Source: Dysidea avara
Taxonomy: Eukaryota; Porifera; Demospongiae; Dictyoceratida; Dysideidae
Direction of reading: 5' to 3'
Length of the DNA: 64,000 nt
Assembly (NCBI RefSeq): GCF_963678975.1
Contig: NC_089279.1
Location: 35,545,933 to 35,609,932 of the forward strand
In this document: positions 1-64,000 of the stretch, one piece after another
How the letters are laid out: every line of letters begins with the position of its first letter
Numbering within the stretch: the first letter of the stretch is position 1
Program-made: the position numbers and the translations under genes
Notes under the pieces: generated by a model
Databases searched by the model: none
What the model saw: the letters and a program-made list of their open reading frames with translations, nothing else
What the model was told of the DNA's origin: nothing

Positions 1-195
1 TGAGTGTGCGTGTACATGCATGCATGTGTGTATGTGTGTGCGTCGCATTGTGTGATGCAGCATAGTCTCACAGGATTCCAGGATTGATCTTTGGTAGTAT
101 CCTGTTGCTGTTGGTCTTTGAGCATGAAAATGTTACATTGCTCTAATCCACATAGGTGACCTGGTGTCAAGTGAGGAGTTAGCTATATAATGGGT
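1..195 (+). repeat. SINE-like repeat, partial
   Basis: This stretch matches, with many changes, the body of the SINE-like repeat at 38.9-39.4 kb. Shared blocks are a TTGCTGTTG...CTTTGAG stretch, a CATTGCTC stretch, an ACCTGGTGTCA stretch and ATGGGTAC. The 5' part has a degenerate B-box-like CCAGGATTGAT. It probably runs off the left edge of the window. No coding frame is supported. Confidence 0.45.
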
Positions 196-640
196 ACTGT
201 CAATGCACCAATGGTCCGGGCATATAAGGTTGGGGCGGACCATTTATGCTGTCATAAATGGTCCAGGCTGAACATAAATGGTCCACCTCCAGTCTGCCGT
301 GCATGCACCCGCTAATTAACTATGTTTCTCCAGCAACTGTCTGGATACTCCGCCAGTATTCGCTAACTGCTGAGGACGAACTGTCTCCAGACTTTGACTT
401 TGGTTAAGTTGGTAGTATAGTCAGGTATAATAGGTATTAGTTTTTGTCACTCAGTATAGCTAGTCACAGCACAAGTGGCTTAATTAGCTTTAGCATTGAC
501 TTTTATAACCCAGACCAGTTTTGCTCGGGTATAGGACCATTTTTGTTGTCACAGCTGGTCCGGCCGGACCGTTTATGCACCCGGACCAAATATTTTGTTA
601 CAGTACCTGGGGAACCAGCTGTCCATGTCTGACATAATCG
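196..640. repeat. GGTCC-rich repeat cluster
   Basis: Short blocks of the type ATGGTCC, GGACCATTTATG, ATAAATGGTCC and GGTCCGGCCGGACC recur in both orientations, and the last is a perfect palindrome. The arrangement suggests a small decayed transposable element or a composite of inverted copies. I found no clear terminal repeats or target duplication. The short reading frames here look accidental. Confidence 0.3.
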
Positions 641-1375
641 GTGTGGAGCTTCCACTGCACTAAACTCTATAAACATTACCACACACACACAAACACCACC
701 TGCACCATAGCAAGAGTAGATCTTCCTCTTCATGCTACATTGTAGTCGTTCAGTGTGTTCCTTACTTAAAACCATAAACTAGTTGCTCTGTATGACTCTT
801 CACAAACTGCTTCATGGTAGAGCTATATGTGCACTTTGTTGAATTTTAGTGCGCAAACTCTAATGTAAAACTACAATGTAAAGTAAATGCCAACAAGGTG
901 TGTGTACATGTAATGATTACAACACATTATAATCAGCCAGCAAATATTTGTTAATGATTTTCCATTAATTATACACCAGAAGATATATTCCCATTATTAA
1001 ATTGTTTTTTTTATGTATAACTGACTTTGTTAAGTGCATTACAATTGTAAAATAGATCAATTCTGTGTATGGTGAAGGTGTTAAAGGAGTACTTGTTTAA
1101 AAGCTGACCTTGAGCATTATAGTTTGTTAGTTGCTAAAGTGTTAAAACTTCAATTCCATTTCTGTATTCCACAATTCCATTCCAACGTTTGTAAACTGAC
1201 TGTTTTACTGGGTAGGTGTGATTATGAATATGTCAGCTAGAGGCTTTGTTTTTGTTTGTGTAGTATGCACACGTGTCCCATCTTTGCCTGTGAGATGTAA
1301 TACAGCCTCCTACAGGTTTATTAGCACTGACTTGTAGCACACAAGTGTCCCAGTGTGTGTGTGTGTAGTGTGGTG

Positions 1376-1638
1376 TAGTGCTGAGCGATAGTAAAAATTT
1401 TACTATTACGATAGTTACTCATTAAATATCGCGATAGTGAATACTATCCCGATAGTTTATGAAACACTTTGCTCTTAACAAAGTCTCAGTTGTACAGCTA
1501 TGATTTGTAGTCATATAGAAAGTTATTTTGCATGCACATTATCATAACTATCACGATAGTGATATCCCTACTATCGCGATAACGATAGTGATTTACTATT
1601 GCGATATATCACACTATCGATACTATTGCTCAGCCCTA
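1376..1638. mobile_element. hAT-type MITE with 8-bp target duplication
   Basis: The ends are TAGTGCTGAGCGATAGTA and, inverted, CTATTGCTCAGCCCTA. The element is flanked by the perfect 8-bp direct repeat GTGTGGTG (1368-1375 and 1639-1646). The interior is rich in CTATCGCGATAG-like blocks in both orientations and has no coding capacity. Ends of the form TAGGGCTGAGCGATA with 8-bp duplications are typical of non-autonomous hAT elements. The intact duplication suggests a fairly young insertion. Confidence 0.8.
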
Positions 1639-1730
1639 GTGTGGTGCACAAAAGTTTGCATATTTTTAAAATCCTAATACATACTACATAACTTATGGAT
1701 TGTTTTAATTGATTTTTTTCTTCCTAATAG

Positions 1731-2001
1731 ATGTGACATGAAATGTTTGATACGAGTACTGGCCACTCTCCTGTTATCACCGGTGCTAGTCTTCTTCTAC
1801 TGCTGTGTGCTACATGTGTATACTTTTGTAGAAGTGGGCAATGACTATTCCACACTCCTTCTGAAAGCATTTGAATTCACCAGTGAAGGCTTAACAGAAC
1901 TCTACCTTAGCTCACAAGTGCTGGGCTCGTGGGTGTATGTGACTATCTGTGTTTGTGTGTGGCCATTGTGGCTTGTAACTTGGAGTCTAAACTTCCAGTA
2001 A
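1731..2001 (+). CDS. Candidate last exon of a membrane protein (possibly GPAA1/Gaa1-like)
   Basis: An intron-like pyrimidine stretch ends in CCTAATAG at 1730. From there a frame runs open to a stop at 1999-2001, giving about 89 residues if entered with two bases carried over. The product has two hydrophobic segments (around VLATLLLSPVLVFFYCCVL and VTICVCVWPLWLVTW) separated by a polar stretch. The last hydrophobic helix, preceded by a GSW and ending in WPLWLVTW, loosely recalls from memory the C-terminus of the GPI-transamidase subunit GPAA1; I could not confirm this. No upstream exons were recognised, since the 1376-1638 MITE and other repeats fill the preceding DNA. It could also be a chance frame behind a good acceptor. 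Confidence 0.35.
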
Positions 2002-2890
2002 AATATACTACACAACTAGGAATTAGTTTTGTATATCTCTAATAGAGCAGTCAACAATTGTACAGTGATGATCAGATACTGTAAATTCATTACTTGTGTA
2101 TTAGTGAACATTTCCAAGGAATTTGCATTGTGGCAATGCTATTTGTGAAACCAAGTTTGTGAGGAGGCATGTTTTAACAAGAGAGTTGTGAACTGGTAGT
2201 AGTTTGCGTATGTGACTTTGTGTGGCCACACCTTCACCTGTGAAACATGGTACAGCCACCTGCAGGTTACTAGTCCTGCCCCAGGAGGATTTTCCTGTAG
2301 TAACTCCTATCACCTGAGCAGTGCACAGGTACATGTGACTATGTATACAGTGGCCTAAGGATTTGCTTTGTGTGTGTGTGTGTGTGCGTGCGGCGTGTGT
2401 GTGTGTATGTGTGTGGTGTGGGGTTGAGTGGTACTGGTATTTTCTACTTGTAGTTATTGCAGTGAGGTGACCTTCCATGTCATGTAGTAACACCAATAGA
2501 CGTTTAAAAGGCCGGTTAGGTAGCACTAGAAATTGCCACTGTATTACAAAAATATTGCTTTGGTACAACGTAAGTGTCCGATATTTTTGAAATGAAATGT
2601 GTTGTATAAAAATTTGTTTAATGCAGAGTTAAAAGTGTTGAAAGACACTAAACGGTATTGCGGTATTTTCAAAATGGCCATGATACTTAGTATTGCTCAT
2701 CATAATTTTGTGTATGGGTGATGATATTAAAATATTGTCCAACCCAGGTGTAGCATATTAGTGAACAATCCCAAGGAGTTTGTAAAACCAGGAGGTGCAT
2801 GTTTTAACAAGTGTGTTGTCAACTGTGTGTGATGGTACCTTGGCTGCCCACACCTTCACCAGGATTTACATTGCATGTATATGATATTGC
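2002..2890. other. No gene seen; GT microsatellite
   Basis: Contains a (GT)n-rich tract near 2368-2420 and two diverged copies of a short unit (TGTTTTAACAAG...GTTGT, near 2170 and 2800). The long minus-strand frame across 2101-2568 is a product of the GT tract and has no recognisable protein features. Confidence 0.4.
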
Positions 2891-2894
2891 ATGT

Positions 2895-3395
2895 ACCGTA
2901 TATGACCGTATAGAAGCCCGGGCGTTTATTTCCTATAAATCATTTTTGACCCGGCGTTTAAACAAGACCGGCGTTAATTTGGACCCGGGCGTTTATTTCT
3001 TACTAGCCACTCGTTGAGAATGACAGGTGCCAATACAAGTACCTACGAAATACGAAATCCATAGCCCATCACGTACATAAACCCATTTGGACTCCTCTGC
3101 TGGGTGAAACATTGGAAGTTGGGCGGAAAGATGACAATGACCACGATAAATACGCTATGGCCATCACCAGAAGAGAAGGCATAGTCGAACAAGACAAGAC
3201 ACCTAGACTGGTGACGAGACATCACTGTATAGTTAGCAGCTGACACAAGTTTAGAACCCCTTTCAGTGCATATCATTAGCACCCCGGCGTTTAAATGAGC
3301 CCGGGCGTTTATTATGACAGTCCCCTAGCTGTACCCGGTGTATATTTGAGCCCCTGCGTGTATTTGAGCCCGGCTTTAATACGGTCATATACGGT
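2895..3395. mobile_element. MITE with perfect 17-bp inverted ends, carrying a host-gene fragment
   Basis: ACCGTATATGACCGTAT at 2895-2911 is matched by its exact reverse complement at 3379-3395. A 4-bp direct repeat ATGT (2891-2894, 3396-3399) flanks the element. Subterminal blocks of the form CCCGGGCGTTTATT repeat inside both ends. The middle (about 3010-3235) encodes a piece of a HIRAN-like protein, listed separately. No transposase is present, so it would have to be mobilised in trans. Confidence 0.75.
3010..3237 (+). pseudogene. HIRAN-like domain fragment inside a MITE
   Basis: The plus-strand frame reads ...CQYKYLRNTKSIAHHVHKPI... and then WTPLLGETLEVGRKDDNDHD followed by KYAMAI. This fits the pattern H-x-[YH]-x-x-x-W-T-P-x-x-G-E-x-L-x-x-x-R-x-x-x-N-x-x-D-x-Y-A-x-A-[IV] known from HIRAN-like domains in many invertebrate proteins of unknown role. 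The family's usual continuation, a GHVPR-like motif, is absent; the frame ends in a stop near 3235. The fragment lies wholly inside the inverted ends of the MITE, so it is best read as captured host coding sequence, not a working gene. Confidence 0.55.
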
Positions 3396-3867
3396 ATGTG
3401 TAGTGTGTGTGTAGTGTGAACTATATCCTATTAGTATTACTAGCTGACCACCCACATGGTGTGTACCAATCACTGCTCCATTTTAGAGTCATTTGAGCAG
3501 TGTTTAGTTTTGTGAATATCAGCCACATAAGGTGTCACACACCATAGCCACCTCAAGGGTATAAGGTCTAGTGTCATGTTATAATCTGGTGACTTGGGTA
3601 ATAACATTCATTGGTAATCAAGCTAATCTGATTGGTTAACTGTCTACATTTTGGTGGAAATATAATCTGGTTATCTGAAGCCTCTAGGTGTCTGTTCTTT
3701 GGGTGACAGACCTTCACTAAATGCACAACCAAGTAAATGTCCAGTTTCATAATTCAATGATTGTTCTTTTCTGGTATATAAATCAACATGTGTTAAAAAT
3801 TTTACAATATAGAGATATATACTTAAAGCATACTAAGTATGCGTTGTGTGTTATACAGTGTTGTAAG

Positions 3868-6822
3868 TTAGTGTTGTAATAGTGCACAGATTGATTGTTG
3901 GGGTGGTACAAAGCATTTATAGGTCAGGGACTCCGAGGGGGTTGACTTGTGTGGACTGGCTAGTGATTGCTTGACGCACCTTGCCCACTTGTGTGTGCAC
4001 ACATTGTCACACGGGTTTCTACAGCTCTGTACCAAATTGTCACAATGTCGTGGCTCTTCCACACTTGCTGTTTCATTGAGGTACATGCATGCTCTACAAC
4101 TGGTGGTGACGCAGCCTGGCTGCCCAGGTCTATATGAAAACAATTATGTTATGTTATCATAACTTATTCTCCTTACATTTTACAAATCTGTTTTTGTCTA
4201 TTGGAGCATCGCTGATATGAGCACTCTTCTGGGCACTTCTCAATTATTTCTTCTGCACATTATTAATTATTAGACAGTAATACACAGTGCCTTCTCACCA
4301 TGCATGGCCATGAAGGGTGAGGATGAGATCTGACATGTAGTGCCTAAAGCAGTCAAGAACAGTGTTATTATTTCGGTATGTGTTATAGACAATTTGTTGA
4401 TTGCTCACATTCTTCAGCTTCAGGACAGTTTTTACATATTTCAGAACAGCTGTCCAATGATTTATATGGCCTCTGCACACCACTGGGACTGAGTGTCACA
4501 GCATATAATGTTATTGTCAAAATTCATTGTCTAATGATCACCTACCTGTGGTTGTATAAGCAGACAAACACTTCCACTTCACTCCACTCTGTCAGACCCT
4601 CGACTGCTTGGCATATGCTCTGTCCACACCCCATCTTTCTAACTGATGCCAACACAAGCTAAATTGTGATACAGTGAGATGACTTAGACAACTATTATAA
4701 CCTAATTTAGCAACCAAGACCACCTCGTTATAACAACCATGCCAAGTAGGCCCCAAAAGTAGCTATGGTTTGACTCCATGGCCTTGTTAACAACACCATG
4801 CCCATTTGTGGATTGTGTTGGGTATGTATGTGCTTTGAAGTAATGGTTATACAGTGACTCCTCTTAAGATTACTTCTCAATGGTGGACCCCATTTGGACA
4901 TATGTCAAGTTTGTCAATCACTAGTGCTACTAACTCTGAATTGAAGGAACCCAATATGTCCATCTTAGAGAGGTTCCACTGTGTTACTAATACTATACTA
5001 CCTGTTTGTACTGGTCACAGCTCTTCCCAGACTTGCAGTGGTTACAGTAGTAGTTGTAGTGTTCTCCCTCTGAATACCACTTAGTTATTGTGTCATTGTA
5101 GTCCACACTGCTTCCTTGGGTGAATTGTATGTTTTCTCCATAGCCAGCAGGGCTGTGTGTGAGTGTGCAGCTCTCTGCGTACAACTGTGCTTGTCTTGCT
5201 AACTCATCGTCCCATCTCTGTAAAGTAACAACAAGGTGATAACCACACGAGACATATGGTGGCAGAGAGAGAGAGAGAGATGTCAGCTTGTAAAAGGATT
5301 ATAAGTGTCCGTTATGGTTGTATGTTTTGACATGATGTGAGCTAGTGGTAGAGTGACTATGATGCAATATGATAGCTCACTCCTACTAAGTGTCTTACCA
5401 ATGTTGTCATGTCGATAGCCTTAGGAGTGACTGATCCCCTTAATAGTCTGTGTAGGTTGATAATGTGAGACCTGTTCATTTGTGATGTTGTAGCTCCTGT
5501 CAAAATGTAATGTGACAGTGTATAATCTGTTACTGATCTGTTACTGATACCGTATCATACTCCAACTACACTGTTTACTCAATTCCCATCACTTTAAAGG
5601 ACCTTCAAACTAACAGAATCAAGTAAACAGGTCCCCATAACAAAGACTAAGTTTATAAATTAAGCAAGTCAAATAATTTATGTATGATAATATTCTAAAA
5701 ATAGATTATTATTTTTAAGTGCTTTGTTATTATAGTACTAAGTGTCTGCATTCTTCTCATATTGTCCATGAATATGGCCAGCAAACATGTACATGATAAC
5801 TAACTAAGGGCTACTCACCCACAGTCTGTTCTGTCTCCTTAGACTTGCAGTCACCTAAAAGACAGAATGATTTGTCATGGCACATGACAACAAAATGACC
5901 AAAAACAGGCTGTAATAGTGGCATCATTAATTTATTATAATACTTACAATCAGAGTCAACAATCTCAGGACATTTGTTGCAAATGACATCACAGCCATCC
6001 TGTATCTGGTAAGGTCTTCTAGCTCTAATGTCTACTCTATAAGGACACAGGATTTCTCATGTGAATAACAGTTATGATAATAGCATGACAAGCCATATTA
6101 ATGGTTTTATAAAAGTCTGACAGGATTGTAACGAGTTTAACATGTGTTACCAATGATGTTTCTGATTTTCTGGTCCCTGTATGCTTCATGTGGTATGTGT
6201 GTCAACTCACTCTTTCTCATAATAACACTTGATAACAATTGTAGTGTAGTCTTCAGTGGGGCCAGCCACATAAGGACACCAAGCTGTAGCACAGCCTACC
6301 TGTCTGTTCATTGCCCATACAGCCTATATAGGAAGGATGGGTAGCCATTATAGGGTGTGTGGTTATGCTAGAGTACTCACCTGTGAGTAATGACTGCATG
6401 TCTTTCCCGGACTACACTTGTTGCAATAGTAATCATAATCTGTGCCTTCACTAAACCACTTCTGTACCATGGCCTCATAGTCTAGTTTCTGTATACTGGT
6501 AATGTGTACATTTGCTCCACTAGAGCTGTGTTGGTCTCCAGCACAGGATAGCACATCATCTTCAGCCAGGCTAGCTAGCTCATCACTCCACACCTGTTAA
6601 GTATACTGTAATAATTACATTAGGCATGCTTGGTGATGTACTGATGTGTTAAGAGGTTATCCAGCTTACCATTTCTCCCATGTTAACAGCAGAAGGTTGT
6701 ACAACACCCCTCAGAGAGTTATGTGCTCTTACAATATCAGTCTTGTCAAAATCAGTTAGCTGGATGACAGTGTCTTGACCAAAAGCAGACCAAGCACAGA
6801 GCAGTAGAAGAAACAGCATCAT
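3868..6822 (-). CDS. Secreted two-domain CAP/CRISP-type protein, with a stop at one splice junction
   Basis: Exons (minus strand): 6822-6670, 6593-6381, 6323-6211, 6036-5948, 5854-5819, 5496-5399, 5217-5002, 4658-4546, 4488-4409, 4252-4177, 4129-3868. All borders are GT/AG and phases agree throughout. Exon 1 gives a signal peptide (MMLFLLLLCAWSAFGQ), then the first CAP domain (HNSLRGVVQPSA..., VWSDELA, YDYYCNKC, VWAMNRQVGC). After short Cys-rich exons a second CAP domain follows (LHRLLRGSVTP, WDDELARQAQLYAESC, GYGENIQ, YNYYCNHC, MGCGQSICQ), then a Cys-rich tail. CAP proteins act outside the cell, many as lipid- or protein-binding effectors. Domain 2 keeps the His and GEN motif of the CAP cavity; domain 1 has GAN. 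Joining exon 9 (last base T) to exon 10 (first bases AA) makes a TAA codon, which would end the protein at 370 residues without its tail. Exon 10 is otherwise exactly as long (76 nt) as its counterpart in the neighbouring gene. Start chosen at the first ATG giving the signal peptide. Confidence 0.8.
5262..5281. repeat. (GA)n microsatellite in a CAP-gene intron
   Basis: A pure GA dinucleotide run of about nine units lies in the intron between exons 6 and 7 of the two-domain CAP gene. Confidence 0.7.
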
Positions 6823-7644
6823 CTTGACAAACAAGTTACACAAATTGAGCTATGTCACAAGATTTGTGGCCTTAAATAGTGTCTGTGTGTGCACATGACC
6901 AAATATTGCATGTGGTATTTGTGTGGCTTCATTGTTTCACAATATTTACTGCTGTATTCTTCAACTAGTGAAATACACTTATAAATACCGCCCATTTGCT
7001 TGAAATTCATACAGCTATCCCTAAATGTATTACCTGTACAGCCAATGGGTGATAATGTAAGAGCAAGAGTTGAGAGTTTTTAACTCTTGGTAAGAGGCCA
7101 AATTTCAAATAGTTCTAACTATATCTATCAGTATATTTTAGTGTGTACTAAAAGATTTAATGGGTGGGGTTGATTAGGTCGCTAACAAATTGTCAATATT
7201 TTCCTCTAGTGTTCACCACCTGGCAGACGTGCAGGTGTTACCTTAATACAACAAAGAACTATTCACCCATTCATATACACACTATTCATTATACACCACC
7301 AACAGTTGAACATTGTTTATGCAAACAAATAATAATCTTTGAAGTGTTTTATTAGGAAAAAATTGAATTGTACCAAGTCTCCTAAGTCTTGATGATGCCG
7401 CACAAAAAGAGAAACTTTGTAAAAACTGATATAAGATGTTTAGGGTAAAAAATAATGGCTTTTAAGGTTGCCTGTTTGATACAGTATCACACATGTACTA
7501 CATGGCCTTATGAAAAGGTATTACTAATGTCGTACTTTTGGTTCCCAGCTGTGATTCACTGTACAACATATAGCTAATGTGACTGATTAGCTGTAGTATT
7601 AAAAATGCATGTGTTATGAAAATGTCACAATCTTTGTCCTGACA

Positions 7645-7835
7645 TGGTTAATGAGGTCATGAAGTACACCTTAGCTATGTTTGGGACCTACTTGACATGG
7701 TCACTATAATGAGATGGTCTTATTAATGAGGTCATGGAAGTACACCTTAGCTATGTGACCACTACAATGAGGTGGTCTTATTAATGAGTACATCTTAGCT
7801 ATGTTTGGGACCTACTTGACATGGTCACTACAAGA
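7645..7835. repeat. Imperfect tandem repeat, about three units
   Basis: Blocks TTAATGAGGTCATG, GTACACCTTAGCTATGT, TTTGGGACCTACTTGACATGG and TCACTA..AATGAGATGGTC recur in the same order about three times, with one or two blocks missing in the middle unit. It lies between the two CAP genes. No function is evident. Confidence 0.65.
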
Positions 7836-8139
7836 GGTGTTTACTACTGACAAACCTTTTCACCCTAAGTGGTATGTAGCTAATGCTTGGTAGTACATTA
7901 AGTATGTCAACGTTAAGAGAACACAATTGCAATTATTCACAATATACACAAAAGGGATAAATACAAAAATGGGTACAAAGCAGTTCTTCAGTTTGTAACA
8001 CAATGTAGCTGCTGGAGAAGAGTTCATGACAACGGAAGCTCCAACTACACAGGTAGTTATCTAGCTATTAAAAAGTAAACACAGAAAACAGTCAAATTAA
8101 AAGTTTCTTTAGTGGGTCCACAATAGCTAAGAGGGTCAA

Positions 8140-9655
8140 TTACTTTGGAGGAATATGGCACTTGAAGTACTTCATGTGGTGAAGACGTCTATTATTCTAA
8201 AATATTAAACAATTACAGTTAACTAGTGTACTTATGTACTACTCTACACTCACAGGATATGCTGGTCTTTCAAAATTGTCTTTAATACAATGTGTCCAGT
8301 TGCTTAGACAATTTCTGTTACGCCAGTCACGGCACATCTTGTCATGGCAACCTGGTGGCATAATCCTATTATGTTTATCAAAGTAGCACACTTTGCAGTT
8401 GGTGATGACACAGGTGTCGCCAGTCTTATGAGAAGGCCTATAAAACAACATTAATTTTTAGTCTTGCCCCATGATACAGTGTATATCCATGAGATATGGA
8501 CTGGTAACAACTGCTGTATGTACATGAACGACAACGTGTTAGCCAATTCACAACTTACAGTTGTTATACAACTCACATGCTGCAAGCTTTATCGAAGAAC
8601 TTGTTTCTTTTAGGTGAAGTACAGTACTCAATATTACAAATAGGTGGACACCCTGTGAGTATACAATATGTTAGTGCATAATCTGTACCCTAAGTATGGC
8701 TTTACTTTCAATGAAATGTTTTTCAGCGTCATACTCTGGGTTAGGCAGTCTTATTATAGGAGGACGCTTTACATATGAACCTATACAATGTCATACAAAT
8801 AATTTGATAATTTTGAGTACCTACTGACATTGAGGATCCTCAGGACATTTAGTACAGATGTCAACTGGAGAGTCATAAGGACGTGAGCTGGTGGAAAACC
8901 TAAAAGTGATATGATAAAATTCACATACTTCATTGAATCAATGTACAACATTTCTCAATAATTTTTGACCACAAGACTACTAGATTCAGACCACTGCAAT
9001 TACTCCAATACCACAGCACAAATTACATTTGATGACTGTATGGTTACACTGAAGACCACTAAACCTTTTATCATAAATGCAGACAAACACCATGGGGTGT
9101 AGTTCCATTGTGTTCTCAGAGTTACCCATACAGTCTTGTATTGCACACCCAACAGTTGTAGCTTCAGCAGTCAACAACTACAGTGTATTGTGTAGTGTAA
9201 CTATTATGATCATAGTAACACTACCTGTTTGATCCTCTTGCATTTCCCAAAATCACAAGTGTCACAGTAATAATTGTAGTGTATAGTTTGTCCTTCCCAC
9301 TGACTGATCAAGTTGGGAATGCTATAAGATGGTCCCTCCCCAATGGCTATATTAGCACCAAATTCATCAATGCCCTGCAACTCCTCCTCTCTAAACATTG
9401 GGTTGATGCTGCTACACTGACTAGCATACAACTGAGCTGCTATAGCTAATTCATCACTCCATTCCTATAGAGCTGTTTGGCTACACGATAGACTACAACT
9501 ATTATACTCACCAGGTCTGGCATAGTTGTAGCAGGAGGCTGCACATTCTGTCTTATCTTGTTGTGAAGTGAGACAATTATAGACTTCTCTTCTACAGAGA
9601 ATTCTACTGCAGTTGAAGTTGTCACCACCAGCAACACCAACAACAAGGACCTCAT
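8140..9655 (-). CDS. Secreted single-domain CAP/CRISP-type protein
   Basis: Seven exons (minus strand): 9655-9512, 9464-9225, 9177-9065, 8899-8829, 8652-8577, 8437-8254, 8196-8140, giving 294 residues. A signal peptide (MRSLLLVLLVVTTSTA) is followed by a CAP domain with SLHNKIRQNVQPPA, EWSDELAIAAQLYASQC, IHYNYYCDTC and TVGCAIQDC, then a Cys-rich C-terminal region ending in the short final exon KYFKCHIPPK. Exon 3 is 113 nt, the same length and phase as the matching exons of both domains in the neighbouring gene, so the two genes are tandem duplicates. The usual GEN motif of the CAP cavity is GAN here and the partner histidine is not obvious, so any activity depending on those residues is doubtful. 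The C-terminal tail has a dense Cys pattern, as in CRISP-type hinge/lid regions, but cannot be assigned to a named domain by eye. Confidence 0.85.
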
Positions 9656-9699
9656 CTTCTCTCAGCCACCAACTGTTTACAAGGATAGTCCCCATCTGT

Positions 9700-11300
9700 T
9701 ATATGTGGTAGTTATTGCACATGTACAGCTTCATGGTGTAGAGACAGGTTGGGCAAGGTGTCTAGCTATAATCACATTCCTTAACCATGTAAAGCTTGTA
9801 AGAGTGTGTGCTGTTCTTGAGGAAACTGTCAGGTAATGGCAATAGTGGAGTACAGTACACACACTATTCAGTCTATGATGTGTAAAACCAATTAAGAAAA
9901 AGAGTACAAGAAAGTAAGAGTACAACTTGGTAAAATATAGCAAGACTGTGCAAGTCTTTCAAAATGCAATAACCAGGCAAAACATATCACAGACTAAAAT
10001 TGATCTTTAAAGTAAATCTTGTAAGTATATGTTTTAGTAGCAAATGTGGATAAGCAGAAAATATGCATAATTGTTGAGCAGTGAAAGTACATACGTACAA
10101 TGAACAGCATTACATAAGGACTATATAGTGTCAAGCAAAATAAAAGGCATAATAGGCTAGAGTGCTATACAAAGTGACTGTTCTATTAGATAGTATCAAT
10201 TTAAGGAACTAGCTCTTGCACTCCATTAGGATTTTTAAGGAAATTAAGATCCATAAATATCCTCCTAATATACTGGCAGTGAAAAGTGAAATACTCTAAC
10301 AGAGTATTCACTGATTAAAATGTCCCAAGAATGTTGTAAAAAAATGTAGTTAACCTATCCAGGAGCATAATACAAGCATGATGGGAACACTGAAGAGCAT
10401 AACAGGTCAAGTTTTGCTGAAAGCATTTTAAGCAAAATTTTGAGCAAAGGTGACTCAGGCCTACCAAATGTTACAAGTCCCATTGAATGGCACCAAACCT
10501 GCTATGTTGCCCTAGTATATGTGACACATATATTTATAACTGAGAATTATTGTGGTATAAAAATTTGCAGTTTTTCAAAAGCACATTTTTTCGTTTGATC
10601 TCTCAGTAAAACAGTCTTATGTTCTTACTAAATTCTTCAATGTGTTCACAGGGACATAAACTGAATTTTTAAGGAATTTCCACTTCCTATAGTTTTGAAT
10701 GTGAAGATAATGAGGTCTCACTCTGACAATCCCAGCTGTTGACAGCTTTCAAACACGTAGTTTTAGTAGAGTGTATAGAGGTGATGTATCAAGAATTACC
10801 ATGGTGACCGCTTCCTCCATGTTAAATATTAATACCTTCACATATGTGTAACCAGACAATAAACAAGTTACCAGACAAAGCCAACTACAGGTGCGTGTCA
10901 GTATAGGTCCACATATATAATTGCACCAAAGTGGTATATACATATAAATGCTGGTTCTGGAGGTCTGTCATAGAGTGAAAACTCTTGTACATGGATATGC
11001 ACTGGTGTTTGCAATACAATATTAAATGCTTTATATATATGCATGCATGAATGATGATGCATGGGCTGTGTTTTTACAATATTCTGTTGTTTTCCTTACT
11101 AGGTATTTGTCATGCCTTAGCATTTATATGACTTACCAAATGTTGTGCAGATTTGTGAGCCATGCAGATGATATGGAAATATATGCATTGCAGCAATACT
11201 AACTTCAGTTGCCTAGATCATCTGCATAATCTGCAGCAGGATCCTCTGAATTCATGGCTCTCTGACTCTAATATTATCATCAGAATGTCTAATATTGGCT
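9700..11300. other. No gene seen
   Basis: AT-rich DNA upstream of the CAP genes. No reading frame shows splice-bounded coding character or a known domain. A TTCTATTAGA-type motif of the repeat group described at 19 and 37 kb occurs near 10170. Confidence 0.4.
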
Positions 11301-11324
11301 CTTGTCAAAAGTTATGATGAATTG

Positions 11325-11640
11325 TATGCAAGGGCTGCGGAGAAGGAGGGGAGTAAGGGGGGCTGTAGCCCCTGTCAAAAATATTATTGAAGGGGCTTAC
11401 TAATACAACAGTCAAACCAATATTAATAGTACTCTGATAAACTGCTAAAATCACTCCCAGATTTAATCTCAGAAGGCCTAATTTTCAAAATTTCTGGGGG
11501 CATGCTCCCAGATCCCCCAAGATTAGCATGCCGCGCACTAAAACATGCGAGAAAACATGTTATCCCCTAGATAAGCCTAGCTACACCTCTGCATCCCCTC
11601 CCCTTAAATAACTACTTGTCGCATGTCCCACAAGATCCAA
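11325..11640. repeat. Dispersed repeat with GGGGGCATGCTCCC-type block
   Basis: Contains the blocks AATACAACAGTCAAACC, ACTGCTAAAATCACTCCCAG, CTCAGAAGGCCTAATTTTC and TGGGGGCATGCTCCC followed by CAGATCCCCCAAGATTAGC. The same blocks in the same order recur near 56.38-56.59 kb and in part near 13.22-13.32, 37.44-37.57 and 38.58-38.65 kb. It is flanked by purine-rich sequence (GCTGCGGAGAAGGAGGGG) resembling the ends of neighbouring MITEs. Non-coding. Confidence 0.5.
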
Positions 11641-12764
11641 GGCAGACTACTGCTAAAGTTGAATACTCAGCGCATACTTACTAGACATGTACCCTAAAGT
11701 TAAATTCTCGGACACGTTTATTTTTTTACTTGTAATGTACAGGACTCAGACTATGGTACATGTAAACATGCAAGTGATTAGTTTAATAAGTAATTTTCTA
11801 AAAGTGCATTTGTCCAAGTCTGGTGATGGTGACCAATGAAATATCACAGGATCATATTGATCGAACACCACAAAACCCTACTAGCTCCATGGATTTGAGC
11901 TGGATATACTCAGGCTCTTCTGCAATCAATGTCGGTTCACTCGGTTGTAATAATCATCTCGACCCACAATGAAAAGAAAGATCTATTATTATTATTACTG
12001 TGTAAACCTCACACAGAGTATACAAAACAGATCATAATGGTACAAATGAGTGCTATAACAGATAGTGTGCTAATTTTTCTTAAATTCATCTAAGTTGTTG
12101 ATGATTTCTTATTTCTACTAAGGAACTACCGGTATAAATACGGGACCACCTTTTTGAAATAGTAAATAGATGATGGCCATCATTATCACCCAGACAAATC
12201 GTAGGGGCGCGCTCTATTTCAGAGGGGGTTTCTGGAACCCCCCTGTAGTGATGGTGATCATATAGAAGTAGATCGAGGGAGACACGTACATTTGATACTT
12301 CTTAAATAGTAAGTGTTTTTTCATACTGCTGCAGATGATCCCAGATAGCTAGTATAATAATATAAGACTTACCTCCGCGTTGTCGACCCTCCGATTTACG
12401 ACTGCCAGGGTACACTCGCAGACATTTTTCTCCGCGGTGACAGACAATTCTAATCGATAAGCGGCACCCTGAAACGCATCGACCATTAGGCATAGATAGT
12501 AGTCTCGCGCCCAGACCGCTTTTTTTTCTTTTGTGTGGGGCGGAGAAAAAAAGGGTCTAGTGGTGATGAATAACAAAGGCTTGTTAACGAAGCAACAATA
12601 GGAAGCCGGAAGTGTTTTGTTAGTCCATAGATTATATATTCCCTACTTATAATCTATGGTCTGGCGTGGCCGGACCCTCGGCGTAACAGGGGGTGTCATG
12701 TAGCTACTCGCTGTAGGGAGATCTGCGTCTACGATCAAAGTCTTGACCGACCGAAATTTCGCTT

Positions 12765-13320
12765 TGACCCAGGGGCGGAGAAATAGGGGGGCGGTGGGGG
12801 CAACTGACCCCCCCCCCCCCCCCCCCCTCACTTTTTCCAGTGCCCAATTGCCAAAGCAAAGCACTGAACTACTTTAGTCATTAGCCAACTTACTTTGCCT
12901 TTATTTACTGGGGTTTGTGCTAAAGGTTATGCAAGCACGGAACATTGCATGAATCAGTACTTGGAGTGCACGAGATCGATATACTCTAATAGAACAGTCA
13001 CCTAACTACTCTAATAGAACATTTAGCGGAATCATTATAAGTTTGCCCTGCTTCTGCTATATGCAATTAATTCAATATGTCTTCACTACAACCCTTATAT
13101 CTATATGTATATAATCAACAGCATGAGTCTATCTGAAATGCCTTCATTTACTGATGTACAGTGTCTCAATGATAGTCATTGCATAGCAGTATTGTATTCA
13201 AGTACACATGTTCCACTGAAAATGCTATCAGATTCAATCTCAAACATCCCAATCTCAAAATTTTCCTGTGGGGGCATGCCTCTAAACCCCTTAGTATTGG
13301 CGCACTTTGCATGCTAGAGT
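12765..13320. repeat. Dispersed repeat with C-homopolymer
   Basis: Begins with AGGGGCGGAGAAATAGG and a C run of about 18 (12810-12827), includes TACTCTAATAGAACAGTCAC twice in diverged form (near 12982 and 13006), and ends with the GGGGGCATGCC block near 13270. It belongs to the same repeat group as 11.3, 37, 38.6 and 56.4 kb. The homopolymer is a likely assembly or slippage hot spot. Confidence 0.45.
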
Positions 13321-13507
13321 GCAAAGCACAGTTACTAGAGTACAGTTAATAATTTTAAAACACTTTGTAACTTACAGCCAACCCACATGACTTCCCCCCC
13401 CCCCACTTTTGAGTACTGTTCTCTGTCCCTGCTTTGACCTGTGACTAAGAGCCCTTTTCAATCTTTGACCGGTGACCTAGTGACAATATTTCAGCACTTT
13501 TCGATTG

Positions 13508-14225
13508 TGGGTTGGAAATTTTCAAGGGGTAGGTAACGACCTGAAATTTCGTAGATCACCTCTGAAATTATTTCTGAAAGATGAAATATTGCCTGAAATT
13601 TGTGCAGTTTGAAAGATGAAATTTGACGATTGAAAAGATGTAACGAAAATTTACGGAATGTGAATCATTCGGTGTTTGGTCTTCTTTTGCTTTGTCCACT
13701 CTTTTTACAATTACTGACTGCACTACAGTTAAAATGGTTTGTCTTGGAAGTTGGCTAGGAGGCAATTGTTGCAAAGGTTATCAGTGACTTTATGGAAATA
13801 CAATGCCAAAATGATCCTCAGACACTATGCTCTTTGCTCAGAGGACACTATAGATTTTGTTTAGGTTTTTTAATGTAGTTAAGTTGAAAGTAGTTTAGTT
13901 TATTGTAATTAGTGTGGTATTTTGTAATTAGCTAGTCTTTGTATTTTTTTTGTGTTAGTTAACTTTGTATCCATTACGCTTCTTTGTCGGCTATAAAAAA
14001 AAAAAAGGGATTTTACGGAGTTTATAATTTACGGATTTACTAAATTTAAATTTTACAGCGATATTTGAACTGAAGTTTGTCTTCAAGTGAAAGATGAAAT
14101 ATGGGCAGTCGTACGTATTTCTGAAAGATGAAATATGGCCAGTCATATTTCTGAAAGATGAAATATGGGCAGTTTTGAAATTTCGTAGACGATTTTAGCT
14201 CGGTACCTACCCCTCAGAAATTTTT
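13508..14225. mobile_element. DNA element with degenerate inverted ends and internal GAAAGATGAAAT repeats
   Basis: The left end GAAATTTTCAAGGGGTAGGTA is mirrored by TACCTACCCCTCAGAAATTT at the right end. Inside, TTTCTGAAAGATGAAATATGG-type units occur about four times near the right end and twice near the left. There is no convincing transposase; the short minus-strand frame (13568-13774) lacks known motifs. Most likely a non-autonomous DNA transposon. Confidence 0.55.
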
Positions 14226-14789
14226 ATCCTTGACCGTTGACTTGGCACGAATTTGATGGCCTTGACCGTTGACTTGGAACTAATGTGATGATCTTGATCT
14301 TTGACTTAGACTTTGACTGCAGTCACAGATCTACCTACAGTGAGTGCCTGTATGTCACCCCCTTGCATAAGGCGACTTACACCGAGGGTCTGGCTAGTAT
14401 TTTGCCAGGGTTATTGTTCCGGAATTCCACTAGATTTCTCTCTCTAGTACACTAGCTGTATGAAAGGAAATGCCAATTTGGTGTCTAGTAGCTAGTATGC
14501 CCAGAGTATTCGACTTTAGGACATGGTGTGACCAGTAGTTTGCCTTGGGTCTTGTACTTTAGGGCACACAACCAGTAGTTGCCTCGGGTCTTGTATTTTA
14601 GGGATGCAACAAATAGTTTTTTTTTTTAAAGTTATTTAAACAGGGGGACAGCATCAGCTTTTTTTTCACAGGCAAACCTCAGGTTAGCATTAGGGTAAGG
14701 GTTCAGCTTTGGTTTCTTCTTCATATTCATTACTCTAATATATAGACATCACTTCAGTTGGATGTTTATAAGGTAGAAACTAAGGGAAG

Positions 14790-14930
14790 TGGGTAGCTGG
14801 CAACTAGTGGTTTCAACTTGGGCTCACGTACTGGGGGTTCTGGGTTTGATTCTCGAGCTAGAATTTTGTGTTTTTTTTCCATTTGAGTACCCTTTTTGTC
14901 TAAGCTTTATTTTTATTCATGTGACTGCCA
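14790..14930 (+). repeat. tRNA-derived SINE-like sequence
   Basis: A degenerate A-box region (TAGCTGGCAACTAGTGG) is followed by a good B-box-like GGGTTTGATTCTC, then a T-rich tail. The spacing fits the internal RNA polymerase III promoter of a tRNA-derived SINE. It cannot fold into a working tRNA as written. Confidence 0.45.
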
Positions 14931-15714
14931 GAGCAACACCCGATGGAGTGCAAAGGACCATTAGCTAAGTATACATACAGTATGTTCATGGGTTGGTGTT
15001 GCATGCAGGTGTAAGTTGCAATAACTGTGGAAGATTCTTACATGTAAATGCAGTGACTGTTCTACTAAATATTTGACTGACTGCTTTATTGAATATATAT
15101 TTTTTGGGAGGGGGGGATGCATGCTTCCTGTGCCTCCACCATAGACCGTCTAAGCCATATACTCTTGCATGCAAAATTGCAGATATTTGACTTAGTCCTT
15201 ATTGGCTGCTGTAAATTACAAAGCTCCAAAGTCACCTCAACTCTGCTGTGCAGTCTTATATTTGGCTGCATGTGGAGCTCATGCACATTGAATAGTCACC
15301 TATATCGAACACAAAGCTATTTTATGAACATTGATCGCTACTGTTCAATAGTAAATGGAGACATGCACCCATGATGACGACACCTTGCAAATATAGCTAT
15401 ATTGTTTTACGTTTCTTTGACAATAGAGCCTAGCTAGTATAGCTACTGCACCTGACCTGCGCAATACTCAATCCAAATCCAGGGTTTTGACTACCCTCTC
15501 TCTTAGAAAATTCATCAGTTCCGAGGATACAGCAATCTCATGGCAAAGGCACGTGTAAGGGAATATAATATAGCAATTTGTATGTGCCATTAAATCTTGT
15601 TAGCTAACTGGCAAAGTTTTGCTGACTGTTTGCTCTTCTAGACTTCTAGATGCATTTATGCTGTGACCAATGCTAATAACGTACATACCCTAGTGTGCAT
15701 TTCAGTTACACAGC

Positions 15715-15850
15715 ACAGTAGGGATATTTGTTTCTTATTGTTTACAGTAATTGGATATTACACACTACTTCGACCCAGTACTTTTTATTGGGATGCTACA
15801 TGTACATTCTCCCTACTCTAGTTTAAAATTCCTGTATATATTTTAACTAT
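15715..15850 (+). repeat. Half-head fragment of the HHE hairpin repeat
   Basis: CAGTAGGGATAT, TTCTTATTGTTTACAGTAAT, CACACTACTTCGACCCAGTAC and TTTTTATTGGGATGC match the right half of the palindromic heads at 17.7, 48.6 and 58.5 kb. Only one arm is recognisable, so this is a truncated or decayed copy. Confidence 0.5.
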
Positions 15851-16283
15851 GCAATCTACTACATACTGTACTTTTGTGTTTGTTAGAGAGCAGTAAACTC
15901 ACTGTATCATGGGTCAAATTTTTCCTTGGAACATTAGTCAAATTTTATCTTGGAACACTGATGACAGTAGATCTGATCAAGGTATTAATGTTATTAAGCC
16001 ATGTGTGCAGTCATTTGGCTGCAAGTGTGTTTTTGATTTTAGAAGAATATCTGTGCATATATGATGTAATTCAGAGAGGATTATCGTTCACCATGGACTT
16101 TTACTGCCAATTAGACCACTTGATTACCTACTGGGCCAGTCAAGAATGGTCGACCACTTTCCGCTAAATAGATATAATCTGCTTGAGCAGTCAGCTATAC
16201 TCTAATACAGCAAAAGTGCTTTTAAAAAGATGTACCTACACACTATGTTTGCCTGCATAGGAGGTGCATTTTACTGGCTTTAA

Positions 16284-16752
16284 TACAGGGATGGATCCAG
16301 GAGCTGGAAAAGGGAAGGGCACAAACAAGTTCAGATTTACACCATTAAAAATGGGAATCAACTATAGCTGCAATCTGTTGTAGTTGATGTACACATAGCA
16401 GCAAATAATCACCTCTCAGCAGTGTTTCACTGTGCCATTTAGGCCATTGCAGAAGGTTGTAAAGTCTTAAAAGGTGCTTAAAAAGCTTAAACACTTGTCA
16501 CACAATAATTATTTCTAGAGATGCTTAATATGCACGAAGGTGCTGAGTGACAGATTGAGTTTGATTTCAGGTTAAATGTGTAGTAAGGATAGGTAATATG
16601 TCTGCCTTTTAAGCTAAAAAGTATTCATTTCTTGATTTATTGACCTAACTGGCATTATCAAAGTGATAGCTATAGCTAGCTATTCTTCCTAAAAGAAAAG
16701 GACAGAGGAGGGGCATTTGCTCCAAATGCCCCATCCTGGATCCGCCATTGTA
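16284..16752. mobile_element. MITE with GGATCCAGGA-type inverted ends
   Basis: The left end TACAGGGATGGATCCAGGA matches the reverse complement of the right end TCCTGGATCCGCCATTGTA (two mismatches). The interior carries no coding sequence. Related ends (GGGACGGATCCAG / TATCCGCCCCTGC) bound another element at 19.2-19.55 kb. Ends of the GGCGGATCCAG type are common in animal non-autonomous DNA transposons. Confidence 0.65.
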
Positions 16753-16829
16753 ATATGCTGTGTACCTTACCACTACATGTACACATTGTCTTCAATAGCC
16801 TTTTAAAATGTCATACAGTATTATACAGT

Positions 16830-17855
16830 ATGATAGTACTGTACAGTAGGGATCCCTTGCCCCTGCATGCTTCTTAAAATTCCACCATCAAAAGATTCAA
16901 AACCATCCAGCATAGAAACATCTCATGTGACGAAAAGCACCTTTACGGAAGAGTCCTAGTGTTACTAATGCCAGGTACGATAGTAGGGACCACAAAGGTT
17001 TGGGCATGGCCCACCAAAAAAATTACCCAATAACCAACCTCAATTTTCCCTGACAATGATGAGGCAGTATTGGTTAGGTAAAACTAAGCCCAAACAAGGT
17101 ATGGCTCGAAACGCTTTCAACAAGTTACTACAGACTTTTAAATATTTATTAAAGGCTGATTGACTGATGCCTTCAGACAAGCATAACTCGATAACGGCTA
17201 AGGCTACATACAGGCTTGATTTTTTCACTGTTTGACATCGCTTCAGCCAGACACGTGCCTTTTGGCATACTGCAGTACGTACAATGCATTCTTCATGGAC
17301 TTACCAGTGTTCCCTTTTTGTCCCATTCCTCTTTGCTGACAGTGAAAGGTGTCGATTTGGCAATAGCATGTGATGGCTTCTCTTCGTAACGGAAATCATC
17401 CATATTTTTTATAGTGGCTACTTTCATTGCTGAGGTGCTTTTTGAACTGTTCTTGGTTCATAATGTTTTGTGACAGGTTGAACATAGCTGACAATGAACC
17501 ATAATGAATATCTCAATTTTCAGAAGATAATGCATGGGCTCACCAATCATAATAATTATTTTACAAAGTACACAAAAGAATTTGGAATTTTCAACTGGAG
17601 TAGGGACATAACTCATCCATAAAAAGTACTGAAACAAGTTGGAGTAGTCCATGATGTTAAATCACAGTAAAACAATAAGAAGTGTTATATCCCTACTGTA
17701 CTATAATGGAAATTTACAGTAGGGATATAACACTTCTTATTGTTTTACTGTGATTTAATATCATGCACTACTCCAGCTTGTTTCAGTACTTTTTATCGAT
17801 GTGCTATGGTCCCTACTCTAGTTGAAAATTCCAAATAATTTATTTTGTGTACTTG
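16830..17855 (-). repeat. HHE hairpin-headed repeat, copy 1
   Basis: The palindromic head spans about 17566-17852. One arm reads GGAGTAGTCCATGATGTTAA, then ATCACAGTAAAACAATAAGA and AGTGTTATATCCCTACTGTA; the other arm is its reverse complement with about two mismatches per 60 bases. The body runs leftwards and holds an exon-like stretch (minus strand, about 17395-17305) reading EEKPSHAIAKSTPFTVSKEE and then WDKKGTL, ended by a GTAAGT donor-like site. The far end near 16830-16860 has AGTAGGGATCCC followed by TACTGTA/TACAGTA blocks. Confidence 0.7.
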
Positions 17856-17894
17856 CTTTCATATATAAAGTAGAAATTAAACAAGGTGAACATC

Positions 17895-18140
17895 TGTGAC
17901 AGCAGTGGCTCAGTGTTATAGTTAAAGATTTGAGTGTTCAGTACGGAGGTTCCTGGTTCAAACTCTGGTAACTTTTTTTTGACAGTTTCATGCACCTTTT
18001 TTAATCCTATGGTGACTGTTGTATCTAAACTCTTTGATTTACAGTTGTTTGGCTTTTGCTTTTGTAACTCTGTTGTTGGTTTTTCTAACCATCAAGGCAC
18101 TGCTATGATGGCTAGCCAAATTTCAAGTCATTCCCATTAG
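17895..18140 (+). repeat. tRNA-derived SINE-like sequence
   Basis: An A-box-like AGTGGCTCAGTGTTATAG and a B-box-like GGTTCAAACTC lie about 50 bases apart, followed by a T-rich stretch and a unique-looking tail. It begins 40 bases from the end of HHE copy 1. The plus-strand frame 17934-18140 lies over it and is not a gene. Confidence 0.5.
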
Positions 18141-18159
18141 CAGTTTGCCTAGTAGTTGT

Positions 18160-19220
18160 GACGAAATTTTGATCTTTTTTATGCAAGTGAATGTTCATAG
18201 CACCATTGATACTTAGGCCACTTATTTTTAATTTTATGTTTCAGATCCCCCACCTTCATTGCTATGTCTCGCCATCTAAATTTGGCTATTATTATAACAT
18301 CATGCAAGTTTTGAATTCACCATTATTTCATCATTCAGTGCATAACGAAGTTATAAACTAACTATAGAGAGCCCGAATGTAGGTGGACACCTTGACAATA
18401 ATAAAAATTTATTGATTAGTATTCAGTTGTGCTACACTAGTGTAGCTACTTACCAATGTCACAATGGCTTTCTCGGATAGTAGCTGATGCCCTATTAGGG
18501 AGTTACGATCTTTTATTAATCACTATCCTGCTGATCTTAGAAGTGAAAGGGGGGTAATTACTTAATTAAAACCTCCTATAACTCTAATAAAACAGTCAGG
18601 TGCACCCTAAGATTGTAGTGAATAATGATAGAGCCACCTGCCTGCATTGGTTAGATCTGAAACACAAAAATATTAACAGTAAGTGGCCTTATCAGATTCC
18701 TTACAAACTTAGTACATGAATTCACCTTTTTATGCTTTTTATCTGTACCAATTCTGTAGGTAATTGAATTACATGTTTGAGTAACAATTTTTGCAAAGTG
18801 TGTGAAAAGGATAATCTAAAACAAAATAAATACGTGAAACTTTGACTGCCCTTATCTCACAAATGGCTGGAACAAATTTGCCTTGTGGCTACTCTACTTG
18901 GCAGATAGCTATAGTGTAAAAGGGGCCAGGAAGCTACTGTATGCAGTTATGAAAATTGCATTTTCTTTTTTGTCAACATACACACAGTGTGGCATGCTGG
19001 CTGGCTTTCTTGACTAGATGACACACTACTGTGTGTGTTGATCTGGACTTTTGGAACCCTGAATTCCAAAAATCCAGCGATTACCGGATGTTACAGTATT
19101 TTGAGCACTACAGAGCCTGCTCCCACACTTCTGTGGATTTGGACTGACATACTCGCATACTCTTCCCAAACTAATCCAAGGAACTGGACGTATTCTGTTA
19201 AATGTGTTATATAATATGTA
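18160..19220. other. No gene seen
   Basis: AT-rich, with one motif of the form AACTCTAATAAAACAGTCAG near 18583. I looked here for the missing N-terminal exon of the downstream NACHT-LRR gene and found no frame with Death- or CARD-like spacing. Confidence 0.4.
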
Positions 19221-19229
19221 CACATATGT

Positions 19230-19552
19230 AGGGACGGATCCAGACTTATGGAAAGGGGGGGTCAAAAATGAACTGAGGCACTACATTGTCTGGTTTGATA
19301 AGGTGAGACAAAAAAAAAAGGTCACAGCCAGCTGACAATAGCTGCCCACCTTACCAACCACACATTTATAGCTGATAAAGTACATATAAATCCTTAAATA
19401 GTTTCACTACACACTGTTCTAATACTGTGACTACTTTATTAGAGTGACTGCTCTATTAGAGTATCTTGATCTTGGTATACTAAAAGTTTTTGGAGGGGGG
19501 GGGGGGGGGGGGGGTCAAGAGCCCCCCCTGTATCCGCCCCTGCACATATGTA
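19230..19552. mobile_element. MITE with GGATCC-type ends and long G run
   Basis: Left end GTAGGGACGGATCCAG, right end CTGTATCCGCCCCTGCA (inverted, imperfect). Inside are GTGACTGCTCTATTAGAGTA (near 19445) and a G run of about 20 (19494-19514). It is related to the element at 16.28 kb by its ends and to the 37 and 56 kb repeats by the ATTAGAGTA motif. Confidence 0.5.
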
Positions 19553-20152
19553 CATAGATATGTAATAGTTACTGTACATGCATAATAGTTAGCTTTTATG
19601 TGGCGCAATTGATATTTTTGCTCGATTCTTACAAATACAATACACCCTGTATAACCCCATCCCCATCTTACTACTAGCCCCTATGCAGTATTTACAAATA
19701 TATTGAGTCACTTTCAAGTATAACTTTTGGCCACAGCTATTTGGCCCCTGTTTTCTCCTGTACTGTATATGCTGTAAACTCCCTCATCTATTTGATGTGT
19801 GAACATTCCAAATAAGCTGTAGGAAGGACAGGAAAGAAAGGTCTTAGAGAATAAGCTTTGAAACCCTTTGACCCCTATAAAATGCAGCAATCGTGAAAGG
19901 CAGATGCAGGAGGAGATAACACTGTAAAAAATAAATTGTGTACTGCACAACAATGTGTCGCAATATTATATACACCAATTGGCATATTGGTGTGTATACT
20001 GTGACATTTTGGTGTGCAGGACATAAATTTACTTTTTACAGTGAAGAGTATAATAATCAAGTTGCCTGGTCTTGCATACTATATGTACTATAGTAATGTG
20101 CTTGTTGTTAACTTTTGTCAAAATTTTCAATATCAATATTTATTTATTTAAG

Positions 20153-23100
20153 GTGATGAGGGAATTGATACCAGAACACAGTCAGCTAATGATGCAACAA
20201 GAAATACAGAAAACATGCTAAATAGCTTATACCCTGGAAACTTTGTCAATATGCTTTACTCCTGTTACAAGTACCATAGTAACTTACAAATAGAAGAAGA
20301 CGATTTGTATAGTTGGACACCGTGGAATGTAACAAGACATTTTGACAATAAGCTGTCTTCGCATGTAACCCTGTTTGAGTCAGGATATTCATTTCAGAAA
20401 TTTGAAGTAATAAATAAAGTTTCTGAATTGTTTCAGTTAGAAAATAAGTGGAGCCTACAGCCAAAAACAGTGTTGCTTGTTGGAAGTTCAGGTATAGGAA
20501 AAACAACTTTGTGTGCAGAAATAGCCAATCAATGGGGTAAGAAGGAGATATTGCATGATACAAAGTGTTTATTCCTAATAAATTTGGATGATTCTGCTAT
20601 ACAAAAAATATCCAGACTGGAAGATTTGGCATGTTATAGCTTTAAGAAATTTCATCCTGAGTTATCAAACCAACATGTGAGAGAGTTTTTGGAGAATGAT
20701 AATAGTGATATAACAATAATCATAGATGGTTTTAAAGAACCTGATCATGAAAATAACGCATTTCTTACGAGACTGATTCAACGTAGAATATTAAGACAGT
20801 GTAGACTGATTATCACAGTACACCCACTTGCATTGGAAAGAGTACAGAAAATCGTTGATATTAGCCTAAATGTAGAAATACTAGGGTTTACTGAAAATGG
20901 TATAAATGTATGTATACAGCAAGAACTACAAGAGCATGCTAATAAAATCACAGTATTACGTTCATACCTTGATGAAAATAAATATGTTAAGAATCTTTGT
21001 CACGTGCCTACTCTGTTGATGATTTTAATACAGTTTGTTAAGAAAAATAGTTTGTCAAACATTGGAATGGATCACTGGTTTGAACAAGCAATTTTTCGTT
21101 TCGTATGTGCCAGTTCATATCAAGAGGAATCAGATATAACTCACATTTTATATCTTTCAAAGTTAGCATTTGAATCCTTCAGAAACAGGGAATCATGTAA
21201 TTTTGGCTGTTTATGTGTGCAAGAATATTTAGCTGGACACTATATAGCCAATCTTACAAATCCATGTGAACAGTTTGATCTACTTAAAAAATTCCTATTT
21301 AAATCTGACCTTATAGGCACTTGGGCTCAATTGAACTTGGGCAGCATAGTTAATTTTGATTCACATTCTATTTTCTGTCACATCGAAGTAAAAGGTAGTA
21401 TGTCAAGCTTGCCAAGATTTCATTCTTTATATGGATTCCTTGACCAGTTTAGTCATGAAGATTTTCAAATTTGCAGTAAAATTATATTCCAAGCTATATA
21501 TTTTGTGCACAGTGAGGAAAAATACTATGAAAGGCATGAAATTATACTTAAAGATTGGTATTATAATGATAGGGAATATGATAAGAATCTATATAATTTG
21601 TTTTGTTGGAACAAGGTGTATCTTTCATTGCGTGATGCCTGTAATAGTGATTGTCGTGGAATTGAACTCATTTTATTTCACAAGTACATGCCAGATTTAT
21701 CATTTTACAAAGCAATAAGACAGCTACTACAAAAGCAACACATTGCAGTGATGTTACGAAATAGTAATGCACTGCTTGGATATAGGGCAAGCTCATGCCA
21801 ACTAACTGAAGGACTTGCATTGACCTATTTACTAAATGCTTTGATACTGAAGTTCTGTCACATTACTTGTGATATTATCTGTCACTTGAATGTTGAATAT
21901 TTAGAATCATTATTGATTTCTGATTGTAAATGGAGTGATGTTAATGTATCAATAACCAGTATATTGCAAATGCTAAAGAAAACCTGTACTTTAAAATATC
22001 TCAACCTAAGTTGCAACAATTTGCCAGGAGAAGTAGCAAAAGATTTAGCAGAGATAATTCATAGTAATACATCTATTACAGCACTCTATTTAGCTAATAA
22101 TAGATTACGTTCAATGGGAGGCATAGTTTTACAAGCATTGAAGGATGTTTCAACACTTAAAGTACTTGACTTAGATAACAACAACATGACTGGTGAAATT
22201 TCTGAAGAATTAGCTGGTGTTATCAAATGTAATCCTTACTTAGAAGAATTGCACTTGTCTGGTAATGATTTGCAGTCATCAGCAGCAGTGATTCTTCATG
22301 CTTTACAACAGCACTCAAAATTGAAATTGCTAAACTTGAATGAAAATAAGATACCTGATACAATTGGGGAAGAAATGGCACTTGTAATTAAATGTAATAT
22401 TTCTCTTCAAGATTTACGTTTAGGTTTTAATAATTTGAAGTCATCTGTAATTCCAATTTTACTAGCACTAAAGGAATTTAAATTGAGACTTAAAGTATTA
22501 AATTTAAATGGTATTGGCATGTCAGGGGAAGTAGCAGTACTTGTGGCAGATGTCATCTGTAATTTTTCTCCTGTAGATTTACAATTGTGTAGCAACAGTT
22601 TACATTCTTCAGCAACTGTAATCATGCAAGCATTACAGGAGGCTTACTTTTTAAGAATTCTTAATTTGAATAACAACAACATTTCAGAACAGGCAGCTCA
22701 GCATTTAGTAAATGTCATTGAACGTAACTATCGTTATTTGGAGGACTTGCGTTTAAGTTCTAATAATTTACAGTCATCTGCCTGTTTAATTTTAGAAGCT
22801 TTGAAGAGGAAACCTAAATCAAGAAAAGCTTTATTTTTGAAAATACTTAATTTAAATAACAATAACATGTCTGCAAAAGTTACAGAACTATTAAGTGATG
22901 TAATAAGAGAAAATTATTTACTAGAAGAATTACACCTATCTAATAATAATTTTCAGCAGTCTGCAGTTGTATTTTTGAAAGCTATGAAGTCACTTTCCAG
23001 GCTAAAAGTTCTAAATTTAAATGGAAATAAAATGTCAGGCAAAGTAGCACAAGATTTAGCACATGTCATTGAAAATAATCGTTATCATCTACAAGGCCTT

Positions 23101-25362
23101 CACCTTGGTTTTAATAACATGCGGTCATCCCTAAGTTTAGTGTTACAATCACTAGAAACCATTTCCCATCTTAAAATTTTGAATTTAAGTGGTAATTACA
23201 TGACAGACTCTGTGGCACAAAAGCTAGCAAATGTCATCAAAGCTAATGTTAATTTGGAGGTTCTACGTGTAAGTTGTAATGATTTCCGAGATTTGAAATC
23301 ATCAGTGTGGTTCATCTTACGAGCACTACAAGGAATTTCAAATCTGAAAATTCTTGATATGAGTAACAATAATTTGTCTTGTGATGGTGAAATTGTCATA
23401 AAAGATTTGGCAGGTGTCATTAACAGTAACAGTTGCTTAGAAGAACTTCGTTTGTCTGGCAATCGTTTACAATTGTGTTCATCAGACTTTGTAGTTTTAC
23501 AGGCTATGGAAAGGATCTCTAGTCTAAAACGGCTTAACTTGAATTGCAATAAACTATCAGGAGGTGAAACAGGAGAGCACATAGCTCATGTTATAGCAAA
23601 TAATACTCGTATAGAAGAGTTATCTTTGAGCCATAATTATTTATCTTCTTCTTTAGTTTCAATTTTACGATCACTGAGTAAAGTTTCACATCTCAAAAAA
23701 TTAAATTTAAATTGCAATAGCATATCAGGGATAGACGCTGCAGAAGACTTGGCGACTGTAATAGCAAACAACACTTGTCTTGAAGAGCTGTGCTTGGGTA
23801 ACAATAATTTTTATTCTTCAGCAGTTACAATTTTACAAGCACTACAAAACATTAATGGTCTTAAAGTACTTGATTTGAGCAGCAATAATGTTTCAGAAAA
23901 TGCAGGAGAGCTTCTAGCAAATGTACTAAAATCTAATGCTCATTTAAAAGATCTTCGTTTAAGTTTTAACAAGTTGGGATCATCAGATATTGTAATTATA
24001 CAAGCTTTGCAGAACATTTCAACACTCAGGATATTATGTTTAAGTGGAAATTACATGTCAGAGAAGACTGGGAAAGACTTGGCAGCTGCCATAGAAAACA
24101 ACAAGAACATTGAAGACCTGCGTTTAAGTAACAATAATTTTCAAACATCAATTTCTTTGATTTTAGAATCATTAGCAACAACTATGCATCTTAAAGTACT
24201 TCACTTGAGTAACAACAGTATTACAGGAAGTGATGCAATAACTTTAGCATTAGTTATAGAAAATAACGTGTCACTAGAAGAAGTGTGCTTACCTAGCAAT
24301 GGTTTTCACTTATCTGCGGACAAGATTGTACTGGCATTAAAGAAACTTTGCAAGCTTAAAAAGCTTAACTTGAATGATAACTACATGTCAAGTAGTGTCT
24401 CATCTGACTTGGCTGATGTAATTGCCAATAATAGTTCTCTGTCTGATTTGTTAATTTCCAAAAACAATTTGCAATCATCTGCCCTAGTTATTTTTGAAGC
24501 CCTGATAAGAACATCAGCCTTAAGAAAGCTTAATTTAAATAACAATGGTTTGTCTGGAAGTGTGGCACAAGGCTTAGCACATGTGGTTGATAATAACCCA
24601 TATCTAGAAGAACTGCATTTATCAAACAATGCCTTACGATCTTCTGTGAAAATAGTTTTAAAGAGTTTACAAAGTTTGTCAAAACTCAAAGTGCTTAATT
24701 TAAATAAAATTAGTATTACGAATATTATGTCTCAAGATATACCAAAATGCTTAGGGGAAGTCATTACAAGTAATTCTTACTTAGAAGAACTGCATTTGTC
24801 TGAATGTAATTTCCGGTCATCTTCAGCCAAGTTTTTAGAAGCTATGAAAGGAATTTCAAGGCTTAGAAAGCTTAATTTGAACAGTAATAATATGACTGGT
24901 GAAGTAGCTGAAGTCCTGGCTGACGCTATTGTACATAATGCTTCCTTAGAGGAACTCTTTTTATCCAATAATAACTTCAATACTTCTGCAATTGTGATTC
25001 TGCAAGCTGTAGCAAGACTTACGAAACTCAAGAAACTAAATTTAAATAACAATGCCATGTCCGGAGTAGTAGCAGAACAATTTGCAGATATTATCAGATG
25101 CAACACTAGACTAGAAGAGTTGTTTCTGTCTAATAACAATCTGAATTCTTCCACAATTTTGATTTTACAAGCGTTAAAAGGAAATTCTAAACTTAAAGCA
25201 CTTGACCTAAGATGCAATAACATTTCAGAGGATGTAGTGGAAGACTTAGTGAAATTCATTCACCACAATAACACTCTAGTACACTTAAATTTAGATTCTA
25301 ACAATTTGCAGATGTATGCACACAAAATGAAAGGAAATAGCAAGTTGAAGATTACTTTATAG
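20153..25362 (+). CDS. NACHT domain protein with about 40 tandem leucine-rich repeats (NLR-A), N-terminus missing
   Basis: A single exon opens after TTATTTAAG at 20152 and stays in frame through the first ATG (20215), which lies 20 codons in; earlier exons must exist. Numbering from that ATG (1715 residues): Walker A GSSGIGKT at 90-97, Walker B-like ITIIIDGFKE at 167-175, then NACHT-associated helices to about 590. From 593 to the end there are about 20 tandem units of 55-58 residues, each made of two ribonuclease-inhibitor-type LRRs (LKxLNLxxNxM... and LEELxLSNNxxxSS...). NLR proteins are cytosolic sensors that oligomerise through the NACHT ATPase; LRRs usually bind the ligand or hold the protein inactive. 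The array is far longer than usual and lies in one exon without introns. Another NLR in this window has a Death domain upstream, so one is plausible here, but none was found in the preceding 10 kb. The last unit is truncated (HKMKGNSKLKITL). Confidence 0.9.
21991..25359 (+). repeat. 168-bp-period coding tandem repeat (LRR array of NLR-A)
   Basis: About 20 head-to-tail units of roughly 168 bp coding for paired LRRs. Units differ at many silent and surface positions but keep the leucine and asparagine scaffold. A few are longer (units 5, 8, 9 and 17, with inserts between the repeats). This points to unequal exchange or slippage followed by divergence. Confidence 0.85.
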
Positions 25363-25526
25363 AGAAGACTTCAGTTGTCATTATAAAAATACATGCACGA
25401 CATTTTTTCTTTGAACTGTGTGGAAATGTAGAATATATGTAGAATATCATTGTCACAGCAATTTTAAGCGCCCTCAATCATGTTACTAGATATAATTTGA
25501 GGTATTGGTGTGAACATAGCTACTGT

Positions 25527-26051
25527 CAGTGTTGGGAGTAACGCGCTACTTATGTAACGCGTTACGTAATATTATTACTTTTGTAGTAACAAAGTAATAT
25601 AACGAAATACGCTATAAAAACAGGTAATATAATGCAAGATACTTTACTTACAAATGTAATGCGTTACCTAAGTAATATAGCTACTGTAACGAGTCTAATA
25701 TTACGTAATATTATTACTACAAGTAACGAAGTTACTAATCTCGTTAGTTATCCTCTGAGTAATGCCTATAGCCACAGCGAAGTAACGAGGCCTACTGAAT
25801 GAAGCTTATTCACCAGCTTCTTACTTATAAACAAAATTTGTATATTGTCCAACAGCACAATCATGTCACGTGATAAGGTGGTAGTTTCACACGTGACAGC
25901 TTAAGGCTGTGGACACAAAGTAATATATTATGTAATATTATTACAGTTACTTTATTTTATGGGTAATATGTAACTGTAACTAAATAGTTCTGTTGCAAGT
26001 AATATGTAATATGTAACTAGTTACTTTTACAAAGTAACTTGCCCAACACTG
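25527..26051. mobile_element. hAT-type MITE with 8-bp target duplication
   Basis: The element begins CAGTGTTGGGAGTAACGCG and ends AAAGTAACTTGCCCAACACTG. It is flanked by the exact 8-bp repeat GCTACTGT (25519-25526 and 26052-26059). The interior is made of GTAAC/GTTAC-rich blocks with no coding sequence. Diverged relatives occur at 44.3 and 56.1-57.3 kb and as fragments around 52.4-55.2 kb. It lies 165 bp after the NLR-A stop codon. Confidence 0.85.
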
Positions 26052-26059
26052 GCTACTGT

Positions 26060-28520
26060 ACACATTACTCTAAACCCTTTCTGTAAATCCAAAATCCACC
26101 CTTTGATGTTGCCTATGTACAGTGCATGTGAATGGCAGCAGTAGGGGAAGCAGATATATACATGGACCACAGTACACTGCAGACATTTTACTAATTTTTT
26201 ATTTGTTGAGTTCATGCACAAACAAGAATCAGGTGATTTCCCACAAACATTAAACTGTAATGTATGCATTCCACTAGATACCTGTGAAAGCCTGTGAATC
26301 CTGGGAGTCAGAATCTTGACAAAAAAATCTATGTTGAGTGCAGCATGCCATTGTTACTTGCAATTAAGTCCTTTTTCTCTAGGAAATTAAACACTATGAC
26401 TTCTTTCCAAGTTCCAACTATATAAAAGGACTTGATATCCCACCATATAGTGCTATGACATGATTGTATTATTAGAGTACTTGGCTGTTGGACCCACCAT
26501 ACCCTGTATAAATTTGCCTGTTGGGGTCTCACTTCTGGAATCACAACATGCTGAACAATTGAAACTGCACCCATACAAAGGTGTATATATGTATACTAGT
26601 AGTACACTTGCTAAGTATATACATCAAATATGCTTATTACACAACTATAGACATGACTACTGCGTGTGTACAACATCTCGTCAATTAAAGCCAAGTCATT
26701 TCAATATATTTATATTGTGTTTATATAGCCAATATAATAATCATATATACAACCACACAGCAAAGTGTACTCTTTTTATGCACATGAACCCGTTTACTGT
26801 AGTCAAAAACTCCTCAAATTTTTTTCTACGTTGTATTTATGGCATCAACTGTCAAACTGCATGTAAGTGAAAATGTTGGGGATGTCAACATTTTGAAAGC
26901 TTCAATTAGTCTCCTTTGTAGTTATCATTGGTTTGGCTGGTCACAAGAGATTCCACCAGTCTTGTATAAAACTTCTGCAGATGAAAATTATAACAGCAAC
27001 AAACATAACAATAGCCTCCTGATACAAAGGCCATGCAAATGTCTACTTGTTGGGAAGCCTTGTTAGCATTGTATGAAATAATGTACATGTACTTGTTGAG
27101 TGCAAAGAAGGCTGAAGAAACTGGCACAGTCAGATCTATCCCACAAGAGTAGTCACTTAACACAAATTCTAATAACAACTGGGAAAAAATAGTGCGGGTC
27201 TTACAGTATAATAATACCCATTGCAAGTGATAACAAGATAAGGGAAACAAAATATATCTAGCACAAGATGGATACAGATTACAAGTTTCTGCTGGTGTCA
27301 GCATACACTACTGAGGTTTCTGTCTGATACAGTAATGGGTGACGATCAATACAGTATCAGTACCTGTTTAATTAGAATGTACGTATATTAATTGAAACCC
27401 TAAAAGTGTATGTTTTATTAGCATAAACACAAACACTAATCCAGGAGAACAATTGTATATTATATGGATGGGGACAATCAGATAATCTTGAAGGACAACA
27501 GGATAATCTCTTCATACTTTCAGATAATCTTGAAGGCTTTCTCTGATGTACAGTACTTGAAGTGTATCTGCTTGAGAACAGCAGTGAGAAGCTAGTGATG
27601 CTACTGCCTACTTACTCAATTTTGAGATGAACTTGTATAATTATAAATATTATACTAAATTAAATAATAAAATATATCTTAGAACTTACTCAACAGTGCC
27701 AGTCTTCATGCACAAGGTGGAACACAGCTTGATACAAGTCAAGAGCTGAATGGACCAACTGTTCCGCATGCATTTCACAAGTAAAACTTGACAAATGTAT
27801 ACAATTGTTCACAAAGACCAGGAAATGGAGAAAGCAGCTTATTACAGTATTCTGCATTTTGCACTACAGTGCATGGAACTTCTCTCATGTGCAGTCTAGT
27901 TCACACTACTGTTTGTATCTCAGAAATATCTGTAACTATATGCTAAATATGCAGAGTAAATGACTTCAATGCTATTATTGTGTTCAGTTAGTGCTAGTGG
28001 GAATGTCATTACAGGACATTCATGGTCACTTTCCTGTGCTGTAAAAATGTGTTATCACCTAACCTAGCAACCAAGTGGGTTTTGAAACAAGCCACTTACC
28101 TGGTAAACAGTGGAGGTACCTTGATAAAAAAAACAACTTATAATTAAAACACACTGACAAGGTTTCTATAGACCTGAGGACAATGTGATTGAGGGCTACC
28201 CACAAATTAATTACTGAGGCTGCAAATAAGTGTTCACAATTTCTATATTGCATAAATTTTTTAAGAAAGGTTCCACAGCTTAGTTAAAAGATACAAACAC
28301 AATCATTTCCTACACACATACAGATATTAATCCCTCCCTACCTAACTCTTGATATAATGTACATGTAGTAATTGAGAAAATTAGAGTAAAACACATAACA
28401 AGTGTTGATTTCAGCAAATGAAATGAGTACTGCTTGTTAGTAAAGTTGCAGTAGCATGGGTTCAAAGAAAAACGTGCTCATAAAAATTCCACCACTAAAA
28501 ATACCATGGAGTGTCTTTAA
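26060..28520. other. No gene seen
   Basis: AT-rich DNA. Plus-strand frames at 26460-26870 and 26839-27066 and minus-strand frames at 26329-26574 and 26906-27304 have no domain, no good splice context and no compositional sign of coding. Confidence 0.4.
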
Positions 28521-28524
28521 TAAT

Positions 28525-29110
28525 AGGAATTTTAAGTGTGATTAAGGATCATAGCCATAAAAGGTAGTAAATGAGGAGGTCGCCTACACCTGTACATATA
28601 TATTAATGGACATTTAATTCCTAATTCAGTCATGGGTATAGACTGAAGTACTGATGAATATCTGCAAGCGTAGGGAGCCTCCCTTGTTTCCCTACTGTTT
28701 TTCTATGATCCTTAATCAAACTGAAAATTTCTATTTTCTTTCTACATGCTTTTTTTGTATATAACATAATTATGACTGGTGAATCAGCGTATACCACATC
28801 AAAAGAAAGAATGGTGCCATACTTAATGTTTTCATTTGAACAAACGTCCCAAGTATCAATTACTGAAAAAGTAATTTGCACTTCACTTTCAGCTGTCAGC
28901 CAGTTACACAGCGTTACAAAAGAACATTATGAGAAACACCTCTGTAATCCAGTCACTGTGGAAGTATCTGTTACAAATGTAGGGAAGCCACCATGCACTA
29001 GTTATCACAAATCGACACTGACCTTGCTCTGTCATGTCAGTATTACAATATAGCTATGTGGAAAACCCTACTGTTGCACTGAACTAAGTATGGCTTTTCA
29101 ACATTGTTAT
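28525..29110 (+). repeat. HHE hairpin-headed repeat, copy 2
   Basis: The head is an imperfect palindrome at about 28527-28737: GGAATTTTAAGTGTGATTAA with GGATCATAGCC on the left, and its inverted counterpart CTATGATCCTTAATCAAAC... on the right, with TTAATTCCTAATTCAGTC near the loop. The body continues rightwards with ATGACTGGTGAATCAG, ACCACATCAAAAGAAAG and the block that reads GKPPCTSYHKSTLT (near 28980). The arm sequence differs from copies 1, 5 and 6 while the body is homologous. Confidence 0.65.
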
Positions 29111-29884
29111 ACATACTATCATGTCTCTTGTATAATTCACCAACTTTAGCACACGCATCCTTGAAATTTTAAAAATACACCAGTATATATTTAAAGTTTG
29201 ATAAATTCTCCACTAAATACATAAGCCACATGTGTTATTTATGTATGGCTTGTGGCTACTGTGTCTCACTTACACTGTATATTTCCACATTTCTCAATGA
29301 TTTAAGATGTGGTAGCTACATACATATAGCACTATACTTTACGTACCAATGTGCTAACCTTAAGTAATTCATTGTTCATCAGAGGAATCACAAAACTCAG
29401 CCCATACAAACCACATCAACTCCATTAGGAGTATTACGCACAAACACAAACAAGCAACTACTCACTGATACATACAATTACAGTGAGCAACAATAATTGT
29501 GGTAAAACATCTACAGTATGCCAGTTTTAATATACAGTATTAGTGTATGCTTAACATTGTGCATGCAGTAGATGATATATGTATAGCTCTAACAATCATT
29601 TATTACGCAGTTGCATAAACATACATACTTGGTTCATCAAAAATTATTTTGCTGTTTGATTGATGAGTAGTTACAAACATAGTGTTAAGTCCTAACAGTG
29701 CACCTCATCAATAATAGTGTTCTTTTCAAACCGGTTGGTACTACACTTTACTTGATACAAATAGCTACTATATCCACCTGAAGATGCAAACATTTGCATA
29801 CACGTATATGCTTGTCAACAACACCCATGCATATTTATACCATATCCCTCATTTGGAAAAGTGATGTTATCTAACTACTGTCTT

Positions 29885-30290
29885 TGTATCTAGTGCCTTT
29901 GAGCAGGCTGTAGGACCAGGTGTTCTACAGACCTTCAGCACTTGTGCTGTAAAGCTTTAATAAATTAACTAGTGTCCATTTGGTTCTACTTGGGGTACTT
30001 AGAGATAATGAGTCACTCTCTAGAATTCCTATGGATATAATTACATGAAAATAACAAGGAGAAAGCATCCTGACCACCTGGTAGACTCCTGTAAGCGTTC
30101 GAGCGTAAATCAGATGGTTGCAGGTTCGAGGCTACCTAGGTCCAGTCATGGATTTTTTCAACTTTTCAAACACACCTTATGTAACTACTGTCTTTGTATC
30201 TAGTATCTTTGAGCAGGCTGTAGGACCAGGTGTCCTACAGACCTTCAGCACTTGTGCTGTAAAGCTTTAATAAATAATAAATAAATGATG
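29885..30290 (+). repeat. tRNA-derived SINE with AATAAATA tail, plus a second tail copy
   Basis: GCAGGTTCGAGGCTACC at about 30121 is a good B box, preceded by an A-box-like GGTAGACTCCTGTAAGCG. The 3' part (TGTCTTTGTATCTAGTATCT, GAGCAGGCTGTAGGACCAGG, ACCTTCAGCACTTGTGCTG, TTAATAAATAATAAATAAA) is also present alone at 29880-29965, ending in TTTAATAAATTAA. Two copies sharing one tail with an AT-rich terminal repeat is normal for SINEs mobilised by a LINE. Confidence 0.65.
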
Positions 30291-30347
30291 TAGTTTTCAA
30301 CAATGATGGAGAATAGTTTTAATATAACCACCTTTATATCTTGACAG

Positions 30348-30586
30348 TTTGAAAATGCATCAAACACTTCAAATAGAGACACTAAGATTGGCCGAAAGAA
30401 TATTATGAAGTTAATATTATGAAGTTATGTACAAGTGAGGCTTTCAACACTAGCCAAACTCCACAAAAAAATTCTATGATAGATAACAATTCATTCTTGA
30501 CTCCTGATTCTATTTTGAGTGTCTTGAGTGAAAATCTTTTGCAAGAAAAACTTCAGTCTTTGTTGCAACGGCTCGAGCAACTGTAA
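30348..30586 (+). pseudogene. Orphan last exon of an unknown gene, frame broken by a 14-bp tandem duplication
   Basis: After CTTTATATCTTGACAG a frame reads FENASNTSNRDTKIGRKNIM and then K. A tandem copy of AATATTATGAAGTT (30399-30412 and 30413-30426) then shifts the frame into TGA. Beyond the duplication the other frame continues LCTSEAFNTSQTPQKNSMID, then NNSFLTPDSILSVLSENLLQ and EKLQSLLQRLEQL, with a stop at 30584-30586; this last stretch looks like a coiled coil. With one copy of the 14-mer the two parts would be continuous. The protein is not recognised and no upstream exon is visible. It could be a polymorphic or assembly duplication in a real gene, or a decayed duplicate. Confidence 0.4.
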
Positions 30587-31531
30587 AATAGATTTAAATT
30601 TTTACTGTGGTGCGGTCACATTTATACAACTAACAAATAAGTTGCACATTTAAATTAATTAATTAAGCCTTTGTACACATGACAACCCAGACGTCCATAT
30701 GGCCGTACACGTACAAATGACACAAAGTGTTATTACATGTCATGTCTTTTCATAAAAACATTAAACACATACACTGTAATATGCATATACTAACTTGAGT
30801 CCCTTCCTTGTATCACTAGCCAACAGGATTAAGTTTCACATTAATTTTCATTGTACCATTGCAGGGAGTTGATCTAAAGGAGCTTGGCTGTAGATACAAA
30901 TGTGTGCATCATTGACCACAATAGTGCACTCTCCATGACAACAGTAATTCTTTGCAATTCTACTTAGTAGAAGACTCCAACACTGCCTGATCTAATGACC
31001 ACATTGCAAGTTGGACACTGATATATCAATCAGAAATGATACCAACTACTGCCCAGTAGTAGTGCTGTAACCAAGAGCCGAGGACAGAGAAACACTGACC
31101 TGTACCACGCACAGTAACACATTAACATGAGCAAATGTAAATAAACATATTCAAACTATACGTACTGTACACATGCGTTCAAAATAACTGGAACCTTATT
31201 CTTTGAAACTGTAGCACAGTTTGATTGCATATAATTCTGTGAATCTCTGCACTGCATTTGCCACCAAAGGCTACATATTACACAACAACACAATAAACAC
31301 ACTTGCTGGTAATCAGATTCTTTGATAAGAGTCTACAATCTTGGCCAGGAGCATGTGACACTATTAGTTACTTGATGACTAAGATAGAACAACAAACCAG
31401 CACTGATGTATAGTTTCTCTCCACTTGACACTGTCTATACACATACATACTAGCACGTACATGCAACAAAAATAATATTTACATAAACTTCTCATGTTGC
31501 ACTATGGCATTCTGCATGTAAGTCATCTCCT

Positions 31532-31734
31532 CTAAGTTTGTTCTTCAACATTAATCAAGTACTCCATAAGTTTGTTTGGCATAGAAACAAATTCTCCTTG
31601 CATGATATCATTGAGCACATAAACAGTTATTAAGAAAAGCCAATGAACATCTTCATAGAGAGCAGAGAGTGTGCACCAATGGCTTGCTCTGAAACTAGAC
31701 GTATAACCTGTCATAAATTTTGCAAAACAGTCTT
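31532..31734 (-). pseudogene. XPO4: Isolated exportin-4-like exon
   Basis: After a minus-strand acceptor (CTTATAG) the frame reads EDCFAKFMTGYTSSFRASHW and then CTLSALYEDVHWLFLITVYV, LNDIMQGEFVSMPNKLMEY, ending in a stop. The block LYED[IV]HWL-L-T-Y-L-D--QGE----P---MEY is a well-conserved part of exportin-4 (XPO4), a karyopherin-beta nuclear transport receptor. Exportin-4 is a protein of over 1,000 residues; here only about 67 are visible, with no clear donor after MEY, and no neighbouring exportin exons were recognised within several kb. It is therefore more likely a stray duplicated exon than part of a working gene, though a gene with very long introns cannot be excluded. Confidence 0.5.
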
Positions 31735-32924
31735 CTATAAGACTAAGCAATAGTGGCAGTGAATACTCAGGAACAATTCTGTAGACTTAGTGTTGTTTTT
31801 TATGTGCTATGTCATTTATTAGTAGAGCAACTAAGTAACAAATTTTGATGAAATCATTCACTAGAAGCTAGGCGTAAGAGCACCAAGTTAAATTTTCTGT
31901 GAAGTTGAGGAAATACTGAAATCATTTGAGGTATGCATGGTGCCATGTCGAAATCATTGCATGTTTGGAAACTTTTAAACTGGGTTGTAAACTCATTAAT
32001 AGCTGGTCAAGAAACCACACAAGTGCATTCAAAATCTTTGTTTCAACTTAAATAGCATGTATGTAGTTCAAGTTTACAGAAAATCTTTCAAAATATGGTA
32101 ATTTTTAAACACTTCTAATGGAGCCAATATTTCAGTGTAAATACTGTAGTGCAGGCAGAATCCAATAGAAATAATACATTGCACATCTATGCTTCGCATA
32201 CCTTGACTTTCTGTGCTTTTATTGCAACCTAATAACCTGGATGGATACCTCTCTTGATCAGCTTTTGTAAATGACCATCCCTTGCTTGTCTATGCAGGTG
32301 CAAAAACTTCAGTATTATTAAAACTATTAAATACTTATATGGCTTCCCAAATACATTTTCTATTGGCTTTATCTCCTAGCTACAGGTTCTTGGAATGTGA
32401 TATGATTGGTAATTTTAATGGCACCCGTATCTAATATAAAATAGCTATAGTACAAATCAAGCACTAAGTTTGGTGTTTTTATCAAAAATGAATGTTAACA
32501 ATGTTTCAGTTTTGCTTAGCTGCTCTACCAGTTAAACCACACTTGCACACTCCTTATCACAGCCTTCACAGGACCTAAAATAAGGCCTTAACACTGCACA
32601 AATTTGCGGTGTTAAACCTAAAGTGTGCAGTGATAAATCTGATTTTGTGCAGTGTTAAATTACAGCAATCACTATAAGATAATTACATAATTATGCTTAC
32701 TATACTCTTGATAAGCATGCAGTCGGAGATCCTCATAAACATGTACATATGGCATGCTATACATGGCTGTAACCTGTGTATAAAATTAAACTATAGTAGT
32801 GATGCTGATCTTTATGGATATAAATTCATTATTGACGTTTGCAATTTGTGACTGGCACTACATGTGATCAATTATATGATCACCTATGCATGCCTTATAA
32901 TCAGAGCCTTTCATGATTATTAGT

Positions 32925-34345
32925 ATTAGTATTAGTATATTACAGGTAAAGAAGGCTCAAGGAGCCTGTAAAGCCTGATCTGTACAAAAAGAATTTAACA
33001 AATTTGCAACTACATAGCAAAAACTTATATACAATAATAGTTAACTAATTAATAATCATACAATAAAGTAGACCAGCCACTGTCAAGAAAATTTTTAAAA
33101 TCATTAAGTGTGGGAGCATTAACTATGTGATTGGGTAAACTGTTCCAGTCATTGATGGCTCGTACAGTGAAAAAAGTAGATCTCACTCTTGATGTTGCTT
33201 GAGGTTTAAATAACTTGTAATTGTGACCCCTAGTTGTTGATGAAGTTGCTGTAGTAAACAAATCTGATGTATCTAGACTGAAATGGCTGTGTAATAGCTG
33301 ATAGAACATTATCATATCTCCGCGCAGTCTGCGGTATTTAAGTGATTGTAAGTTTAGAGCAGTGAGGCGATCATTATATGTGCAGTTTTGAAGATCCTGG
33401 ACCAATTTTGTGGCTCTTCTCTGTATCTTCTCTATTTGTTCTTGATCTAGAATGTATTGTGGTCCCCAGATGATGTTACCATACTCTAACACTGGGTGGA
33501 TATATGATTTATACAAGTTGATGAATGTAGCATGGTCGAAATTCTGAAATGTCTTGTGAATAACTGCTAGTAGTCTGTTAGCTTTCTTGGCAACTGTGGT
33601 GGTATGATCGTGAAACTTTAACTGATTGTCAATCATTATTCCCAAGTCCCTTACAACATCACAAGATGTAATAGTAGTGCCATCAATTACATATTCACCA
33701 AATCCATGAGGTTTACCTAATTACACTTACTAATGTTGAACTTCAGTTGCCATTTCTTAGACCATGCAAAAAGCAAATTTATATCTTGTTGAAGTTGGCA
33801 AAAGTCGTCCACAGTCCTGATAGTTCTGAACATCTTCACGTCATCTGCAAATTGAAAAATGGGACTATTAACTATTAAGGGCATGTCGCTGACATATATA
33901 TTAAACAAAATAGGGTCCAAAACAGAGCCTTGAGGCACTCCACTACTGACACTTGACCAATCTGATGCATGACTGTTCAGTACAACTTTCTGCTTCCTTC
34001 CCACAAGAAAATTCTTCACCCATGCTAGCAGCTTGCCAGATATGCCACACCCTTGCAACTTGGAAATTAAACGGTTGTGTGGGACGGAATCAAATGCCTT
34101 AGCAAAATCAAAATACAAGATGTCAACAGAATGGCCATCGTCAAGCGTTTTGGTCCAATCGTTCATGGCCAATAACAGTTGAGTTGAACAGGATCTTCCA
34201 GGAGTAAAGCCATGCTGATGAGGAAGTATCACATTATTAGTCATCAAATGATCTTGGATGTTGTCTTTAATGATGGATTCCAAGATTCTACAAATAGGCG
34301 AGGTCAAACTAATAGGACGGTAATCTGCTGGGGACTTACTATGCT
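32925..34345 (-). mobile_element. Non-LTR retrotransposon (CR1/L2-like LINE), 5'-truncated and broken
   Basis: The minus strand encodes the reverse transcriptase core (PADYRPISLTSPICRILE, HGFTPGRSCSTQLL, ILYFDFAKAFDSVPH, SSGVPQGSVLDP, FADDVKMFR; about 34340-33717). After a small deletion and frame change it continues into the C-terminal region (GIMIDNQLKFHDH, LYKSYIHPVLEYGNIIW, IQRRATKLV, INDWNSLPNHIVNAPTLNDF; 33690-33049). The catalytic FADD is present. The 5' part, with the endonuclease, is missing. The 3' end is followed by (TACTAA)n, about three units near 32927-32945, a microsatellite end of the kind seen in CR1/L2-type LINEs. Such an element could mobilise SINEs like those nearby. Confidence 0.85.
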
Positions 34346-34399
34346 GATATTATCAGGGCTACCAGGGCTTTCAGCTATCATTATAGCACTTTAAACTAA

Positions 34400-35770
34400 C
34401 ACATATATGCATGTTGAGCCCAAATTACCAGGGCTTTGGCTGTGATTACTAAAGCCTGCCACTGCTCATAATACACTCTGTATAGAATATTTCATTTGTT
34501 CTTAATTAAACAGTCGCAACTGAGAGCTATGAATAAAGTGAACTCTTTTCATGCCCATGCACTAATATAGAGCATAACTATGATTATATGCTTTGAGTTT
34601 TGAATCATGAATACAGGCACATACCAAGGGTGATAGAAAAGAGGACAAGGGAGCTATAGCCCATATCAAAACGCACATGAAGATACTTAGCCCTCCTTAT
34701 TAAAAATACTCCTAAAGTTGTCACTGACCAATAGCAACTGTACTATAATATTCTATGGCCCCACACATCAAGATACCGTAATAGAGCTGTCACCCTAAGG
34801 CAACAATCAAACAGTAATATAATACTGAAATCATTATCACATTTAGTTTCAGAGAAGGAAATTTCAGATAATTTCCTGGGTTATAGCCATGCATAACGTG
34901 CCTGCAGACTCCCTTATATGTTTACTTGCTTCTGAGTGTTTGGACCGTAAGGTAGCTAGGCTAGCTATAGTATGTTCACGTTGAGCTGAATCCTCAAAAA
35001 CATTTAATTATTCATGTTACACATGATGTTGAAATTTGGCTCATTTGTAGTACTGCTTGACCTGCTAAAAATATTTTGAAATCTTGTCGTTCAAATGTTT
35101 GACATAATATTTACGGCCAATCAAAATTTTCACAATACATATTATAGCTGCTTTACTTCTACATAGTATTATTTAGTTAGGCCCCGGTATTAAAATAATA
35201 TGCCCCTGAATGTGCACCCCATGCAGTGCTTCCTTTGCTAGTGATACACACATAGGAGTCAATTATAATACTTGAGAAAGTGTGCAGTGATAAATAAAAG
35301 TTATTTTAGGCACTGCCTTATCAACACCTCAGCCTTGGGTTGGGGCTTAACTGTAATTAAGTCACTGATCATGATTATACGGCTATAGCATTTCAAGAAT
35401 ATGTGTGTGTTTAGTTACTATGGATTATGATATTACAGGTATGAATCTATGTTGATGTGTCTATTTCTGTAATTTAATAGTTTATACAATCCCAGTTATT
35501 GCTATAGCATGCACACAATCACTATATTGCTATACATTGTGTGTGTTACACCACAAATTAAATTTAAAAAAATTAACAGATTAGATTTATAATATATAAA
35601 CATGGTACAGCTACAGCTAGTGTGCTCTCTATGCTAGAAATGGTTCTGGAAAGGGGTGTAGAGTATTATAAATATAAGTGCGCATGTTGCAACAGTAAAA
35701 GCCTAAAAATGGCATGAAAATTACAATGCAATAATTATTGTATAGTTCATACATGCTGCATAACTGTGTA
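34400..35770. other. No gene seen; dispersed-repeat fragments
   Basis: The part 34620-34930 resembles the 11.3 and 56.4 kb repeat group (GTAATAGAGCTGTCACCC, CAGAGAAGGAAATTTC) but is strongly diverged. The rest is AT-rich without recognisable features. Confidence 0.35.
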
Positions 35771-35773
35771 TAG

Positions 35774-38700
35774 TCAGGGTACATTATCCAGCTCCTCTAA
35801 AATTTGTTCTGTAGCTCTTGTAAGACTTTCAACTTCCTTTATCTTCTCCAGCAATATTGACCAATTTTTGGGGCTAACACCATGGCTAGTACTTAGCCAG
35901 TCAATAAATAACTCACGACAACATTTTTTTGGATCCTCTTTGTGTTTTTCTTTTATGTTATTCACAGTTGATATATCATACAACAAAGCAAAGCCTACAT
36001 CTTCCCATTCTGCTGCTATCTTTGGGATTACAATCTTGTTTAATTCACCCATTTTTGGTTCTACAATGTAGAACACAATACTTAGTTACTAAAAATAACT
36101 ATTATCATCTTACCACTCGTCAGTGATACTTTAATCTTTTTTGATGAATCAGAAGTTGGTAGATGTGCTGCTACCTCCTTAGATGCTACAAATCAGTTTA
36201 TAACACTTGTTATAAGATACTTATGTAATTCGTAGACTGTATATATGGTGAAATAATAATGAAAGTTAATAATGTAATAATGAACATGAACAGTGAAGTT
36301 GTCAAAGTACAACAAGCATAATTTTGGTGGTTAAAGGAATTTGGGGAAACCAAGGACTAAACTTCTCACTTCAAAGAATTTCAGTTGCTTTATGTCTATT
36401 GTTGATGTATCTGATTTGCCCTTGTATATTGTATGTAGCTATGTACATTACTTCTGGACCAAATTCAAGGATGAGGCCAAAATTTAATGGAAATGACAAA
36501 TGTTATAGCTGTCCAAGTATACCAAGCATATCAGCATCTAAACCATGCACCATTAGAATAACTGCAGGATGCCATAAGATTAAAAAAACTTGCTTCATGG
36601 CCCAATCAATGTATTACTTTGTATGTTGAAAAATTCTTGGTACAAAATAGGACAAGAATTTTACAGTTCTTACATAGATAGATTTGTAGGGTCCTGACCC
36701 CTGTCTTCACCACCTGGATTTTAGGACAAGATAAAAGAAAAAAGACTGGGAATTACCCACTCTGAAGTGCAAGAAAAACTTATGGGTCATCAGGAGAAAA
36801 AGCTATATATGCATGCACTTTTACATGAATCTGTGCTATATAAGTACATTACATATATAGAATTGTACAAATTTGTGTCCTAGATTGGGATACTCTATAA
36901 TAGAGCAGTCATGTAATCTAATAGAGCATTCAAATTTCTACGTACTGTAAAACATACAACCATCAAATTGGTTTTACACGTGCTTTTCAAAGTACACACT
37001 TCAGTGAGTTAGTGACTTAATTCAAATTTAATTTCAAGGAATCTATGTGACCCAGTGACCCAAACTAACAAAACCACCTTTTCAGATGTCTGAATTTGAC
37101 AACTCATAACTTAGTGGCAGATTTAGGTGGGCTTCTGTGGTTTTGATGGAAACCCCTTTTTAACATTTAGCTCAGTGGAAGTAGCTAACTACGTAGTTCT
37201 ATTATTATAATTTATCATGGCAAAAAACTACATAATGCTGTATTTCAGTAACATGCATACGATTGCATTCAACTAGCATCCATTGTAGCTATCAATCTCT
37301 CAGCAACATTTTCCTGTTCATGGTCACGCTGCATTTAGAATGATCGAGATACTCTAATAGAGCAGTCAGGTAGTTACCACAACTTTTGCCCTGTTAGCAT
37401 ATATTTTGAAGCATGGAAAATAATGGGTTTTAAACTTAAAAAAAACTTAAAATTTTATCCTAGAGCTTCTATAATCTTTAAAATTTTCTGGAGCCATGTC
37501 CTTGCAGATGCCTAATTAGACTGTTTTATTCCACGTATTCATTATATTTTTAGAAACTCCTAGATCTGCCACTGTAATTTTGTACAGCTATAATGAATGT
37601 ACTTGAAACTATGTCACTTTGTTGTGCACATGCTGTATAATTTTAGGAAAATTTTAAGTTGCCTTCTTATTTACAAAAAGTAATCTTATTTTTGTGAAGT
37701 GCAAATAACCATGGCTCTTTGCCATATAATTATATAAGTTGTATTATGAGGTAAAACACAAAGCCATTTTTATCATGGTGTACCTATTATCAATACCCTG
37801 TGTTTCATTCCTGGTGTTCCTGTACTATATTGTAGCCATATTGTATTTGTATGGGGCATACAGCTCATAGATGAGATGACTCATTCACGGAAGGTTAATG
37901 AAGATGAGGGCATCCACTTGGAAGATAGAACAAGTTACTCCCCTACACCTTGTAAGTTTGAGACACGAATGTTTTATATGGCATGTATAAATAGACTACA
38001 TGTACTTTATAGACAGCTGTTGGAGGAATTTGGAATGGTTTATAAGGCAATGTATAAATACCATAATTCAATTATAATCCACACTTTATGCTGCTTATAT
38101 TTCTGGTCAACCTCCTGTACAATCACAGTGTGCCATATGGTTCAATATCAGAAACCTGCATGTTCCTCTTTGCAGAGTGTGTTAGAGCTACATGCATATT
38201 ATGTATTCTTACTTGTCGTAAGTGGCATTCTAATATCCAAAGTTTCATCCAGCTTACGAATTTTTGGTGGCTTTGGTGATAGAGCAGCTAATATTAAAAA
38301 AGGATTCATGATTATGACAGTTCCAATGATTGTGAATAAAACGTACTAGCTATATTACATAAATATATATATTTTGGGTAAGTTCACCATTCTAGCAAGT
38401 ACCTATGAATGAACATGGATCTGCATGTATGTACAGTAAATAGCTGTAATTATCCAGCAATGGCCCCTAGGCACAATGGTTTTTTGGGGCTCTTAGGTTG
38501 GGGCTCTTATTACAGTATATGAATAAAAGTGGAGGGTGGTTGGTATCTGTGGTGGTATACAGTTACCGAAATTATATCACAGCACACTTAGCATGCTTTT
38601 AAAATGGTTTGAAGGCATGTCCCCACAGAAAAATTAACTCTTTGAGATTAAGTTTTTGGATGCAGTTTTCACTAAAAATTACCAATGCAAGCAAATACTG

Positions 38701-41700
38701 TATGAATGATTAACAAATTTTAATTGATACAATCATATAGGGCAGCAGCTAATACCAAATGTAGTATATATAGCACTTAAATCTTATTTATTACTTTCAA
38801 AGCAGCAGCAGCTTTGCATTTAGTGCATAACTCTGCATGCTAAAGACTGACTATTCTATTAGAGTAGCTGACTGTTTTATTAGAGTATTTTGAGTTTAAA
38901 ATTATCCTACTTTCTTTACTAATGGCACTACCTATGTTGGTCCAGCATAACTAAGTGGCTAGAGCTTGGCCTGGTAATCAAAAGGTTCCAGGTTTGATGC
39001 CCATTTGGTGTTGCTGTTGTTTCTTTGAGTAAGAAACTTTACTCACATTGCTCCAGTCTGCCCAGTTGTATATCGGAAACCTGGTGGTCTGGTGTCATCT
39101 GGGAGTGGGGAAGCAACGCACTTAGCTGTAATATCAATGGGTACCTGGTGATTACTGGGGAAGCATGCCCAACTGTCCTTGTCTCACTTAGTGATGTTGG
39201 GGTTGTAAAACTTTGGGTTTTGCAACCTCTCTCGGGGAGACTTGGACAGTCCTGCTGTGGGTTACTATAGCAGGAGGATTTGCCTGTACAAGACTCAAGT
39301 GCATGAGTGATGCACAGGCATTCCACTGTTGGTTCACTGGCAGCAATGTTTTGCATGGCTTCCGTAGGCTTTGCTTTGTTGGTACAGTACTACATCTTTA
39401 GTTGAGCAAAGTGCACATGGCATGCATACATTTTACTATTTGAGGTTTGTATCTGGCCCTAGATTGGGACCCTGACCCTAAATCCTGGGGCCTAGACAAT
39501 TGCCTACCCTTAAAGCCAGTGGGCCAGTCTTGCACGCTAGATGTCCTGCATATCATATTACTACCTGTCATCTAAATAAACTTTTACTCAGAAACATTTT
39601 TGATACCAGTCTTCTACATGGTGGAATTCACTTCCTGCTAGCATACCAATGAATTTCGTGGCAGCCTCTAGACTTACCGTTTAGAAGGAACTGTCAATTA
39701 ATTCAGTTGTTTTGTGCTTGTTTTGTTGTGTATTTTTTGTATAGTTAGTTGTAATTAGTTTTGTATGCTGTAGTACAGTTATTGTTTATAGGTTGTAATG
39801 TTCTGTGTACACTCCAGTATGAAAGAACGGCTTTTTGCCGAGTACTTGGAGTTTAAAATCAGTCAGGCAGTTGTGGATTATACAGTTAATATTCTTTATA
39901 TTTTAATAAAACCCCTAATACCTATTAGATTATATGGTATGACATCATTTCTTTAGTTATTTAACATTCTGAATATACAGAAAGTCTGATATGCATTTTA
40001 ATGCAACTATTCAAATTTGTACACATACAGTGGAACTCACTTGACTGTTTATAAGATATGTTGCAACTTTCATAATGTTGTGATGAATTAACACCCTATG
40101 AAAAATGGAAGACAACGGTATATAGCTCAAAAACTTATGTATGCAACAGCAGCAAATCAATATCACATTCACAAAGCACAAATTTAATGCTACAAACCTC
40201 TTTAAACCAGATTCTATGTGCTTCTCCAATTTTAGTTTTGTGTGGTGGCTTTCTGGTACATGTCAAAATATTATTTTTGGGTAAACAAGACTTAAAAACT
40301 GCAATGTGGTCATCAGTGCTATACTTTTCATCGGCATGGCAATAGAAACCATATTCAATTTTGTTATAATCAAACTTTAATTTCTCACAAACCTTGCTCA
40401 TACACTTTTCTAAATCAGGAAGAATATCACTGTGATGTGATGTGTCAGCATCTTTGCTGAAATGTTTTACTTGTAGTTCAAGGTAATACATTTTATCATG
40501 CAAACACAAGTAGATCTCATCCATTATGCAGAAAGTCATCACATTGCTGTAGTGTTTGACGGCATCACTACCCAATTGATGTTCCCAACCATTAGGAGTG
40601 TCAATCAGTAAGAGTGCAACAAGTGAACAAAAGAATCCACGAGGTAGGAATCCTGATGAGAAACGGATTAACATTGGCTCACTTAGCAGAATTCTACAGT
40701 TGTCACTGTAATGCATTGTACTGGGAAGAGAACAAAGGAAATAGTAATAATCATCGTTTTCAATGTTTACATCAGTGATTACTTTTAAGTGTCTTAAAAT
40801 TTTAATAAAGTATTGTATCTCTTCTTGATTACCACCATCTAACTTGACATATCCTCCTTTCTTTTCAAACAATTGTTTTGCTAATAGCCTTTTTTCTCGA
40901 AACATTTCTCTTAAACCATCTTCATCAAAGATTACATCCTCCAAAGATAAGCGCATTATTTTAGCTAAATTAGTAAACAGCCACTGAAGATCAATTACAA
41001 TCCAATTACAATTATCACAAAATTCAAAATATGCCACAATTCCCAAATCATGAAAGAACATCAAGGAAGTATTTATTTCCATTTCATCAACTATTGATGC
41101 ATTTTCTAAAGCAATTTTTTTGTACTCTTCAAAAGAAATGTATTTTATATTGCCATTGCGTAATTGCTGTATTTCGAGCTCCATGATCATCCAAGTCACA
41201 GGCAGTTCTTTGGGCTTAATATTGTTGGTTATATCTTCAACCTGTTTACGTATGCGTTTAACTTCAGTATCCTCCGTTCTACTGTCACCTGCAGTGGTAT
41301 TGTCTACTGGAAAAACTAAGCTTTTTTCGGCTCGTAGAACATGTTTACAATTTCTTTCTTTTATAATACAACTCAGTTTATCATTAACTGTTCGCAATAT
41401 TTCTAAATTGTTTTTAATCTCATCGTGGTGTGTGCCAACAAAACCAATGTGCGATTTTTCAGAAACACAAATGCATTGTGGAAGAAATTCTTTTGTTGAT
41501 TCCACTGAATCAGTGTTTAAACACATTAAGAGTTGTATCATGTCTAAGTTTGAGTAATTCAAAAAGTACCTTGGAGCTTCCTTGTATTTCTCTGTTTTAT
41601 AACGCACTAAAACTGGATCATCAAGCATTTTAGTCAAGTCATGAACCACAAAGTTGATAGTAGGCATACTGTTAATGGCTGGTAAAAGTGAAATATATTC

Positions 41701-42347
41701 CGGTTGACCTCCACTATCAAGTACAGTAATTAATCTCACTGTATTATCTATTTTCAAAGAATCAGGAAGTGTTGAACTTTTCATAATATTCTTTTCCACA
41801 TCTAGTTTTGGTACAATATCATGGTTATATGGCACTGCAATGTCAGATACAACAGTAGAGCTGGGATGCTGAACTTGCTGTGGTGGAGTTTGTACTTGCT
41901 GTGTTGGAATGCTTGATGGTTGTAATTCTTGTACTGAAATGCTCTTTTTTTGTGATAAAGCATTTGATGCATCAGAATTAGATGTTGCTGTAGAGCTGGG
42001 TGCTCCTGATTGCTGAATGTTTAGTGTATCACTGGGTTTAAATGCATGAGACTTTACCAATGATTTAAAGTGCTGTAATTGACCTTTGTGATCAAGTTCC
42101 ACCCATACTACTTCATCTTCTTCCTTGAACATACCATAGTTCTTTACAGTTACAGCTTGTTTGGTATCCATTACATCAGTGCTGTTGTATTCACTGCAAA
42201 ATTTTGATGTGAAAAGCAAACGACAAAAGCTTGATTTTCCAGCGGCAGCTGGTCCACACAATAAAATTTTTGTGTGTTGAATTTTGACAACCATGTTATC
42301 TTTCTTTGCCTTTACCAAGTACTTGTAATACTCCGTGTATTCATTAG
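35774..42347 (-). CDS. ROC-COR (ROCO-type) GTPase protein with C-terminal Death domain, 5' exon(s) missing
   Basis: Exons: 42347-40194 (2154 nt), 36185-36114 (72 nt), 36060-35774; phases fit (T|CA gives Ser, G|AA gives Glu). About 837 residues are visible. The large exon begins after TTCTGTATAG in mid-codon, so an upstream exon exists. Order: P-loop GPAAAGKS (42255-42232); a long Ser/Gln-rich linker; G3 motif DSGGQP (41718-41701); a G4-like THHDE (near 41433-41419); then a COR-like region (VTWMIMELEIQQLRNGNIKY..., FHDLGIVAYF, WIVIDLQWLFTNL, a winged-helix pattern shared by ROCO proteins); a Cys/His-rich region; and the Death domain in the last exon (AAEWEDVGFALLYDISTV..., CCRELFIDWLSTSHGVSPKN, WSILLEKIKEV). 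ROCO proteins are GTP-controlled scaffolds, and the Death domain would recruit adaptors of the cell-death or immune type. The exon continues open past the chosen donor to a stop at 40137-40135, so an unspliced, shorter form without the Death domain is possible. The 4-kb intron holds a SINE. No kinase domain is seen. Confidence 0.75.
36885..37575. repeat. Dispersed repeat within the ROCO-gene intron
   Basis: Contains ATACTCTATAATAGAGCAGT and, 450 bases later, GATACTCTAATAGAGCAGTC, a TTAGTGGCAGATTTAGGTGGG block mirrored by CTCCTAGATCTGCCACTG at 37557-37574, and the AATTTTCTGGAGCCATG block. The mirrored GGCAGATTTA/TAGATCTGCCACT pieces suggest inverted ends of a decayed DNA element. Confidence 0.45.
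38935..39410 (+). repeat. tRNA-derived SINE in the ROCO-gene intron
   Basis: The tRNA-like head has an A box (TAACTAAGTGGCTAGAGC) and a B box (AGGTTTGATGCC) with about 35 bases between. A conserved body follows: CTGTTGTTTCTTTGAGTAAG, AAACTTTACTCACATTGCTC, CAGTCTGCCCAG, ACCTGGTGGTCTGGTGTCA, TGGGTACCTGG. The body matches the sequence at 1-195. It lies in the intron of the ROCO gene, opposite to its transcription. Both long frames over it are non-coding. Confidence 0.7.
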
Positions 42348-42479
42348 CTATACAGAATGTGTAACAACAAGACTTACACACTTATTTGTTACAGTGTAAT
42401 ACACCAATTTCATAACTAACAAGTGTAAGGAAAAATTGGAAATTGTACAACATAGAAATAAAAGGCAATGAAACAAGTA

Positions 42480-43290
42480 CACCTGCAGCTATACTAGCTG
42501 ACATTTAATTCCTACTTCAGCCTGTCAATAGTATGTCATGACTGAAGTAGGCTTAAAAATAATGTCTCCTAGTCTTGTAGATTATCTTCCTAGTTTCATT
42601 GCTTTTTTCCCCTAAAACGTAAAATTTCTAGTTTTTCCTTACTCTTATTATGTACTCTTGCTTACACCTGTTTACTTTTTTGCAGTAACAGAATTCATTA
42701 CCATCACATACCACATCAAAGTAAAGAATGTGCCAGACACATTAATTGTGTGACTGAATGTGAGTCAATGACTAAAATACCAAGTTGCCATTCTGCACAG
42801 CATTACAAGCAAAGAACAGTATAAAAAGTGCTTCATGCAACATGCAATCAATCTAGTCACACCAAAGAAAATAAAGCATTGATGTCATGCCACGAGATAC
42901 ACCAATCAAAACCTAAGTGGTAGTGGGAAAAGATATGGGACACCAAGGAGGACAAAGGCAAGTCTTGGGCCATAGTGATGTCAATCAGGAAAGATTGACA
43001 TCACTATCATAGCCTTATCCATGGTCAAGTTGCTTGGCTAGCTGGAGGCATTAGGCAATCAGTCAGTCAGTTTGCAGAAAATGCATTTAAATAAAAATTC
43101 ATTGAAACATGTTGGAAGGGTTTGGGGTCGTTCTGAAGACAATAATGAGTTTGGTTACACCTATAGTCAATACTGCCAAGCTGTTATGAAGTGAGACTGG
43201 TTTTTGGGTGATCATAATATTCTTATAAGAAAGTCTTAGCTAACCTCCATCATCCCCTACTATACACTGCTGCTGTACTGTATGATAATG
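42480..43290 (+). repeat. HHE hairpin-headed repeat, copy 3 (decayed)
   Basis: A head remnant (GACATTTAATTCCTACTTCAG ... TGACTGAAGTAGG) is followed by body blocks ACCACATCAAAGTAAAG, AGCATTACAAGCAAAG, GGGACACCAAGGAGGACA and GGCAATCAGTCAGTCAG in the same order as the other copies. It lies directly upstream of the first visible exon of the ROCO gene. Confidence 0.5.
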
Positions 43291-43649
43291 CTAGGTATAC
43301 ACATTCCCAGTGCTGTGCATTGGCACGTGTTCTGTCTGTCTCTCCAATAGCCTCTATACATTGGTCTGCAATTGTGATTAAAGCCAGTCAAGATTGATTT
43401 TCTATCCAATCAACTTTTGTAAAATTTTCCTGACTATTGATTCTATTTATTTTTGCTATATTCTAGTGCACTCAGCACTACTTGCATGCAGTTAAGAGTT
43501 GTAGTTTTAACTGTCTTGGGAAACAGCTTGATCATTGTCCTTCATGGCATTTAAATTGGTCTTGTCTATTGATCCTTTTGCTTTGACTGTAGGTGCAGAT
43601 TGCAGTACAGGGGCAATCAGAGTGACCCCCTTGTGTCTGCTTTATGTCA

Positions 43650-43920
43650 GCAGTAGTGATGAGATTTTACCAATTATTTGATCAGCTGATACTGAATTCA
43701 CCAATCCGATGCTTATGTTTACTAAAAGTTTTGTAAAATTGCAATTCTAAAACTTTATTTTTGTCTTATTATTAAAAAAAACAACAATATCAGTAAAAGT
43801 AATCGGTTACTTCATCAGCTACATAATTACTGATACCAATACTGCTAAAATTTGGCTGATAAACCAATTTCTGATTATTTAACCAATTAATAGGTGCTTA
43901 ACATCCTATGTCAGCTTGGC
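43650..43920. repeat. Possible decayed DNA element
   Basis: Blocks CAATTATTTGATCAGCTGATAC and GCTGATAAACCAATTTCTGA repeat the CAATTA / CAGCTGAT vocabulary in both orientations across about 250 bases. I could not define the ends. Confidence 0.25.
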
Positions 43921-44317
43921 CCACATGCACTCAGTAGCACTCCCTACTCCTGCTCTATTAATATAGCAAGTTCTAAGACATACCAAGCAGACTGATTGTG
44001 CCCATGCATGTCCTGGGTTGCCAAGTGTGTCAATTTTATACAAAGTGCATGAGCATGCATGATTACCTTAGTTAAGTCAGGGTTTGGCAATGTTAGCACA
44101 AAAACAAGGGAGGGTGGGTGGGTATTTTGGCATGCTTAAGACAGATTCAACATCTGAGACAGGATTCAGGATTCAGCACAAGTAAATTCAAGTTAGTAGC
44201 GATCATGTGATCAATGTGCGCATGTGCAATGGTATCGAAAGTTATCGATAGATAGGCTCCCTTGTCTGTTAACGTGGTAAATTGTGTATTACTAGTCAGG
44301 AGTATATACCCATATAA

Positions 44318-44814
44318 CAGTGTTGGGACATTTACTTATTCGTTACATATTACATATTAGTTACAGTTACATATTACCCATAAAATAAAGTAACTATAAT
44401 AATATTACATATTATATTACTTTGTGTCCACAGCCTCAAGCTATGACGTGTGAAACTGTCACCTCATCAGTGATCACTTGACATGATCGCATTGTTGGAC
44501 AATGCGTAAATCTTGATTATAATTCTGGTGAATAAGCTTCATTCATTAATTCGAGGTGGGCTTCGTTACTTCATTGTGACTAGACATTACTAAGTGGATC
44601 ACTAATGAGATTAGTAATTTCGTTATTTGTAGTAATAAAATTACTTAATTTAGACTTGTTCAGTAACTTCATTACTTAGGTAGCATGTTGCATTGTGAAG
44701 TAAAGTAACTTGAGTTATATTACTGGTTTTTATAGCATATTTCATTATATTACTTAGTTACCACAAAAGTAATAATTATTATGTAACGTGTTACATAACG
44801 TTACCCCCAACACT
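44318..44814. mobile_element. hAT-type MITE, older relative of the 25.5 kb element
   Basis: Begins CAGTGTTGGGACATTTAC and ends GTAACGTGTTACATAACGTT followed by ACCCCCAACACT. The interior follows the 25.5 kb copy in inverted orientation (TTGGACAATGCG, GAATAAGCTTCATTCA, TTCATTGTGACTAG). Flanking bases do not form a recognisable 8-bp duplication, which fits an older insertion or one edge lost. Confidence 0.7.
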
Positions 44815-44999
44815 AGGTCTACAGTGTAACCTGTCTCCTTTGTTTAGGCACCTCAACCCGCAAAAATGGACACATGTATGGCTTTCAGTGTATTGACAAT
44901 AAAGAAGAAACTGGTTTACCAATTATCAGTTTACTGCTTTCAGTGTATTGACAATGGTTTAGGAGGATGTATAAACAGTGAACCCAGAAACTAAGGACC

Positions 45000-46400
45000 A
45001 GGAGCACATGGAATCCAGTTTACCGTTTTATTCCTATACTGGATGCTTTTCAAGAATCGTACAAAGTCCGGTACTATTATTGGGTAGCCAGATACATAAT
45101 TGTACGTAATGTGTTATTTGCTGCTACTGCACTATCTCAGTCTGTCTGTATAGTTCACACTAATAATTACCTTTCTGATAATTGCAATCTTCAACATTTA
45201 CCTACCTCTGCAAGTCACATTTTATAACTGTAGTCTCATGTGGCTAGACAATTATCAAGGTACCTAAAAAAAATACAAACTACTCTAAAAAAGGATCTGG
45301 ACTGCTTAGCACAGGCTTCTCATTCTTTTTACACTTCCAGGGATTAATAAATGCTAACAAGTCTTCGCATTTCTGAAGTATGGAGTCTATTTGTCGAGCT
45401 GTTTGTGCCACCCGCAATGATCACTTCATTGAAGAAGCTGGGAATATTGTTGTTTGAACAGAGTTTCTGATGACATAATGGACTATTGCATGTGCTCATT
45501 ATTAAGCATGAGTGCAAGTGGCCTTTGTAGGTGCATACCGTTTCAATCAATACAGCACATGCACCATGATGGACACCAAGTGGTCTGGCTATGCAAGACA
45601 GACAGTCAGACACTATGACTTGCAGCGGTACATATCTAGTACAAGAAAAAGGTGCATAAAAGTTATGAAGTGCTTAATTTTTCAAGAAAGTTGGTTGCCC
45701 TGGTCCCCAGTATCTGGGACCAGTATTTATACCAACCCCAAGGAAAGAACCTGAAGGTTGTTATTTACTTGTTAGGTGTGATAGCCTCCACTGAGATGGT
45801 ACATGTTTATAGCCCAGGGGAGTGTTTCTTGGGGCTTCTATAAGACCGCTTCGGATTGTTGCATATATTTATTATCTTCAATTCAGTATACGTACTTGTA
45901 CTTTGACAACAAAATGAGTCAAGTCACCGACAATTACCACTAATATATTATGGTACAGCAAAGAAATTAAAAGTACTTCTATATACTTTAGTATGATTTA
46001 TAAAAATAATTAAGTAGAAAGTAAAAATGGCATCAAATATCACATAATAGCAGGGATTTATACTCTTCTCAGTGAACAGCATGGATATGTTAAAAATATT
46101 ACAGAACTAGTTTCACATAGCTTGTTGCTTGGGTATTTATTGCACAATTTTTGTATACACACAGTAATTTTCAATTGAAACAGCTATGTGATACATTCAT
46201 AGTTTCCCTTTTTTTAAAGGCTGGATGACTGGTTGTCATTATGTTTAGTACTGTGTACTGCTTATTTCAGAGTATAGCTTGCAAATCTAGACCTGTTCCC
46301 CATGAAAATTTGTCTCTTAAACTACATAATTGCTCTAGGCATCTTTTTAATTGGCTTATATCCTTTACACACATAAGTGGTGATTGATCAAACAGTTTTC
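45000..46400. other. No gene seen
   Basis: Two overlapping frames on opposite strands (45344-45613 minus, 45512-45754 plus) have no domain and no splice support. The remainder is AT-rich. Confidence 0.35.
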
Positions 46401-46419
46401 AGGCTACCACTAACAACTG

Positions 46420-46655
46420 AATATTCTAACCCAGAACCATTACTTTATGTTGACGAGTTGCCCTTTGTGATGCATCACTGAACCATCAAATTTAACTGTT
46501 TGCTGATGACATTGTCGTTTATAATGTGGTTAAATGCTATTGAGATTACAAGATGATCTAAATTGGATTTTTTTTGGACTGTTAAATGGCAACTTAGACA
46601 AAATTCACAGTGGCTCTCTACTTAAAACTGCAGACTAACAATATAAGCTCATACT
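46420..46655 (+). mobile_element. LINE reverse transcriptase fragment
   Basis: Reading across shifted frames, the stretch gives TLYVDELPF, KFN, FADDIVVYNVV, LQDDLNW and TVKWQLRQN, in the order of the YADD region of a CR1/L2-type reverse transcriptase. Several stops and shifts are present. It is a short, old relic unrelated in position to the LINE at 33 kb. Confidence 0.6.
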
Positions 46656-46799
46656 CACTTTTGGATCACCCTCATTGATAATGCTGCAATGTCTATTCCT
46701 TCTTTCCTTCTTGATACGTATATTCACATCATTTGCAGCAAAAAGTTCTTTCTCACATTTACTACATTGATAGTTATACACAAGGAGAAGGAAAATTAG

Positions 46800-47470
46800 T
46801 GTGATCATAGCCATAAAAAGTAGTGAAACAAGGGAGGTTGCCTACACCTGCAAATACATATGCTAGTGCACGTGGATATTTAATCCCTATACCCACAACT
46901 AAATTAGGGATTAAATGTCCACCAGCATATTTGCAGGTGTAGGTGACCTCCCTTTGTTTCCACTACTTTTATCCCTAATTGCACTTCAAAATTCCTGCTA
47001 CTTGTCTGTCACGTTTTCAAAACGCAATTATGACTGGTAAACCGGTTCATCAAACGAAATAATGACACCATAATTAACGCTTTTGTCTGAACGCACGCCC
47101 CAATTAGCAATTACTGAAAAGTGAAGTAGCCATTATGCTTCATTGTAGTGTTAAAAAACGGGAGAACATTATGAGAAGTGCCTCTGCAATCAGTCTAGTC
47201 ACTACGGAAATACAAAAGATTTCGTTACATATGTAGAGAAGCCATATGCACTAGCTACCACAAATCAACACCTTATGCTGCTAACAAGGAGAAATGGGAC
47301 ACAAAGGAAGACAACAGTAAGTCCATAATTGCATACACTGGCTATATAGGTATAATAATGCTAATGCATCACAACCATCCCTATAAGGAACTCTAGATCA
47401 TACTGGTGACAGATAACAGGTATTAAACGCTCAAGTATTAAGTATAAAATACTCCTTTGCACCTTGGGTG
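46800..47470 (+). repeat. HHE hairpin-headed repeat, copy 4
   Basis: The head is a palindrome at about 46800-47000: GCCATAAAAAGTAGTGAAAC then AAGGGAGGTTGCCTACACCT, inverted as AGGTGTAGGTGACCTCCCTT then TGTTTCCACTACTTTTATCC, with TTAATCCCTA / TAGGGATTAA next to the loop. The arms are the same type as in copy 2. The body carries ATGACTGGTAAACCGG, GAGAACATTATGAGAAGTGC and GAGAAATGGGACACAAAGGA, then a GTAAGTCC site. Confidence 0.65.
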
Positions 47471-47489
47471 CTTATGGGCTCCTGATACT

Positions 47490-47780
47490 AGTGTATTTAA
47501 AAATTATTAAGAGATTCAATAGGAATCGATAAAATTAAGTGATAAAAACTAGTGAAACAATATAATATGAATATTATTACAGCATAGCTTTGTGGGAAAG
47601 TTCTTGTGGAAAAATTCTTACAATGACATGTCATAACAATATTATTTTGTTCAATGCCAAAATAAGAATTTTCCCACAAAGCCATGTACTATCATTTGTA
47701 TATCTTGTTTCAATAGTTTTTATTGTTTGGATCATGCTTCATTTAATACAGTAGTATGTTTAGTTTTTTTTGTTGTTGTA
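47490..47780. repeat. Imperfect palindrome (second hairpin type, older copy)
   Basis: GATAAAAACTAGTGAAACAA ... TTACAGCATAGCTTTGTGGG on the left is mirrored by CCCACAAAGCCATGTACTAT ... TTGTTTCAATAGTTTTTATT on the right. The following TTTAGTTTTTTTTGTTGTTG is shared with the sequence after the sharp palindrome at 53.7 kb, so the two are relatives. Confidence 0.55.
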
Positions 47781-48298
47781 GGGTATAGCTATGGCATACA
47801 AGTGTGATTGTTCTATTGTGATTTTACTATGATTGAATACACTAATCATAGTATATTACCTATGATTAGAGTATCTTGAAGTGACTGGCCTACTGGGCAT
47901 GGTCTTTCCATGCCATCGTGTTACCAGTAAGAGGCGTAGTCGATATGACTAATTGCAATAAGTACATTTAGATCACCAAGGAGCATGTTGTGGCTCTCAA
48001 TCATTATTGGTGCTGCTAGATTGTAAAGGGGCATGATCAATCCTGACATGCAGCTATGAGTACGGTGTACTAGCTAGTAGTACCATACTTCTTACAGCAG
48101 TTTGAGTGTTTTAAATAATTTATGGCATCTAAATACGGAAAGTGTCATTATGGAATAGTAATACCACTGTAAGGCTTTGTTGCATGAAGATTGGAAAGGC
48201 AAGGCACAGAATACACATGCCACTGGTGAGTTTGATATTGTGGTGTAATATGGTGGTCACATGATGCATTGTTTAGCCTCTAGGATTATGATTGTGAT

Positions 48299-48390
48299 CA
48301 GGATGGCAGGCAGGCAGGCAGGCAGGATGGCAGGCAGGCAGGCAGGATGGCAGGCAGGCAGGATGGCAGGCAGGCAGGATGGCAGGCAGG
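48299..48390. repeat. (GGCA)n minisatellite
   Basis: About 90 bases of CAGG/GGCA units with interspersed GGATGGCAGG, arranged as a higher-order repeat of roughly 16-24 bases. Confidence 0.85.
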
Positions 48391-48475
48391 TAGCTAGATT
48401 AAAATCAGGTTTGGGAGGTTTTCTTTAAATTCAGTATTCGTTCTTCTGGAATTATTTCATTGAATTTAATGCTAC

Positions 48476-51400
48476 AAGTACACAAAAAAATTAGAAATTT
48501 TCAACTAGAGTAGGGATCATAGCACATTGATAAAAAGTACTGAAACAAGCTGGAGTAGCGCATAATATTACATCACAGTAAAACAATATGAAGTGTTATA
48601 TCCCTACTGTGCTCAAGATGGAAATGCACAGTAGGGATATAACACTTCTTATTGTTCTATATACTGTGATTAAATATTGTGCACTACTCCAGCTTGTTTC
48701 AGTACTTTTTATTCATGTGCTATGGTCCTTACTCTAGTTGAAAATTTTAAATTTTTTGTGCACTCTTTGTTAACTACAATTGTTATGACTGGTGAACACG
48801 CATACCACATCAAAAGAAAAAAGGTGCTGTGCACTCTAGCTATCAATCATCATCTGAAAGGTGAAATATCTAGTACACTTCGTTGTCAGCTATGTTCAAC
48901 CCATTATGTAGCATTGCGAATCAAGAATTATTCATAAAGCACCACTGCAATCAAAGTAGCCACAATGGAAAATACGGACAATTTCCATTATGAAAGGAAG
49001 CCATCATGTGCTACGTCAAATCAATACGTTCGACTATTAGCAAAGATGAATGGGACACAAAGGAGGACACTGGTAAGTCCATGAAGAATGCACTGTACGT
49101 ACTGCAGTATGCCAAAAGGCACCTCTTGGATCGAAGTGATGTTGAACAGTGAAAAAATCAAGCCTGTAGCCTTAGCCGTTATCAAGTTACACTTGTCTGA
49201 AGGCAGTTACTTAGTCAGTGGAAAGTTCTGTTAAATATATATATATTTTTACTGGTTTTTGCAATTGAATTCGTTGCCTTTACAATTGACTTCGTCCCGT
49301 TTGCATTAGAGTTTGTCACCTTTGCAGTAGAATTTGTCCCATTTGCAATTGATTTGGTCACTTTTGCATTAGAATTCGTCATGTTTGCACAAGAATTCAT
49401 CTGTAACAAGATTGGCAGCTGCTGTTAACATGAAAACAAGATGTAGAGAAGCTCATGTATTTCAACCACCATGTATTTTCGGATACAATATTTCCTAGAG
49501 GAGCAACAAGACTCAATCAATTATTACACTATTACGAAGACCTATGACTATAACCTCCATATATAAAATATAAAAGGATTTGGTTAGATCGTGTGGCTGC
49601 AGTGACCTTCGAAAACCACTGTCCAAAAACGTTGATGCTCAGACAACGACATGTGAACTCGGATGCCACCCTCTACACTCTTCTCATGCAACTTCAAAAG
49701 CTATTGTGTGGTAGTGATTGATAGAGCTAACCTTGAGCTACCCCATGATATAAGCAGATTAATTTTTTATTAACTGGCATTGTAGATAGCTGGTTTTGCC
49801 CAGAGGTGGTAACTTGATCAAACGTTGGATGCAAAAAATCATTTTATTTTCGGACTTTTCAATTATTTGTGATAATTTTGGTATTTTATGACTTTCAGTA
49901 AAGCACTAGTTTAAAAGGTTTTTAATGCAGCAATTGAAACACAGGTATAGGGTGTTTTTCGTCAATTCTAGGCGGAAGAAGACAAGCAACATGTAGCTGC
50001 AGTATAGTACGTCTATACAAATTAACTAAATAAGGCCACTCCTTTTACATTTTTGATATTATCGAAGTCAGCAATAAACTGCAACAGTGTGTGAAACCTT
50101 GCTATATACCACATATATGACTGTTCTATTAGAGTAGTTTATAGGTTGAGTGCATTTCACTTGTTAATTTTCATGTTGTAAATGCCCATATTTTTTCTAG
50201 AATCTGTTCTGGAACAAGTCATAGATGTTGGGTCATGCAAACACGAAACCCTGTAAAATTTAACCAGCAAAATTCGCTCAAAATTATATCATATATGTGG
50301 TAGCGAGGTCTCACACACTGTTGCAGCATATTGCTGACCTCCACTATCTGAAATTAACTTTAATAATATCAAAAATGTCAAATGAGTACTGTGAACCGGT
50401 GTGGCCTTGTTTAGCTAATTTGTATACACATACTATACTACAGCTATATTTAGCTTGTCTTCTTCCGCCTAGAATTGACGAAAAACACCCTATACCTGTG
50501 TTTCAATTGCTGCATTAAAAACCTTTTAAGCTAGTGCTTTACTGAAAGCCAAAATTATCACAAATAATACAAAAATAAAATATTTTTTTGCGTCCGACGT
50601 TTGATCAAGTTACCACCTCTGGAAAAAACCAGCTATCTACAATGCCAGTTAATAAAAATTTAATCTACTTATATCATGGTGTAGCTCAAGGTTAGCCCTA
50701 TCAATCACTACCACACAATAGCTTTTGAAGTTGTATGAGAAGGGTGTAGAAGGTGGCATCCAAGCGCACATGTCGTTGTCTGAGCATCAATGTTTTTGGA
50801 CAGTGGCTTTCGAAGGTCACTGCAGCCACACGATATAACCAAATCCTTTTATATTTTATATATGGAGGTTATAGTCATAGGTCTTCATAATAGTGCAATA
50901 ATTGATCAAGTCTTGTTGCTCCTCTAGGAAATATTGTGTCCGAAAATACATGGTGGTTGAAAATACATGGTGGTTGAAAATACATGGTGGTTGAAAATAC
51001 ATGAGCTGCTCTAGCAGCTACTCCATGATCTTGTTGAAGTACAACTGTTGTAAACAACTCTTTATAAGGCGATAATTCTTCAGCTACGGTTTCTTCAGCA
51101 ACATTCGCAACTGTGCTTCGCCATTAGCAATGGGTGTGGTCACTCGCAAACAAGCTAATTAACTCTAATGGCTTCGCATAGAACCAGCTCCAATTACCTT
51201 GTAGTGTCTCAAGTGGTATTCTCCATGGCAAAAATGATTCACTTTGTGATGAGCAGCTGATTTCTTGCAGCACTGTAGTTATGACGAATTCTTGTGCTAA
51301 CACAATGAATTCTAAAGCAAAAGCGACTAAATCAAATCAATTGCAAAACCGACGAATTCAATTGCAAAACCGACGAATTCAATTACAAATGGGATGAATT

Positions 51401-51795
51401 CTATTGCAAAGGTGACGAACTCTACTGCAAACGGGACGAAGTCAATTGCGAATTCAATTGCAAAAACCTGTAAATTCTATAGCAACTTGTTGAAAGTATT
51501 TCGGGTCGATCTGAAGGTTTATTTGGGCTTAGTTTTACCTAACCAATAGTGTCTCATCGTCATCTGGGAAAAACAAGGCTGGTTTTGGGTAATGTTTTTT
51601 CATGGGCCATGTCTACTCCTTTGTGGTCCCTACTATACAGTATTATCGTATTGTATGATATCTGGCATTATTAATACTAAGACTTCTGTATAGGCACTTT
51701 TCATCGTGTAAGATACTTCTATGGTGGTTTTCATGGGATAGAATTTTACAGGGTATACATCATTTTAGGGGGATCTCTACTCTACAGTACTGATG
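48476..51795 (+). repeat. HHE hairpin-headed repeat, copy 5, split by a foldback element
   Basis: Palindromic head at about 48476-48766 (GGAGTAGCGCATAATATTAC, AGTAAAACAATATGAAGTGT, TATATCCCTACTGTG and the inverted arm). The body begins ATGACTGGTGAACACGC, then TCGTTGTCAGCTATGTTCAA, GAATGGGACACAAAGG, AGGACACTGGTAAGTCC and AAGGCAGTTACTTAGTCAG. At 49251 it is interrupted by a 2.2-kb foldback element. It resumes at 51471 with TAGCAACTTGTTGAAAGTAT, GGGTCGATCTGAAGG, TAGTTTTACCTAACCAATAG. The uninterrupted order is seen in the copy at 57.7-58.6 kb. Confidence 0.75.
49252..51470. mobile_element. Foldback DNA element with long inverted arms and subterminal tandem repeats
   Basis: Ends CTGGTTTTTGCAATTGAATT and (inverted) CAGGTTTTTGCAATTGAATT are flanked by TA on both sides. 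The left arm (about 49252-50121) and right arm (about 50284-51470) are inverted copies over at least 700 bases, separated by about 160 bases that include GACTGTTCTATTAGAGTAG. Next to each end lie about 7-9 degenerate tandem units of roughly 18 bases of the form TTTGCAATTGAATTCGTC. The right arm has extra sequence and a triplicated GAAAATACATGGTGGTT (about 50942-50999) that is single on the left. No transposase is evident, and the frames inside are chance. It sits inside HHE copy 5 and is therefore younger than that copy. Confidence 0.8.
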
Positions 51796-52689
51796 AATGC
51801 TGTATTGAGTATACTCGACTGCTCTATTAGAGTACAGTCAACTGCACTATTAAAGTGTCTCAACTTTTTAGAAAAAATTCAAACCTGAGGGCTCATGTCT
51901 TCTCTGTAGATCCTTCCCTAAGAGATTACAGTATTGTTGTGCTGTGCTGTATGCTGTTACCAACTCACGTATATGTAACTAATTATTGTTTTGGGTTCCT
52001 GCTGAAAACTTAGTATTCTAAATTTTGTGGGGGATTTCTGAAACCCTTGCAAACTCCCTCTACACCCCTGCTCACACTCACATTGTCTTCACATCTCTAC
52101 ATAGCAAACAAACCTTGTTGGTGCATTCTATTAGCATACAGCATCCAGCTGAGCTGCACATGCATCTTCCATCACAGTGGTCACCTGCACACCCATTTAG
52201 TAGTATGGCAAACCTTTTAATAGATGAACTTCACCTCAAATACAAACAAGTTATGTGACTACAAAAATTCCCACAGATTAGAACAAGTAATTAAGCAAAC
52301 ATGTCATTAACATGAAACAGCAGCATGCATTTACGTACCACACAAAACTATTGGAGACAGAACGTATCAAACTATTGTCAGTGTTGAGTAGTTACTCTTA
52401 AACTCATTACTTCCATGCATGCCATGTAATGCATTTCAGATTACTTAGTTTTAAAAGTAACTAGCAACATATTAAGTTGCATATCACTTTTTAGCAACAG
52501 GTGTTAGCTAAGTTGTCTCGCTATGTCTAGAGCAATGCCTGCTACTATAAAGCATAACTAGCACACCTGTTTGCCTATAAACAATTAAGCTACTGAATTA
52601 AGCTATGTCGCTGAATAATCACGTGAATTGATTAATGATGCTCTTTTGTTAGAATTAATACAGTGTTCAAAATGAAACAGTGTCAAAAC

Positions 52690-53000
52690 TCAAATTAAAG
52701 AATTATGTTTGCATACCTTCTATAAAATCATCCATGAATGCGTAAATTTATCAGTTCCAAGTTACATCCAATATTCTACACAAGCCACAAAGGGCAATCA
52801 CTTAAAGATCATTCAACCATTTACCAGGATTGATGCATACAAATTTAGTTTATATCCTAATGTCGTACAGTTATGGAATAATTTACCTCATTATATGGTA
52901 TCAGCACAATCTCTTGACTTTTTCAAAGTGTTACTCACAATATTAATTAATTACAACATAATTATTGTATTATACTCACGCATACGAGGTTTACAATAAT
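52690..53000 (+). mobile_element. LINE 3'-end fragment
   Basis: The frame reads MHTFYKIIHECVNLSVPSYI then QYSTQATKGNHLKIIQPFTR, IDAYKFSLYPNVVQLWNNLP and HYMVSAQSLDFFKVLL. This is the typical C-terminal end of the reverse transcriptase polyprotein of CR1/L2-type LINEs (compare RAINDWNSLPNHIVNAPTLN in the 33 kb LINE). Only about 100 residues remain. Confidence 0.7.
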
Positions 53001-53692
53001 GTATCACTACTAACATTACAGTAACACTACCATTATGTAACACGTCAGTTAGTATTTCATTAGATAACAATATTACATAGTGCACTACTCCATATGTTGC
53101 TTGCGGTGTACCATGTCAATAGCTTTGACCACTGAGTGATTAGACAGGGTTTGGGAGGAAGGTCAGGCACACAAGTTAGCTAGGCGGTACAACTGGCACT
53201 AGCCTCAAGCACCAGCTAGCAGCTGATTTCGAGTATAGCTCTTGGGTAGATGCCCTGATGAATGATCTTTTTAACCAATGCAACCGGCATGAACATGCAT
53301 TGACTAGTTTTAGTTAATGCTGTTATACAGTGACATTATGCTTACATTGTGCTTAAGGGCTCCCTGGCATCTACCGCGTAGTTAGCTCCTTTTCTTTAAA
53401 AGTCAAACCATCCACCCTCTGTAGCTATGGTCTTATTATCCTAACCAGTCATCTTGGGGTGCAGAGCATGTGTACCCATTGCCCAAGCACATGTGGTGTT
53501 GCATCTACAGATGCAACACCACATGTGCTACATTTCTACATTAATGTGCTACATTTCTTATGGTAGTAATTATCTAACAGATAGTTACTTTACATAAGTA
53601 ATGTGTTACTAAAGTAGCGCATTACTACTCGTTACTACAATATTATTACCTAACGAAGTACTAATGGTTACTTAACTAGCGAGTTACTGTTA

Positions 53693-53960
53693 CTAGTATT
53701 TTAAAAAATTGTTAATTTAAAAATGAAGTAGGGATCTATGCAATAAAAAGTAGTGAAATAAGAGATGAATGATGGTATTACAGCATAGCTCGATGGGAAA
53801 GTCCCTACTTTGGCATTGAGCAAAATTATAGCTAATGTGCCAAAGTAGGGACTTTCAAATCGACCTATGCTGTAATACCATCATTCATCTCTTATTTCAC
53901 TACTTTTTATTGCATAGATCCCTACTTCATTTTTAAATTAACAATTTTTAAAAATACTAG
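53693..53960. repeat. Near-perfect 268-bp palindrome (second hairpin type)
   Basis: Each arm is about 125 bases with only a few mismatches: CTAGTATTTTAAAAAATTG, TTAATTTAAAAATGAAGTAG, GGATCTATGCAATAAAAAGT, AGTGAAATAAGAGATGAATG, ATGGTATTACAGCATAG and AAAGTCCCTACTTTGGCA, then the inverted copy after a loop of roughly 20 bases. It would fold into a long hairpin as RNA or cruciform DNA. Related, older versions are the 47.5 kb palindrome and the HHE heads. Confidence 0.85.
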
Positions 53961-54960
53961 CTTGTTTGGTTTTTTGTTGTAGCATAGCTAGTTACAATGT
54001 AACTTGTGAGTAGTTATTACGTCCCTGTACAGCTTATTAAAGTACATACTGTGCCAAAATTGGAAGCACATAGACCCATAGTAGTATGCATAGCTTAATT
54101 ACCTTTGATCGTAGTCTGAGTAGCAGTGGCGCTCAGACTATGACCTGTCTCAGTATGATGGTCTGCGTTCGTTCTATTCACCCAGGCCGGAAGTTGTTTG
54201 AACAAACAGGCCTTTTCAGCTGTCTGGAGCTTAGTCTCAACTAACAGGGATGAAGTAATACAATTTCCACTTGAGTACTGTATCCAATCAATCGCTGACT
54301 TGTCTTGCCATCTGGCACTGAGTGGCTGAGTCAGTGTGTTCAGAGGAACAAGCCGTCGAGTATCAGTCCGTCTATTAAGTGACAAATCTCTTCATCAATT
54401 GCAGTCCAGGTGTTGGCAAAAGTCAAAGTGACAACTCAGCAGCCTTAATGTGTCACGTGCAACACTTGAAATTATAAGTACCCCACTCTTTCCGCAGCAT
54501 TAGCGCTTTCTGAAATAATTTTGTGGTGTCTACAGGAAAGTGTTGATGCGGAAAATTAATGCCTCAGTATGGTTTTGATGCTTGAAGAAGAAGACCACCA
54601 ACCTGATAGATAAAAGGAAAGACAAGCGCACAGGGCGTACACTCGTCAGAACCCCAAAAAGCATATCCCACCAGTGAGTTTGTTGTTGTGGCGTAAAATG
54701 GTGACCATGCACTGCTTTGTTTGGGCTCTAGGCTTGTGACTGTGGTCAGTGAGTGAGACGAAATTTCAAGTTTTGGAGATTTAAAAAAAATTCTATATAC
54801 GGTCACTGGTAAGTGTTTTCTTGTTTTTAATGTTGTATTTCATGTTTAATACTATTCTGTAAAGGTGATTTTCGTGGTATGAGATGTCTCTAGGATGATT
54901 TTAAGGGCGGAGTTTTGAGCAGCGTGCGTCATTTTCGGAAGGATCCCTACTTAAATAGTA
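53961..54960. repeat. Body of the second hairpin-type repeat
   Basis: The part 54620-54770 (CACCAGTGAGTTTGTTGTTG, TGGCGTAAAATGGTGACC, TCTAGGCTTGTGACTGTGG) matches 48215-48300 (CACTGGTGAGTTTGATATTG, TGGTGTAATATGGTGGTC, TCTAGGATTATGATTGTGA). The end AGGATCCCTACTTAAATAG recalls the far end of HHE copy 1. The minus-strand frames at 54095-54806 lack known motifs. Confidence 0.45.
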
Positions 54961-55199
54961 CTACCATACTGTTTGATATTTTTATGTAATGGAGCACTAA
55001 CGCATTACTTACTAATGCATTATTGTAATATTATTACCAAATGAAGTACCTTTATACACTGTGTAATAATAGTATAACATATTACTACGTAGTTACTTTT
55101 AAACTGAAGTAACATGCAACTGTAATGTGTTTCACTGCAGTGGCAATATTGAGTAATAAATAATATATTACTTTTTAAAAGTAGTGGCCCAACACTGGA

Positions 55200-56040
55200 T
55201 GTGAGATCTCAACAAGAGTTTACAGAGGTACCAGATTCAAGGACCGCATGGTTTTATCACTTTTCTTTGGTATCTTAGTCAGACTAATGTAATAGTATTG
55301 CTATGAATCAGATGGGTTGTGGTGGGAAAGCAAAAGAAACATCATGAGAAGTAGCACTAGACATTACGTTGCCACTGCAGTGATAGATGAATACAGGTTA
55401 CTAACAAGGGAAGTCACCTGACCTGATTAACCAGTTTGTAACCTTACAAAGGGCACATGTCTGAGGATTCCTAGAGCTCCGTAGCTTCTAAAACTTGCCT
55501 AGGGCCAGCTTTAACATTTACCTTTTTTTTGCTTTTTCAAAGAATTTGTCATGTGAATTTGACTGTGTGTTAAAACAGTTTTGTTGCATGAATATTATTT
55601 TTCAACTATCTACAGAGAGACTTATAACATAGCTGAACTCTCTACAGGGTGACTTGTAAGGCGATTGAATCCTTTCTATAGGGTGATTTGTTTGAACTCT
55701 CTAAAGGGTAAGTGGTTTATCCTATAGGTGTGACAATAATTATATTTTCATGAATAATTGTTAACAATTCTGTGACTGTTTGTTGTAAATTGGTACCAAC
55801 AATAATATTGGTACCAAGAGATTTGCCTTTATACCTACTTATGTATACCAAATTTCAAGACAATCAGATCACATGTTTGGATGGCAGTTTTTGTAAGTGA
55901 AGGACAAAAAAATAGTCAATTTTTGAAGGCCCAATTCTCAGGAATGTCTGGAGCAATTTTGCTCAAATTTACTATGTGGGCTGTGGGCAGCATGGAGCTA
56001 TGTATGCATGAAAATCACACTATTGTTCTTCTTGTAAATA
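55200..56040. other. No gene seen
   Basis: Contains a loosely repeated CTCTCTACAGGGTGACTTGT / CTCTATAGGGTGATTTGT / CTCTAAAGGGTAAGTGG triplet (55610-55715). No coding evidence. Confidence 0.35.
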
Positions 56041-56057
56041 AGTAACACACTGGTGTG

Positions 56058-57338
56058 CAGTGTTGGGACAGTTACTTTTTAAATGTAACTTGTTACATAT
56101 TACATATTAATACAACCGAACTATTTAGTTACAGTTACATATTACCCATATAAAAAGTTACTATAATAATATTACATATCACTGTAGATTGCATGACCAT
56201 TGTCAAAAAATTTTTTAAGGTCAATGATATCACATGAAAAGTCATAGGCGGTGGAAGAGGGGGTGCTGGGAGTGCTCCAGCACCCCAACTGTTTTACTGG
56301 GAGTGCTGAGTACCCCCAACTCAAAACTGTATTGCGTAACAGTCGTCACGTGAACTTCCAGAAACTTGTCAATCACGATCGAAATACTCTAATAGAGCAG
56401 TCACCCTAATACAACAGTCGAGCATGTATTAAAATAAAGTATTAGTACTTGCATTTGAGTAACAGCTAAAATCACCAAAAATGCCTCCAAATTCAATCTC
56501 CTGACACCTAATTTTAAAAATTTTCCAGGGGGGGCATGCCCCCAGACCCCCCTAGAATTAGCATGCACTTTGCACACCTACTACTACCACCATAAATTTT
56601 GGGCACCCCCAACTTTAGCATCCTTCTGCCTCCTATGAAAGTAACCAATCGAAAACGATTATAGAAATTAAGTTGCAGCCATCTACCAGTGTCTGATTCA
56701 CAGTTGCTCATGCTTGCATCGGTAGACCTGAGGTGGTGAACTGTTTGGCAACACATCATGTTTAATAAAGCCTGCTGAAGAAGTTGGTAGCGCGTATGCT
56801 ATTTATCAGTAAAAGAATAGTTCGTGAGTCTACTGAGTAAGATACAGGCATGAGTAACTACTTGCATGTGAATCGGATAGATTGGCTGTAACTTAATTTT
56901 AAACTCAGTCTATAATGGATTTTGTTTGGTTACTTTTCATGTGATATCATTGACCTAAAAAACTTATTGAAAACAGTCACGCAATCCACAGTATATTACT
57001 TTATCACATGATATGATTGTGTTGTTGGACAATGTGCAAATCTTGGTTATAAGCAAGAAGCTGGTGAAGAAGCTTCATTCAGTAGGCTTCGTTACTTCAT
57101 AGTGGCTAGGTGTTACTCAGTGATCACTAACGAAATTAGTAACTTTGTTACTAGACTCGTTACAGTAACTTCATTACTTAGGTAACGCGTTACATTTGCA
57201 AGTAAAGTAACTTGAGTTATATTACCTGTTTTACAGCATATTTCGTTGTATTAGTTCGTTACCACAAGAGTAATACTTATTATGTAACGTGTTACTTACG
57301 TAATGTGTTACTTATGTAACATGTTACCCCCAACACTG
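56058..57338. mobile_element. hAT-type MITE with 8-bp target duplication, carrying a nested element
   Basis: Begins CAGTGTTGGGACAGTTAC and ends AACATGTTACCCCCAACACT plus G. It is flanked by the exact direct repeat CTGGTGTG (56050-56057 and 57339-57346). The hAT sequence is interrupted at about 56180 and resumes at about 56993 in the order expected from the 44.3 kb copy. The intact duplication shows that the outer ends belong together despite the insertion. Confidence 0.85.
56181..56992. mobile_element. Nested DNA element with about 60-bp inverted ends
   Basis: Left end ACTGTAGATTGCATGACC ... TAAGGTCAATGATATCACAT; right end ATGTGATATCATTGACCTAA ... GTCACGCAATCCACAGT, inverted over about 60 bases. 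Inside is a block of the dispersed repeat group (ATACTCTAATAGAGCAGTCA, GGGGCATGCCCCCAGACCCC). It is inserted in the hAT MITE at 56.06-57.34 kb and is therefore younger than it. Confidence 0.7.
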
Positions 57339-57671
57339 CTGGTGTGGTGTGCCAGCTTCTTGGACCACACAACACTACTTCTTCATCTGGTACAAATCAG
57401 CCACAAAATTCTATAAATGTGATCACCTTTCCATGTGTAATTGGCTAAACAAAGTGAACATAATAAGGAATCAGATAAGGCTTTTACTTCACAAGTTGTC
57501 ATTCAGCAAGACATTAATTTTGGTACTCTGTTTTATTAAGTTTCAGGGAAATAAAGACAAAACATGATCAAACTTCTGTGCAATAATGACCATAAAGGTC
57601 AAATCTGTGATGGTACTGAATCTAAACATTCATGCCATAAGGAGTACTATTGATGTAGTAAGTTTCATACT

Positions 57672-58640
57672 TTTATCATAAGGTAGGGACCACAAAGGTT
57701 TGGGTGTGGCACATGAAAAAACATCACCCAAAAGCCAACCTCACTTTTTCCTGATGACGATGAAGCAGTATTGGTTAGGTAAAACTAAGTCCAAACAAGC
57801 CTTCAGATCGACCCAATACACTTCCAACAAGTTGCTATAGAAACTTAAAAAAATATTAAAAGGAATTTTCTACTGAGTGACAGACAGACTGAGTAACTGA
57901 TGCGTTCAGACAAGTATAACTTGATAATTGCTAAGGCTACGGGCTTGCTTTTCACTGTTTGACGTTGCTTCAGTACCTTTTGGCATACCGCAGAACATAC
58001 AATGCATTTTCATGGATTTACCAGTGTCCTCCTTCATCTTTGCCAACAGCGAAAGGTTTTGATTTGGTGGTAGCATGAGATGGTTTTCCTTCATATATAT
58101 GCCTTATGGAAATTGTCCGTATTTTTCATAGTGGCTACTTTGATTGCAGAAATGCTTTTCGAACAGTTCTTAATTTATATTGCTGTGTAACAGGTTGAAC
58201 ATAGCTGACAACAAAGCATAATGGATACTTACAATAATTGATAGCTTTCTTTCTAAAAATTGGAATTTTCAACTAGATTAGGGACCATAGCACATCAGAG
58301 ATAGCACATTGATAAAAAGTACTATTTATTTCCATTAATGTACAAACTCAGATATGAGTATTACCATACATGTATATGTAAGTGTGATAAGTAAGTAGTG
58401 TACTAGCTGGAGTAGTGAATGCACAATATTACATCACAGTAAAACAATAAGAAGTGTTATATCCCTATTGTGTATTTCCATTGTGGTATTTTTGAGCAGC
58501 ACAGTAGGATATAATACTTTTTATTGTTTTACTGTGATTTAATATCGTGCACTACTCCAGCTTTTTTCAGTACTTTTTTATTGATGTGCTATGGTCCCTG
58601 CTCTAATTGAAAATTTCAATTCTTTTTGTGTACTTGTACA
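57672..58640 (-). repeat. HHE hairpin-headed repeat, copy 6, ending near the NLR-B stop codon
   Basis: Palindromic head at about 58259-58636 (GGTATTTTTGAGCAGC near the loop; arms with AGTAAAACAATAAGAAGTGT and CTGGAGTAGTG), with about 85 unrelated bases inserted in one arm. The body runs leftwards: TTGAACATAGCTGACAAC, the exon-like block reading EGKPSHATTKSKPFAVGKDE (minus strand near 58080-58025), AAACAAGCCTTCAGATCGAC. The head ends about 50 bases from the NLR-B stop codon, so it may lie in that gene's 3' untranslated region. Confidence 0.7.
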
Positions 58641-58687
58641 AAAAAAGTGCTGGGTTCTGGGTATTTTTGAACTCCGTAGCTATGTAA

Positions 58688-61466
58688 CTAACCAAATAGA
58701 ACCTCCAGATTTGTGTGACATCCTCTGCTTTGTCTATTCATCATAATTTCTTGTTGCAAAGATGTAATCACCATTTTCACATTTTTGGAGTAATTAGGTA
58801 TCTGTAGCAGTTCTAAGGTATCACTGTTATAGAGAGCTCCAACCAATCGCTGTGCAGCTTCTGCACTAATGTTGACGTCAGTCATCTTCAGTTGGAGTAG
58901 AGAACCATTCATATTCAGTGAAATAGCAATGACATCACAAGCTTCATCAGTGATATCATTGCAACTAATGTCAAGCTGCTTCAGTTTACCCCCCTTTGCT
59001 AGTGCAGTGAAGAGCACTATGGATGAAGGTGTTGTTAAGTTAGTAACTGCCATGTACAGCATCACTAGCCTAGAGGAGGGATGGGACAACATATTGTAGA
59101 GAGCAGGGTCCTCTCCAATGGTTTCATTACCACTAATATCCAACTCTTCCACTCTACAGTGGATGGTGAGGTCACTAATGGAGCTAGAGGAAGATCTGGT
59201 GAGCTTATTATCCGACAAACTTAGGTATGCAACTGTGACGTCAGATGACATCAGATCGCGGTGAAGGACACGAACACCACTATCGTGGATATGGCAGTTA
59301 TACAAGTTAAGCTTCTTCCACTCCTTGTGGGGTGAGCAGGTAAGGAAGAGTGTAACACACTCAACATCATAAACGGTTAGGCTAGTGTACCCAAGATTGA
59401 TTACTTTATCATCGAAAGTTTTTCCTTGTTGTATAGAAGTGTAAAAGGCTTCGTCGTTGGCCTCATAGAAGCAGCGAAATAGTCGAAGACACTTCAGTTG
59501 ATCCTTCAAGTATGCTTCAGCGATTGTTGTGATCGTGTCGTCTCCTCCAGAGAGAAATTGTTTAAAAGCAGATCGCTGTCCCTTGGTAAGCGAGGTGTAC
59601 ATTGCAAACATGTTGGAATGAATATCGCTCCAGAACTTCGCTTCGAGCACTCGCAGCTCTTCGTCTGGTGGAAGCTGAGTGATATGGTAAGCGGACAAGA
59701 ACTCCTGAATGGAAAAATGAACAAAGTTAAATGTCATCGTTTTCCCAGCCAGCCCGAAGTGCTCAACAGCCTGCAGCAGTCCGAAGCCGTTTAGACCTCC
59801 TTCGATAGCTTCGATGCCTGGACAAGCTGCTCTCATCTCCTCCAAGGTAAAGATTAGCTTGTTGTTATTAAGACCCTCGAGCGATAGTTTTGATAACTGC
59901 TGAACTATTGTATTATAGGGCTCAGAGAGTGTGGCTAGATCAGTGATGGTGTTATCAAGAGGTTGACCAGACTTGACAAGATGTCGACAGATGGTAAGAC
60001 AGATGAAGTAATTGTAGAGCTGTGTAGAATTGCTAGGAAGGGGCATTCCTTGTTTGTACAGGTAAATCAAGATTACCATGTTGAAGGGGATGAAACACAG
60101 GCCATTGATAGTCAGATTACCTTCAAGATATTCGGTGAGCTCTTTGACTGCATGTGGCTGACTTTTCAAAGACTGTTTAATGTATAGCTTTTGTTCCTCT
60201 TTACCAAAGCCCAAGATATCAACTCTGATGGTTGCTATTTGTCGGAGTCTCAATGAGGCATGTGGACGAGATGACACTATCAAGCCACATTGAGGTAGTA
60301 TCTTACGTTTCAGTATACCGGCAACTAAACTATCTTTCTGTAGGTATTCTGGGAATTCATCATAGCTGTCAAAAAGGAAAACGGCATCTTTGCCATTGTT
60401 CTTATAGAGGTAATCACTACATGCAGTGGCAATTTCTGATTCTTGATGATGGCACATTAGCTGGAAAAGAATACTAATGCTTGATACTTGCTGCACAGCT
60501 GGACTACGCAGTTGTAAGAAGAAAACTAATTTAAACTTTTGTAAACACTTTCCTGTTGCCCAATTGTATGCAATTTCTTGTAATAACAAAGATTTGCCAA
60601 TACCAGACAACCCCTCAACTAAAATATATTGTGCATCATCACTCTCTTGTAGCGGAGCTAAGATATCAACTAGTTGTTTAGTTGTCTCAAGTGCTTCTCT
60701 CAGTGATTGATGGCTGTCCTTTGGGTAATGGTTACATGATTGGATGGATACATCCAATTGCAGTGCAGTAGTTTGTTGAAAAGTGTGCTGACGTTGATGA
60801 TGAACTAAAATGAGTGGTATAAAGTCCTTTGGCTGGTTAGGTGGCCAAGAATCACAGTCAACAGCAAACCTTGTTTGTATATTAAGTTGTCTCACTCTGT
60901 CAGACAATATGGAGACTCCTATCAACAACACATAAAATGGAGCACACTGAATAATGTGTCCACTCTACCTTGATCAGTGACCGTTGACTTGTCCATGTCA
61001 GGTTTGGAGGTCACTATAGTTAGTGAAGACAACACAATAGCTAGTAAATACAATTGTTTATCTACACATGTTGTACACACACAATATAGCTAGTCACCTT
61101 TATCAGGAGCTTGATCACTGGACACTGCAGGTGACTCAATAACTTTAAACAACTTCTCCCAACTAGCAGAGGGGTCCACTTCAAGCCACTTCTCCAACAT
61201 ATGGTTACAGCACCATTTGACGTTAGTAGGATAACCAGCCTCTATACTCTTCAATTCTCCACTGGGTAGACCCAGTAGTGTTCCTAAAACTTTCCAGTCT
61301 GCAGCATAATTTGGAGTGATGTGTTGATAGAGGTCCTTCAGTAGTGGAGTACTGGTAGCTGTAGTATATGGACTCTGGTATGTAATATATCCGGATATTA
61401 GCTAGTAAACTTACCCTTCTCCGGTGTTTTAAACTGATTTAGTCCATGGCCACTTCGATCCATCAT
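58688..61466 (-). CDS. DEATH-NACHT-LRR receptor (NLR-B), complete
   Basis: Four exons: 61466-61415, 61358-61098, 61013-60969, 60918-58688, all with GT/AG borders and consistent phase; 862 residues. Exon 1 supplies the start (MMDRSGHGLNQFKTPEK). Exon 2 is a Death domain (LLKDLYQHITPNYAADWKVL, GTLLGLPSGELKSIEAGYPT, then W-C-C-N-H-M-L-E-K-W-L, ASWEKLFKVI). Exon 3 is a short linker. Exon 4 holds the NACHT ATPase, with Walker A GLSGIGKS (residues 222-229), Walker B-type VFLFDSYDEFPE and the sensor-like SSRPHASLRLR, then the helical region (FVHFSIQEFLSAYHI) and about six C-terminal LRRs (KKLNLYNCHIHDSG, VEELDISGN, LKQLDISCNDITDEACDVIA). It would act in the cytosol as a nucleotide-switched sensor signalling through Death-domain contacts. 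Compared with NLR-A its LRR region is short. A tandem duplication lies just upstream of the start. Confidence 0.92.
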
Positions 61467-61572
61467 GCCTTACTGATCACATGTACACGTACTGTACTGG
61501 GGAAGGATTGTAACGTGACCTGCTACAGATCCGGCGCCGGAACAGATACGTGATGATGGACTTCTACTGTCT

Positions 61573-61700
61573 GACTAGCAACTAAACTGACTCGTTAACT
61601 TGGAAATAGCCACACCCTTTTGTAACCTTTAACTGGACTAGCAACTAAACTGACTCGTTAACTTGGAAATAGCCACACCCTTTGATAACCTTTAACTGGA
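61573..61700. repeat. Tandem duplication, two units of about 66 bp, upstream of NLR-B
   Basis: ACTAGCAACTAAACTGACTC, GTTAACTTGGAAATAGCCAC and ACCCTTT(T)G(T/A)TAACCTTTAACTGG occur twice head to tail with only two or three differences. The copies start about 110 bases upstream of the NLR-B ATG, in the likely promoter or 5' leader. Its effect is unknown. Confidence 0.8.
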
Positions 61701-61873
61701 CTCGATCAGCCTTTAATATTGAGTAATGTAATGTCCGCCGGGTTGATGGCTGAAATCATTAAAGGTTGTTGGTTTAGTAGTTGCGAGTCAGTAGGAGTGG
61801 TTGCCTAATATGTATAGGTATACACGTGATGCAAGTTAATTGATTTCGAGGGATACTGTTTATGATGTTACAG

Positions 61874-61916
61874 CATAGATAATATACCTAACATGATGTT
61901 AGGTATATTATCTATG
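61874..61916. mobile_element. 43-bp palindromic micro-insertion with 7-bp direct repeats
   Basis: CATAGATAATATACCTAACA(T) is followed by its perfect inverse (arms of 21 bases, one base between). The unit is flanked by GTTACAG on both sides (61867-61873 and 61917-61923). A sister unit with the same ends is at 62491-62528. Confidence 0.6.
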
Positions 61917-62490
61917 GTTACAGTGTTAACCACCAAGTAGTCTGGCGGCGCCCACCCTTATAAACTGAGAAGAATAGTCACTTCAAAAGTGAGTATAAAA
62001 GCACACTATGGTTATAAATAAAATTTAAAGTATTCTACACTTGATGCATTAATTAAGGATTCGGAGTTGATTCTGGCCAGAGGAGACAAAAATCTCAGTT
62101 GGTGCGTATTATGAACCACGCTGGAATTAGAATTTTTGAGAGAATTTTAAATCGATAGTTGACATAGGTAAATTAAATGGCACTGCAGCTGTATGTAGTC
62201 TGCCTTCGTGGCACTTTAAGGAATTTTTAACCGTTGCCCTTAGCAACCTGAATGTGATTTGTTGATGAGGTCACCACTTCAAGTTTTCATTTATAGGGTA
62301 TAAGATGAAATTCAGTTAAAGTTTGTAGCTTTCCAACTAGCTAGCTAGTAGCTACTTTAGTTTTACTTTAACTCTTGGTACCTGCCCTAGCTATATGTGC
62401 ATGCAGGACCATCTCCACATTTTTACAATAACATAATTGTACATAATGGCCATAGCAAGTTATTAACTTGAAACATTAGTACCATTAATG

Positions 62491-62528
62491 CATAGATAAT
62501 ATATACCACGTAGTATATATTATCTATG
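62491..62528. mobile_element. 38-bp palindromic micro-insertion with 7-bp direct repeats
   Basis: CATAGATAATATATAC, a six-base loop CACGTA, then the perfect inverse. It is flanked by ATTAATG on both sides (62484-62490 and 62529-62535). It starts and ends with the same CATAGATAATATA sequence as the unit at 61874. Confidence 0.6.
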
Positions 62529-62539
62529 ATTAATGTATG

Positions 62540-64000
62540 CAGCACGTATGGTGATGTCACTTTCAAAGCACACAAGTGTTATGCCATCCTGCTAGTATTG
62601 AAATGATGTGAGTGTGCATGTAAGTAAAACAGCAAAGGCAATAACTATACCATGTATTTAACATGTAAACTGTGCTAAGTAGTATACCTGTGCTAAACAA
62701 AATCACAGTAAGGAACTAACACTTATTCAAAATGGCTGTGGGCACACTACTGGCACAAAATATATATTTAAATTACTATTTATCTAGGCCTGGGGCAAAT
62801 ACAACCAAGTACATGTACAATCACCAACGGGACAACCTACTAATGGGGCATGTACATTGTACAAACAGTGCATGGTCAACGCAGTGTGTGCAGGTAGAAA
62901 AGATGCATGGTAATACAATTCTAGAGGAATTGACTGGCACATAAGCATAAGGGATGCACTATAGCAATTACAATCAGTGATTATTCGACCATGGAGACGT
63001 GAGAATATGAGATTGCACTTTAAATTGTGAGAATCATGGTATTGAATCTGACGCCTACAAGCAGTAAAGCTTAAACATCCAATGAATACTTATCACATGA
63101 ATTTTATACAATTGTACACAATTTGTGTTACATGATAACCTTATGTGTAAATGAGGGTGGATTAGAGTGCTGGATTAAGACATGGCTGGAGTTGCCAAGA
63201 GCAGACCACAGTAAGATTTGGATAAAAGCAGAGTATTTCAACTGTCTGTCACCTACAACTGTTATACGAGTTATGTATATAGCTATTTAACATGAGTTGG
63301 GCCATTTGTACTAAAATGATCACATGATGCCGTGAATATGCTGCAAGACCAAAAAAAAAAAAAATTGGAGAACAAATGTGGCTGAAATGCAATACCAGAA
63401 TTTCATGGATATGTCAGTGTGCACAAGTATATGGAGCTGGCATTGCTGATGACAGCAGACTGTAGCTACATATAGTAGCAGTTAATATATAGCAAGCACA
63501 ACCACACACACAGCAATTATCAGCCTAAGGACACATTTTATGTATGTTGTGTTTGTCTCTCCATCAGCGTTCAGTACGTGGGATGAAATTTGGCAGTGAA
63601 TATTTATGTAGTTTTCTCAGGGCCTATATCAGTGATCAGTCTGGATACTCCTGGCACTAAAAGGCTTCAGGTGGAGAGCTATGCACCAATGGCCTGCCAG
63701 GTGAAGCTTTCTCCCATCCCATACATGAACGAAGCTAGCCTAGTTACGCGAGACTAAAGAAAAAAGACTATCAAAGTGTTTTAACCAACACAAACTAACC
63801 TCCAACAATTAGTAGCAACTTCCAATCTTGTTGTTCATTAAGCAGGAGTAGCAACCACTTGTCTTCCAATTGAAATAGTCGCCATCGCCCACACAAATGA
63901 ACAGTAGTTCACTTGTTTAGAATTCGCCTGGTCTATTAGTAGTGGACGTCACGTGCTACTAGTTATATTCTGTACAACAATAATGAGCTTGGAAGATTCA
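62540..64000. other. No gene seen
   Basis: AT-rich DNA upstream of NLR-B. The plus-strand frame 62732-62944 has no domain or splice support. An A run of 14 lies at 63351-63364. A gene could begin beyond the right edge. Confidence 0.35.

Follow-up and report, generated by a model that had tools for sequence, protein, structure and literature searches.

A stretch of 64,000 nucleotides from the genome of the sponge Dysidea avara, here called the window, carries several repeats in which a long palindrome, the head, is joined on one side to a body. This raises the question of what kind of element they are, and of how the arms of the palindrome stay alike while its loop is found in both orientations. 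The reading favored here, to which a probability of about 75% is given, is that they are non-autonomous Helitron-like (rolling-circle) elements with a hairpin terminator, the loop of which is flipped by template switching or recombination.

Hairpin-Headed Repeats in the Window

The initial annotation described a family of at least six hairpin-headed copies. These were found to be real and to represent one kind of unit; three of them (copies B, C, and D) proved to be only older relatives. Main-family palindromes joined one-sidedly to a homologous body are found at 16.97-17.86, 48.48-51.66, and 57.67-58.64 kb. Copy A (16966-17855, plus strand) has partly lost its 5′ end, and its start is approximate. 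Its head (17566-17855) is a palindrome of about 290 bp which matches its own reverse complement at 87%, with two arms of ~137 bp (94 nt at 94%) and a loop at about 17703-17716. The 3′ end reads GTACTTG/C (the slash marks the element boundary), with C instead of T as the flanking base. Folded as single-stranded DNA, this head (17.56-17.86 kb) reaches -123.3 kcal/mol, compared with -24.5 ± 3.7 kcal/mol for 100 shuffles (z -26.6). Copy E (48475-51658, minus strand) runs from a 5′ end of A/TCATACAATACG at 51658 to GTACTTG/T at 48475. Its body is split by a 2.2-kb insert at about 49252-51471, and its palindromic head (48475-48764) has arms of 96 nt at 90%. Copy F (57665-58636, plus strand) has a degraded 5′ end with an approximate start and ends in GTACTTG/T at 58636; its head is broken by about 90 bp at 58297-58385.

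The older relatives all lie on the minus strand. Copy C (42420-43285) has a 5′ end of A/TCATACAGTACAGC at 43285 and a 3′ end of CACTTG/T at 42420. Copy D (46781-47326) is without its 5′ part, has GGGAGGTTGCCTACACCT arms and ends in CTCCTTG/T at 46781, and both ends of copy B (28522-29034) are uncertain. These three (42.4-43.3, 46.8-47.3, and 28.5-29.0 kb) match the main family at about 61-71%, with one 51-nt piece at 84%. They carry a second type of head with less perfect palindromes, the arms of which match at 75% over 61 nt, at 93% and 87% over 27 and 23 nt, and at 91% over 33 nt; as read from the letters, this type appears to have its outer arm motif in common with the main type. A lone head arm is found at 15713-15838 (plus strand), for which no inverted partner of at least 20 nt was detected within 15,600-15,950. 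The initial annotation mentions neither the fixed 5′ terminus nor the exact 3′ terminus, and it also lacks the P-family element described below.

Ends, Target Site, and Unit Structure

The layout of the main family is A/TCATACAGTACGATAG, body, 280-bp palindrome, and GTACTTG/T. The 5′ end is a fixed TC, and the 3′ end is likewise fixed, as CTTG in the main family and CTAG in the P-family copy; in both, the palindrome of 270-290 bp extends to the 3′ terminus. The 5′-end motif has 882 matches in the 551-Mb genome (at most two mismatches) and the 3′-end motif has 4,302 (at most three mismatches), with 0 matches for the reversed control in each case. Directly before the 5′ TC, 21 of 24 matches have an A, in loci chosen otherwise than by that pattern, and directly after GTACTTG, 35 of 37 have a T; these counts include a few duplicated loci (among them L050 and L053, L026 and L027, L019 and L020) and one window site (16.8 kb) twice.

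The main family inserts between A and T, and the target is neither duplicated nor lost. Pre-insertion sites were recovered for four main-family insertions. For locus L017, the junction was crossed in all 38 other scored places (40 matches scored, 1,419 candidates), and the empty-site alignments inspected were gap-free at the junction. The L032 insertion lies within the body of another copy, at TTA/TTTAA. In L002, one element is nested inversely inside another at TTTTAGTA/TATG, and the same site is uninterrupted in L027. Lastly, two uninserted paralogues of L026 and L027 match from the T immediately after CTTG.

All 11 loci selected with the 3′-end pattern have a body attached to the head on a single side; among them, L084 and L087 have an outer arm that is missing or cut, and L081 has a rearranged head. 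The proposal that head and body form a single mobile unit is borne out by this one-sidedness. Whether heads and bodies can occur independently, the refuting condition named in the initial annotation, has a mixed answer: the main-family heads in these 11 loci all have the same body, which speaks against it, and 19 of 39 genome matches with close P-family heads diverge about 36 bp into the body, which speaks for it. Moreover, the main and P families combine a like layout with unrelated bodies. L002 was considered as a full foldback (body, head, inverted body) and rejected, as its halves are about 85% alike, short of near-identical, and its junctions show a nested insertion; for this reason the idea of a head-to-head copy arising by self-priming was abandoned.

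A Second Family with the Same Layout

The P-family element (1,284 bp; 53693-54976, minus strand) reads A/TCAAACAGTATGGTAG, followed by AAGTAGGGATCC, the body, a palindromic head, and CTAG/T. Its head (53693-53960, minus strand) has arms of 123 nt at 97% and a loop of 22 nt. The family has the layout of the main family with a body unrelated to the main-family body, and the window copy has canonical Helitron ends (A/TC and CTAG/T), with the A and T flanks seen in this one copy only. Among its relatives, the 19 of 39 genome matches with close heads that part from it are those ending about 36 bp into the body. The 53.7-kb palindrome was at one point taken for a bodiless, stand-alone head; this was rejected, as it is the end of an element with its own body. 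P-family loop-orientation patterns gave one match genome-wide (the window itself) vs. 0, being too specific to the window copy.

Relation to Known Helitrons

The initial annotation knew of no named superfamily with this layout. That view is not supported: the ends, the A/T target, and the lack of target duplication are Helitron-like. Canonical Helitrons (Helitron1; Helraiser/Helibat, PMC4778049; insect families, PMC6544945) likewise have 5′-TC, insertion between A and T, and no target duplication, as well as a 3′ hairpin near the end and many non-autonomous copies (PMC4778049, PMC6544945); a 3′ CTAG is shared by the P-family copy only. Unlike their hairpin of 16-20 bp, located 10-12 nt inside, the palindrome here spans 270-290 bp up to the terminus, and its loop is found in both orientations. 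Two observations count against Helitron membership of the main family: it ends in CTTG, whereas the Helitron1 consensus is CTRR (as in the CTAG of the P-family copy), and it does not have the hairpin of 16-20 bp that stops 10-12 nt short of the 3′ terminus.

Helitron2 (PMC3627910) and FoHeli (PMC5148889) are described with a short palindrome close to the 5′ terminus and with a subterminal inverted repeat. Possible counterparts here are TACAGTA-7-TACTGTA and AGTAGGGACCA, the latter located about 25 bp inside the 5′ terminus and 34 bp inside the 3′ terminus. This 11-bp repeat and the 5′ palindrome lie further inside than the asymmetric terminal inverted repeat and 5′ hairpin in the Helitron2 description (PMC3627910), and the 5′ repeat copy is off the very terminus. 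T-rich targets are reported for some of these elements, in contrast to A/T here, and the TC and CTAG or CTTG ends are Helitron1-like. The Helentron-derived DINE-1/HINE elements, as far as described (PMC4067079), are similarly protein-less, with subterminal inverted repeats, a 5′ palindrome, internal tandem units, a 3′ palindrome, and no target duplication. HINE differ in preferring TT targets, compared with A before and T after the present elements, and in a 3′ palindrome of 5-10 bp (PMC4067079).

No autonomous partner was found among the Helitron families covered: for Helitron_like_N, 150 matches were scored among 230 candidates, and the two abundant autonomous families whose termini were readable end differently from these elements. 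When 145 of the 150 matches were compared with 100 listed of the 882 5′ ends, one pair lay within 25 kb, at 16.7 kb. Across 20 Helitron loci there was one weak 5′-end match (L070), inside a reading frame. A minus-strand open frame in the body, followed by GTAAGT and considered as a possible captured gene, gave no Pfam match in either of two translations.

Loop Orientation and Arm Likeness

The loop of about 26 bp is found in two orientations with respect to the body. By exact pattern, 364 and 309 loops were counted genome-wide (controls 0 and 0), a ratio slightly off 1:1 (p 0.037); in the copies examined, 24 were in orientation I, 12 in II, and 6 unclear. On the body tree, at least seven orientation changes are required, four of them forced by well-supported branches. 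Orientation is weakly clustered (7 changes vs. a shuffle average of 9.4), with 29 of 500 and 19 of 500 shuffles as low as observed. It is the same in 6 of the 10 closest body pairs and stands at 11:5 in the younger and 11:6 in the older half of the copies by divergence. The link between loop orientation and body kinship is hardly more than slight.

An alignment of 2,392 bp between L026 and L027, which takes in the flanks and the insertion site, matches at 93.5%, and the two loops are opposite. As this is one insertion in a duplicated locus, at least one flip took place in place, with this one locus pair as the evidence. A second duplicated pair (L019 and L020) has identical loop orientation. 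Inversion of the whole head was compared with inversion of the loop alone for the first pair. With the L026/L027 head inverted, BLAST gave 95.7% over 299 bp with one gap; with the head straight, 272 of 289 aligned columns match, plus 9 gap columns. This difference is due to the loop; the arms show 10 mismatches and one gap, straight or swapped alike.

Across 42 heads, the consensus of the two arms is identical at 137 of 137 columns. Arm-to-arm distance within a copy is 0.0636 (42 oriented heads), compared with 0.0776 for permuted arm partners, and none of 10,000 permutations was as low; between copies, arm vs. arm is 0.074-0.082. Bodies differ between copies by 0.144 (528 pairs, 33 copies), in agreement with the earlier claim that arms match better within copies than bodies do between them (0.064 vs. 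0.144). That the arms are kept alike is further upheld by variants common to both arms, at 61 cells observed vs. 24.5 expected; in 337 of 404 variant cells, the variant is confined to a single arm. The 118 variants private to one copy comprise 6 that its two arms share and 112 restricted to one of them, and for this reason arm conversion in place looks weak. Within-copy likeness ratios from inside to outside are 0.85, 0.77, and 0.86. Since arm likeness does not rise toward the loop, most arm homogenization may date from source elements, perhaps during transposition.

Possible Origins of the Flip and the Matched Arms

Hairpin ends with a terminal palindrome in two orientations, as here, are known from the flip and flop forms of parvoviruses, and hairpin transfer at parvovirus or poxvirus ends is a model for flip and arm renewal during transposition. 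The 3′ palindrome would fold while the intermediate is single-stranded or circular and would then be recopied or resolved, leaving the loop of every new copy in a random orientation. This is a less likely possibility than the favored reading, in line with the near 1:1 loop ratio, the independence of orientation from divergence, and arms evened mainly at the source level (6 vs. 112 private variants). The present elements differ from parvoviruses in having no viral genes, one palindromic end, Helitron-like insertion, and at least one loop turned over in an already inserted copy. A further point in favor of a flip during transposition is that the Helraiser model includes a single-stranded circle (PMC4778049). 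Against such a flip, the L026/L027 flip postdates insertion, and the search for an integrated head-to-head dimer gave a sole candidate (L002), which is the nested insertion. Renewal of the head on moving is possible but unnecessary, one flip having occurred without movement. In a stronger and rather unlikely form, the elements would transpose or replicate via a hairpin-ended intermediate, with the 3′ palindrome folded, copied, and resolved in each round as in rolling-hairpin replication; loop orientation would therefore be drawn anew and the arms made equal. If true, they would be relatives of Helitrons whose cycle includes a hairpin-transfer step.

Under the favored Helitron-like reading, a RepHel protein supplied in trans would nick at the 5′-TC and displace one strand. 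By analogy with the Helraiser model, in which a short 3′ hairpin is described as the terminator (PMC4778049), displacement would be halted at the 3′ hairpin, here presumably enlarged grossly because the 3′ terminus is present a second time in inverted form. The hairpin would be extruded in the chromosome or in a single-stranded intermediate, and template switching in replication, or recombination between the arms, would copy one arm onto the other and turn the loop. Template-switch spacer inversion at short inverted repeats is described in yeast genes (PMC8604942), and template switching at RNA stems has also been reported (PMC8794818). The process is reversible and combines arm homogenization with spacer inversion, both of which are found in the main family. 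It involves a few loci and spacer changes of 2-5 bp, compared with hundreds of dispersed copies, ~137-bp arms, and ~26-bp loops near equilibrium here.

Flipped loops could also be assembly errors at palindromes, given that ~137-bp arms more than 90% identical can hardly be oriented by short reads; 0 N in 361,937 bases examined and contigs of up to 65 Mb point to long reads and make this very improbable. Selection for an RNA hairpin (a small-RNA precursor), keeping the stem by compensatory changes, has slimmer prospects still. The fold, computed as DNA, is very stable and some changes are common to both arms, but a freely flipping loop is unexpected if an RNA with a set loop is selected, and the one-arm-only variant cells (337 of 404) also speak against it. 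The window has 0 matches in Rfam at curated thresholds, which is neutral in this respect. Least credible is an ordinary TIR element or foldback (MITE, FB) with the palindrome as terminal inverted repeats and the body captured: despite large inverted repeats, and a P-family head that alone could be read as a TA-flanked palindrome, the palindrome is at a single end rather than inverted repeats at both ends with target duplication, the body is one-sided in 11 of 11 heads, foldback-looking L002 is two nested elements, and the empty sites without duplication refute this reading for the main family.

Implications

The outsized flip-flop 3′ terminus is an unusual feature of otherwise Helitron-like elements. 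The tolerance and change of palindromes in chromosomes have often been studied at single engineered sites, and this genome offers a natural record of DNA hairpin flipping. It holds 673 loops oriented by exact pattern, with nearly identical arms, and the 4,302 arm-end matches suggest roughly two thousand heads. With so many heads and such similar arms, comparisons between individuals, cell types, or duplicated loci could show how often hairpins invert and arms convert in nature. These elements further raise the questions of whether an outsized terminator helps Helitron-like elements to stop precisely, and whether Helitron-like replication can pass through a hairpin.

Structure and Ends of the Element

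The main family consists of protein-less Helitron-like repeats, represented by copies A (16966..17855, plus strand), E (48475..51658, minus strand), and F (57665..58636, plus strand). With the copy at 16.8-17.9 kb as query, the genome yielded 9,477 first-look candidates; of the 40 that were scored, the majority shared a sharp start base. Aligned copies read further out place the fixed 5′ end at ATCATACAGTACGATAGTWACTGTATAGTAGGGACCA. The 36-base motif of this end has 882 genome matches at ≤2 mismatches (reversed control, 0), and the last 35 bases of the family have 4,302 at ≤3 mismatches (control, 0). An intact 3′ end was found, by motif in the fetched stretch, in 15 of 30 copies drawn by their 5′ end, including one nested copy (L018). 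These 15 run from the 5′ end through a body of ~640 bp, part of which is tandemly repeated, to the palindromic head, after which homology ends at ...CTGTGTACTTG. The remaining 15 are truncated, nested, altered, or were missed by the motif, and one locus (L011) retains only the first 194 bp of the element. All 11 head loci picked among the matches listed have body on one side of the head and none on the other. Given this one-sidedness and the fixed ends, head and body form one element of ~0.95-1.4 kb with the head as its 3′ end, in agreement with the single unit proposed in the initial annotation.

The minus strand of the body (e.g., in L031 and L013) contains an open frame that encodes a peptide like ...DFRYEGKPSRATTKSTLFAVSKDEWDTKEDTGKSMK... 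and has GTAAGT where its last TGK is encoded. This frame is a possible captured exon; two translations had no Pfam match. Within copy E, the insert at 49252-51471 (minus strand) is itself a large fold-back element whose arms measure 400 nt (93%) and 157 nt (92%). Its ends are rich in 15-bp units of type GCAATTGAATTCGTC, and its termini read ...GGTTTTTGCAATTG and CAATTGCAAAAACC....

Identity to the main family is about 61-71% in the copies at 28.5, 42.4, and 46.8 kb, and two of these older relatives also have the CTTG end followed by T (at 42,420 and 46,781). From reading the sequences, their heads have the outer arm motif of type ATAAAAAGTASTGAAACAAG in common with the main family and a different interior. 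This accounts for the two arm types previously noticed on homologous bodies, the second type being the heads of these relatives.

Insertion Between A and T

Among loci not chosen by 5′ pattern, the base before the initial TC was A in 21/24 matches (≤3 mismatches in the end motif); the base after CTTG was T in 35/37. Both counts include a few duplicated loci more than once. Recognizable pre-insertion sites were found for four insertions. The repeat hosting locus L017 is common (1,419 first-look candidates); its junction is gap-free in the alignments inspected and is crossed by all 38 other scored places. L032 was inserted within the body of another copy, between TTA and TTTAA, and L002 is an element nested backwards in another between TTTTAGTA and TATG, a stretch which is uninterrupted in L027. 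A reading of L002 as a complete foldback was dropped, as its junctions are those of one element inside another in inverse orientation. For the site shared by L026 and L027, two element-free paralogous loci match from the T after CTTG. Based on the flanking bases and the four pre-insertion sites, the main family inserts between A and T without duplication or loss, which is the behavior described for Helitrons (PMC4778049 and PMC6544945, in excerpt).

Arm Equality and Loop Inversion

The head comprises two ~137-bp arms, body-side and outer, around a loop of ~26 bp. Of 46 head pairs extracted, 42 could be oriented by their body. Four were dropped: L022_801, L054, and L052, which had no body call, and L002, which has body on both sides. 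The two arm consensuses of the 42 heads are identical at 137/137 columns. Mean arm distance within a copy is 0.0636, compared with 0.0820 and 0.0737 for like arms between copies and 0.0776 when arm partners were permuted (0/10,000 permutations as low as the within-copy value). Bodies differ between copies by a mean of 0.144 (528 pairs, 33 copies), which bears out the earlier impression that arms within a copy are more alike than bodies between copies. The same non-consensus base occupied both arms in 61 cells where 24.5 were expected, while 337 cells were variant on one arm only and 6 had different variants on the two arms. Of the copy-private variants, 6 are shared by both arms and 112 sit on a single arm, and arm likeness is not highest beside the loop; arm equality has therefore been maintained mostly in source lineages, and conversion of inserted copies has been only modest.

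The loop reads GCTCAAGATACCATAATGGAAATGC or its reverse complement. In the 42 oriented heads it lies one way in 24 and the other in 12, with 6 unclear. Genome-wide, exact patterns tied to the head's body side gave 364 and 309 matches (both controls 0), a slight deviation from 1:1 (binomial p 0.037). A body tree was built from 38 bodies, 33 of them labelled, after 4 of the 42 were left out as too short. On this mostly poorly supported tree (3/35 branches starred), at least 7 orientation changes are needed, and well-supported branches force 4 of these. The mean over shuffled labels was 9.4 changes; for the two states, 29 and 19 shuffles out of 500 were as low, so that clustering is weak at most. 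Orientation is independent of divergence, with ratios of 11:5 and 11:6 in the younger and older halves, and 6/10 closest body pairs have the same orientation. With both orientations frequent, repeated changes on the tree, and no dependence on divergence, loop flipping is recurrent.

One flip can be placed after insertion. L026 and L027, 557 kb apart on contig C7, are a single insertion in a duplicated stretch; their alignment (2,392 bp, 93.5%) takes in both flanks, ~840 bp on the 5′ side and 392 bp on the 3′ side, and two further paralogues of the stretch are without the insertion. Because this one duplicated insertion, with its flanks aligned, carries opposite loops, the loop turned after the element landed. 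A possible alternative to such a turn is conversion by another dispersed copy. Alongside this turned pair, a second duplicated pair, L019/L020, has retained one orientation. L050 and L053 (contig C14, 4.61 and 5.02 Mb) belong to an inverted segmental duplication, 99.86% over 4,425 bp, with an element copy on each side.

A Second Family With the Same Layout

The palindrome at 53.7 kb was considered as a lone head, which was rejected; it forms the 3′ terminus of a minus-strand element of 1,284 bp (54,976 to 53,693). This P-family element has canonical Helitron ends, starting with TCAAACAG after A and finishing with CTAG before T; it also has the subterminal motif AAGTAGGGATCC and a body unrelated to that of the main family. 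A genome search with its head gave 2,519 candidates, 40 of them scored. Outside the window, all 39 matches start no more than 9 bases from one shared terminus; 19/39 matches end ~36 bp into the body, and 20/39 reach the query end or nearly so. The former suggest that very similar heads can be attached to different bodies, a pattern that truncated copies could mimic and that would be expected of Helitron termini.

The repeat hosting L017 is present in the window at 54590-54788 and 48191-48302 and overlaps the body of the P-family element there; L017 may therefore itself lie inside a copy of the P family. Copies A and E are each preceded by a stretch similar to the P-family 5′ part (16811-16965 and 51659-51810), and also have the same flank, TAATGCCAG(A/G)TA, though 31 kb apart. 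This corresponds either to nested insertion at one site or to a compound element moved as one.

Genomic Setting

The window comes from contig C8; the genome totals 550.8 Mb in 108 contigs. Its five large reading frames include NACHT-LRR genes (20.2-25.4 and 58.7-61.0 kb), a Roc-COR gene (40.1-42.4 kb; COR-A above the cut-off, Roc below), and a fragment of a reverse transcriptase (33.7-34.3 kb). This gene content points to a eukaryotic host, probably an animal. A further dispersed repeat occurs at 25571-26051, 44357-44776, and 56058-57232 (83-93% alike, inverse orientation).

Relationship to Helitrons and Proposed Mechanism

The main family is without two defining features of Helitron1, CTRR and a short hairpin, and is therefore called Helitron-like and not filed as Helitron1. 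At least 150 Helitron_like_N matches occur in the genome (150 scored of 230 candidates), and two autonomous Helitron families with readable ends have ends that differ from those of the main family. Two large sets of RepHel frames, several of ~1,600 aa, have canonical ends where read, and thus Helitron activity in this genome looks recent. A RepHel protein would presumably act on the main family in trans. In the open papers covered, mostly as titles and abstract openings, no Helitron recognizable as having a long terminal palindrome or flip-flop loop was found.

In Helraiser, the 3′ hairpin is described as a terminator which pauses the helicase and leads to nicking at the 3′ tetrad (PMC4778049, in excerpt). 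Read outward, the body-side arm also ends GTACTTG, followed by TTTGTTAACT in most copies (21 copies). Because of this, the head is probably an enlarged terminator in which the 3′ end stands together with its own inverted copy. The stability of the head hairpin has a z of -26.6, and such a hairpin is a likely site for template switching. For yeast genes, template switching is described as equalizing arms and inverting spacers reversibly (PMC8604942, in excerpt). Template switching at the hairpin would similarly result in both equalization of the arms and inversion of the loop.
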